From NCBI GenBank assembly GCA_001630475.1, contig KV419438.1, positions 1 through 60,570 of the forward strand: 60,570 nt of DNA. Reading direction: 5' to 3'. The DNA is from Sistotremastrum niveocremeum HHB9708. Taxonomy: Eukaryota; Basidiomycota; Agaricomycetes; Sistotremastrales; Sistotremastraceae. The notes beneath the pieces were generated by a model, which ran no database searches, was not told the origin of the DNA, and was given only the letters and a program-made list of their open reading frames with translations. Within the stretch, counting starts at the first letter, position 1. Every line of letters begins with the position of its first letter. A program made the translations under genes and the position numbers. Of this stretch, positions 1 through 60,570 are shown piece by piece.

Positions 1-863
1 ATTGTCTCGGCATGAAAATCGTAATGTGTACTTAAACTATCCAATGCAAAACCCCGGGGTTTCCCGGCCCCGGAAACTGATCTGTCGACGCAGTGGATGC
101 AGCTTTCTTCTTCTTTGGCCTTGTCGTCTTAGCTTTGGGTGCTGATTTTGCCCTCGAGGAGCTACCAGCGTTGGCAAGGGGGTAGCGGTCCGTTAACTCC
201 GGATACCATGTCGTATTTTCCCTGGCTGGCCCCTCTATGAACCCTCCCTCCCTCTTTCTCCGCCGTTAACCCCGAGATCTCTACCATATTAGGTATATCC
301 GACAGCCGAAATATCAACTCCGCTTGGCAGATCGCCCTGAGGCGCGCTGTGACCGTGACGTCACAAAATGACCGTGATCACGGCGAAGAGTGTCGAGACG
401 CGGTTCGAGGGGTCGTAGAGCATGAAGTCGAGAGCAATGCACGAAATATATCAAGAAGTCTTGTGTGGTGATTCGATGAGGTGTAGACAAAAATATAAGC
501 TGTACCAAGAGTATCATTCTGGCTGCACAAGCCCCAATGAACTCTTGACATATACGTAGGGCTCGGATCGAGCATTACAGTGAGTTCGATAAGGTGAAAT
601 TTGTTGAGCATGAGTGAGGGCGCGAGGGACGGACGACGAGGATGGATGGACAGATGATGCATGCCAGTGAGACAAGCAGTGAGAGGGTTGCGTGCTTGAT
701 CTCGCTGACTAAGAGTTCTATATTAGGCACGGCATGTCGCGTCGCTCTCAGAAGATCGTAAAAGGCTCATCGAGTCAACTTCATAGTCAAAACGCGTCTG
801 TCAAGCCTGTTGCAGGGCCACGGCAGCCTCGGCTAAGGCATGTCGGATTTTCCTTGGACGGCC
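1..863. other. No intact gene; repeat debris
   Basis: I see no supported gene here. Positions 172-254 share sequence with 840-934. One block, around TCCGGAGTTAACGGACCGCT, is inverted between the two places. A second block, ending in ACCCTCCCTCCCT, is direct. This suggests rearranged pieces of the same retroelement that supplies the zinc-knuckle fragment to the right. On the minus strand, positions 30-208 can be read as a Lys/Ala-rich tail, but no start codon supports it. Confidence 0.45.
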
Positions 864-1307
864 TCATGCTGACCCTCCCTCCCTATACCCGGTGTCCGGA
901 GTTAACGGACCGCTACCCCCTTGAGCGTTGGTATGAGCGCTTCTGATAAACTCGCCTTGACGGAGATGACGGGTCGGGCAATGGCGGGCATCAGCGGTGT
1001 GCGTTCCCCCACAGTTCTGGCATTGGACAGGAAGATGTTGACAGCCAAGGCGGTTTGTTGGTGGGGGGCATGAGGGGCAACAGTGATCGTCGGCGGTGTG
1101 GGCTTGAGCACAAATCCGGCAGGCAACTTGTGCCTTGCATTTGTGAGTGCGGTGGTCAAAACTCCAGCACTTGCCGCATTGTCGGAGGGAAGGGGTGTCC
1201 ACATAACGTGCAACTTTGCAGAATCGGCCAAACGCGAATAACCCTCGACGATGTCGAAGGAGGTCATCAGCATCAGACTCGTTCAAAGCTTGAGGACAAG
1301 CGCACAT
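864..1307 (-). pseudogene. Non-LTR retrotransposon ORF1 (Gag-like zinc-knuckle) fragment
   Basis: This is an open reading frame of 147 codons with three cysteine/histidine knuckles in a row. The first (CGKCWSFDHRTHKC) fits C-x2-C-x4-H-x4-C exactly. The second (CRICAQAHTADDHC) and third (CQNCGGTHTADARHC) are the C-x2-C-x3-H variants typical of ORF1 nucleic-acid-binding proteins of fungal LINE elements. No endonuclease or reverse transcriptase is found next to it, so it is a truncated, dead copy. The frame simply runs into flanking DNA at both ends, and no start codon is credible. The strand and family type are clear, but the exact LINE clade cannot be told from this piece. Confidence 0.7.
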
Positions 1308-1404
1308 TCGGTATTGCTCTCGAGAAGGTCGGGGTTTAGAAATTGTTTCCGGTTTATCTATTAGAAGTCATGGACACCGGGTTTCATAGCGAATTTCGAG
1401 AGGA

Positions 1405-2345
1405 GTTGGGCTACTGTATGGAACGAGAGATTAAGACAATGACGGCTATTGATTTGTATTATTTCGATTCGATTCGTATCCTTTAACATCCTACAACCGG
1501 TATGTAAAGATATAAACTGATGACCAACGCGATAGATATATAAATGGATAGGAAGAAGAGGACGCGATGGCCGTCTTAGTGTCGATGTGGACAGGATTTA
1601 CGGTATAGAAGACGCGGGCTGTGTCTGAGACACGAGAAAGTGAGAGCGGGAGTGCCAGTGATCCTGCAGAGGTCGACGGTGATGAGAGATAGCACACTGA
1701 TGGAAGCACTAGTACTCACCAACGAAGATGGCAGCCACATCCACGCCGCGAGCGACAAGCACAACGAAACCAGTTTTTTCTCTTACCTGGAGATTCTTGA
1801 GGCCTTGAAGAAACTCCCTGAGGCCACCGCCGACCCCACCACGAGCAACCCAGCGCTCCTACAAACTGGACCCCCACGCAGCGCACGCAACGCCACGTGA
1901 GGCTGGTGATCACTCGATCGGCGTCCAGTAGGAGCCATAGCTTGGTCCCTCAAGCTATAGCGGGCGCGCACAGGACAGCGGATGCTATCCTGTGTGGGGG
2001 GTGAGGACCGAGGTACCTACAGGCTTCCAGGGCGGAGGCTTCACACCTGGGTACATGGTTGTTGGGAAGAGAAGAGTTTCGGGTAGGTCCGTTGGATCAG
2101 TGGATTTGGGAGAGGAGGAAGGCCAAAGAGGTGCAAACAAGGATACACACTCCGACACACCCGTATAAGGAAACTCCGCTCAAGGGCGAATAAGGGGAGA
2201 GCCTCTAAGCACAGCCTCTGCTCTCAATGTCAGAACGAACAGACACTCGAAAGACATCAGAATTAGATTATACTGTTAGAGTGCTAGAATCTCCAAGAAA
2301 GCGCCCAAAACCCCAGGAAATAGGATTCAACTCCGATATTTTTCT
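1405..2345 (-). repeat. Dispersed repeat family, copy 1 (full length, reverse orientation)
   Basis: Read on the minus strand, this segment aligns over its whole length with 7535-8458 on the plus strand, and over its central and distal part with 13197-13950. Shared landmarks, in order, are a block around CCTATTTCCTGGGGTTTTGG, CTTGAGCGGAGTTTCCTTAT, a CATGTACCCAG block coding in one frame for MYPGVKPPPWKPVGTS, GGGGTCCAGTTTGTAGGAGC, a GTGAGT...CTGCAG intron-like stretch, and an A/T-rich end. The short peptide frame is interrupted by a TAG in this copy, which argues against a conserved protein. The type of element is unknown. Confidence 0.75.
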
Positions 2346-2700
2346 TGTTACAGTATTTCCAGCCAAAAAATCCGAGACAACCGTAGAGTATAGGAGCGCT
2401 AATATTACTGGTAACTTAGAACTGCCGAGTCTGTCAACTGATCCGCTTTATCTCTGGGGAATTCTTTGTGGAATTATGAGGAACAATTTTACAGTGCAAG
2501 ATGACCTGAGATACTTGGTACCTATACAAAATTTCGTATGCGATGAGAAGGGCGGGACATAACATAGGAATAAATGAAGAAAGTGAAGGTGAAACAGATA
2601 ACAGGTGAAAGTAGTTATCAGAAAGGCGACATGACTTATAGGGCGCCGGCTCGACAGAGCCCCGATCTTCGATGTCGCTCTAGTAAAATACGTTCATGAC

Positions 2701-4622
2701 TTAGTTGTACCTCTCCAGAAACTCAAGATACGCAGCGGCTTCATCTTCATCTTCAACAGCTCCTAATCCTTCGGGTCCCCATCCTCCCACCCATCGATCG
2801 TCAGTGGTCCCTTCGACCTCGTATTTCTCCTCCAAGCTCACTTGAGAGAGCGTATCCGAGAGATCTTCGCCTTCTTCCGATACAGATACGAAATCCGAAG
2901 GCAACAGATATCCATTTTCGAATCGTCCCAAGATGGTCCCGCGAATTTTCTTGCGTTTGGACCCCCTAACAGTCGTTGCGTCCCCATCGTCAGCTTCAGC
3001 CTTCCGCTTTCGAGCAATCTTGGCTTCAAGGGCTTCTTCAAGAGTTAATATATTGCTAACCTAGATACAAGAACGAAATGCAAAAGAAATGTGAGAATCG
3101 CATCCTATAGCTCACGGAAGATAATTTAAAACAGAGAAAAACGAACAGGATGGGATAGGGGGATCACGAGACAGTGAACAAGGTGAACAAGATTTGATGT
3201 CCCCATAGAAGCCATGGAGCCATCATAGCCGGATATTCGTCCGTTCGACATTGGGCTTCGTCGTCGGTGAAGTGTTTCGGGATGGGACTCACGTATGTCG
3301 AGGAATCCGCCGTATCATAATTCTGGGGAATGCCAAAACGTCTTGACATCCAGAATAGGTTGACCTCCTGTATCCGAGGTGCGATGTTATCATAAGGGAT
3401 GGCTTCGGATACGATGCATTCTCGGAAGTCTAAGACATGTCGCGAGTCAGGATTTTGCCTGTGACGGGTAGAATAGATGTACCTGGTGTGAAGGACCCGT
3501 AGGTCCAGTGATAGTAATTTGTGACGATGAATCTTGAGCAGCCCAGAGCGACACATTTGTCAATCACCTATCAAGGAAGGTTGAGTGACAGTCCTCGTAC
3601 TAAGTCAAAGTCAAACCTTCGTCCACATAAGATCCGTGTAGGAACAGGGTTGGTCAAGTCGATTTGCGCCTTCTTTCTTTTCATCTTTGTATCGAGCGCC
3701 GTAAAAAGTTTCACCGATCTGAGCAACAACATGTTATTACGACGTCGGAATGTAAACGAGAACGGGCTTACTTTTGGGTCGGCTGTGCTTTCGATCAGCG
3801 ATTCCGAGCTCAGATGGTGATGTGAGAATACGACCATGAGCGTCAAAGGGTCATCGAAGGCCTCATCGCCCTTGATTATAATAAGAACCAGCGAAAAGAC
3901 GGAAATGAAGACATACACACCGTCCAATGCGCTTGGAGATAGAACAGATGAGGGCCAAGAGGATCCTTCATCTCACCAGGAAACTCAGACACCTCAGGAA
4001 TCCATACACGAAATTCGTGTTGGCAAGAATTCGGGAAAACGTCACGTAGAAAGACTTGGTTGGTGGTGAAAGCCTGACGGATCTTGTCTGTTTGAACGTC
4101 TTCATTGGTAGCGTCCACAAATTCTTCAGAGGGCGAGACGAGGTAGGCAGAAAGAAGATCCTTTACGTCTCTCTTCGTCGATCCTCTGCCCGCTGGTAAG
4201 TCCAGCGGAACGTCTTCTTGGAGGACTTGACTCGTCTCATGAATGATCATGTCATGACTATGGGGAAAGAAGAACGTACATCGGTCGACTTCAAATCGTA
4301 ATTCGTCCTTCGTGATTGAGGACATCATCTGAAGGGGTCTCCAGCCTGCCGGAGTGAGATTGGCCGCGCTATAAACTCGAGGGGGTGAAGGGCCACTAGC
4401 ACTTGTCTCCTCGCGCAACTTTGGAGGTGGCAATGGAATGGTGTGCAGGAAATGTCGAATGGTTCCGGGTTTCAGAGGAGCCTCCTCAGCACTGATAGAC
4501 CCGAACTCGAACGCTTTGGGAGTGGTAGGAGATGGCGCCACTGTACTAGGTGACAGTGGACGTTCGGGCTCTTCGACATGGCCTTGGGCTGCTGTCCCAG
4601 ACAGTTCAGTGGTAGTATTCAT
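2701..4622 (-). CDS. Unknown protein with possible membrane spans, multi-exon
   Basis: I do not recognise the family. The first exon starts at the ATG at 4622 and encodes a Pro/Ser-rich N-terminus, then a folded region with DELRFEVDRCTFFFPHSHDM. Later exons read consistently: one with a likely membrane span (VYVFISVFSLVLIII), one starting IGETFYGARYKDEKKEG, one with CVALGCSRFIVTNYYHW, and one with a run of conserved look (RRFGIPQNYDTADSSTYVSP) ending in the hydrophobic MMAPWLLWGHQILFTLF. The last exon (3047-2701) encodes a Lys/Arg stretch and an acidic tail ending in LEFLERYN. Two junctions are unsure: the exon 1/2 phase does not close with the best donor, and the final intron needs a weak GTCTCG donor. 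If that donor is wrong, the protein ends at 3164 and the last exon is separate. Confidence 0.6.
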
Positions 4623-6147
4623 GTCGATGATGATGGGAGGAGATGATTGAAATTGTGAAGCCCCGCAATCTCTTGTCTGTCTTTATTGTTTTCCTTGGTG
4701 TGCCACATTTTCGCAGGATTGAGACAAGGCAGTCCATTTTAGAACAAGGACAGTCCTTATCCGAGGTGGCTTGTAGTTGCTAAGAGATAATAAGGAGGCT
4801 TTATTGTTATGTAATCATTATCCCTGTTACAAAACTAGACGCCGAAACCTTCTAATGCCAGTTCTTACTCTTCGTGTTAATCAGTTGAACTTGCGCACTT
4901 GAAGTGCTTGACTGCTAATCTACTGTACTCACCCAATAGTGATGAAATCAATCCAAGCCATGTATGGATCAATCTGATGCTTCACCTGCGTCATCATCAC
5001 ATGTATTTGTCCTGCAGCTTGGGTACGTCCCCAACTTCATCTTCGCCGAGATTCTGCTAATACGCGCCCACGGTATTGGGCAGCTCACATATCGCCATCT
5101 GCCGTCATGATTTCTCTCCAAGCCGATAATTAAAACAAGTCAGTTTCAATTTAGTCTCAATTCACGGAGCAAATTCTCCGAGCAATCCGTCTTCGATCTG
5201 GAACTTAATCTGACTCCCTAGTCTGGCCTCGACGTTGCATCACTCTAACACGGTGTCAGAATACGGTGTCGAATACGAGTGAGCTCTTATGAACACTCCT
5301 ACTATTTATCACCCCATGTTTGCTCATTGCAATACATTGACAGCGGCCCGATCATCACGGCGGTCCGCCAGCTGACCGACTAGCACGATGTCTCTGGCAA
5401 CCGCCTTAACGATTGCAATGTTCTTGCTCCGTAGGCTGAACATTTGCGCTCATGAAGCCACTCCGTATATGGTCACGGGCTGTCAGCGACGTTCAGCTCT
5501 GGGTATACTTCGGAAGCCACGACAGCGCGACATCCTCGTACCTTTCGTCCTAGCGAACGCATCCCAAGCTTTGTCTTCGAGCGATGCTTCTCTGGCCGAG
5601 CCTAAAGTCTATCTCCAAGGCACGAATGCCGCTATGCTGGACCGACGTCCTTGAGATCTGTACTCCCAAGCATTTTTAGTTGACTTTCGGCGGCTTGCTC
5701 CGCACGGATAAAATCATCACATGACCATTTGTGGAACGATGAACAACGGCATCTGACTGCTGTGGTACGGCGGACCAACAATTTGTCAACCCATTCACTC
5801 GCGACCGAATGCCGTCGAAACCTTTCGCCGGAATGGCACCGTTTAAACTCGTCAGGTCGTGTTCTTTTTTCGTGGGTGCTAGGCTGACCTTCACGCGGCA
5901 GATTCTCGCCAATCATATGAAGGCCAACCTGACATTTCGACATAATCAGGAACCACATGTGGGTGCTCTCTACTACTGCTCTCCTCCGATTTCGCCCGAT
6001 ATTTAATTTCCTCGGAAGCAGGCGATCGACCTGCAATGGAGTTTGCGGGGCAACTTTGGATGAAGCATACCTCATCTGAAGACAGCCTGACTATGTTTGA
6101 CCCCATGCCAACTTCGCAATTAACGAGTGCTATGGGCTTGAGCAAGG
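4623..6147. other. Intergenic, 1.5 kb between divergent genes
   Basis: This lies between the start of the minus-strand unknown gene and the xylanase promoter. A frame at 5388-5654 has an ATG, but it lacks codon bias, splice sites or any recognisable motif, and I do not accept it as a gene. The right half probably holds upstream control elements of the xylanase; a GCGGGG near 6048 would fit a CreA-type carbon repressor site. Confidence 0.4.
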
Positions 6148-7251
<1,104 letters not shown>

Positions 7252-7534
7252 TTGCGCCATCCTGAGGGGCGGAAAAGCTGTACTTCTACTGTTTGCATAT
7301 CGTTATACCTCTTGCATGTCATGGAATGTGATTTCTTCGCGATCGCTCGCAAATCTTGATAACTTGGGTGGCAAAGCTTTGAGTCCCTTCATCACAAGGT
7401 CGTGACTACCAAGTACGATTCCCAAAGTGTCAAGCTCGATATTTCCATGTCAAGACACTTCAGGAGGCTGCGTCATTTCGAGAAGAGTATATTGTGGGGG
7501 GCTTCCTGTAATTCAGCCGGTAAATGGCTACAAA

Positions 7535-8458
7535 ATATCGGGGTTGAATCCTATTTCCTGGGGTTTTGGGCGCTTTCTTGGAGATTCTAGCACTATATCA
7601 GTATAAACTGATTCTGAGGTCGTCCGAGTGTCTGCCCGTTCCGACATTGAGAGCAGAGCCTGTTGTTCCGGAACATTGTTCGTGGTTCCCTCAACGCACC
7701 CCTTGAGCGGAGTTTCCTTATGAGGGTGTCTCGGAGTGTATGTCCTTGTTTGCACCTCTTTGGCCTCCCCCTTCTCCCAGTCCACTTATACTACGACCCA
7801 CCCAAAACAGCTCCCGAAACCCTTCTCTTCTCTTCCCAACCATGTACCCAGAGGTGAAGCCTCCGCCCTGGAAGCCTGTAGGTACCTCGGTCCCCACTCC
7901 CCACACAAGACAGCATCCGCTGTCCTGTGCGCGCCCGCCATAGCTTGAGGGACAAGAACAAGCTGTGGTACCTACTGGACGCCCGATCGAGTGATCACCA
8001 GCTCCCACGTGGCGTTGCGTGCGCTGCGTGGGGGTCCAGTTTGTAGGAGCGCTGGGCAGCTCGTGGTGGGGTCGGCGGTGGCCTCAGGGAGTCTCTTCAA
8101 GACTTCAAGAAAAATTCAGGTAAGCTTAAACTGGTTTCGTTCGTCGCTTGCGACGTGGATGTGCCTGCCATTGTTGGTAAGTAATGGTGCTTTTCTCAGT
8201 TTGCTATTCGCTCATCAACGCCAACCGCTGCAGGCCCCCTGTCTCCCCCGCTTTCTCGTGTCTCAGACACAACCAGCCTCCATTCCAAATCGACGCTGAG
8301 ACATCTCGCGTCCTCTTCTTCCTATCCGTTGTTTGATATAGCGTGTTGGTCATTAGTTTATATCTTTATATATCGGTTGCATAATGTTGAAGGATACAAA
8401 TCGAATTGAAATAATACAAATCAATAGTCGTCATTGTCGTTCTCTTTCATTCCATAGA
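7535..8458 (+). repeat. Dispersed repeat family, copy 2 (full length)
   Basis: This is the plus-strand counterpart of the repeat at 1405-2345. It begins around ATCGGGGTTGAATCC and ends at CATTCCATAG, four bases before the stop codon of the convergent GT49 gene. It carries the ATG frame MYPEVKPPPWKPVGTS, two intron-like GTAAG...AG stretches and an A/T-rich end with TTTATATCTTTATATATCGG. I found no terminal inverted repeats or coding domain. It could be a non-autonomous element, a solo LTR-like remnant or a multicopy non-coding transcription unit. Confidence 0.75.
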
Positions 8459-8461
8459 AAC

Positions 8462-10083
8462 TCAGTCCTTGCCTAAAATCTGAGGGATAAACGCGTCTCA
8501 GCCACCGAAAGAGAGAATAGACATGAGTCGTACCTTCAGCACGTTCCCAGCAATCCCTTTAATCTTCGAACACTCCTTCAACACATTCTTTCCTCGTCTG
8601 CTTCTAATTCCTTCTTCTGCATCACCAATCTGAACCAGGTGCTCAAGTCTCCGCAGACAAAGTTCCGAACGATAGTTCATGTAGACCTTTTGATTGATCT
8701 TCCTCTGTCAAATTCGTGAATTCAAGGCCGACACCCACAGTCGATGAGAACTCACCTCCTTCGTACGAACTTTCTCTTCATACCCATGTGCACGATGGAT
8801 CAGGAAGTCATCTCCCATCACCCAGAACTCCACGCCACCCTCGACGTACATCCCATAAAGACAAGCAGCTTTATTCCCTCCATACCCAACGAATCGTTCA
8901 TCGCACCACGATCCAAGGGATTTCGAGAAGATGATGTAAGGTTCGTAGGAATGTTGGTAGGTTGTTACTTTGTAGAGGGTGCTCGCTGATGTCATCGTTG
9001 TATTCGAATTCTTCTTGGAGCTTTTGGAGGTGGGGAACTGAGGAGAGGGAAGCGAAAGGTATTTTTTGTAGTTCGTTGAGCCGTGCCCTGGGAGCCATGA
9101 CTGATGGAACATTGTTATCTTGTCTTTCTTCACAAGATCGACAAGCGTCTGTTACAAGCACATCCGCGTCAGATCGTCCACAAACGAAGTTGAGAAGAAC
9201 CACGTACAGGTTTATCGCGAGGAAATGCAGATACGTTCTTTCCTTCATCTTGATCGACGTATTCGAATGCAGGGACGACAAGTGCGACCTGACCACTCTT
9301 CACTCTCTCCATAATCCCCCCATCAGCCTTTGTCTTGCCCTTATTCGACTTGGAAGCCTGAGCGAGTAATTTCGTTCGGAAATCGGTGCAAACGACAAAA
9401 TCGACGTCGAGCATCATGACGAGTTCGGTTCTTGCATAATATCGAGCGACGTTCCTCCACATGTTGAACTGTCGTTCCTGTGAGTCGATTACAAGATGAA
9501 CGTCGACGTAGGTGCGCATATATGGGTTGGAGGTGTATAATTTGTGAAGTTCGGTGAGGAGAGGGATGGGTGAGGGGTATGAGGGTATGTGAATTGCCGC
9601 TGAGATTGGACCTGGAGAGATATAGGCACAAAATGGTACGATAGGTTAGACGAATCGGAGATGTAGAGCAGGAGGACCTTGATAGCGTTCTGCGAGATTT
9701 GCAAGGACGTTGAATCTGTTTTGTGTAACGAGCGTTGTTATTGTTATATCTTGTGGTAAAAGTGAGGAGTCATATGCTGCTTTGTAGTAAAATGGAGCAA
9801 TTTTCGAGGGAATGCTTCTTGTTGAAAACGACGAGGAGTGTGATTGAACGAGAGTAGACGGCGGCCAATCAACTAATGCAGATTCATTAACAGGATGCGA
9901 TAGAGTAACAGTATTCATTGAAGCTGTTGAAGCTGTTGATAACACTGTCGACGGTTGGACGAAGAGCGACCGAACAGTTGGCAGAAATATTCCTGACATC
10001 GGTTCTTTTCCCCATAATATAGTCACTGAGAGATAGAGCGATAAGACGAGTTGAAGAGGTCGCCAGCACTTAGAGACGGCCAT
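8462..10083 (-). CDS. GT49 (LARGE-like) glycosyltransferase, type II membrane protein
   Basis: The splice model closes exactly with five exons: 10083-9678, 9611-9208, 9148-8756, 8704-8534 and 8479-8462, giving 463 residues. The N-terminus has a signal anchor (LQLVLSLYLSVTILWG), as expected for a Golgi enzyme facing the lumen. The catalytic region follows GPISAAIHI and contains the DxD metal site in MMLDVDFVV. The family signature SLGSWCDERFVGYGGNKAAC lies near residue 330, with DDFLIHRAHGYEEK after it. In animals, relatives extend matriglycan or add glucuronic acid. The substrate in fungi is not known, so the activity here is inferred from the family only. Intron 1 begins with GTCCTC, a poor donor, but both ends carry GGTCC and only this cut keeps the frame. 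The stop codon lies four bases from dispersed repeat copy 2. Confidence 0.9.
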
Positions 10084-10219
10084 GACAAGAAATTAGCTCG
10101 ACGTCAACGTCGGTGGGCGTGGCACTGAACTGAACGAACTAGTCGGGGACCGGAAGTGACTCCTCTTCCTCATCTTCTCTCGTCTCCAATTCAGCTCATC
10201 TTGTCTCATTCTCAACGCT

Positions 10220-11406
10220 ATGGAAGGACCGTCACTCCTTGCAAGAATGGGCGTCGTGCCTAATTCGGGCCCCGGCAAACGAGGAGCAGGTCGTTCGGTT
10301 GTACGACAGAATAGCGCATCACCCTATGTTCGTCCAGGCCTCTTTTATTCAATACGCCCACTACATCTCAACGATACCCTCTTTCTTATTCCCCATTCAA
10401 TTACCTTCACATCTTCTATCTATCCGTATTCGCAACTCTTCACCTACCCAACCCCGAACTTGCGTCAATTTCTATCAATGAAACATCCGAATGCAGTCGC
10501 GCCCTCCAAAGCTCTCCGCTGACGACCCCTGGAAACACGACATGTTCGCCTCACAGAACAACATCGAAGGCGGTACCCTCGGTGCCCGTCTTGCAGTTCC
10601 ACCAAAATCACTCCCAACTTCAAATTCCGGCGAAATCGTAGGATTCCAAAAAGCACTCGCAGCAGTGAACGGTCGTCCTATCCCTTCACGAGGACTCTCA
10701 TCGAAAGAAGAGTCGTTCAATATTCGTGGAGCGAGCGGTGTGACGGTTGAAGTTCGGGAACTGGTTCAAGGAACGACTGCCGCCGACGTCGAGGTTGGCC
10801 CCCTTTCAATTTCTCTCTGTGCACACTGAGCTAACTTATTGTTGGGTATAGGCAATCTTCAAGCGCTGCGGAACTGTGATATCGTCCAAGCTCATCCCTC
10901 CGCCGTCGGGTTCTCAAACAGAGACCGTACATGTCAAATTCCAAACGCAGGCCGCAGCAGAAGATGCAGTGTCGAAGTTCGACAATCAACCCGCAGACGG
11001 TCGTCTTCTCAAAGTATCTATCATATCGAATCCCACTATATCTCTCAAAGGCGCTGGCGCTGGAAATGGAGGGATTGTTAGTGTTGATGCGTTGTTGGGT
11101 GATTCGGATGAACCTCGAGGATCGTACGTCCTTTCTTCTTGCTCGTGTTGATGCTGGAATGTTGATTGGTTGTTTAGGAAAATGCGGTCGGATGCGATAT
11201 TGGCTACGGATGCTCGGGCGCAGGTCATCACTGACCCGCTTGCTGCTGCCACGAAGGCTCAGGCACAGAGAGTCGCTGAACAGCGGGGTGGGAGAGATGG
11301 GAATTGGAAGGAGGGGAGAGGTGGTGGCAGACGTGGGAGAGGTCGGGGTCGAAGAGGGCGAGGTGCTGGTGGCAGGGAGAATGGAAATGGCATGGAGGTG
11401 GATTGA
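10220..11406 (+). CDS. RRM RNA-binding protein with C-terminal RGG tail
   Basis: Four exons close in frame (10220-10327, 10497-10793, 10852-11123 and 11178-11406) and give 301 residues. After a low-complexity N-terminus, one RNA recognition motif runs from about residue 120 to 190. It has an RNP2-like strand (GVTVEVRELVQGT), helix DVEAIFKRCG, and the RNP1-like strand VHVKFQTQAAAEDAV. The tail (about 255-301) is rich in Arg and Gly (GRGGGRRGRGRGRRGRGAGG), an RGG box that binds RNA and is usually arginine-methylated. The layout resembles ALYREF/Yra1-type mRNA export adaptors, but the N- and C-terminal UAP56-binding boxes are not evident, so I do not name it so. The first intron is unusually long for this window (169 nt). 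The gene is head-to-head with GT49, 136 bp apart. Confidence 0.85.
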
Positions 11407-12056
11407 TGCCTTCGACGTCGTTTGAGATAAGGATATTTTCCTGTTATTCATGTTCTTGGATGCGTCTTCAGTTCACTTGCACTATTCTCCTCTTCCTGTC
11501 TTTTTTGCAATGTTGATTATATATCCTTCTATCGTACACAACTCAATGTAGCCCCTCTGACTACCGTACTATTCTCCCAAAGCCAACAATAGAGCGAGCC
11601 AGTATTGGAATACCAAAAGTGAGTGTAAGAACCACCGACCCAACCCTCCTCGCAAAAAGGCTACAAGAGCCAGAAAAGGAGGGTTAAAAAGGCACTAAGA
11701 CGTCCACGAGAATTATTCTGGACACGGCTTGACACTCGAACCACCGCACGATCAGCAGAAGTGAGCAACATGGGGAAAGTATAGCCGTGACGCCGCACGA
11801 AGAGACGAGATGGAGGAAGCAGGAATTTATAGGAGCTTTGGGGTGTTTAGGGCCGGGCGGTGGGACATCGTGTGATTGTGCGGATGGACGGCCGGGCCGG
11901 AGCCGCCGAGGGTTGAACGTCACGAAAGAGTGCCCACGGTGCTTGCCACGGTGACCATGGCTGACGCTCTCAGGCATTTGCTGTGATCGAAACCTAGCTA
12001 TATTTTCCGGGAATCCGATCCTCATTTTTCCCGCGTTCTTATCATTTCTGCATGCC
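11407..12056. other. Intergenic, 650 bp
   Basis: This holds the 3' end of the RRM gene and the promoter of the Zn2Cys6 protein. A GC-rich stretch with clustered CGG triplets (GGACGGCCGGGCCGGAGCCG, near 11884-11903) resembles targets of fungal zinc-cluster proteins and lies upstream of a gene for such a protein. Autoregulation is possible but untested. No other gene is seen. Confidence 0.4.
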
Positions 12057-12877
12057 ATGGATTGGCAAGTCCATGCTAGTGGCCAAACTATCTTTGACGC
12101 CGACGCCATGAATGCGTATCTTCCAGAGTTTTCTGATGTCTCCACTCTGTTCTCATCACCATTGTACGACGATCAAATTCTTCGAGCCATTCAGCTCTTC
12201 AATGAGCGGGCCGAAAAGGAGATAAATCCAAATCGGCCCGAGGACAACCTTGCCGCTGGCATTGCGTACGATGAAATTGTCATCGATCCGGATCTACTTG
12301 CACTCGACGGTGTCGTCGATGTACAGGGAGCTACATCTTCTAGCACTGGAAACTCGTCAGTGGAACTGAAACAACCCGGCGGACAGCAGAGCAAGCCTAA
12401 TAGACCTGGCTTTAAAGACTTTAAGTTTTATGAAACTCCTCCGACGTTGGTCCTGCTCACCTTCTCTTACCCATATCTTATATAATATGTAGGTCCAATA
12501 AACCAAACCACGAGGGAGACACACTATCATCGACGCGGGATATGATCGATTCGGCTAGAAGGAAGGAAATCGACCGCGACAGCCCTGGCAAACGAACTAA
12601 GGCATGCAAACAATGTAGAAAAATCAGAAGGCCTTGCATATATAAGGGTGTACCGAATGACGAACGTTCTCTCCAATGTGTGTACGTATGAATCAACAAA
12701 ATCGACTCTCCTTGTGCTGATGTATTAACCTGTATTTCTTGAAGGCGCTGTCACGCGAAGGACTTGGATTGTGAAATCAGTCTTCGTAAAGTCGTCAAGT
12801 TTGTCGGATGTCGTGCGCATTTATTGGCGGAGGGAAAGATTTGGATTTGGGATAAGAACATGCCAGAACCATCGTGA
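12057..12877 (+). CDS. Zn2Cys6 zinc-cluster protein with C-terminal DNA-binding domain
   Basis: Three exons close in frame (12057-12445, 12493-12681 and 12745-12877), giving 236 residues. The N-terminal 165 residues are acidic and low in complexity. The cluster lies at the C-terminal side: Cys168, Cys171, Cys178, Cys193, Cys196 and Cys203, in the pattern C-x2-C-x6-C-x14-C-x2-C-x6-C, with the basic KIRRPC loop. In most fungal regulators this binuclear zinc cluster is N-terminal and followed by a long fungal_trans domain, which is absent here. The last intron splits the domain just after the fourth cysteine. It is probably a small DNA-binding regulator, with target unknown. The ATG is the first in frame and lies 52 bases after a stop-rich stretch. 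Confidence 0.8.
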
Positions 12878-13196
12878 TGAGTTTATCGCTCGGTGAATGT
12901 TTATGCATGTACGCTCTAATCACTTAGAGAGCATCATCAACATTCCTGCACTATTACCATCTTGCGTGTAAATGAAAGACAACATGAGATGACAACTTTC
13001 TTCTCGTCGTGATCGAATTTCTGAGTCCTCATTTTTTCGGGTCCGAGTCTTCCTTCGGTTTTTTCTCAAAAATATTCATATGACATTCCAAATCTTCTTG
13101 AAAATTCCCTCCTGTGACGACGTCGAGAGCGAGAAAACGCACTTCCCTATTATGTTTCCATGGGCCCCAGTGCAAGTGTGCGTTCTTTTTATTTTG
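12878..13196. other. Intergenic spacer before repeat copy 3
   Basis: I see nothing recognisable here: an A/T-rich 3' flank of the zinc-cluster gene, then unique sequence up to the point where homology to the dispersed repeat begins. Confidence 0.4.
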
Positions 13197-13950
13197 CCCT
13201 TGAGCGGAGTTTCCTTATGCGGGTGTCTCGGAGTGTGTGTCAGTGTTTGCATTGCTTTGGCCACCTCCCTGTCAAGCTCTCTCTACACAACGGACTCTTC
13301 CGACACTCTTCTCTTCTCAACCACCATGTACCCAGGTGTGAAGCCTCCGCCCTGGAAGCCTGTAGGTACCTCGGTCCCCACTCCCCACACAGGACGGCAT
13401 CCGCTGTCCTGTGCGCGCCCGCCATAGCTTGAGGGAAGAGCTGTGGCTCCTACTGGACGCCAGATCGAGTGATCACCAGCTCCCACGTTACATCGCGCGT
13501 GTGGCGTGGGGGTCCAGTTTGTAGGAGCGCTGGGTTGCTCGTGGTGGGGTCGGCGGTGGCCTCAGGGATTTCTTCAAGACTTCAAGAATATCGAGGTAAG
13601 ATAAACTGGTTTCGTTGTGTTCGTCGTTCGCGGCGTAGGTATGTTCATCTTTCCCTGTCTCAGGTGAGTGTCCAGTCCGGGGTGATAACTTTCATGTTGA
13701 CACCAATCTATGCAGGCTCCCTGCTCCTTGGGGTTTCACTTCGCACATAACCCACCCACCCCTACTTGCCACATCAATGTAGAGAGATGCGTTGCGCCCT
13801 CTGCTATGATTTATTCATTTTTCTGTTGCGTTAGTCGTTAGACCATGCGATCATCATCAGTCGTACAATTTCAACGAATAGAGTACCATCATTACCAAAA
13901 TATACAGCAATAAGCGTCTTCGTCTTCTTCTCTCACCCCGTGAAACTTGC
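13197..13950 (+). repeat. Dispersed repeat family, copy 3 (5'-truncated)
   Basis: Homology to copies 1 and 2 begins at CCCTTGAGCGGAGTTTCCTT, so the first 170 or so bases of the full-length repeat are missing. The shared core (CCTCCGCCCTGGAAGCCTGT, GGGGTCCAGTTTGTAGGAGC and GTGGTGGGGTCGGCGGTGGC) is close to identical to copy 2, while the distal third is much more diverged. The MYPGVKPPPWKPVGTS frame is open here. The same orientation as copy 2 and 5.7 kb spacing put it just left of the central gene cluster. Confidence 0.7.
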
Positions 13951-14844
13951 TTTGCCCAACAATTGGCCAACAACTTGTGTTTCTCAATCACAATCAGACT
14001 TTCGCCGTGCCTTGTGTCTTGCGCTCAATACGTTCAGAACGGTCGAGCTGAGCGACTCGGGAGTCGGAACACCTGACCTTGCTGGCCTCAACCTCACGTT
14101 CACGTATTCTCATTCACGCTGGTCAGCGTTGGCAATCCAGGATTTCCAACGCGACCTTTGATCATATCTGCTCTCCCCTCTCGAGTCGCTGTCAGGTACC
14201 AAGATGGGGAAAGGCAATCTCTTGCCTTCTAGCTTGATATGAGGCACTTAATTGGATGCCTCATGTTCCTCGAGAGTCGACCAAGAAGGCTACTCATGTG
14301 TACACAATCGGTCGTCTGGCATCATTCTCTCACGTAGTAACATGAAAGAGGCGTGTTCGAGCCATCATGACTCGTGTTCCTGGCCTAACTCTCGACGATT
14401 GAATGTGGGGATGAAGATTGACTATTGTGCGTTTCACTCCATATTCATTCATTACTTCTGTCTGTCGCTCATATACACATCAAGACCCATCTCAGTCCGG
14501 TTTCTTCGAAGAAATCTGTCAGACCATTCCACGGATAGGGGCTAACGCGATTTGATGATCTCGACCGATCGTGCAGAGGGCAACGCTTTTCCCTCACGGT
14601 CGTGAGCTCACTTGTGAATCGTTGAGAACATTGATCCATCATCGCACCGAGCATACCACTCGTCGAAAATCTGAACACCGGCCGGACGGATCTCTACCCA
14701 TTGTTGAGAACATGTCTCTTTCCCGAATAAGGGAATGTGCATGGAGGAGCACACAGCTCTGGAGGCACTGGTGTTCGCCTGGGTTTATAAAGAGCCGTTT
14801 GAAAATGGGCAGTCGTTCTCACGTAGTTCTCGCAAATGTCGCAA
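13951..14844. other. Intergenic, promoter side of gene A
   Basis: Several short frames exist but none has splice support or a recognised motif. TTTATAAA at about 14784-14791, some 50 bp before the gene A start, may act as a TATA element. Confidence 0.35.
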
Positions 14845-17301
14845 ATGTCGCAAGACTTCACTGAAGCCGGAATCAGTAAGCATCATTCTTATTATCCGTC
14901 TTGGTATGTATTGACACGTCATTAAGCTACCGGGAGTGGAGGATCTGGAGGGGGACGAGGGGGAGACGTTGGATCATACAACTCCTCTGCTGATTACCGA
15001 GGCGCCATCAACTATACCAAGTCGTATATCGATCCGGGTATGTCTCTGCACGATATAAAGGACGAGAACTGATCATCTTATTCTTCTAGGCAAGAAGTTT
15101 GTCAAAGATTGTAAGCGAATATTTACTGGGTACGAGCTTCGGCGATTGCTAAGGCATGCATAGTATTTGCACGGAGTCCTGGTGGCCCGACAATAATCAA
15201 TAATGCCGGAAACACTATAAATGATCACTCTTCTCAGTCCGTCGTGGACCAGTCGGTGACCACGAACGATACTTCGTCACACAATACCAACATCTTTGGT
15301 GACGCTGCCAGTCAGTCTTTCATGCTCATCTCTACATTAGATGCCAGTCTTATGTTACCGACAGCTCGCTGGATGCCTACCAAATCCCCCTTAGGAAGGA
15401 ACGTTTCGAGCGCATCCCGGTCCAGTCATACCTCGACGCAATCCTCCCAGTCGTCCAGAGAGTCCGAAGACTCGACTTCTGCTGTGTCTGGCGATACTGC
15501 CTCGGTTCGCACGGCTATAACGACTCCTCCTTCGTCACCCAGCGAGGCTGACTGCCCATCGCCTCCCACCCGCGAACCTTCTGAATCACCCGCTGCGTCT
15601 ACTGGATCCGCCGAACAACGCGGTCCAGGGGACTCCACCGAAACACGGACTCAGGCCAAGTCTTCGGATGTTTCGCGTTCCGTCACAGAGTCTCACGAGT
15701 CAATTGCGTCGAGTGCCAACGCCACGACCACTGCAGGTTCTGCTCCAGTACGCAGGCAATCTTCCAAATTCGATACGCCTCAGCCAAGCAAGCTGGAGAG
15801 CGCTCGCAATCAACAGACCCGGACAACAAGTCCACCGGCCGTGGCAGACCGTAGCTCAAACGCTCGACCGAGTCCATTTCGTACGCAAGTTGAGGACGAT
15901 CCGGACGAACGAGTTGGTGCAACAGCTCGCTCTCCGCCAGCCGCGGATTTCAACCACAATCGTTCTCCACCTCCTCTTCACGCCCCGCTGCCACAGAGAC
16001 CGTCGGAAGATGTGGTATCGGCCGGCTTGAATTCACGATTTGGCCCACGAGCGCAACCTCCGCCTCCTCGAGGAGAGGATACTCGGGACAACGAGTCATG
16101 GTTCTCTGTTTCAATACCCAACTCTGAGTTTCCATTTGAGGCTGCATCTCGCGCGTCTTCTCCTGGACTAAATGCGATGCCCTTCGTCTATGAGGAACCG
16201 CTGCAAGATATAGGTGTTGCTCCAGGTCCCGCATTTCCTATGCCCCAGATTCCCGGCTGCGGCTCTGCACGTCCCAATATGCGTTACACTGATCATCACT
16301 CTTTCGACGATCACTCTAGTGCACCCATGCACCCTCCACTTCCTCAACACTCTCATTCTTCTCCCGCTTATTCCGCTTATGCACGATCGCCGCGTTCGTC
16401 TTCACCATTCGAGCCGCCCATGGAAGCCCCTGGTTGGCGCGTTCCACCTCGACGTGTCCAGCACACAAATCAGCCCGAAACCAGGTATTCAAGTCCTCAA
16501 ATGCCGACTCCGTCAATGCCACCCCTTCAGACACCTCAGGCTCGTTTCGCTGATCCCGCGCGTCAGTATACGGATACGACTCCCCTTCCTTCAAGCGGCC
16601 ACACTTCGCATCCTCCTCCCCTACCTCCTCGATCTCGTCCTTCGCGGCCTTCTTCACCGCGCTCACATTCCAGCGCACGCTCTCCGCCTCCGAACCCGCC
16701 TCGTCGTACATCCGAACGCTCTCCGCCTGAATCCTCAGAGATGCTTTTCATCAGTGAAACTGTCCATGCGGCGATCGCAGACATTCTTTCGACTACACCA
16801 TCCTTGTCGAGCATCATCAGATCGGATCCTAGTCAAGGCAGATTGACGGTCGTTTGTCTTGCGATCTTGCATATCGCTCAATCATTTTTGGAGGCAGATG
16901 GCACTGTCCACGGGGTCCTCGGGCACGACATCAGTCTGAACAATTGCCCTCCAAATCTTCGACGTCTTATGAGCGAGCTTGGTGCTATTGGCAGGATTGT
17001 GCAGAGGATGAAACAGGAAGATGAAGATGCAGCGGTGGCCCTATCGTATAGCTTGGAAGATGCTGAACAAGATTCGGACAGCGACGACTCTTCCGAGCTG
17101 AATTTGGAAAGCAATATTGAGAGGCTGAAGAAACGGTTAATTGGGGAGGCTGGGTATCGCGGGTCTTTGACCTCGGAGACTGCGTGTGTGCGGGACGTTG
17201 AAGGTCGTATTGGCAGGTTGGGGAAACACGTGATGAGTTTGGGGTCTTTCAAGGAGAGGGAAGATATCGTCTTTGAGATCTTGGTCGGCGTTACTTCATG
17301 A
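14845..17301 (+). CDS. Cassette gene A: MSQDF / GRGGD / NAGNT modules, disordered middle, helical C-terminal domain
   Basis: I do not recognise this family; it is described here from its repeats in this window. Exons are 14845-14875 (31 nt), 14927-15037 (111 nt), 15090-15110 (21 nt) and 15164-17301. All cassette introns are phase 1. An ATG nine bases upstream (14836) is in frame and would add MSQ; residue numbers here use it (769 residues). A possible 42-nt intron at 15299-15340 would not change the frame. Residues 4-13 are MSQDFTEAGI. Then come a Gly-rich module (GGGRGGDVGSYN, ending KSYIDPG), GKKFVKD, and an Asn/Ser/Thr module (INNAGNTINDHSSQSVVD, then TTNDTSSHN). Residues 105-580 are Pro/Ser-rich and probably disordered, with one EAPGWRVPP motif. 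Residues 584-673 form a predicted helical domain (HGVLGHDISLNNCP, LMSELGAIGR) shared with gene B. No signal peptide is seen, so it is probably cytosolic. Confidence 0.8.
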
Positions 17302-18440
17302 CTGGTAGAATCATCATACGAGTGCTCTCTGATGCCGCAGGACGGTCTGTAGATGAATTATAATTTCTTCTGCCCTGTTTTTGTGGCACTCTTACTTCGT
17401 ACCATCAGGCTTTCCGCGGCCGCCTTCATCCATGCTGTCATTGCATCCCAATATTCAGAGTGACACAGCCTGAACCTATCACTAGCAAGGCAACCTAAGT
17501 TGAACAACTCGGCACAATTCGAATGCGATCGCGTTCGTATGATGCTCGTTGAGACTGCTCGCCGGCGTCTATTATTTTCTTTCTCAACTGACAACTACGG
17601 CTGCAACGTTTCGCAACACGATCTTCAGCACTGTTTCTCTGCCTTGATGCCGTGCTTAGAACTCCGTCACTTTCGTGCCTAACGATCAACGATGGCAATC
17701 CATGAATATGATCACCAACGAGACCTGTGAACGTCAACTGAGACAGTCAAACTTTCTCGCTGCTCTCATGCCACAGACAGGGAATTTGTGGGGAAACAAG
17801 CGGTTTTGAGAGACAAGCAACTACTATCTGTACGTGAGTCCCTCATGTTGAGCGCGTGATTTAATTTAACCAGTGCCAGTGCATTCATCGGGCGCCAGCC
17901 CCGACCGAAGCATAGTGAGCCTCGCTTGTAGCAGCTCTTGTGGGGATCAAGAGGAATGAAAAATTTCACTAATCATGCGGCCTAATAATAGTGAGCCATA
18001 CGTGATCTGCTCATGCACTCAATGCGTTGACAAGGTCGCTCTCTCCAGTATCCAATGAAAATCTCCTATGTCCACACCAAAACTAGCAGTGTACGCTCAG
18101 CCCTCGACCCTAATCTGGGGATGAACCTGATCAGACCCCTCACGTTCCTCGATTGCGAGATCGTTGGCTCACTTCCCCGGATCCTCGTCCTGCTTACGAG
18201 CCCACGGTCAAGGTCGTGCTGACAGTCGACGTGAGTTGGAACACTGGGTCCAGTTCCGAGCAACATCTCTGGGAAAAGGCTGCAGACAGTCCTGAGGACA
18301 CTTCCGTGCGCCATGGCACGAAAGAGATTTCTATATGAGTCGCAGACCGCCAGCTTCATCGCTCTGCAGGGACACCCCTCTCCGAGATCAAGTTTCAGCC
18401 ACACATTCTCGTCGAGTGACCATCATCTTTGTAGCCAGCC
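17302..18440. other. Intergenic between genes A and B
   Basis: I see no supported gene. A frame at 18313-18504 has an ATG, but it runs through the gene B first exon in the wrong frame and into an intron, so I take it as chance. Confidence 0.4.
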
Positions 18441-20657
18441 ATCTCGCAAGATTTCTCTCAAGCTAAAGCTGGTGAGTCTCCTTAGGTTTGGAAATTATCG
18501 ATGATGTTTATTTCGACTCGTAGCTTCTGGTGACGGGTGTGGACGGCCTGGAGATATTGGATCTCACAGCCATGCCACTGAAGCGAAAGATATATATGGT
18601 TACGCAAAGACTTATATTGACACAGGTAAGACATTGACCTCCCGAGTGGGCCCTGAGAACTGACCCGTGTTGTCGCAGGTAGGCAATATTTGCATGGTTG
18701 TGAGTTGCTTGCTTTCGCGCTACCTCCCAGAATTACTGACGTATTAATATTTGAAAGTTTTGGGATCGACAACAATCATTCATAATGCTGGCAATACAAC
18801 GAATGACTACTCCAGTCAAAGCGTGACGGATCACTCAGTGATCCGGAATGATTCATCGACACATCAGAGCAATTATTATGGAACAGGTGAGAGTCATGCA
18901 TCTCTTGTTGACATCTTTTCATTGTATTCCTCTTAGGATACCCCAGAGGTACACAGTTTCCCTCGCCTACAACGGACTCGAGCTGTGGTTCGAGCGACTC
19001 ATCTCATTCATCCAGAAGCAAAGGATCGACGAAGTCGGCGTCAGATGCATCGACTGATGCCACATCAGCTCATACTCCCTTTACTACTCCTCCGGCTTTG
19101 CCTGATGTTCCTAAGCCGTCTTCTGCCACGGTTCATCCGGAACGTCGTGCACAGAGCCCCAATAACCAGGCTTCCCTTGACAAGGACGGCATTACTGGCC
19201 ACGAATCACCCATTACCTCACACTCTACTGAAGACTTATACGAAAAGGATGTTGCGAGCCGCGTCGCGAGCCCTTCAGACCCTCGGGATACAAAGGCTAG
19301 AAAACCTTCTCAACGTCGTCCAAACACACATTTGGCGGGCAGTCTCTGCAACGGCACCGGTTCTTCTTCAGCTTCCAAAGAGGCTATCGTGGAGTGTCCT
19401 TCTCATCATTGTCGTACGAGTGTCCCGATTGAACACCGCGCCTTCCCGCCGCAGAGAAATCGTCCTCCGTTGCCCCCACGTTCTTCACAACCGCACGCGG
19501 CCCATCACCATCACTTTACAGCGCAGCCGAGGCCAAACCATGTGCCTGCAGCCACTGGTGATTCATACTCTAGACCTCGTACCACGAGCTCATCGCATGA
19601 GCGCTCGCTTTGCGCTGAGGCATCGTACCTACGGCGCGATGGACATCCTCATACGCTATCTCGCAGTCAGAGTACCAAATCCTCTGAGGCATGTCTTCCT
19701 TCCGCAGAGCTCTCTCCTGCAGTCATCCTTGAATCTTCCTTACGCCCGTCTTCGCCTGTGCTGCGCTCGGCGCCCTACGCATTAGACCATGATGTGGGAG
19801 TCAGTGACAGCGGAAGGCTCTCGTCATTCATACGGGATGAACCAGGCAGTTATCAGGCCTCTGTTCCCAGACGCCCTCACGCATTCCCCTCTGATACAAA
19901 TCCCTCCGCTGACTTCACCCGGGTGAATTCGCATCCTGTCCACTCACCATTCTCCCATCACACCGAGCGATCTCTTGAACACAATTTTTATGATCGCCCT
20001 TCAAGCACGTCCTTTAATTTCCAACCTTCTTATGTTCGGCGAATGGCGAGTAGGTACGATCATGAAGCTGCAGATTCGTTCCATGATCCGTACAACGGTC
20101 ATGAGTATGAGCGTCGCCCCACGTCACCCGATACGGTTCAATTCTTCCCCCGCGCTTCGGCCAGCAGACAGTCTTCGAATCACTCATATTATAAACACCT
20201 ACCCCCACCCCCACAACCGCCCTCGCGCGCTCGACATCCAGCACGGTCTCCGACCCCAAATCTTGCTAGTCATCAACGCGACAGCGTGGAGCCGCAAAGA
20301 CTCATAGAGCTGCGCCAAGAATTCATGGAGGAAATCAACGCTACTCTTCGGAGTTCCTCTATCTTACCCCTGTTCGAGTCGGGCTCCAGACGAGCTAGAC
20401 CAGCTGCCATCTATCTATTGACCCTGCAGATGGTCCAGTCCTTCTTCACCGCAGAGACGATGGCGCACGGTCTACTCGAACGCGACATTACCGTCAAAGA
20501 TTGCCCTTCGCACCTTGTTGCTTTACTGAGCGAACTCGGCGCCATCGCGCGAGGATTTCAAAACAACGAACGTGATCTTTGTGATAAGGCGGGCTCGTTA
20601 GAAGTTCACGATGCCGTCGACGGAGACCCCTCGCCCCCGTATCGCGCGCGCTGCTGA
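18441..20657 (+). CDS. Cassette gene B, paralogue of A, with ATC at the start-codon position
   Basis: The architecture is the same as in gene A. Exons are 18441-18471 (31 nt), 18524-18625 (102 nt), 18679-18699 (21 nt), 18758-18886 and 18937-20657, with all introns phase 1 and 667 further codons in one frame. The first exon aligns with MSQDFTxAEI of the other members but reads ISQDFSQAKA. The start codon is ATC, and an in-frame TAG lies six bases upstream. Modules follow in order: GRPGDIGSHS...YAKTYIDTG, GRQYLHG, and HNAGNTTNDYSSQSVTDHS with RNDSSTH. Then comes a long Ser/Pro/His-rich stretch, and a C-terminal helical domain (AAIYLLTLQMVQSFF, HGLLERDITVKDCPSHL, LLSELGAIAR) homologous to that of A. 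Either translation starts at a non-AUG codon, or a further exon lies upstream, or the gene is dead. The intact 1.7-kb final exon argues against a long-dead gene. Confidence 0.7.
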
Positions 20658-20995
20658 AGAAATGAAGAAACCGTCTGTACCGCGCAAACCAATTGGGATT
20701 ATAATCTATTCGCGCCCACTTGACCCTCTCGCGGCATTCCTGGAGAAGCCGATGATGAGCCCGGAGTCGTCAGCCAATTAAGGCACTCCTTGACTTTCGA
20801 GGATAGCTGCCTCTATGGTGTTGATTGAAAAGAATCGTGCAAGCCTACTACTTGTCATATATGAATAGATTATGTAAGAACAATAGTAGCTACATATCTC
20901 GGAGGATTGATCTACATAATTATTGGATACCCTTGCTTCTGACCACGATCCAACCGGAGCCTTGAAGTCGTGGACTTGTGTACGTCCATTTGTCC

Positions 20996-22804
20996 ATGGC
21001 TTCTCAACAGCCATCCAAGTCAGATAAGATCTTAATTATCGGCGCAGGATGCTTTGGTCTTTCTTCAGCCTACCATCTGCTCAAATCAGGATATACGAAC
21101 ATCGTTGTCGTAGATCAATCGGATACGCTTCCCGCACCAAACGCGGCGAGTACAGATCTCAATAAAATCGGTAAGATATCCTGTACGAAGGCTCGACGAC
21201 AGAAAATGACTGATAGGTAAAGAACGAAGTGCGGACGAGCTATAGTGATATCGTTTACACCAAGCTTGCAGCAGAGGCTATCGAGACATGGAAAGATAGA
21301 GATGTCTGGGGCGATGTCTACCACGAGTTCGTCATCCCTTTGATCTGCAGACCCTTCCAGATTATTCATGGTGATAGATGCGGCGTTCTGCTTGTAGGAG
21401 CACCATCTTCGACATCGTCAGAATCGAAATACCACGTCAAAGCGCTCTCAAACGATCTTTCTTTGAATCTGCCCATTACTTCCCTGCCGACTCGCGAGTC
21501 GTTTGAAGAAGAGTTCGGTCCACAGCTCTGTAAGCTCTTGGGATCGACAGTAATCCCCCCTACCAGTGTGGCTCCAACTTTATCGGATGGAAACAACTCT
21601 AAGAATGGCGATAATGGACTGGCTGAGAAGCTACAAGGACTGACTCTTGAGTCATCGCAATCTCAGCAACCCTCTACGACAACAGGAGCCTATATAGCGC
21701 ATACCGCGGGCTGGGCAGCAGCAGCGAATGGAATCAAGACTCTCATGTCGCATGTGTCTGCTCTCGGGGCAGAAATACGTGCTGGAGTGAAGGTCACAGG
21801 GTTTTCGTATGCCGAGTCCGAGTCAAAGGATCGAAGAACCGTGAGAGGCGTGAGGGCAGAAGGAGGAGAAGAGATAACAGCAGACTGGATCATCGTAGCG
21901 AGTGGATCCTGGACTGCCTCCTCGTTCCCGACCTCGTCGTCCTCTGAACTTGCGAAAGTGGATCTAGGGAAGAAACTTCTTGCCACAGGGTATGTTCTCC
22001 TACTCTCTCAGCTGTGCTGTTCGAGACTGATCTTGCTGTTGTGTTCATAGACAATGCCTCGCGACGATACAACTTTCTCCCTCCGAAGCGGAGACCTATC
22101 GTAATTTCCCAGTTATCCTAGATTGGAGCTCAGGCTTCTATGTATTTCCTGTAAGTCCTTCAATTATATTCCAAGCTTCTGCAAGCTGATAAGTGTACAG
22201 CCAAATGACGACAACGTCGTTAAAGCGGCGATACATGCTGCGGGATATGTCAACCCCCAACCGTCATCGAACCCATCCAACGTCATTTCTACTCCCGTCA
22301 CTCTTGATTCTGAGCCCAATTCATCACATCTCCGAATTCCTGCGCAGGCGTCAGCTCTTCTACGAGAGCATCTGCGATCAGTGTACCCACAACTCGCGGA
22401 TAAAGAATGGCTAGGAACGAGAGTGTGTTGGTATACTGATACACCTGACGGAAATTGGATAATTGATTTTGTAACGGGAAGTCACAACGTCTTGTTTGCG
22501 TGAGTTCTTCGTTTGAAAGATACTAGAATCATATTGATGACGATAACATTATTAGTACGGGAGGATCTGGCCACGCGTACAAGGTAAGAACCTTTTGATT
22601 GCAGAGATATGATGGAGCGGAGGCTGACGATTTGTCCAGTTCCTGCCGATTATAGGATCAATTGTTCAGAAACGATTAGAAGGTACGCTCGAAGATGAGC
22701 TGGCGGACAAGTTCTCTTTTACGCGTGATTTTTCGGGCAAAGATCTATCAAGAGAAGGACAGGAACCAGCACTACTAGATTTATCAAGTCTCTCTCCCGT
22801 ATAA
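20996..22804 (+). CDS. FAD-dependent amine/amino-acid oxidase (sarcosine oxidase / fructosyl-amino-acid oxidase type)
   Basis: This is an enzyme of the DAO superfamily that would oxidise a secondary or glycated amine with FAD and release H2O2. Six exons close in frame: 20996-21170, 21230-21989, 22051-22150, 22201-22499, 22556-22583 and 22640-22804, for about 508 residues. An in-frame 51-nt stretch at 21333-21383 has intron-like ends and may be removed. The FAD-binding Rossmann motif is at the N-terminus (ILIIGAGCFGLSSAYHLLKSG), with the acidic end VVVDQS. The family's C-terminal block is present: RVCWYTDTPDGNWIIDF, then ATGGSGHAYKFLPIIG, where flavin is normally bound. The expected Cys for covalent FAD cannot be settled by eye. 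It lies inside the repeat-gene cluster but shows no cassette modules. Confidence 0.85.
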
Positions 22805-22936
22805 TCTGTACATCTAATGCTAAATTTACTGAAATATTAGTTGGCTGACTAAGCACCTGTTCCTGTTTCCAGTGCACCCATTGAATTAACAATATTCGAA
22901 TTGGCTGCGCATGAAATCTCTAGGTACTGCTACTCG

Positions 22937-24563
22937 ATGAGCCCTCTCAGTGCTCACTATTTCATCTCCCAGTCTGACCCGTCACAGCTACAGACGCTCA
23001 GGGCCAAATTGGCCAAACCGGTGGCAGACCTTACAGCCCAAATCTTATACCCCAAGGAAGACGACGAACTCTGCATCTGTGGAGGTAATGCAGGCATATT
23101 AAAGGCACAATTGAATGGACAAACGGTTGCGGTGAAAGTGATGCGAGACATCCACGTTAGCAGAGAGCAGAGAGGTCGATTGGTTCGGGTATGTTTATAA
23201 CATGGACTTAGTGATTTCCTGGAAGAGAACTGATGGTCATGATCCAGCGAATTAACAGAGAATTGAGAATATGGAGCATGCTGCAAACGCATACGAATAT
23301 CTTACCGCTCTTGGGTTATTGTTTCTATGGTGGCAGAAACTATGCGTCCACATTTTCTCTTGTGTCTCCCTGGATGAAGAATGGCACAGCAACTAGCTTT
23401 GTCGCTTCCCGTCCAGAGGCGGATCGACTCAAGCTAGTATATAATTCACAGAGATGCGTTGGTCAAATGTAAATCAAGGCATCAGCTGGTTCAGGTTCTC
23501 GAGGGGCTCTCCTTCCTGCATCATCATAACGTTGTCCACGGAGACTTGAAAGGGGTGAGTTAGAGTTTGTCATACGAGAGCTCCGCTAAATTTTCTTTTA
23601 GGATAATATTCTTATAGCGGACGACGGAACTGCTCTGTTAGCAGACTTCGGTGTCTCGAGGCTCATCGAGTCGGATTCCACTATGGCCAGCGAATCTGCC
23701 ACAACGACAAGCAGTAGTATCACCGGAACTATTCGGTGGATGGCTCCCGAAGTAGTCTGCGGATCTGAATCAGTATCGAGCGCCACAATTGAAAGCGATG
23801 TATGGGCTGTGGGATGCATTCTGCTTGCAAGTCATCATGCGTAACCACACGAAACGACTCTAATGCAGTGTGCTCACAGGAACTGGTCGGCAACATCAAG
23901 CCCTATGCAAGATACAAACATCCCCCAAATATCATATTCGCCATGATGCATCGTAAAGCACCATTTGAATATGACTCGCGCTCGATGGGACCAGGCAATT
24001 TCAAAGATTATCCGGGTTTATGGACTCTGTGTTTGCGCTGCTGGTCCATTGATCCCTCGTTGCGTCCGACATCTCAGGATATGCACAGCGAACTGGTGAT
24101 TATACAGTGCGTATCCTTTCGCCTGCAATGGAAATATATTACTTACCTCCTATATTTCGGACGTAGATCATCGATCGCAATCCTGAATATAATCTCACTG
24201 CGTGATCTCAACAATGAAGCGGCTTCTCTCGATCTATCAAAGCCATCCCAGACTCCCAATGGGGAGGCAAGGTCCACTTTGCAGGATCACGATCTGACAT
24301 CCGGCGACAAACTAATTGTGACGTCCTCAGCCACAAGGCCTCTAATAAGAGGCTTTTCAAGAGTGGATCTAATAGTGGGTCTCACCCGTGCGCTTCGGGA
24401 CCTCCTCGACGAATTGCTCATCCCCGATGCAATATATCCGGTCTTTGACCATTGCCTGCAAGCCCTCGAGGACAAGCAACGGACCTTCAGGCCAGAAAGA
24501 AAAGAGACCCGCCGATTTCTTACTTTTTGTGTCCAGCTTCTACAGCTGTCAGATGATACTTGA
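22937..24563 (+). CDS. Tyrosine-kinase-like (TKL) protein kinase D with C-terminal extension
   Basis: Six exons close in frame: 22937-23188, 23248-23436, 23495-23554, 23602-23826, 23880-24106 and 24167-24563 (449 residues). Kinase motifs in order are a degenerate Gly loop (GGNAGIL), VAVKVM with the ATP-binding Lys, VVHGDLKGDNIL in the catalytic loop (HGD instead of HRD, common in mushroom TKL kinases), LADFGVS for magnesium, GTIRWMAPEV, SDVWAVGC and the final Arg in DPSLRPT. All catalytic residues are present, so it should be active. Roughly 110 residues after the kinase end in a helical stretch (DLIVGLTRALRDLLDELL, then FLTFCVQLLQLSDDT), possibly related to the C-terminal domain of A and B, but the similarity is weak. 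Intron 4 is GC-AG (donor GCAAGT). An upstream exon cannot be excluded. Such kinases are strongly expanded in Agaricomycetes. Confidence 0.85.
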
Positions 24564-24875
24564 CGCTCGCGCGATCAGATCGTGCTGATTGTTCCGTAAG
24601 AGTGAAAGATTGCTGCTATAGACGATCTCTGACGATGACCGAAGGTAGTGTTAAGGAACAAAAGCAATCAGCACGTTACATTGATTGACTAGCGCTACGA
24701 ACATATCGATGCTGAGCTCACTCCGGGAAGCTGATGCCTCCGCTCAATATGTGTACCCAGCGGTGAAAAAGAAATGTGTATAAATGGGCTCAAAGATTCC
24801 AATGAACCACAATCATATACGTATTGGAAGATGTATCAATAAATAACGAAACGAGCACAAGTCAGTCCGTTGACC
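24564..24875. other. Convergent 3' spacer between genes D and E
   Basis: This is 312 bp between two converging stop codons. I see nothing except A/T-rich sequence with possible polyadenylation signals for both strands (AATAAATAACG near 24838). Confidence 0.4.
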
Positions 24876-26831
24876 TTAGTAAGAGTCAAAATAAAAAGCT
24901 GAACCCTGCTGTTCTACGTGATTGAGACGCGAACCCCAGGCCTGTACGGGCGGTGACGCAAGAGGAGGATACGCCTGATATGACCGGGTGGGAGCAGTAT
25001 GGGAACGCTTGATAGGACCGTATCGCTGAGGGCGATGGGTCTGTGGTTCAGGGAATGGCAAAGCAGATTGTTCCGGCGGGTCATAGTACGATTCAGGTTC
25101 GTCCTGTTCCAGATTCCACGTGTCGGCGGGTGTGCTAGGTGGGATGCGCCAACCTGGAGCTTCGGATAAAGGCTCATAAGACAAAGGTGATGCACTTCGC
25201 TGTGGCTGAGCCGGAAGATATGGAGTAGAAGTGGGATAGCGAGATACAGGAGGCTCCGCCGGAGGTGGAGAATACATCCTTGAAGAGGTCGGAGGAATAG
25301 CGTAGGTGTGGGGTTGAGAATTCGAGCGTGCAGATGCTGGACGACTGCGAGTCAAACGTGGGGTGGGGAATGCCATTGTGGGTCCTGAGATCGTATCAGC
25401 CCCGTCCAGAGGCTCTTGATAATATGAACTTTCGGGGACGCCGCGAAGAGGGCTCGGCGAGGGACACCTCCAGCCTGGAGCTTCAGAATAGGAAGTGGCA
25501 GGTGTTCCTGCTTGTGCAAGGCCAGGGTTTCTCCGGCGATGAGCTTGATAAGCTGGGAGATACGGTTGTTGATATTGCGCTGGCGTGGGCGGAGGTGGGG
25601 AAGGTGGCCCGTATGGCGAGTTCTGCTGAGGGGAAGTTGGACCTGGAGTGAAAGAAGACAATGTCGGAATATTAGGCAATCGTCTTCCCGCAGACTGCGG
25701 AGGTGGTCCTGGGGGTGGATTATATTGCGGACTATGCTGCGGTGCCGCATAAGAAGACGGAGTGAATATGGGCTCTGATGGAGCATGATTCGATGGGTAC
25801 GGTGGCATAGGCGGTTGAGATATAGGATACGAGACGAACGATGTGGCCGGATATTCTGGGTGATCTTGATTGTGAACCGAGCTGACATGTTGCTCGTCCG
25901 AAATGGGAGCCAGAGGTTGCTGTGCCAGTGGTCCAACTGAAGCAGCGGGTGCGTTCACTCTGTCACCCTGCAGGTTTTCAACGGTAGGTAAGTTTGAGCC
26001 TGCGGGATATGCGGCACTTCCAGGCGGATGGAGATTGAGAGCTTCTTTGGACGTGAAGGCGTCTGGTGAGTTAGAGCGCGGTCCTGGTATCCCAAATTCT
26101 CCAGAAGAAGCAAGCTGAGATTGGTCTCCGCCAGAGGAGGATATGGGAGGAGTGAAGGCCGGTGGCACAGAGGTCTGAGTCGAAGGAGTCGCCGATGAAG
26201 ACTCTGACTGTACGGCGCTACTCATAGCGATGGATTGCACACCCGGTGCTTGACTGCCTGGAGTGCCTTGGGGATCATTAGGGTGGAGACCAAGTACTGT
26301 AGCAAATGGTCTGAGTGAGCTGTGCCATGAAGAGAATCTGAAAGTTCCTACCGTTTGAATTGTGGTCATAGGTGATCATCGTACTATGCGTCGACGTATC
26401 GTGCCTTGTGATTGACGAGTCGACGACGGACTGGGATGAATTATCGGTGAATGTGTTTCCTGAGTTATTGATTGTGGTCCGCCCCTGAGATGCTAGAGCG
26501 GCAGCTGAAAGGTGGGATTAACTTTTGATCACGGAAGATAAGCTACAAATTGTTGCATACCTGCTGTTGTGGCATCCATTGGACCTGAGAAGAGCAGTGC
26601 GCGGTCAGCTCTGGTGGATGATGGAAGTCGAGGTGACTCACCTTTGGTGATATACGATTTAGTAACGCTCACGGACCCATGAGAGTCAGTCGTGCTATTG
26701 TAGGAACCAACGTCTCCTCCTCGTCCGCCTCCGGAGCCTCCGTTTCCAGACGCTTACGACAATGAGCAAATGTCAGACCTCAGTGTATCTGGTGACTCAC
26801 CTATTTCCGCGTTCGTATACTCTTGCGACAT
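24876..26831 (-). CDS. Cassette gene E: GRGGD and NSGNT modules with long Pro-rich tail
   Basis: Five exons close in frame: 26831-26801 (31 nt), 26752-26642 (111 nt), a 24-nt exon near 26590-26567, 26504-26352 and 26296-24876, for 579 residues with every intron phase 1. The start MSQEYTNAEI matches the other members. The Gly-rich module reads GGGRGGDVGSYNSTTDSHGS and ends KSYITKG. The Asn/Ser/Thr module reads TINNSGNTFTDNSSQSVVDS, then RHDTSTHS. The rest is a low-complexity Pro/Gln/Ser/Tyr-rich region. It contains two EAPGWR(C/I)P motifs, also found in gene A, and PADTWNLEQDEPESYY. Unlike A and B, it lacks the helical C-terminal domain and ends in SAFYFDSY. No signal peptide or membrane span is seen. 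The function is unknown; the cassette marks it as a member of the cluster family. Confidence 0.8.
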
Positions 26832-27998
26832 TTGTAAAAGCGATTCACTTGGTCAACGACAGAGAATGTCTTGTCTTCAACTTAGGGCCGGGCAAAGTGC
26901 GGTTCTTATTGACGTCAAACTAGGCCAAGGACGTGGAAAGCCTGTGACTCTGACGCCAGAAACCCTTAGGCCTAATCGTCTTTCGTGGCATGCTTGGCAT
27001 GCTTGGCAGTCCTGGGTTCATATTCTAGGGAATTCAATACTTTCACGCTTGGATGGCTTCAGTGAAGATCCGAACGTCATTAATCGATTGCAAGCAGTCA
27101 GGTAGGTGATGTGAGGGGTCGAGCCCTGGGGCACGGCATGGTGGCACGAACGAGTGCGCTCATACATGGTTAGCCAGTTGGAGGCAACTTTCGATAGCAC
27201 TACAGAATGTAAGCAACTGGAAATGGATGAAACAATGACGCAATATCACTCACGAAGTGAATTTTTGGATCCATATCTTTTTTCAAATACTCCAGTAGTA
27301 TGATGGCGTGAAGACAAGCCTCATGACAGACCGAGCGCTCCAGGGCGCGCGCTTTCTTCATAGACAAACAAGGCCTCGACTTGTCGGGCTAAGGGATTGA
27401 GATTTAATGTTGGTTTTGTCCTCGCTCTTCACAGCACGACTAAGCATGCCCTTGACTAGGGCATTCGTAAATACAAATTTCCTGTCAAGATTCCGTGGAA
27501 CTTGGATGATGAAGCCCGAGCTAAAATCCACTGGAGGTGCGCATTTTGATGGCAGCTTGAGCGATCACTGTGGATTCTGAATCTGTGGGGAGAACTGTAG
27601 GAACATATTTGCTGTTGCCAACAATAGTGGCCGATGATGCATGATGCATTGTAGCAGCTATCGGAGCAGAGGCAAGTTGAGCGGAAAGACGAGCAAGCTT
27701 TGAAACTCAGCTCCTCACAAGCCATCGTTCAAGAGTTAAAAAAGGGAGGAAAAATATATTCAACGATGAGAATACGAGTCAATACATAGACACGTCGAAT
27801 TGAACCCGCCCGTACTCCCAGAACTACACAGAACACGATTATCGAACCGGAAGCATGTAATCAGTTGAAACATCATGGCTTCGGCCGGCGAAGAAACTAC
27901 ATATTCACACCAACTCTGATGAATATCGTTGTAGAATCCAGAGCAGAGAATCGGACGGAGATAGTGCTCAAATTTCGTCAGCAAAGATGGACCGTAAG
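26832..27998. other. Intergenic between genes E and F
   Basis: Nothing is recognisable in this 1.2-kb stretch. Short frames on both strands have no splice partners or motifs. It should contain the gene E promoter and the gene F 3' end. Confidence 0.4.
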
Positions 27999-29911
27999 TC
28001 ATTCGAAATCATATTGGATCGAATGTCGTATGTTCCACGTGTCCTCGTAATCCGCGTTGGAGTTGTCATAGGAATAGGGTACGCGGGGTTCTCTGCGAGC
28101 GTCGGTGGATGTTTGCTGAGGGAGATCGAAAGTCTGGGCTCGAGGAGTTTCGCAATAAACGAAGTCCTCGGGCGATGCAGCATGAGCCGAACGGAAATAC
28201 GTAGACGATGAGTGACCTTCGTAAAAGCTGGCACTCTGAAACGAATCAGGATACCCTCGGGGCGGCATGTGATGAGGATAGTGTTTGTTAGTGTATGAGT
28301 AGATTTGTGTATCAGTAGTTCTCCTAGTGGCCGCGAAAATTTGTGGGGCAGGGAAGGAAGGCTGAGGCATGATGGTCGAGGCATGTATAAACTCATGAGT
28401 GTGAGGAGGTGAATTGGGGGAAGGGGCACGCTGGAGGGCAGTCGCCCGTAGCCTAGGTGAGACGCAGGGCATGGGAATGGGCATCGACAAGGGCGGAGCA
28501 ACATAACTAATCCGGGGTGAAGACACGAAGCCGGCAGACGGCTCAGCAGGATGATACTGCGACCATTCGATCGGTGCCGTGGGGTTGGATGACATGGGAG
28601 CATGAGATTGGCGAGGGGAGTATCCTACTGTGGAATCAATCGCCTGGACGTGATGATTGGCTACCCGGGGTGATGATGGAGTAGACACTGGCGATCGAGG
28701 AGGCAAAGACTGCGCAGCCGAAGACGGCGAACAATCATAGGCGCGATCACTGATCTCAATTCCGCGTCTGACAGACTGCGGGGAAGAAGGAAGGCGAGGG
28801 CTGGCAGTTGCACTAGGGGATGTCCGACTTGTACGACTAAAAGCCAGATCGCCCTCCACCTCGTTCCGTGTCGGCGGTATAGGGGGCTGGGGAGGACTCC
28901 CCGTTATAGTTGTAGGATTGGCTACGGGTGCTATGCTTCCTCGCGAGCCAGGTGTTGCGTCGTGATTCTCGCGCGGCGCGACCAACTCGGTTTTGTGGTC
29001 GACATCGACTATGGGCAAGGGAGGTGGAGCGCTCTGGCAGGGCGAAGATACGAGAGATGATAATTCGTCCGCCGGTAACGGAGAGCTCTGGCGTTCCGCT
29101 TCACGAGGCGGAGGTGCAACCGAGGGTGCCTCAGCGTGAACAGAGCTTTCGGCAGTTCTGGGACCAGAATGATGTCCCGAAGAATCGTCCGCAGAAGAAG
29201 GCACCATATCATCTTCCAGAGTCGGGGATTCGGGTATTGTTGGAAACGCGTATCGCGAAGCATTATCATTTGACGAGACGGAGGTCGAAGAATCCGATTG
29301 AGCAACACTGAATGATGAATCGGTCGATAACGTAGATTGACTTCCGACAGAGTCGCGTCGTGCAAGACAGACAGCGGCACTCATCATAGGATCTGATGCC
29401 GACACATGTCAGCAAACGTGATGACTAAGCTCGCAAGGCGCAAACCTGGGACCCCATGAAATGCGACGACATGACTTGAAGAATCATTGTGTGTTGTTGA
29501 AGCGTTCACCGACGATTGACAAGAGTTATCATTAATGGTATTACCAGCGTTATTGATGACGGTGGAAGCTCCGGGTATACGAGAGAGCCCTGTCGACGAG
29601 TTCAGTCTGAGAAGAAGCAATGCATAGAAGGATGTAGCTGACAATCGGTGACGGTCTCGTTGACATATTTCTTGCCTAAGGATTGATTAGTCCTAGCTCA
29701 GGCCTACATGTTGAAAACACTTACCAGTGTTGAAGTATGACTTGAAATGGCCGATACTTGAGTGCGTATGAGGCTTTCTGCCGACGAGATGGTCTTGTCC
29801 GTGATGATTCGACTTGTCACTGACATGAGCTGGCGCGATTATCAGACGACGTTAAAAGACACGGCCATATCGAGACTCACTCGCTTCCGCTTCGGTGATT
29901 TCGGGCGCCAT
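27999..29911 (-). CDS. Cassette gene F: Gly-rich module replaced by a His-rich one
   Basis: Five exons close in frame: 29911-29881 (31 nt), 29829-29725 (105 nt), 29675-29643 (33 nt), 29589-29446 and 29392-27999, for 568 residues with all introns phase 1. The first exon reads MAPEITEAEA, the same length as MSQDFTxAEI. An in-frame ATG at 29935 would add MFDQLVLA. The second exon has lost the GGRGGD repeats and is His-rich (SNHHGQDHLVG...THSS) but keeps the end FKSYFNTG. The third reads GKKYVNETVTD. The fourth carries INNAGNTINDNSCQSSVNAS and THNDSSSH. A long Pro/Ser-rich tail follows, with no EAPGWR motif and no A/B-type helical domain, ending in ADYEDTWNIRHSIQYDFE. This is a diverged but intact member, useful for judging which cassette parts are constrained. 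Confidence 0.78.
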
Positions 29912-31400
29912 CGCAAGCACTAGTTGGTCAAACATGGCAAAGAAGGAGCGGAGGGGCTTTTGAAGGATTTCGAGCGCCTCTTCGTACTAGCGCTGGATTT
30001 ATTCACGGTGAATCGTGTTGGTGAAGCCAGGAGTGGCTTGTTCCTGGATTAGAAATCATTCCAAGATCTTGTCCCCCACCGGCAATTCTGCCGACAAATC
30101 TGGAGAGACTGGAGTTCCGGCCGCTGAGATCCAGACAGACAGTGATATGATTTCCGGAAAATGAAGTGTGATCCTTTCCCATCGATTCGATCCGATCCAG
30201 GATATGCGCCTCAGTGAGTCCATTGCCTGCGCGGGGCATGATCGCGATGATCGTGACAATAACCCAGATACTCGCGGATATCTGAGATATTCCAGTATCC
30301 GGCGTAATCTCCCAAAATAATTGGGAATGCAAATTCACATATGTGTTATATGACTGGATATTTTATGTCAGTCCGAAAGGCTGGGGACAGGATCTCAGAT
30401 TTACTCACAACTCAGCCATTTGCGATCCCCAACGTTCAAGATTCACTAATATTCCATGAAGGGGGGCGATTTAGTCGTCGATCGTGCGAATGCATTGAGG
30501 ATATGAGTATTTGGATCGGAGGCGAACGCGCAAACGACGAGGCAATATTATACATATGAGGAACCAATTTGAGATCTTCAAGTGAGAACTTCCCCCGCAG
30601 TTCAGAAGTCATGGGCTGTACGGGTGGTGGGCAGGGCTCGCAAGCTTGGTGGACGAAGGTACGGCCGGTCTCGCTGGGGGTGGCACATCACTAACGGGAA
30701 CTAGTCTAGTTCTTTCTCGAAAACCTTGAGGAAATCAAGCTCAGATTAGGATTAGTGGATACGATTAACATGAGATGCATACCTCATTTCCTGACTCTTC
30801 ATCATCCCTATCAGCTACGGGGATCCTCGTGTGTTGAATCAACACGTCGTCAACGTGTAGTCTCCTTCAAGCTCGTCTCCGAGACACCGTGGTCTACATC
30901 ATTGCATGCATATCTTGGTGTGAATGCGTCGAGACTGGCCAATCTCCCATATGAAGGCATGTGCAAGAGGCCGATGATGCCACAAAGTAGCACCTCCAAG
31001 GCGAGGCAGCCAAGTTCGCTCTGGGACGGCCTAAGACAGCTTCTGAGAAACAAAAGTTCTGGTTATATCCAGCCTCAAGAGGCTTCCTTGAATAAATCGA
31101 GTTGGATGTAGCTTGAATGGCGCATAGTGATTGACTGGGAGCTGCAAGCGTGCTGCGAGTAAAGCAAGAAGCGAAGCGCCCGCCGGCGTCTATTTCCACT
31201 CAGTCAGATAATTTCATACAGACAATTTAAAAATATATCAGTGGTGTTGAGGCTACTCTGTCTACCAAAGAGGCGTGGAACTTCTTGTTCGTGGAGCTGG
31301 GAAACATCGTAAGGAGTCGCAACGAGACAACACGTATACATCCATTTTTCAAGAATATACCCGATGACTCTTCCTCATTATAAGCAACCGTCGCCCATAT
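29912..31400. other. Intergenic between genes F and G; possible exon fragments
   Basis: No gene can be supported in this 1.5-kb stretch. On the minus strand, pieces around 30870-30600 read VLIQHTRIPVADRDDEESG and VPVSDVPPPARPAVPSS. They look protein-like and could be the remains of a disordered tail, but I find no first exon, and one junction meets a stop. This is possibly a degraded gene. Confidence 0.35.
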
Positions 31401-32907
31401 CTACCAGCCTGGCCATTCGTAATCAGGAGGCACAGGCAACGTTGAGCGGCGAGCAATGATCCCTTGTTCATGGGATCCATTCTGCGTGAACAAGTGGGGT
31501 TCTGGAATATGGCCCACCCATTCTTCATCATACGAAAGGGCCTTACTGGGTCGCTGACTCGAAGATATAGGGGATGAATCCCAAGGTCGGGGGGTTGGCA
31601 TCGATATGATATGAGTTGACTGACGAGCCTCATCTTGGGATATGACCGCTGGCTCTGAATAATATTGGAAATCTTCGAGAGCTGGGCGATGCACCTCCGG
31701 TAGAGAATATACTGAAGAAGTATAACTTGACGGCGAAGAGTTCGCAGGCGACGCATCGTGACTAGTTAAAGGAGTCTGAGGACCCATCGGGCTCTGCGCA
31801 CTGCTGTTATGGGATTGTGGAACAGAAGGTGATGATTGCTTTGGCAAATTCGGCTTATGCTCATGCACAGACGCGCTTCGATGCAGATGACTGGGGTGCG
31901 GTGGCACAGGAGGGGGACCAAGGGGGATGACACCAGGTGCTGGCTCGTGACGAGGTTGGACGGCAGAGGGTGAGTTGGGCAGAGAGTTCAATGTCGCAGG
32001 GGATTCGGGCTTGCTCAGCGCAGGAACTGCACTCGTTGTGCGATCTACTTTCGGTGTTGTGGAGGCCGAACTCCTCTCCTCTCCCTTTTGCGATACACTC
32101 CGATTTTCGGTCGGGGATGCGGAATGCGGGATAGATACGATGTCGGTAGAAAGAATGACATCGACCGTTGATTGGGGCGAGTTGGCCGACGACGCTTCCT
32201 CAACGGCTGCACTGTGAATGGAGCCCTTGTCAATCGAAACAGGGAGCTCCTGTGCGTTCGCAGTTGAAGACGGGGCTGAGGGTTTAGAGTGAGTGCGGCG
32301 GTGACCGCCCCGAGTGATAGTGCCGATGTTCACGAAGAAAAAAGCTAGCCATCACGATGAGACGATGACAGAGTATAGCACTGATAAATTCTGACCCGAT
32401 TCATCGCGATGCAACGAGACGACATGAGTGGACGTGTCATTGTGAATTGTCGAGTTATCAACGACAGATTGAGTGGAAGTGGTGGTGATGGTGTTCCCAG
32501 CATTGTTGATCACTATCGTCCCAGACCCGTTTGCAGGAATCACTGTCATTGATATTTCGAGTCAGCATTGTAGACAGATCGATGTGAAAGGATTGGCACT
32601 CAACGGCTGCTGACTATCTTCTTCCCTGAGATCCGATAAGAGAGTAAGAATCTGTGAAAATTGTACACCGAACGTGAGAGTCTTACCTACATCAATTCCT
32701 TGGGAGATATATCCGTTGGCGAAGTAGGTCTTAGCATCATTGATAGATCCACTGGCGTCCGTCGTAGTGTTATGCGCGCCGATATCACCACCACGCCCGC
32801 CATCCGACCCATTTCCGGACGCTGAGAGAAAAAATGAGCCGTCTGGTATAATCTTTGAGCAGAAACATAATCTTACATATTTCAGAACCAGTGAAGTCTT
32901 GTGACAT
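31401..32907 (-). CDS. Cassette gene G: GRGGD and NAGNT modules with Ser/Pro-rich tail
   Basis: Five exons close in frame: 32907-32877 (31 nt), 32821-32687 (135 nt), 32625-32605 (21 nt), 32542-32396 and 32344-31401, for 425 residues, all introns phase 1. The start is MSQDFTGSEI. The Gly-rich module is GGRGGDIGAHNTTTDASGS, extended by eight codons to GYISQGIDVG. A GKKIVSS exon follows. The Asn/Ser/Thr module reads INNAGNTITTTSTQSVVD, then IHNDTSTH, the most regular copy in the window. The tail is disordered, rich in Ser, Pro and His, and ends in PPDYEWPGW. An aromatic PGW ending recalls the EAPGWR motif of A and E. No helical C-terminal domain is present. Confidence 0.8.
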
Positions 32908-33989
32908 AGTGAAGTTTGCGGAGGTCAGATTTACGACAGCCCGCGTTTGCCAGGTTCGTCCCCTGGTTTATCTGAAACTCGGAGATGAAAGAAATCGGGT
33001 ATTTGGATCCAACACATGGCTATGGTACTAGGCCTCATGACCGACCCTTGTCGCGATCTAGAATGACATTCGCTTTCGCCTTCGTAGGACAATCGTTGTA
33101 AAGCGGTTCCAAGTTATCCAGCATCCAGTCCACGACCGCGCTGGCGGCCTGACCAAGCCCGACGTCAATATGCGGTGGCGAAAACAAGAGCGATGCCACA
33201 CAGTGATCAAAGTAACTCCCCGCTGAGGAATGCACACATGTACATAGGGCGATCTCGAATGCATGATGATACCCTCGCGCGCCGCAGCGAGGATTTAATT
33301 GCGAGTTTTGACTAGTTTAATTAACACAACACTTCTTGAAAGAGATGAGATATCCGCACGACCTGAGCGATTAGGGCTACTCACATTAGCCCATAGCCCA
33401 ATATCAAATGACCTACCCGTTCACTTTTGAGAAAGGGGATCAAGTATTTGGCCGTGCGCGTTCAAGTTGCGGAAGCATTTTCGGGTCGGCTTCGGAAGTC
33501 GCGATATCGATGCCCTTTTGCCAGTGAACTGCTCTTACTGCTAATGCTACCAACTTTTCAACGCACTCAGCGAGCAGGATTATCAGTATAACACTACAGC
33601 AGTTCCATCCGAAATTCTAGCGCAATAAAAATCGATGGCAACAATATATGTCAATTTGTTCTAATTTCTCTGCTCAAGCTCTCACGGCATCATCGAAGGA
33701 GCCTGAATTCGGCCCAGGGCAAGGCAGAGCTCAAGCTCCGTATGAGAACTTTGGAAAATTACAGGAGAATCAACCTACACCTTGGTCGCATATTCGTTGA
33801 GAAGAAGACACTACCATAATGGCTCCATCATCCAAACGTGCTCTAGCGCTTTGAAGTTCTCGAAGGCAGTGCCCAGTGCCCTGACATCTCGGTTGTGTTA
33901 CTTAAGAGGACGTCCCGCTCAGAAGGGCTCTGCGTCTCTAGTACTGTCACCCTCATCCTCGTCCGAGACTTCACTAGCACAGGGTGCAC
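32908..33989. other. Intergenic between divergent genes G and H
   Basis: This 1.1-kb region lies between two divergent starts and so should hold both promoters. Frames at 33035-33235 (minus) and 33782-34018 (plus) have no motif or splice support. Nothing else is seen. Confidence 0.4.
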
Positions 33990-34499
33990 ATGCCAACTCA
34001 AAGCTTCAGAGGCGCTAAAATAAGTAAGTGTTGATCTCTCCCACCGGCTACGGATACACTAACTTTATCGTGTTGCACCTCTCAGAGACCGGTACCGGCG
34101 GTTCGGGAAGTCTAGGAGGTACAGGTGGCCGTGGTGGAGATGTAGACTCTGGCAACAGAAACTCCGGAAAACAAGACTTCGGAAATTCGACTATCGGTAT
34201 GTCTTTCCCATCGTCGAAATTATGCTCGCTCACGATGAGACTTAGTAACGGGACATGGAGGATCTGCTGGCCGTTCATGGAGACTATGGGGCGGACGGGG
34301 CGGACGAGGTGGTGACATCGGTTCCAACTCTATCGGCGATACCGATCAAGACTTTTCGAACGCCGACATGGGTGAGTATCTGTTTCCATGATATGATACA
34401 TGATAGTGAGATATCTTGACAGAAACTGGACACGGCGGGCACGCTGGGACAGGCGGCATCGGTGGTCGAGGTGGAGACATCGGCTCTGGCAATCAGTAA
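33990..34499 (+). CDS. Gene H: small protein of three tandem GRGGD modules
   Basis: Four exons close in frame: 33990-34023 (34 nt), 34086-34196 (111 nt), 34246-34371 (126 nt) and 34423-34499, for 115 residues, all introns phase 1. The first exon reads MPTQSFRGAKI, in the place of MSQDFTxAEI. Each later exon carries one Gly-rich module: GGTGGRGGDVDSGN, then GGRGGRGGDIGSN, then GGIGGRGGDIGSGNQ before the stop. The second module ends DFSNADM, an echo of the MSQDF exon. No NAGNT module, tail or other domain is present. It looks like a free-standing copy of the Gly-rich part of the larger proteins, made by exon duplication. It might bind or compete with them; that is speculation. Expression is unproven, but splice sites and frame are clean. 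Confidence 0.7.
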
Positions 34500-35045
34500 T
34501 CGACAGTAAATTTAGCGAGAAAATCACCAGAGTCAATGTTGCTATGCGCCTGAATGCCGCGAAAGTACTGACGCTCCGATCCACGATCATATGGTCTCCT
34601 TGAATGGTAATGTGGTATCACTGATGGAATGACAAGAAACGATTGCTCGGTGTTGTCACAATATACTTCACACCATCTTACCACCGGATTACTTCAAATT
34701 ATAACTCGAATACCACTGCTATGAGAACGAACACAGTGAATGGTACATAACGGAACTCAATATGATGAATATACTATTGAAACTGAGCACGCCGCGGATT
34801 CTTGCACTTGCAATCTCATCTTCAAGTTCAGATGGTTGCATTCGAAGCTCGACTGGCATTCGGGGTCTCGCAACTTACTTTCTCAAATATTCGGGGATCC
34901 GCCGGGCCGAAGCCGACTCAGCCGAGACACTCACCACCATCCATCATAGCGGAGTAAAGAAAGCATTAATATTGGGTTCAAAATTCATAATTCGTTATGT
35001 GACGTTGGAAAAGTTTCAAGATAGTGCTCAAGGAGATTCGTTGGT
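34500..35045. other. Convergent spacer between genes H and I
   Basis: No gene or repeat is seen in this 546-bp stretch between the stop of H and the end of I. Confidence 0.4.
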
Positions 35046-37785
35046 TCACGACTGTGTGGTTTTCTTTTTCTTGGCAAACACAGAAAGGAGCTTTTTGCCC
35101 AATTGCTTCTTGCTATTCGGAGTCGTGACGTTGGTAGATTCAGTGGTTTGTTGGTCGGGAGCCTCACTGATTGAAGCGAACGGAAGGTCAGACCCATAGG
35201 TAATATCAGGAATCGGTAAGAATTCCAGGGACTCAAAATCTTGAAAGAGGGCGATGGTCGGATCAGCAATTCTCATATAATCGACAAACGGGGACCTAAA
35301 TCCGCATTAGCTACTGGCACAGTAGGCGGACTCCGAGAACTCACACGTCAAACTTGACTTTGTCGTTGCTAAGTTGAAGATTTCGATCGCAACAGAGTGG
35401 GTCAAGCGACAATGACCAGAATCCGGGCGGGTCGGATATAGACCCGTCTGGATTGGGCGGATGTGCGAAGTAATGAATGGGTGAGGGTTGGTCTTCAAGT
35501 ATCGTGATAGAAGTATCGACATTTGAATCCTGTGCCACAGACTAAGGATGCTTAGTACAAGTCCGAATTTCAAGACAGTGGAAGGCTCACCTAACCGGAG
35601 TGAATGAACGTCGACCGCAAGGTCTCGGGCAAGCGACAGTGCGGAACGATGAAAGAACTCGGAAAACTTCTTTTGTGTGATACGACTCAGCAAACGTGCG
35701 GAGATGGATTTCCTCTCCTGAACAAACGTTGAATGACCATCTGCAGCACTCACACGGTAAGCGAAGAAATCGAGACGATCGAAAGTAGAACCTTGTAAAC
35801 CGCTCGACCAATGTTCCTACAATTGCCTGCCACTCTCCGTCGTGTCGCTGAGAAGCAGAGATGTAATATTGCAGGGGATCTGCAACTGGGAATTCATGGA
35901 CGAGAGGCATTGGATGCCAGGCATCTCCTTCGATGTATCCAATTTCCCCGGTCGAAGACGAATTCTCTGTTCTTTCTCCAGTCTCACTAAAGTCGCTCCA
36001 CATCTTCAGATAATCCCATAGAACTCGAGCATTGTCTTCTGTTTTCTCTTCGCTCCACTTTCTCACTGCTTCCCTCGCTTGTTCGAACCAATCTGCATAG
36101 AATTCAAAAGACTTGCGCCCACTTGCAGATATATCTGTGCTTCTTGAGAATCTGTTACGTCGCAAGAAACCCTACTCACCGTTGCCGTCTCTCAGCTGTT
36201 CTCCATCAGCCAAAGGCCTTGGCAATTGAGGATTGCTCACCTTACAAAATGCTCCCCACATTCGCCAACCCGAATCTTCACAGCGGCTATCCATTCTTCC
36301 CATTCCTCCCATGCACAATCGCCTATCCTTTGCACTCAAAAGAACTTCGTGACACTGCTTGAGCCCATCAGCAGCCGCTCGTGCCATATATTCAAAACAC
36401 TCACCTGCCCTGTCCATGACCCTCTGTGATCCCGAAGGAACTTGTATCCTGTCTGTGCTTTGTTAATGAACGACTAAGCGCTTCAAGGATAGGTCGCACC
36501 ACAAATTCAGACATCTATGCCCTCGTTAGCCACACATAGAAACAATTACGAGGAATGCTTACAATGCGAGTGACTTCAGTAAGATAACCGAGACCGATAA
36601 AACCTTTGAGGTGATCATATGCGCCGACCGTGCCTTCCAAACCAGTAATTTCAGTTCTATACTAGGCACACATGGCTGTCGCCTCACCATCTTCAACGAC
36701 AATCATCTTTGTTCTCCGGCTAGGAACAGAAATACCGAGGATTCGGGCGAATAGACTATGGCTGCATCCAGCAAGGATATCGTAAACGACTCCTATCACG
36801 GTATTGGCGCAGGACTCACAGCAGGTCTCGACGTAACTCGATCTATCTATCAAAGGCATGTCCGGCTGCATCATCACATGCGTCCATAGTCTGGAACTTC
36901 CTCACTATGACGGCTTTTTGGCGTCCAAGTGGATCGAGCATTTTGCCGTGTCCTATCCGAATGGTGTATCCTCTCTTCTTGACGCAAGTAACCTCCTCGA
37001 GGAACGAGATATGTTCCGTTGGTATCCGGCGAATCTGGTAGAGTTTATTTCGTCTTATTTGGCTTTGCATTTTCAGACTTATACGCACCTCATCTGGTTC
37101 GTCCCAATTTTGAACTGCAGTCCTTTGGGTATCCAGTCTCAAGGACATGGATCGCATTCCATTCACGAGAGTCGTTAACTTGTTATCAGCGGCGATTGAG
37201 AATTCAAACTTTGCATTGAATCAGCGGATCAAGTCTTCTTCGTGTCAATATCAAGACTTACAATGTACATCTGGTACGCTTCGTTCAGCTCGTCCAGACA
37301 CTCTTTTGTCTCCTCTTGTACACTGCTCACTCTAAAGATGCTTTTCCTTTTCCAACTCGATCCTATTCTTTCGACCGTCCTTGATACGTCTTCCAGAACT
37401 CTGGCGGTAGCGTTCATCCTCGCGTGGATCGAGCAACAAGAGTGATAGCACGTACTTATGATAACGCTCCAGACGTTCCCTGAGATCATCAGAGAGTTCT
37501 TCTTCCTCGTCTAATCGGTTGAGCACTGATATATGCTCAGCAGCTCGTCTTGCGATATCAGCACATTCTTCTTTATTGACTCGAACTCGCTGTCAGTCTT
37601 ATTAGCAATAATATTACCATTATGAGTATATAGTCGCTAGAACAAACCTCTGCAATTTCCAGAAGCGCGATACCTACTCCAGCGATAGCTTTCAATATCC
37701 CACCATGAGGGACTGCTTCGCCGAGACCCTGCACGATCTTGAGCGCCGATAGCAGACTCGAAGTCGTGTCCGCTGAGAGGGGCAT
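35046..37785 (-). pseudogene. Gene I: MLKL/HeLo-like helical bundle plus kinase-like region, with an in-frame stop
   Basis: The N-terminal 150 residues read as four to five amphipathic helices. The first exon (37785-37648) encodes SSLLSALKIVQGLGEAVP and GILKAIAGVGIALLEIAE. The second gives VNKEECADIARRAAEHI and LRERLERYHK. The third gives MNATARVLEDVSRTVERIG and ECLDELNEAYQMYI. This matches the pattern of the MLKL_NTD/HeLo-like adaptor domain common in mushrooms. Next is a degenerate kinase-like region: GYTIRIGHGKM, KAVIVRKFQ (VAIK-like), HSLFARILGISVPSRRTKMIVVEDG. No HRD or DFG is found. An in-frame TAG at 36843-36845 interrupts it (AFDR-stop-IELRRDLL). Further minus-strand exons down to 35046 (WFEQAREAVRKWSEEK, WHPMPLVHEFPVADPLQYY, a Lys-rich end) probably belong to it, but I could not close them. 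The intron near 37422 would be only 37 nt. It may be a recent pseudogene or a truncated product consisting of the bundle alone. Confidence 0.6.
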
Positions 37786-38731
37786 TGTCGTCGGGGAGGG
37801 TACTAGAGCAGCAAAGAGCTATACAGGTGGGAGAATGACGACCTTATGAGCAAAAAACTGGTGGATGAATCGTAGTCGTACCGTTTGAAGCGCCGGACAC
37901 TAGTGTCTTGAAATTGAAAGCCCCTATGGGGCACAAAGGTGGCATATCGTTCGGAAAGCCGAAATGCGATCTATGCACCATGTCGAAATTGGCGTCTGGA
38001 AAGGATGGGACGAAAATAAAACCGTGAACGACATGATAATATGACAGAGAATTAACTGTTTGGTCGGAGTTTCGGATCGCCAACTCTCTTCGAATGTTTT
38101 CCGTCCGTCGTCGACGAGCAACGCTAAATATTCATATTTATTCTTGGATCATACGCAATTGTTGTCGATCTTCTTTCACATGAAATCAGTTTTGAAACCT
38201 CAGCTGTCCTCAAACCAAAAGAATCTGAACGGCATGCATATGACACGCCGTTATCATAGCCTAAAGTGACCGTTCGCTCTCATTCCACAAACTCTTCTCG
38301 AGCAGTTCGAATTATCCGATATACGATGATGCCTGGCACATTAACTCATGGTCCCAGTTCCCCAATATGTGTCAGGGGTTTCGTCAGTCCTTTGACCTGC
38401 GGCAGTAACTCGCTTCAGCCAATCCAAATATTCCTGCTGTCTCGTGGCCTCTATCTACTACGTAAGATCTCACACCGATCTGACCTCTTTGCTTTATCGT
38501 CAGTCTTGAAAAAATATCTCTCCTCGAGGAATCGTCAAATTGCTCAATCTTGCCTTTGATAACGATATCGAAGTTTCCGAGCCATGGATCTTCTTCGGTA
38601 TCTTGTCTGCGTTCTTTACGCTAGTTGCTCAGACCTCGTCCAGAATACGCTCATAGGAACGAGATATCGCGATTGGCTATGGATCGTCGCTTGATCGATG
38701 TCGGTCTTCACCCATGTCGGTGTCGCTCCTT
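37786..38731. other. Intergenic between divergent genes I and J
   Basis: I see no supported gene. It probably contains the promoter of I at the left and that of J at the right. Confidence 0.4.
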
Positions 38732-38751
38732 GACCAATAGGGCGGTATAAA
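38732..38751 (+). promoter_or_regulatory. CCAAT box and TATA box of gene J
   Basis: ACCAAT at 38733-38738 is followed by TATAAA at 38746-38751, about 70 bp before the gene J ATG. Pyrimidine-rich sequence with CTC/CAACA lies before the start codon. This is one of the clearest core promoters in the window and suggests high expression. Confidence 0.6.
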
Positions 38752-38819
38752 TTCCACACCAACAGCTCTCTGTTCGTTACTACATCCTCCTCACCCCCCA
38801 TTCCACTCTCTCATACAAC

Positions 38820-39091
38820 ATGCCCAACGTCGACGCCGGTGTTCCCAAACCCAGTAGGCCCCTCTACCTCACATACCTTTGATCGAGCTGACGGACTACT
38901 GTAGAAGCTGCACCCAACGCACGCGTGAAAGGTGCTGCCGGAGGTGCTAAAGCCCCCGCTGAGGTACCTCTTGCAGGCGCAGAGGTCAAGACGGGCAAAG
39001 CAAAGTCAAGTAAGACTGCCTTTCTTGCGCAAACGAACTATGCTTATGATTGACAGGTCCTGCCAAGGGCGCGAAGCGTGGCGCAAAGTAA
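38820..39091 (+). CDS. Gene J: small Lys/Ala-rich protein, 57 residues
   Basis: Three exons close in frame: 38820-38853, 38905-39009 and 39057-39091, with both introns phase 1. The product begins MPNVDAGVPKP, has an Ala/Lys/Gly-rich middle (VKGAAGGAKAPAEVPLAGAE) and ends SPAKGAKRGAK. It is strongly basic with no hydrophobic core and resembles the tails of linker-histone-like proteins, but no known domain is present. A CCAAT box and a TATA box lie just upstream. The function is unknown; the clean splice model and promoter make it likely to be a real gene. Confidence 0.65.
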
Positions 39092-40331
39092 TTCTGACAC
39101 AACCCAACACCTTGATGTATGTTCATTTTCTTTTGAAGTTCGGCCTTTCTGATCTATACCACAGCTTTCAGACCCACGTGTACATGTAATCGATAATCCC
39201 TGCAGACCACAAGTGCTTCGAAGTGTTTTGTGGGTACGCTAGAACCTTTGCTATTGCTCCATGATTAGAGAATATGCATGAATATGTCCCGTACATTGTG
39301 TATGTGATACGAGCGAAGACACATTGAAGTTACAAATCAAGCCATTGGTATGCGCACCCCCCCAGGACCCATATGATCCTTCAGTATTCGCCGAGAATCA
39401 TATGAAAGCTCGAGATAAACACTTCCTAAAAATTGAAAAAGTCCTAAATGAAGCCCAGATTTCCAGAACTAAGTCTTTCAGAGTTTTAGTTTCGCGTTTA
39501 GATTAGATGTGACTGGGTTCCAGTAATGTAGTTATCAAAAGCAGGGCAGCATGCATGCAAGCGATCATGCTTACATAATTATGGATCTGTTGCCATGATC
39601 GTGATCATGATCATATTGAAATGTTTTATTAGTGCGACGTCGACGGATACCCTCCGGTCCTGCTTGCTTCATCGAAGACGACTGAGCACTCTGGTACCAT
39701 ATGATAGCAGGAATACGCTCTCTGAAAAGTTGATGATTGGCGACGGCTGATGGTGCCAGCAATATCCGCCCAGTAACTATTGGAGGCTCGAATGATCTAT
39801 GAAGAACCATCAAGACAGCGTGTTTAGAAACTTTCTGTTCGTTTGGTGACACCTTCTGTTGCTGAGGGATGTCAAATTGATCTGAGCGATACGCGTTGGA
39901 CGATGATTAGTGAGTAACGATTCTTTCGCCTCTCTTTGGTTCTGACCATCGTAAAATTGTGGCTCGAAGAATTCGTTTGAGGACACCACACGAGTCTCCT
40001 ATTCGTCCCATCTTCAGGCTATCTCAGTTGGACCCCGTTGGTCGTGCGTGTCTATGTTGCCATGCGATCATGAAGGACTGTGCACATATGAAGCATCATC
40101 TATTCCGGATTCAAACTGGCATATCGAACGGAGGTTGCTGGGACCTTCACTCCCGTTTTGCAGAGATCCAGTTGAATTTCTGGTGGTCCAGCTTTCGGAC
40201 GGATGTCACAGGGGCCAGGGCCATGAGGCATCCGGTATTCAATGCCAATAAAACCAGTCCACTAGCCCACCCTCGTCCTACATCAAGATATTCCTCGCTC
40301 ATATCAATATTGAGTCAACCATTAAAGTGCT
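39092..40331. other. Intergenic, 1.2 kb
   Basis: Nothing recognisable lies between genes J and K. Frames at 39571-39852 (minus) and 39959-40366 (plus) carry no motif. The latter runs through the gene K first exon in another frame. Confidence 0.4.
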
Positions 40332-42384
40332 ATGTCCCAGGACTTTACACAAGCAGAGATAAGTGAGTACCGAAGTACCAATATAGCGCAAGAGACGCTG
40401 ATTGTACCAAGCTTCCGGAGATGGCGGCGCAGGTGGTGGACGAGGAGGGGACATTGCATCCCACAATATCACCAATGATTCCCATGGATCAATGAACAAC
40501 CCCAAGTCTTACATCACCAAGGGTATGCTTCCCGTTGCTCGATGTATTCTCATCCTGACCTCCGCCATGATACCATCAGTCGGCATAGATCCAACGTCAG
40601 GTACGCATTCCAGGTTCGACTTAGAACTTCACAACTGACGGTGTCCAGTCTTCGCCTCAGGGGGGCGTCCGGCTGATAGCTCAAGGAACACATGGACTGA
40701 TCATTCATCCCAGTCTCTGGTGGATGCGTCGGTCACCACGCACGATACTTCCACTCGCAATATATCGCACGTTTTCGGAAGTGAATGTGAGAGCTTTTCA
40801 ATATATTTCTGCCCATTACTGAGCCTAACAGTCGTATACACAGTACCGTCTTCGATGCCGAATATTGATCACTTATTACGAATTCACTCCTTCGACGATG
40901 ATCACCCGGCGCTCAGTGTCCCCCTGCCTGACTCGCCCACATCGTCTCGTCAATCTCAGTCTTCTGTTCCTTCCGCTGTCATGCCGTCCAGGTCACATTC
41001 GAGAGATCGCGGGAATGTGCCAGCACTTAAATCAGACCATGCACCTTTGATCGCGCCGACGCAGGCATCCGCGAAGAGACCAAAACCGTTGCCGGAAGGC
41101 TCTCAACCTGAGTCTTTGACTACAACGACATCCACTGAAACTTTAGTCCCTTCGAGGCGAAGTCGGCCTCCACCGCCCATACACATTCAGAGCCCTGAAA
41201 ATTCTCCAAGCGAAATGTTTAGTACCCCAGGGCCAATTAATCCGCCGCCAGCCGAAGCGGACAGTGATTACCTACTTCCTCAGATCAGTTATCAGGTTCC
41301 GACAACGTCCACAAGCATTATAGTTCCCGGATCGACCCAACATCCTCAGCCAGAGCATCAAAAAGCCAGTGAAGATGTTCTCACCGTGACAAGCCATGAA
41401 CCTCCAAAGGATGACCATCAGGGGACAACCGGCGACCCACCGGATAGTTCGCTCAAGTTGGTTGAGCTGATCGGCAAGCGTACGTCGCCTTCCGCATTCG
41501 TGTTTCTTGAGTGATATTTATTTATTTTCCTTCCCCTTCCCAGTGGTACGCACAAGGGAGAGCGGAGGAGGTATGTAACATTCCTACGTGGTCAATCTTT
41601 AACCATTGATTTATCTCTCTTCATCAGGTGATGCAGAGTGGCCCGCGTCTTCAACCCCAGGGAATGCTTTCACCGATGCTTCTCATCAATCGGTCATGGA
41701 CCACTCGGTCACAAAGCACGATGCTTCGATCACCAACATCACTTACACATACGAGAAAACCAGTGAGCTTTTCAACAATATCACCACACCCACACATTCA
41801 TGTGATCAGTTTCAGCAGTGGGCTCTGGACCAGACCATACTTCTGGCGTCATGAAGACCGAGTCGACTAAAATCCAATCCACCACACTCTCCGGAACTCA
41901 TCCCGACTCTGTGTCAATTCCTTCCGTTCTACCTGCCCACCTTGAAGGACCCCAGACCTATTTGATGCCACAAACTCCTTTGGCTACTCAAACGTCTTCC
42001 ATCGACCCCCCTGACATTGTGGAGAATGTCGCACAGGAGGAACCCCCGGCCTCAGAAGATGGCGTTCCTGATATTCGTCAAGTTGGGAATAACCAAGTCC
42101 TATCGACTCCGGAAGATACATCTAAAGCCGTAGACGAACCTCGCCAGGTCGAGGCAGTCCAGGTAGTCGAAGCAGTGAAGGCAGAGGAGTCAATGGATAT
42201 CACAAAACCGGCGATACCTGATGCTCTTCAGTCAGCCCAGTTAACCCTTGTGGAAAGAACAATCATATACGCACTATTTGCGGCGTATTGCATATACCTT
42301 GCTAGCTTTTATGTAGGTGGTAAAGTCAAAGTGTATTTGGCATCGCCATCGCATGATTCGTTGACTGTGCAAATCAGCTACTAG
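40332..42384 (+). CDS. Cassette gene K: two NAGNT-type modules and a C-terminal membrane anchor
   Basis: Eight exons close in frame: 40332-40362 (31 nt), 40412-40522 (111 nt), 40580-40600 (21 nt), 40649-40780, 40844-41479, 41544-41570, 41628-41762 and 41810-42384, for 555 residues, all introns phase 1. The start is MSQDFTQAEI, and the Gly-rich module is GGGRGGDIASHNITNDSHGS ending KSYITKG. The first Asn/Ser/Thr module is altered (SRNTWTDHSSQSLVDASVTT, then HDTSTRN). A second copy sits in exon 7 (PGNAFTDASHQSVMDHSVTK, then HDASITN). The linker shares SRRSRPPPPIHIQSPE with gene M. The last 60 residues have one hydrophobic helix (TIIYALFAAYCIYLASFYVGG) followed by about 23 residues, so it is probably tail-anchored. 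It is the only membrane-bound member. A degenerate second copy of its C-terminal half lies at 47.8-48.5 kb. Confidence 0.8.
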
Positions 42385-42387
42385 TAC

Positions 42388-42423
42388 ACCGGTAGCGTTT
42401 ACTAGCGATGAGCAGCTACCGGT
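42388..42423 (+). terminator. Short hairpin just after gene K
   Basis: ACCGGTAGC (42388-42396) and GCTACCGGT (42415-42423) are perfect inverted repeats with an 18-base loop, four bases after the gene K stop codon. The hairpin could lie in the 3' UTR and affect RNA stability or end formation. It is not kept in the paralogous fragment near 48.5 kb, so it may be chance. Confidence 0.3.
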
Positions 42424-43517
42424 ATACCATTGGGGACCGGCAAGCCCTATAACGATTTTGTTACGCTTACATAAGACAAACACTAGTCGCGTCGTGGCAA
42501 AAGCTGGAAGGTCTCGAGTCTATGTCTCTCCTTGCCACAACGTTAGTATAAATTTTTCAAAATAACATGGAAGTGTCCCAGTGTTATCCAGATACCAACT
42601 ACCAGAAAAAGAGTAGTCAATCTTTGTCAATAATCAATTTTTTAACCAGAGGCGCGCCCTGATGCGACGCGAAATTGTATTATGTAAGCGCTCCTCCACC
42701 GCGTGCACCGTCTCCAAAGATGATGCGATTTTCAGCCACACACACGCGAAACGGGCGCGGTTTCTGCTCGAGACCAATTTTCTCCATGTTTTATTGAAAA
42801 TGTTTGGATTTGATTTTCAAATTCGTTTCATACGGGAGAGAAACGGTGACTAACTACGTGTTCCGATCCGAAAATAGAAAAACTAATCCGAACACTTTCT
42901 TCAGAACCCCGAAAAACCTCCATTTCGCACCAATTTGGGTTGAATTTGGTAGCCGGGAACCCAATAAAGACGAGTTGCCACAAAAGCAGCCCGTGCGTGC
43001 CAAACGACGCGACACGTCGGAGTTGAATTTTTGGCGTGTCGTTGCCGGTCCCCAATACCATCGTAGTAGCATGCATACTGGTGTTGGTCGCCAGATTTTC
43101 TCGTAATCCTCCAATCCCAGAAGTACGTTAAGGTCATATAACTGCAGTTTGACATACAAGGTTGACGTGCTGTTTCACATCGCGAGAAAAGTGTATTTAT
43201 GCGTGGCGCCGTGTTGCTGCCGACTCAGGCTGTCAACATTAATGTGTTGTGTTGTGTATCCCGCAGCGAGTTCCACTAGCCCTAGCCCTAGCACGGCACA
43301 TGCTGTTATGCTACCACTCACACTCACGCCCTCTCCCTCACCCCTCTGCCCCGGCAAGGCGTGTCGAGGTACCCTCTCTACACGAGGAGGCGGAATTAGG
43401 GTTTTGTCATAGATCACCAATTCACCATGCCCTTTGCCTTCCTCAAGATCTTCCAGCTAACTTGATAGCATCACATTGGCTGGTACTACCTGGTAGTGAC
43501 GATTCCCTCAGTGCCGA
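42424..43517. other. Intergenic, 1.1 kb
   Basis: I see no gene. The stretch is mixed A/T-rich (42540-42950) and C-rich (43250-43380) sequence without recognised repeats inside this window. Confidence 0.4.
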
Positions 43518-44720
43518 ATGGACTACTCTGTTAGTGATGCTAAACACGACCTCACAAACAGTATCATCTTTGCGGAGAACAGCTGGGTTACAAGTGGAGG
43601 ATATGCCGATATTCACAGGGGGTGGTACAATGGTCAGACGGTTGCTGTCAAAGTGATACGTGAAGCAAGGGTATCAAATCGTAAGATATCAACCGTCCTG
43701 CGGGTAAGTCTTTGTTTCTTGTCAACGAACTATTAGTACCTCATCCGGGAATGTGAAGAATCTTGAAAGAGAGAGACGACTGTGGTCAAGCATGCACCAT
43801 GAAAACATCATTCCATTTCTAGGAATCTGTTTTTATCCTGGTGACAATCGAATCCAAGGTGATCTGATCTTCTCGCTGGTATCACCTTGGATGGAAAATG
43901 GGACTATACATGACTTTCTGAAGAGAGAGCGTACGTCAAACCGCATCGACCTAGTAAGTCATTCTGAGCCCTGCTTCCTGAACAGTCCATTAATCCCAAA
44001 GGACACGTATCAGTTGCGGGGCGTTCTAACTGGTCTTACATATCTGCACTCTCAGAATATCATCCATGGGGACCTCAAAGGAGTACGTCACCAGTTTCAC
44101 AAGGGTCGTGACTCATAACATCCAGGATCATAGGGAAATATTCTGGTCTCCAATGAGGGGAATGCAATGTTGGCCGACTTCGGCTTAGCACAGATGGTAG
44201 CAACCGATCCAACACTTACATATATGATGTCCACAAGTTCCACCCTTACCAATTTGGGGGGAACAGTAAATTGGATGGCCCCAGAATTATTCGAAGAGAT
44301 GGAATCGATCCCGAAGCTGACCTAGCAAAGTGACGTTTGGTCTTTCGGATGCGTTGTACTCGTGAGCACGGACGCGCGTTTCCATTATCATGCATTATTG
44401 TGGTGCTTATCGAGAGTCAGTAATTGATCGCGGGTTGCATTCCGTATCAGTTCTGTCGCAGGCCAGCCAGCGTCATATCTGCAGTCATGCGTGAGACTGC
44501 ACCTTTTCCGTCTCCGGAGCTGGCAAAGAGTACCACCAGTGTGCCCGATGAATTCGAAGAATATCCCAGACTTTGGGATCTCTGCCGACGCTGCTGGAAA
44601 TTCGATCCCGAATCTCGCCCGCTTTGTGTGGATATAGGCATCGCATTCTTCCCACCACGGAGATGCGACACTGCAGGGATAGAGGACCCCCAGGTACGTA
44701 AACTGGAGGCTTCCTCCTAA
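43518..44720 (+). pseudogene. TKL kinase L, disabled by two nonsense codons
   Basis: This is a paralogue of kinase D. Exons 43518-43703, 43759-43953, 44014-44082 and 44134 onward stay in one frame. Motifs are GGYADIHRG (Gly loop), VAVKVI, IIHGDLKGGNIL, LADFGLA, GGTVNWMAPELF and SDVWSFGC. A TAG at 44323-44325 stands where kinases have a charged residue before QSDVW. A second stop, TAA at 44421-44423, stands at the start of the next exon, where kinase D has GAA (ELVG). Downstream parts are still recognisable (EYPRLWDLCRRCWKFDPESRP). Loss therefore looks recent. A good donor (CAG|GTACGT, 44694) near the end splices in register into the cassette relic M, which suggests an ancestral kinase-cassette fusion. 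Confidence 0.7.
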
Positions 44721-44747
44721 GATCATATTCTGACTCTCCCTTGTACG

Positions 44748-45906
44748 ATCCTTCAGGATCTCCCCGAAGTCGAAATGAGCGAGTATCCTCGGGTTTGGGG
44801 CCTACTCAGTTGAATTGATATACATTCTCTTAGCAACCGATGATGGAGATGGGCGCGCCGGAGATATTGGATCTCATAAAAATCTCGTCGAATCCGACAC
44901 TTTCTCCGACTATGCCAAGCCTTATATTGATTCAGGTCAGACCTTGGCCTCGCCGAATTGTTTCTCAATATTGACTTGTTGTCGCGGGTCAAACAATAGG
45001 TAGAAAATACTTGTTTGATTGTGAGTTGATTTCGTTGCGCTACCTCCGAGTCCAGGATTACTAATCCAGTCATATGCGTCAGTCTTGGGGGAAGGCTCGA
45101 CAAAAATCACTCATACTGCTGGCAACACAGCGAATGAGTATTCTCGTCAAGATTTCACAAATCGCTGGATTGCTGCGAGTGATCCGTCTTCACAACATAA
45201 CAATTATTACGGACCAGGTCAGGATCCCGAGTCTCTTGCTGACCTTCGTTCATCCGTCTTTCTCGCAGGGATTCTCAGACGTGAACGGTCCAACTCGTCT
45301 TTGAGGGATGTGACCTATGGTCCCAGTGATTCTTTCCACTCTTTTGGGGGCAGAGATCGATCGAGTTCCTCAACGGATGACTTTCAATCAGAGGCACTGA
45401 CTCCTTTGAGATCCACCAATACTGCATTCCATTCGAGGCGAAATAAGCCTCCGCCCCGTATCAACACCGAGAGCCCTGAAACTCATTCCAGCAAGGCGTT
45501 CAGCTCGCCAGCACCAATCAATGCACTGCTAATGGATTATTATATTTCTCGCAGCAGCATTCAGGATGAAATAACATCGGTAAATGTCAATGTCCAGTCG
45601 ATCGGATCTTCCGAAGAGTCTCAAGCAGGGGATTGGGGAATTGAGCATGGTGGAAATGGCGGAGACTTTGGCTCCTACGAGATCAGCACCGATTCACATT
45701 CAACGTCTCCAAGAAACATGGCTGCCGATCTGACGAACAGATATACGCTCATCTATCCAGAACCTATCGTCGTCATCGTCGAAAGCCACGACGATGGCAG
45801 CGACACCTGTTTTCCCCCTTCGCGGCGTACGACTTCCCCTTCGCACCGCCCGATCACAAAAAAGACCCGCATCCCACATCCCAAATCCCCCTCTCCCCGG
45901 ATCTGA
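44748..45906 (+). pseudogene. Cassette relic M, closest to gene B, without its own start codon
   Basis: The exon order of the family is kept: a 31-nt exon (44748-44778), 44834-44935 (102 nt, as in B), 45000-45020 (21 nt), 45083-45217 and 45269-45906, all phase 1, 309 codons with no stop. The first exon would read ILQDLPEVEM, with ATC instead of ATG, and its donor is GCGAGT instead of GTGAGT. Later modules are GRAGDIGSHK...YAKPYIDSG, GRKYLFD and HTAGNTANEYSRQDFTN with SDPSSQHNNYYGPG. The tail shares SRRNKPPPRINTESPE with K and ends in a second Gly-rich copy (GGNGGDFGSYEISTDSHS). It may once have been expressed as the C-terminal part of kinase L. With the kinase dead, M lacks a start, although a late start inside it cannot be excluded. 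Confidence 0.6.
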
Positions 45907-46592
45907 ACGTGTAGTTCAGTTCGGAGAAGCTCGATCGCTCGCGAAGAACGTAAGCTTCAGTATGCATTTTTTCACTATCACCGTGCACCCTCGCCGGACA
46001 ATAAAACGAGGGGAAAGGCAGAAACGAACAAGACTAAGGAAGGGGCGAATCCTTTTGCTGGTGCCGAGAGCTGCAAGCACATTTCGGACTTGTTGGGGCC
46101 GGGTCCCAGGAGTGGCAATCCTGAGGCTGCGATTCAGAAATTCGACGGTTGGCGCGAGGCGATGGGGCCCAACGTTGAGGACAATGACGCCAGTACGAAC
46201 GCGACTATCCTTACTTCTTTGACATCCTCTGCCTCAGTCGCCATTCAATCCGTTCCTAAGTTCTCCACGACGTGCGACGACAAAAGCGAAAGCCACGCGG
46301 TAGACGAGACCATATCCGCCTGGACGCCTCGTACAACGAGTCTGAGTTTGCCGCCGTTGCGGAGCATGTAGAGTCATTGTAGACGCGTCCACGATTTCGG
46401 AGTCCGTTGGGATGTATGGCGAGGGTGTATATACCGATTCATCGCCTGATATCACATCGTTGCCTCTTCCTAGTATAGTAGTAGTAGCAGTCCACACCAC
46501 TCCTGTCAGGCCAATAAACAATATCAGCAACGTCTGCTGCATACACAGAATCAGCAATTCGGAGTTCGCGACCGCTTGGCACCAGTTGTTGC
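45907..46592. other. Intergenic; short frame 46090-46371
   Basis: A plus-strand frame at 46090-46371 (93 codons, WREAMGPNVEDNDASTN) has an ATG but no recognised motif or splice partner. I do not call it a gene. Nothing else is seen. Confidence 0.35.
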
Positions 46593-46779
46593 CATTCTCC
46601 TTCCCAGAGTTCCCACAGCTTAGTCGCGATTAATCCGAATACGGAGACCACGATATATCAGAGGGCAACAAAAGCGAGAGGGCATAAGCGAGTTCGGAGA
46701 TAAGAGTATAAGACCGCGAAGACAACGCGACGAGCTGTGGGAGCCTCTGGCACAAGATGACATCCGTTTCCGATCCGAA
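46593..46779. repeat. Left arm of a long inverted repeat
   Basis: This arm matches the reverse complement of 47310-47468 continued at 47684-47711, with about one mismatch in 187 bp (CGCGG against CGTGG). The two arms are 530 bp apart. The right arm is interrupted by a 213-bp TIR element plus the duplicated TA. The near identity means a recent origin or ongoing gene conversion. Confidence 0.85.
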
Positions 46780-47309
46780 GTGTTTGCACCTGCTTGCCAG
46801 TCACGGTTGCCTTCAACATGGCTGGCGGAACATTCTCATCTTGCACCCGTTTGGAGTGCCTGTTGTATCCAGAAACTACCTATTAAAATACTAGATGTTG
46901 CCATATTTTTTGAGGAAATTTACAGCCTTGGTACTTCGAATCCGCGAGCAGCACAATAATATTCATACAGTCTTGCTGGTTTCTGTAGGTTGACGTTGTT
47001 GAATACACAGATTTTGGGGTTGTTCTCTTAGTAATGAGTTTGAATGATCGATTTGGATTTTATCGACGCTTCGAGGGACATCTCGTTGCCTTCACTGCCC
47101 GCTTTGAGTTCCTCGAGAGATTTCTTTGAAAAATCATTCTGACAGAAATTAGAGTGATTCCCACCTTCTTTCTGGGGGCATTAAGTATTAAATTATCTCC
47201 TGCATCAAAATTCAATTTCCCGCCCTTTGGGTCCCATACGTCCTCAAAGAAACCCCTGCATCAGGTTTCTCTCGGGTTTCCGAAAGAGTGACATCGAGTG
47301 ACGGGTGAT
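46780..47309. other. Spacer between the inverted-repeat arms
   Basis: This is 530 bp of A/T-rich sequence without a gene, motif or internal repeat that I can recognise. Together with the arms it has the shape of a foldback unit, but no transposase is present. Confidence 0.4.
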
Positions 47310-47711
47310 TTCGGATCGGAAACGGATGTCATCTTGTGCCAGAGGCTCCCACAGCTCGTCGCGTTGTCTTCGTGGTCTTATACTCTTATCTCCGAACTCG
47401 CTTATGCCCTCTCGCTTTTGTTGCCCTCTGATATATCGTGGTCTCCGTATTCGGATTAATCGCGACTACAGCTGGGGACAGAACGATAGGCGTTTTGGAA
47501 AAAAATACAATAGGAAGTTTGGCCCCACTTTTTACTATATTAGGATGGAAATGACATCTATTTTGGAGCCGGACGAGTCGACGTGAGAATTGATTACCAA
47601 ACATGGCAAAATTCGGAGCTTTTGGTAGTGGGGCGTGTGTTGTATTTTTTTGCAAAACGCCTATCGTTCTGTCCCCAGCTGTAAGCTGTGGGAACTCTGG
47701 GAAGGAGAATG
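47310..47711. repeat. Right arm of the inverted repeat, split by an inserted element
   Basis: Positions 47310-47468 and 47684-47711 together form the reverse complement of 46593-46779. The insertion between them replaces a single TA of the left arm by TA-element-TA. This right arm also borders the relic of the K C-terminal half. Confidence 0.85.
47469..47681. mobile_element. 213-bp MITE with TA target duplication (element 2)
   Basis: The ends are inverted repeats: CAGCTGGGGACAGAACGATA at the left and its reverse complement at the right, extending through AGGCGTTTTG with a mismatch or two further in. It is flanked by TA on both sides (47467-47468 and 47682-47683), and the left arm of the large inverted repeat shows the site with a single TA. 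There is no coding capacity. The size and TA duplication fit a Tc1/mariner-type non-autonomous element. Confidence 0.85.
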
Positions 47712-47757
47712 AGTTGTTGCTACCATTGACGATATCGATCACGCGGCTTTCGCGAAA

Positions 47758-48523
47758 ATGACCCCTCTCCCCGGTTCTCCCACTCGAGTACCTTTGCAGC
47801 TCAGAATTGAAGGGCCCCAGACCTACCCGATCCCTCCAGCTGCCTTGGTCGCTGAAATGTCTTCCGTCACTCGGACTCGCTCCCCCCGATACCATGAAGA
47901 ATGTCCCACTGGTCCACTGGAGGAGACCTCGGTTTCTGAAGAGGAGGACATTCCTGATACTGTGCTCCAACAAACATATGTCCCAGTCACATGTCACAGC
48001 ACCTCTCGTTGGGACACTAAAAGGTGTCCCGTCACCTGTCACATAGAATTTTGGGACACTTTTCATATGAAATAAATTTTCAAAAATCATTTTTCGCCCC
48101 AGAAAAGCGATTTGGGACACATTTTTTCTTCTGGTCACACACAAATTTTCAGTTTGAGACAGTGGGACACTTGGTTCATTTCTGTCACATGTCACGGGGG
48201 TAGGGACACTTGTTTGTTGGAGCACAGTATTCGTCAATCAGAGAGGATCCAAGCCTTACCGACTCCGGAAGACGCACCTAAAGCCGAAGCCGAAGTTCGC
48301 CAGGTGGAGGCAGTCAAGGCAGAGGAAGCCGCAGACGATTCAAGACCAATGATGCCCGATGCTCCCCAATCAGCCGATTTAACCTTTGCTGAGAGAACGA
48401 TTATATGCGCGTTTTATCGCTGCGTATTGCATATATCTGGCTAGCTTTTACGTAGGCGGCAAAGTGAGAGTGTATTTGGCATCGCCAGACCCCGATTCTC
48501 TCACTTTGCAGATCAGCTATTAG
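47758..48523 (+). pseudogene. Relic N: second copy of the gene K C-terminal half
   Basis: The translation aligns with gene K from LEGPQTY to the stop. Shared pieces are EGPQTYPIPP, the acidic LPTPEDAPKAEAEVRQVEAV, PDAPQSADLTFAERTII and, after a shift of frame, ASFYVGGKVRVYLASPDPDS and LTLQISY. Two lesions are seen: a 268-bp TIR element inserted at 47960-48227, and a one-base insertion within the membrane-anchor codons near 48413-48425. No cassette exons lie upstream, so the copy is 5'-truncated as well. Confidence 0.8.
47960..48227. mobile_element. 268-bp MITE with TA target duplication inside relic N (element 1)
   Basis: The terminal inverted repeats start with CTGTGCTCCAACAAACA and continue TGTCCC after two mismatches (about 25 bp). 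TA flanks it at 47958-47959 and 48228-48229. Gene K gives the empty site: GATATTCG, where N has GA-TA-element-TA-TTCG. Inside are further GGGACAC/GTGTCCC palindromes and GTCACATGTCAC motifs, but no coding frame. It fits a Tc1/mariner-type MITE of a family different from element 2. Confidence 0.88.
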
Positions 48524-48714
48524 CAAGGCTTATATCGTAGCTATTAACATAGTGGTGTTGATCGCCGGGTTCTCGTATACGAACCTATGACATTCTGCTC
48601 TGCAGTCGCTCCTGAACTTCGCATTGATCCTCGACCTCATTCATCGTTTGGTCCGCGCTGGGTCACTCGCTCTCGCAATGATAGAAGGATGTGGGCCATG
48701 GATCTCAACCTCTA

Positions 48715-51356
48715 TTAATACAAATATCTAAAGCCCTTCTTCCGCTCAAGTGCTTCCTCGAAAGTAATGCCCTCCAGTCTAGCTGCGTCTTCTATTCTCT
48801 CTCTCGCAGCTCCCTTCACATTCTCCAATTGTTCCCGGTCAAGCTTCTTATTAGCCAAAATGAGATTAGTACGTATACCTATGCCGATCATGTCAGATGA
48901 GTGCGAGTTCGAAATGAAAGACCATAGCTTACATAATCCGAGAATCGTAGTGATTATGAGAGATATGAGGGCTATCCACATACTGGGCCTATATAAAGGA
49001 CCCCAGGCCGCCTTCCATGCATAAGCACCGACACTGCATAATCTGACGTTGTAATACAGTATTTCTGCTGATAGACGGGGACGTACGCATTGCCAAGATT
49101 GCCAACTGAGTTATCTTTCAGCATGTGATCATACTATGGCATACAAGGGATAACTCACATCCGTTCACCAGTCCGATAGCGGCAGCACGCTTAGCTGGTG
49201 GACGAGGAATAGCACCCGAAAGCCTGGACGTTGATGGGTACGGGTAAATTCCGTCGAATGTGATAGACGTACCACACAAGAGTCAATGCAAAACCTAGTC
49301 AACGGTCAGCAAAAGGTGGAGATGTGCAAGCCGTTCCTTGTACGAACCAGCATATCCTAATGACATCAAATACAAACTGAAATATCTCGCAGCCGTATTG
49401 CTTGTCATGATACAAATGATATATCCCAGCATGACTCCGAACCACGGGATGGCGATGTGGAAGAATCTCTCGCCCGTCCTATCTGTAGGCATGGTAATGC
49501 TCTATTACAAGTGTTTGGATAAGCCCAAGCCTCACCGCAATGCCACGCGTTAAAGAGACAAGCGATTGAAGTTACGAGCCAAGGCGGACTACACTTTCAA
49601 TCAGCAAAATACGCGGAGGTTCGGGACCAAACGGACGATGCTATCAGTAAAGTAACAGTCGTCGAATATCCCAACGTAGCTGTGATCGTCGGGAAGAAGT
49701 TGACGAAACTGAGGCCAAGCAGCTGGGTGACCATCATAATTGAAAACAGGGCCACTTTGGGGTCGGTGATAGCATCTTTGACTCCCTGCCATGCCCTGGA
49801 TAACGAACTTCGTCAAGGAGTAGCACAACAGTTAAAGAAAGAAACTGACGAGTCACCCGCGGTGTCTTCGTCGGCTTCACCGGCATCTTCCGCAAGGCGA
49901 ACTTGGGCCAAACGACGTTCGTCGGGAGTGAGCCACCGGGTATTATGTGGGAAGTCAGGTAGAATATACATAGCAGATATCCCAACCACGATAGTGATAG
50001 CGCCCTACGTGAAATATGTCAGTGAATAGGGAGGGCCAGAAGCGACAGCCATTACCTCAATAATAAAGAGCCATCTCCAGGCACGAATTCCCATAACGTT
50101 CTCCATATTTGCAAGTATGGCAGCTGCCATAAGCTAAATTACATGTGAGCCGGGGCTACAAGCGCAGCCGTGGAACTTACACTACTGAAGGCCATGGATA
50201 TCAGTGATCCAAAATAAAGAATGGCCGAACGAAAAGCTAATTCCTGGAATACAAATCGGTGAGTGATATGTTAACGGCCGACGACAGACTGCGTGCCTTT
50301 CGGGTATACCAGCGGCTCAGAAGGTACATCGCTCCGGGATAGAACGCCGCCTGCGAGGTATTGTGAGTATCCGCTTGTCCTCAGCTCACAGAAGCTCGGA
50401 CCTCAGGTAATCCAATCAAGACGCGACACCACATAATATCCGAGAATCCTCTAGTCAAAGATGTTGATCCGGAAGTGAGTCCCCATAACACGACACAGCA
50501 TCCTATGTAGATCGATGGCCTAGGGCGCATAAGCATGAAATCTGTTCGAAGCTCGACGGAACTAACCTCTTTACTCTATTGATAATCTGCGGGACCGAAG
50601 ATCAGAAGAATTCGGGATTAGCACGAGGCATAGCCGACTTGCCATGTTGGATGGAATCTAGCGGAAATAGTCCGGCACAAGTCAGCACATGCAAGACAGT
50701 AAGAGGTCCGAGAAAGAACAAGTACCTGAGTCGGGCAATAGGAAACATACAGAATAGCCAAGACGGTATCGAATTGCATGTCTTCGGCAAGGTCAGACGA
50801 CAACATTGGGCTTTCGAATTGACTAGATCGTATCGTACCTGACAGACCAAGGTCATGTTCTAGTCCCTTCAAACGGGCAGAAGTGATGCCAGAGCGCTGT
50901 TCAACGAATTCGACAACCCAAATCAATTCTTCTGCAGACTACGCTGCCAGACGGGATACCCACGTCGATCTTCCGTGCACAAGCGGATCCATCAGAACAA
51001 AATAATGCAGTATAGCAGCTCACACTCACATAGTTCATGATGAATATGACCACCAGACATGGCATAAGTCTGTGATCTAGCTTCCGAACAAGCTCCCGTT
51101 CAGCTCTTCGTCTCTCTTCGGCGATCAAAACCCTCCCTTCCACCTCGTGATTGCTCCCGCTACCTGTTTCGTCGTGTTGGTCACGAAACCTGACACGCTC
51201 TTCAACGCTGTCGGCATCCTGCTTTGAGACGGGAGTCTGGGTATCGGCGAAAGCAGTTTCAGACTCGTGGTCGTTGGCATTCGCCAGGAGCGGGGCTGAC
51301 TCGGATTCCACATCGGACTCTCTTGTGGCTAGTTTGGGGAGGGTCTGAAGGGACAT
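48715..51356 (-). CDS. MFS transporter of the anion:cation symporter / allantoate permease type
   Basis: The start is the ATG at 51356 (MSLQTLPKLATRES), and the stop is at 48715. A long acidic cytosolic N-terminus leads to the family block ELVRKLDHRLMPCLVVIFIMNY and, in the next exon, GITSARLKGLEHDLGLS, then FDTVLAILYVSYCPTQ. The C-terminal exons hold GPLYRPSMWIALISLIITTI (last membrane helix) and a cytosolic tail (RTNLILANKKLDREQLENV) ending KKGFRYLY, typical of Dal5/Tna1-like carriers that take up allantoate, nicotinate or similar anions with protons. At least eight introns lie between; I did not place all of them. The Asp of the usual MNYxDR motif falls at the first splice junction and is not visible in my model. 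The substrate cannot be predicted. Confidence 0.8.
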
Positions 51357-51795
51357 ATGACAGGCCACGCGAGCCTCTTCCTTCAACCAAGGTCGTGGCC
51401 AGAAAGGCGTTGGCTTCGAGCTGTGGCTCGGAGTCTCGGCGATATGCTACTACCCAAAGTCTAATCTCCGGCCCGAAAAGGCCGAGGCGGAACGGCTAAC
51501 GCTCAAGAGCTTCATCATGAACTGCTACAAAGCTACTTTGTGTCGAAGGAAATGGAGTTGTCGAATATATTACCCAGACTTTAGAGCTTCATCATATGCT
51601 ACCGCAAGAAGAATAAACTCAGATGCATTCATTAACGACAAAGAACTAGAAACTTTGAACGGATAAATGAGCCCTGCTATCGGGATGAAGACGATGAAGA
51701 GCAACAAAGGGGGTCAAATGAGGTGAACTGAATAAGTTCAGTTAACAGAAATGACAGCCGTCCACTCCGGCGTGCCGATCTATATTAATATTCAT
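51357..51795. other. Spacer between the MFS transporter start and the REX2 stop
   Basis: Nothing recognisable; it should hold the MFS promoter. Confidence 0.4.
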
Positions 51796-52883
51796 TTACC
51801 GTGAACCTGGAGTCGGCACTCCAGACGGAGGCACAAATATGTTTTCCCGGTACCATTTCAATTCTGCACAACATTTAAAATGACTTTTCACGAGTGAGAT
51901 GTCATGAGTTACCTTGGATGGACCCCATGATATCGGCAAGAGCTCTGTTTTGTCCCTAGCATTCAGTAATCAGATTATTTCCTGGCAATCTAGACTCACC
52001 GGTGTGCTATCTCACGGCCAGGAGGAAGTTTTGGGGGCTGATGGTAAGGCGGATACCATCGCCTGCACAACTCCTGTCAATGAACACGTGAGCGACCTCA
52101 GAAAGGGCAGACATCGAATAAGCTACCTTGATCGACGAAACGTCTATGGAGAAGTGAACGCTGAGCATGCATCCGTGCGACAAAGGACCAAGAATCCAAC
52201 TCACCGACGATCCTGTTTTAGAGAAAGAGAAGAGATTGGCAAATGTTCGGGTGATACATGACAAAGACGGCCCATACCTGTAATGAAGCCAATCAACCAC
52301 CTCGGGCATTTCCTCGACCAGGAAAGTTTTGTCAACGTGGACAGAGTTTCCAGCTAGCACTCCAGTTCTTTGGACGGGAATCCATTTCTTGATGTAAGCC
52401 AATACGCTCGATGACACGAATGCAAGTGAGTTCTTGGACCACAAGGAAGCTTGAGTTAAACCGGACTAGGAACAGTGCTGCACATGAAAACGGTCAATGA
52501 TAGTTAATGATGCTCATAACAGACCGAGCCATGCTGTGTGGTACACCATTCATCCATTCTTAGAAAGGACTTGTTAACATTTTCTCTGAAACGAATCACG
52601 TGAAAAACTCACAAGTCCAAATCTTTACTGTCAACTTTGATAACATATTGTATTCCATCGTCGACAGGCTGCAGATCGCCGTCCGTGATTATCACCTTTG
52701 ATAGCGACAGTGTTTTAGTCGCCTGAGCTCACGGAAGCCCAATCACCCCGGGCAGAAATCACTCACCGCTATCTCTAACAGACGGTGCCTTTTGGGATCA
52801 AGCCCGGTCATCTCACAATCAATCCAAACCAGAGGACCCTCGTTAAAACCCAAGGGCTTGAACGTGCTCGTTGGTGTCGTCAT
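51796..52883 (-). CDS. REX2: Oligoribonuclease (REX2 type), DEDDh 3'-5' exonuclease
   Basis: The enzyme degrades short RNA oligomers to mononucleotides, in mitochondria and cytosol. Exon pieces read in order: GPLVWIDCEMTGLDPKRHRL (Exo I, with the first Asp and Glu), IITDGDLQPVDDGIQYVI, NSVHVDKTFLVEEMPEVV (Exo II Asp), ELCRRWYPPYHQPPKLPPGR, then HRALADIMGSIQ (Exo III His and Asp, spanning an intron) and a last exon with WYRENIFVPP ending PGSR. All five DEDDh residues are present. The ATG at 52883 (MTTPTS) is the first in frame. An open stretch upstream would give an Arg/Ser-rich targeting-like leader, but it lacks an ATG. The length and motifs match the family. It is a housekeeping gene, outside the accessory cluster. 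Confidence 0.92.
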
Positions 52884-53850
52884 GCTTCTACACCCAAGAT
52901 TCTGACGATGGAGCGAATGTCGCCGATGATAAAGTCTGATATCGGAGATTCCCAGGCTTGCTATACGTCGACTAGACAAGTAAGTAAGCCTATTGAACTG
53001 GCAGAGCTGTGAAAAAGCCAGGATGCAGAACGGTCAGTCCGGTTCGACGCCGACACAAATAAAGTCAAACACGGCGGGCTCGGTGCCGAAGGCGCTTTCC
53101 CGCACGTTCCAGCCGCGGACAGGCGCGGAGCTTTTGATCTTTGTATCGATCTTCTTGGAAGACGAAGGCGAAGGCGAGCTGCTGTATCCATTTCGGGTTT
53201 AGCTCGCTTGGTACGCCGCCCACTCGTCCTAATCAGGTTGAACTGGCGTTTCCAAGACTCAATGGATGGGCGCACAGAGCGCCGCAATCCCGGTTGCTCA
53301 TCGGCCACAACGAATTCACTTGGGAGCCCGCATATTGGGCCGTGGGTGTCTCCACGTTCCCAATTAGAGTCAAGGAGCCAATCTCGACCGTGAATTTGTC
53401 GGACGCAAGGATGTTATAAAAACACTAAATTTAGGAAAGCTCTAAAATACATCTAATGGAAGAATAAAGAGACTCTGTCCGTTGGATAGCAATTTCAGGA
53501 ACATGAGTGTGCAGATAAATATATGTTATGATGTAAGGAAATATACTATTGCGTCAGACGACTACGTCGACTGCCATTCTTCCTAATGCGATTTGATAAG
53601 ATATCGATGGGTGGTAGAGAACAAGCGAAGCCGAAGATGAGGGGAAGTGGATCCGGAGTAGCGGGGATGACAGGGATGTACGCGGAAAAAGATTGACTTT
53701 GATCCTCGGAATAATATGGCGCGTTCGACGACGCCGAATGTGAGCAATGTGATGAAAACTTTGAAGTGCGCGATAACAATGATGATGGGAAGCGGCGGAG
53801 CAAAAAGTGGGCGGACTCAATAAAGGACGATGGACGGTGCGGGGCTCAGT
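52884..53850. other. Intergenic, 970 bp
   Basis: Minus-strand frames at 52961-53308 and 53546-53820 look partly protein-like, but the latter has no ATG and neither has a motif. No gene can be supported. Confidence 0.35.
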
Positions 53851-55726
53851 TTAGAAATCCCAAAGGGTACCAAAAGCCGGTATACCGGCTTCCTTACATC
53901 CCTCCATCATCTCAGTATTGCCTTGGAAGTTTGAGGTAATGAAGATAACTGGGACAGCGGAGAATTAGTAAGCAGTTTCAAGATATCGAGCAAAAATTGC
54001 GTACCCTCCGCGTTCCACATTTTATATACTTCTTTTAAGATTTTCATCGTGTCAGGTCGTCCTCCGCGTTCCTTCGAATCCCACAACAAAACACGATGTG
54101 AACCGAGGCTGTTGATCAGACCAGCGATAGTTGGGCCGAAGGTTTTTTCCTGGTCGCTGCCAATCCAGATCAGGAACCAGTCCGGGCTTTGTAAACAGGT
54201 CGACAGAGCGGCACCGAGACCAGTTCCTGTGCAAACTCGGATACCGCGTTTGTATAGCCGAGAGGTATTCGAAACACCGGCGAACTGAAAACTAATGAGA
54301 TACCAACTCGCGCAGTATGTGCAGTACGCGTACCTTCAATTCACGGGTCCAAATGGTTTTAGGCGGGTTGTTAACCAGTCCGCGAGTGAAATCGCCCTGA
54401 ACACCGCAAATCATGTAATGATAGGGGGACTGAGTTCCCTCGCTGATGATGCCAAATGCATGATATTCCATAACCGACGAGCGCGAGATACGCCCAAGCA
54501 GACCTTGTTGCATTCCGCGCTGGAATCTCAGGACGGCAACTTTGGGGGAAGGGATTTCGACGTCGACGGGGACTTCTCTAATGAAGAACCACGGAAGCAA
54601 AATACTGTAATAACGCGGTCAATCGGAGATCCGTTGAAGGTAGGGAGAAATAGACGTACAAGAAAGTCATGCCGGCGGCGAACCAGAAAGCCTGAGAACC
54701 GATCAAGTTGTGAACATTCGGAGTAAAGTCACCCTCTTGAGGATTGTAAATGTTGCCCAGAATGACGAATACCCAGGTACAGGCGAGACCGAGCCATCCA
54801 ATGAAGCGATGGTGACGTTCGAAAACACTGAAAAAAAGTCAGAATGCGTCAACTGAGCTCGCTTGGATTGAATGCTTACTTATGATGGGTATTGCGCACC
54901 CAAGGGAATGCACTCATGATACTAATGATCACGGCCAGATTTGTAACAACGCCCATAACAAGCACGGCGTCGTGATTTTGTCGGTGATTTCGGAAATCGT
55001 CCACAACGTTGACAATGAGCCAACCGCATCCGGAAGTCGCACAACCCGAGTGAATACCACCGAGGTGTTGGAGGATGGAGGTACAGGACAGTCTGAACCA
55101 AAGAGGAGTCCACTGGAAACCCATTTCAGCTTTTTTTCGGAAATGGAAACGCTTCATCCACATACCTTAGCAAACAAAATGTTAACGACGAGGTAAAGGA
55201 AGCGACCAAAGATCTCGTTACGCATGAGGATTGCGGTCAAGAGATTGCCGAGGACGAATGCGCCAGGATATTTCCGTGCATATTCAAAGTGGCCGGATAA
55301 AGCAAGGACCACTCCAACCAAGTTCAAGATGACGATGAAGGTGAAAAACTTGCGATACGTGTTGAACCACAACCGAAAGCGAATCATTCGGCTAGTTTTC
55401 GGCTTCTTCACCGCCGGCTCCTTTGCGGCTGGTTTCTTCAATGGTGTCATTGCCTCTTTGCTCAGCAGGGAGATAGCGCTAGGCAAGATAGGCTTTTCGT
55501 TGGAAAGGAGGATGGGGAGAGGAGGAGATGGAGGAGGGAAGTCATGTTTCTTCTCGTCGGCGAAGTCGGCGACTGAGACGGTTCGTGAGGTCAATACTGA
55601 CTGAGAGGGCGTAGCAAGGGCAGTACTGGGAGTACTCTCATTCGAAGACTTCTCCGAATTGAGGGTCGGGTCCATGGTACCGCTCTCCAAATCTTCAACA
55701 AACGTTGGCTGGGCGAGTGCTGACAT
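53851..55726 (-). CDS. TmpA-like integral membrane protein (NRPS-like/ferric-reductase-like family)
   Basis: The start is at 55726 and the stop at 53851. Exon 1 (55726-55166) encodes a disordered N-terminus with Pro and Lys runs, then the first membrane helices (FFTFIVILNLVGVVLALSGH, FVLGNLLTAILMRNEIFGR). Exon 2 starts at 55112 with WTPLWFRLSCTSILQHLGGI. The next piece holds HNVFERHHRFIGWLGLACTW, a helix-rich His-containing block like that of ferric-reductase-type proteins. The cytosolic half has SSVMEYHAFGIISEG (flavin-binding-like), GVQGDFTRGLV, TGTGLGAALSTCL (nucleotide-binding-like) and ends AGIPAFGTLWDF. This order matches fungal TmpA-type proteins. Aspergillus TmpA is linked to asexual development, but the biochemical role is not settled. 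Several exon edges in the middle are approximate. Confidence 0.75.
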
Positions 55727-58700
55727 GACGTCTGTGTTGGTCGTAAAGGGAGGCGTATGGATTTGGGTTGCGAGTTAAGAGCGATCAGAGGTGAACGCGA
55801 CGTCAACTAGTGCGACGGGCAGAAGGAGAGAATGTGCTCCGAGATAGCAGGGGATAAAGGAGGTAAGGCGAGCGGTAGATATAGATAGAGGTCGGGCTAG
55901 GGATGTATGATGTATTGCGAAGTGTATTCGCTCTAGGAGAACTCTGGGGTTGTGTGGCCCAGGATTATCCGTGGCCCCTCTTATAATTGTGCCAATGCCG
56001 ATATCTTCGCGAGATACTTGAGGTACCCGGAGTTCGGCAGCCTATGGGTGGATGCATATTGCATCGCATCGGGGGTCGCAACGGAATCAACTTTCGACAA
56101 GGCATTAGCACAGGAGCGATCAGGCATATTGGACAGTCCCTAAGTTCGCGACTCAGCAATTGCAAGTTTGATCGCAGTCGGAGTGTGAAAGTTCTGATCC
56201 TCCGCGCTCCGCGCTTATGCTTCCGCTCTGAAACTCGCAGTGCAGGGTCGCAGCTGCAGATGCTGTACCCTCTAAATTCTTCTTTGGGCTCAAAAATCAC
56301 ACCGCAGTCCGACTTCATTGGTCGCTGGGGACACGCGGTCGAGCCTAACTTTTCTCCCGAGCCCGCACAGCCTCATTTCCTGAGATTACTTCCACTTTTA
56401 CCCCACCCAAGTCTATCTGAAACTATTTCTGCAAAGCAGTAAAGCAATCGACTCTCACAACGTGCCGGAATCTTCGGGACAACTTGAAAGCATGGCTTTG
56501 CCAGTTCGGAGAGGCTTCAGCCTGGACACGGCGCAAAACGGACTCTTTCCCACATGAGTTGCCTAGAATCCGTGACACTGAAGCTAGAAGTGATGCTAAT
56601 CTCATGTTGTACCTGAGGATTCCACAGGTCAGGGGAGTATTTCCGAGTACAATTCATTGATCACAAGCATAATCCCACAGCAGCGTGGAGGCAAGTTAGA
56701 CTAACGTATTCAATTTTATTAGACGTGACGTAACGCTAAAACCGGACAACGAATTGATACAGAAGGAACCGAATCGATGACCGCACGTATTCCCAGACTG
56801 CTATAGATCCCATACAGATGACATGGATTTTTCCGAGGCTCCTGCGCCACGCGATCGGCAGATATGGCTCTGAAACAACGATTCTTGAGAGGCACAAGCC
56901 AAGAGCTCAAAATCATGAAAGACAAGAAATCATCATAGGAACCATCGGGTCAGTCCTCGATCTGTGAAGGTAGTCACCTCTGCCGCATCCTTGACGAGCG
57001 TCACCATTGGACCGGCGCGCTGAAGCCTGCGCTGCCTTCGTGAGTGCGCTGCTACCATTACTGGCAGCTAAGCGATTCCAGAGCTCAAGAAGCTGATGGT
57101 TCGTGGGAGGTTCGGACTGAAACGGAACCTGACAAGTAAGATGAACGAGCGCTATCGACAGCACGAGCAGCGTTCGGCTTCGGGGACGGGACGTCCGAGC
57201 GAGCGAGTCTCTCATGTTTCAAGCTTCTTGTATTTCTCTCCCGAAGAATGAAGAGTCGAAAATCCGGCATGCTAACAGTGAGTACCATCCTGTTTAGAGG
57301 TATGAGAAAATGCCCAAAAAGATGATTGCCGAGACCAAGCGATGCACGCTTACGTAATCAACCCTTCCCTGCACGTCGCGGATTCCGATTGCAGCCAATG
57401 ACTTGCCAGCTTACATCTCACCGGGAATAGGATTCTGGTAACGGAATGCAAAATCGATGCTGGTCGGGAATTTCGTTGCATCCTTGTCTTTGCAACCCGA
57501 CTTTCAAACGTTTTTGCTTCGGCGAATATTCACTGAAAATCCACGTCACCTCGACGGCAGGCTGGAACCTTAAAAGCACTCGATGATTTGGTTCCGCTCG
57601 CACACGGATAAGTACTATGACTGAACTACCTCCAATGCGTACAGGGGCATGCAGCCAGTTCAGACTTTACTCTAACAGGATCCTATAATCGCAAATTGAA
57701 CTTTGATCAGCGCGCTGAAGCTAGATAAGATATCTCTCACCTCCAACGCGCATAAACCAAGTTAGTTTCTCCTCATCTCAAGATCCGTTTTCGGCTCTTC
57801 TGTGGCCCATTAGAGACGCAATAGACACAAGACAGTAGTCACCGCCGGTTATACTGAGCCACGTCCTGGGGCCAATTCTCCAGCCTTGTTGACTCTGACC
57901 CCGCAACCGACGTCGTTACTCCGTATTTTGGGACCGCTCATACCCGCCATTTCTAGTCGATCTGGCCAGCCAGATCATAGGTGTCATTCTGATCGAACGA
58001 GGGATGTAAAATTGCTTCCATATCGCATGGACGGCCTATCTTCCCATGAAACCTACCCGAAGTGATTCCATGTTCCAACCTCTACCGTTCCGATATCCTC
58101 TTGATCATCTTGGATCTCCTTAGGGCCATCTGTCAAAGAGTTTCAAGGTATGCCCAGAGGGCCCTATCGTGGGTTTGACACGTCGGGATATTCTCGGTCA
58201 TTGATCAACGCTCGTTGCGGGCAAGGTTTGACCGTTCGTAATCCACGGCGACGTCTCAAATGACATCGTCAGGGTGCGTGGAGTCGCTCCAACGATCGGT
58301 TTTGATAGCTATTCGTAGGTATGTCCCTTGGTCTTCCTTCTCAGAGAGATTGCTCATTGAGCCGGCGATAGAAGGAGAAGTTTCGGATATGGCCAAGTCC
58401 TCTCAAATCCGTTTTGTAACAGGTCCGAAGTTGGCTCCCTAGTTGCCGGTGTTCACTTTTGAGACCCGATGGCAGATCCTTCACCTGAGGTGCCACGATA
58501 AGCAAGTGACCTGGTGGCGTTTTTTGGTGGTGCGACCGCCCTTTGGCTTTCGATCCGGTGGGCCTGGCGATTGCTATTGGTGTCTTGTTCGGGCAAGCTA
58601 GCACGTTTCGCAATGCGGGGGGACGTTTCGAGACTTATTGGAAATACATGTAATTGCAGAACTGACGTCTGTTGACCTATTGATCCCATATCACTGTACG

Positions 58701-58752
58701 AAGCTAGACATGATAATCCTGCGTGTGTACAACAGTGCCTTTTTCGACTCGT
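55727..58752. other. Intergenic, 3 kb without a supported gene
   Basis: The only candidate is a minus-strand frame at 56913-57215, with a true ATG and a hydrophobic stretch (TLLVLSIALVHLTCQVPF) that could be a signal peptide of a small secreted protein. No splice support or homology is seen. The rest holds only short random frames. The left part must include the promoter of the TmpA-like gene. Confidence 0.35.
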
Positions 58753-59614
58753 TTAAACTTGTTCCCCGAACCACCATTTGACCATTGCTCCGCCGCTCGG
58801 ACCATTCTCTTCAACACTAAAATCAGCTCTCCCTTGAAAGGGAATTTTTGCCAACAACTTCGGCAGCCAGTATATATCATCCGCCCACATGCCGTCGTAA
58901 GGAATCGAGGGTGAATCGGATTCGCTTGTCGTCTGGTCTGGGTTTGTTGAAAACCATTTCGGTCGCATTTCATCAGTCCTGCGAGCGGCAACAATAAGAT
59001 CAAGCAGTCGTAATCGCATGAACAGCTGAAGCGTACTCCACCGGTTCTCCGGTCCATTCTTCTACGCGAAATATATGTATGAAGAAAGAAAAAGAAGTGT
59101 TTTGCGCAGTTGTGAATAGGAGGAATCCACACGGCACCGGTCTACCCTCAATGCCGCATTCTTCCTGGGAAAATAATGAAGTTAAGTTAGCATGAGGAAG
59201 CAGTAAGAGAGAGACAGTGCCTTAGACTTACTTTCAGCTCACGGGCCGCGGCCTGTGTCACTGTCTCGCCTTCTTCGACTTTCCCACCGAAACCATTCCA
59301 ACTGTGCATGACGATTAGAGATCCGCAGTTCACGGTGCCAAGCGGTTTACAGGTCCTGCCCGATGCCACGTTTCTTATATCCCAGTAAAATCTACAGTGT
59401 GAAAAAATTCAAAGAATGAAGTTTGCAAAAGAGAAGGAAGATGTTATAAGTACACAACAAACCGACTTATGAAATGACTCACTCGTTGGCCCTTTTCGTC
59501 CACTACAAAAGCATTCGTAAAATGTTTCGCTTTCGCTACCGGAAGCCAGGCAACTTCGTCGCCCCCAGAATTGATATTCACATATTGACCAGAGATCCCA
59601 GGCGGCGCCGACAT
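58753..59614 (-). CDS. MTH1-type Nudix hydrolase (8-oxo-dGTP diphosphatase family)
   Basis: It would hydrolyse oxidised purine nucleoside triphosphates such as 8-oxo-dGTP and keep them out of DNA. The ATG at 59614 gives MSAPPGISGQYVNIN, then HFTNAFVVDEKGQR, ILLGYKKRGIGQDL, and the Nudix box WNGFGGKVEEGETVTQAAAR, completed as ELK-EECGI across an intron. This fits G-x5-E-x7-REU-x-EE-x-G-U with all metal-binding glutamates. Later exons give EEWTGEPVETDEMRPKWFS, the MTH1 hallmark with WTGEP-x2-DEMRP-x-W, then WADDIYWLPKLLA and the end GGAMVKWWFGEQV. The four exon junctions that I checked close in frame. It is outside the accessory cluster. Confidence 0.9.
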
Positions 59615-60570
59615 GATAACAGAGACCAAGGTTAAGCGCGAACAAAGACTCCGATGAGGTTACGTAGGTGCGGCTCTGTCAATTTGGAAGCCTCATCTCC
59701 TTGACGCCAGCGCAGTTTTCGAAACGTGGGCTTCTCAGATAGCTCACTTCCGCAGTGCTGAGAAAAGAAGAGATGATGGCGACTACATCACGGCCACGAC
59801 GCGCTCGACGGTCAGGAGTAATCAGATTAAACAGACCCCAAGGCACAGAAACAACGACTTTGGGGTTTTCATGAGTCGTACAGACTGCGGCCGAGATGCC
59901 CTAGTTGCCGAAAACGGCAACCGATTTCTGCCCGATTCGGAATCGGAGTTTGAATCCGCAGAACAAGGCCACGGCGAACTCACGCATCCAAACAATTCAC
60001 ATCTCCCTCATGATCAAGCTCGATCAAGTCATGGTCATGCAAATATTTCCAAGAAAGTGATATACATCTGAAAAGGTAAATTTTATCTCTGAAAAGCGGA
60101 CCTTTTCGGGACGCCGAGATCCCCGACATGCTTGGAGGCGCGGACTTCGGAGGTTACCTCCGAGTCGCCTTGTTCAAGCTCTTGTTCTACGAAATGGACG
60201 GGGCCTTTGAACCTCAATGGATACATTTGTGGGCCTCAGCTACAATGATTGTTACCACAACAACTCCATCAACAATGGCCTTGTCCCCAAAGAGCGGGAG
60301 ATCCGATGAGTAGCTCTATTTAGAGCAAGAGCCGTCGTCTCTGGCTGCAAAATTTCCCCCTCCCATATCGTCTGACAGAACCTTGAATTTTCTGTTGTCT
60401 TTACTGCTATGTTGATTGAAGATCTCTCTCGTTCTCAATTGCAAAGGCTGGCCAAGGTAAGCTTTGACATTGAGTTTGGCTTATCTAGATTGAGACAAGT
60501 GGATTGTCTCTGGTCAATTTTAGCGGAGATCGGCTGTCTCGGCATTCCTCGGCACGGTTGCCTCGTATTT
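59615..60570. other. Right edge of the window, no gene seen
   Basis: A plus-strand frame at 59871-60071 with an acidic and His-rich translation has no motif and is not accepted. Nothing else can be supported. Confidence 0.4.

Follow-up and report, generated by a model that had tools for sequence, protein, structure and literature searches.

Short, repeat-containing motifs of the HET-s/HRAM and RHIM types act through homotypic assembly, and glycine-rich N-termini with a GGxGG-type start occur on mushroom NACHT and kinase proteins. For Agaricomycetes, the parts of PMC9815663 available to us describe families of amyloid-like motifs (NLR05/08/22/29/44) with a predicted beta-arch at the N-termini of NLRs. 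Such motifs on NLRs, together with lone MLKL-like proteins, are reported in the available parts of PMC9815663 and PMC10197012. According to the accessible text of PMC3937382, fungi-specific tyrosine-kinase-like kinases (FslK) are expanded in Agaricomycetes.

The locus analyzed here lies in the first 60,570 bases (the window) of a contig of 289,075 bases (C45) in a 34.7-Mb genome, probably that of a basidiomycete by its short introns and gene content. Judged from its sequence, it apparently holds an undescribed gene family that is old, constrained, and exon-modular, and that forms one cluster of this genome. The available portions of PMC9815663, PMC10197012, and PMC3937382 do not mention the cassette that defines this family. 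A literature search with the strings NNAGNT, GGRGGD, and MSQDFT returned, in the text that could be seen, nothing about a fungal protein family.

Gene models and cassette exons

The initial annotation assigned a common N-terminal cassette to six intact or near-intact genes (A, B, E, F, G, and K), and motif scans found the cassette pieces at the positions annotated there. The genes were spliced by hand; for gene K the splicing stops after the four cassette exons, and what follows was taken as open frames. The cassette genes, gene H, and the disrupted region beside K are as follows (exon lengths refer to the four cassette exons).

14845..17301, + strand: gene A; cassette exons 14845-14875, 14927-15037, 15090-15110, and 15164-15298 (31/111/21/135 nt), tail exon 15341-17301; 753 aa
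18441..20657, + strand: gene B; exon layout as in A (31/102/21/129 nt), tail frame open
24876..26831, - strand: gene E; cassette (31/111/24/153 nt) and Ser/Pro-rich tail, no domain found
27999..29911, - strand: gene F; cassette without GRGGD (55/105/33/144 nt; exon 1 is 31 nt from the second ATG), alternative upstream ATG at 29935
31401..32907, - strand: gene G; intact cassette gene (31/135/21/147 nt), 425 aa
33990..34499, + strand: gene H; exon 1 and three GGRGGD Gly exons, without a NAGNT exon
40332..42384, + strand: gene K; cassette (31/111/21/138 nt), second NAGNT-type exon at 41651-41758, predicted C-terminal membrane anchor
44836..48523, + strand: broken K-like gene (M and N of the initial annotation), from DNA matches to K
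46593..47711, no strand: terminal-inverted-repeat element of 1,119 bp with a perfect 9-bp target duplication (AGTTGTTGC) and two further inverted-repeat pairs nested within
47957..48230, no strand: small MITE-like element with inverted repeats, lying within the broken K-like gene

In the hand-spliced models, four small N-terminal exons with matching phases are common to all six cassette genes. Exon by exon, the consensus reads MSQDFTxAxI / GGRGGDxGSYN…KSYI / GKKFV / NNAGNT…SQSVVDxS…NDTSSH, and the typical exon sizes are 31, ~111, 21, and ~140 nt. The modelled cassette introns are all GT-AG. In 6/6 genes the length of exon 1 is 1 mod 3 and that of every other cassette exon is 0 mod 3, and the models of A, B, E, F, and G have an open frame through to the stop. 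From the conservation of phase, frame, and splice sites we infer that the cassette exons are spliced together.

The exons and their phases are shared; some details of the initial annotation need correction. Gene B starts with ATC-TCG-CAA, with ATC where A has ATG. Gene F retains exon 1, KSYF, GKKY, and NAGNT, and its GRGGD is gone. At the position of GKKFV, gene E has GPMDATTA and gene K has VGIDPTS. Because the internal cassette exons lie between phase-1 introns, losing, doubling, or swapping one leaves the frame intact, and symmetric modules of this kind fit the replaced Gly exon of F, the second NAGNT-type exon of K, and the three Gly exons of H. The gene models bear out the picture of modular genes, duplicated locally and lying on both strands, with a common N-terminus and differing C-termini.

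Two other assignments changed. Gene H had been taken for a reduced cassette gene; as it starts with MPTQSFRGAKI, has three Gly exons, and lacks a NAGNT exon, it is better described as a separate small Gly-exon gene. A relative on contig C59 has the start MPISFAGAKL, a 31-nt exon 1 followed by GT, and three Gly-rich stretches; the kinship is drawn from this common layout, the sequence match by itself having an E value of 0.125. M and N had been counted as two relics. Three segments of K match 45374-45522, 47807-47868, and 48228-48523 in colinear order at 68-74% DNA identity, and the last 42 residues of the tail, with the predicted membrane anchor, show 81% identity to K. On these matches, M and N are a single K-like gene interrupted by inverted-repeat elements.

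Distribution in the genome and constraint

In BLAST searches of the 34.7-Mb genome, exon 4 of A matched six other copies, all in the cluster (E 1.4e-9 to 0.085), and missed the second copy of K; exon 4 of E also matched six other copies, all in the cluster (E 1.4e-9 to 8.4e-5), and missed the copy in M. Both queries combined give eight copies: A, B, E, F, G, K1, K2, and M. That each query missed one of the eight sets a bound on the sensitivity of the search. Exon 2 of E matched five places in the genome, all in the cluster, and missed the M copy and the Gly exons of H. At the sensitivity used, the exon 4 and exon 2 queries found nothing beyond the cluster in this genome, and no other domains behind the cassette. 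Within the same limit on sensitivity, neither a family dispersed in this genome nor any further cluster was found.

A coding pattern for NN(A/S)GNT occurs at five sites in the genome, four of them in the cluster, and a reversed-pattern control gave 0 sites. The NNSGNT site on C31 was discarded as a further copy, since its frame is interrupted by stops. Profile searches covered 36 further regions (L036-L071), L022, L035, and the window. Over this set, the best match of the exon 4 profile away from the cluster had E 0.66 or worse, and within the window this profile found the eight known copies only; the exon 2 profile had no match outside the window, and within it found a second weak Gly copy in M (E 0.0036). 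The genome has 57 NACHT matches, 52 of which exceed the cut-off. For 32 of these 52, 4.5 kb of upstream sequence was searched with the profiles, and the cassette was not found there.

The cassettes were compared in 15 gene pairs. pS ranges from 0.70 to 0.90 and pN from 0.26 to 0.49; dS is beyond correction in 13 of the 15 pairs. The two computable dN/dS values, 0.18 (A-E) and 0.15 (K-E), are rough because synonymous sites are saturated. Synonymous sites near saturation, together with a conserved protein, indicate that the duplicates are old and that the cassette is under purifying selection. The suggestion that the cassette evolves rapidly is therefore rejected: synonymous sites are near saturation and the cassette is constrained. 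By these sequence comparisons the shared cassette is real and above chance, given the cross-matches of exon 4 and a protein kept despite near-saturated synonymous sites.

Tails, C-terminal modules, and neighboring genes

The tails of A and B were analyzed without their C-terminal domain, and that of K as the 211 residues between the two exon 4 copies. These disordered-looking tails have few hydrophobic residues; they contain 13-21% Pro, 14-19% Ser (Ser plus Pro 31-35%, as sums of rounded values), and 13-20% order-promoting residues, and have PPLPPR-like stretches. The tail pairs A-B, A-E, and E-G outscored 200/200 composition shuffles; the A-F alignment beat all but 2 of 200 and E-F all but 5. 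The other 10 of the 15 pairs were unremarkable, their score being reached by 14 to 170 of 200 shuffles. By these alignments, the tails differ less than appears at first sight. Gene A has one EAPGWR string and gene E has two, and G ends in EWPGW. As a genome-wide motif, EAPGWR was dismissed: of five sites, three are in the cluster, the one on C29 runs into a stop, and the fifth is on C34.

Pfam scans covered the tails of A, B, E, and F, two stretches of the K tail, the cassettes of E and F, the whole of G, and H; NCBIfam scans covered the cassette and tail of A and the tail of K. No match over cut-off was obtained in the scanned cassettes and tails; the one match that Pfam gave below cut-off was to a leucine zipper (E 0.03) and fell in the C-terminal domain of A. 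Within the scans made, the view that the cassette belongs to no described family holds. With an N-terminus divided among tiny exons, the family can easily escape annotation.

The C-terminal modules and the neighboring genes that bear on function are listed here.

16738..17295, + strand: C-terminal domain of A, probably helical as modelled; also in B and at C13:28081-28353
20301..20612, + strand: C-terminal domain of B, shorter than that of A
42262..42318, + strand: predicted transmembrane segment of K, with a mean hydropathy of 1.8 over 19 residues
22937..24563, + strand: kin1, protein kinase gene, tyrosine-kinase-like, without the cassette; PF00069, E 4.9e-38
43518..44322, + strand: kin2, kinase copy, the part before an in-frame TAG (1 TAG); PF00069, E 5.4e-29 for that part
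36850..37785, - strand: N-terminal part (approximate) of an MLKL_N-domain gene; PF22215, E 1.3e-7 with a model spliced by eye

The domain shared by A and B has one further occurrence, on C13, at 44% identity. Its structure model consists of helices with a mean pLDDT of 45.5 (low confidence) and was set aside as unusable. The C-terminal tail of kin1 was considered as another instance of this domain and rejected (E 15). The hydrophobic segment of K starts 40 residues before the end of the protein.

Among the neighbors, kin1 matches kinases in the PDB including IRAK4, and kin2 is probably a pseudogene, judging from its sequence. Kin1 as query has at least 61 matches in the genome, with kin2 eighth among them; since kinase genes of this type are common, their location among the cassette genes is weak evidence. 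The N-terminus of the MLKL_N gene, spliced by eye, scored 31.6 bits against PF22215, for which the cut-off is 27. The gene at 37785 was absent from the results of a search of the unspliced genome with MLKL_N, in which the sole match was below cut-off and on C58.

Possible functions and comparison with known systems

Exon 4 contains a 15-residue internal repeat (TxNDxSSQS / TxNDTSSHN) whose score was reached by 14 of 1000 column shuffles; this significance is moderate, and the Ser/Thr/Asp-rich composition helps the score. Five AlphaFold models were made for exon 4; the top one shows strands only (residues 10-12, 17-28, and 31-42), with a mean pLDDT of 57.1 (low confidence). The exon 4 repeat, the strand model, and the Gly exon suggest a self-assembly module. 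The reading we prefer, tentatively and at somewhat less than an even chance, is that these old tandem genes encode scaffold proteins, disordered for the most part, with such a module at the N-terminus. Homotypic assembly would run through the Gly-rich exon together with exon 4, which is rich in Asn, Ser, and Thr, and paralogues might co-assemble through their cassettes. The tails would display short motifs for binding or phosphorylation, such as the EAPGWR of A and E, and the C-terminal modules may position the assembly at the membrane or at a partner. Paralogues would have arisen as exons were gained, lost, and doubled in frame.

The low-complexity composition, the RGG within GGRGGD, and the long Ser/Pro tails would also suit other disordered structural proteins, such as septal-pore, cytoskeletal, or RNA-granule proteins, in which an RGG-like Gly exon drives condensates or RNA binding. 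We consider this rather unlikely. Instead of clustered RGG repeats, each cassette has a single RGG with a conserved Asp behind it, F has none, and the Pfam scans found no RNA-binding domain. Literature searches returned nothing joining septal pore, intrinsically disordered, and Agaricomycetes.

It is improbable that the cassette serves amyloid-templated cell-death signalling, that is, as a basidiomycete amyloid motif joining a receptor or kinase to an MLKL_N protein in the manner of RHIM (RIPK-MLKL) or the HET-s motif (NWD2-HET-S). An MLKL_N gene and two kinase copies do lie among the cassette genes, a setting that recalls the Agaricomycete NLR motifs and lone MLKL-like proteins in the available parts of PMC9815663, and the two-fold repeat and low-confidence strand model of exon 4 would be in keeping with it. 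However, the motif was found on no kinase, MLKL_N, or NACHT gene in the window or in the sequence upstream of 32 of the 52 NACHT matches, and neither BLAST of the genome nor the profile searches of the window and these regions revealed it on both a receptor and an effector. The proximity of the kinases may be chance, given their number in the genome. Exon 4 is also polar; hydrophobic residues make up only 13-19% of its cores, a share that looks small for an amyloid motif of the beta-arch kind. Among the 12 PDB matches of the exon 4 profile to E 10 there was no known prion or amyloid structure (HET-s, RHIM), and the best was aspartate transcarbamoylase (E 0.0092). The few hydrophobic residues and the lack of a match to prion or amyloid structures also weigh against the preferred scaffold reading, as do the low confidence of both structure models and the moderate significance of the repeat.

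Decaying and mostly non-functional tandem duplicates are very improbable, as A, E, F, and G are open over 425 to 753 residues despite near-saturated synonymous sites, with splice sites and phases kept, even though B lacks an ATG, kin2 has an in-frame stop, and M/N is disrupted by insertions.

There is a very slim chance that the cluster is a necrosome-like mushroom system without a matching NLR. The cassette proteins would polymerise through their N-termini and, as adaptors, recruit a tyrosine-kinase-like kinase to the MLKL_N pore-former, and differences between exons would set the specificity of assembly, possibly for self/non-self recognition.

If the cassette self-assembles, as in the preferred scaffold reading, mushrooms would have an amyloid-like or condensate module on disordered scaffolds instead of a receptor, beside MLKL-type and kinase genes; assembly-based signalling in fungi would then extend beyond NLRs, in a compact locus. 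If it does not, the cluster would still be an old, constrained, exon-modular family, undescribed as far as searched.

The glycine-rich N-termini of mushroom NACHT and kinase proteins have the GGxGG-type start in common with the cassette; one Gly-repeat pattern, applied to the 32 NACHT upstream regions, found a single poly-Gly run. Literature searches gave nothing joining glycine-rich, NACHT, and Basidiomycota. With FslK, compared by class only and from the accessible text of PMC3937382, the kinase neighbors share the tyrosine-kinase-like type; they are not cassette proteins. The HET-s/HRAM and RHIM motifs resemble the cassette in kind only; exon 4 has no sequence match to their solved structures, and no receptor-effector pair was found in the searches described above. 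The NLR05/08/22/29/44 motifs, compared by description only from the available parts of PMC9815663, are carried by NLRs, whereas the cassette was found on no receptor and is followed by a disordered-looking protein; both are short, fungal, N-terminal, and repeated across many paralogues.

Splicing of kin1 and relatives of the cluster genes

The model of kin1, a tyrosine-kinase-like protein kinase gene lying among the cassette genes, requires a GC-AG intron (donor GCAAGT; window 23827-23879), which separates two kinase exons. A layout like that of gene H was also observed in a second gene of this genome, at about 2950-3550 of region L071 (contig C59), where a short exon 1 is accompanied by three Gly-rich stretches. 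The C-terminal domain of genes A and B is carried by a 396-aa open frame at 3428-4615 of region L070 (contig C13); a search for a cassette exon across this 8-kb region around the frame found none.

A duplicated peptide stretch

A GGRAQDSGC peptide stretch with similar flanks occurs twice:

7913-7939, minus strand, first copy
13397-13423, minus strand, second copy

The sequences of these copies, spaced about 5.5 kb apart, point to an unrelated duplicated sequence.

Insertions in the broken K-like gene

47957-48230, MITE-like element, 274 bp, interrupting the broken K-like gene
46584-47720, inverted-repeat element, 1,119 bp, flanked by a 9-bp target duplication and bounded by terminal inverted repeats that match perfectly over 30 bp

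The MITE-like element has inverted ends of 28 nt (93%), and a TA is located close to each edge. Nested within the 1,119-bp element are two further inverted-repeat pairs, one with 159-nt arms (99% complementary), the other with 44-nt arms (98%). The target duplication of the 1,119-bp element is of Mutator-like size.
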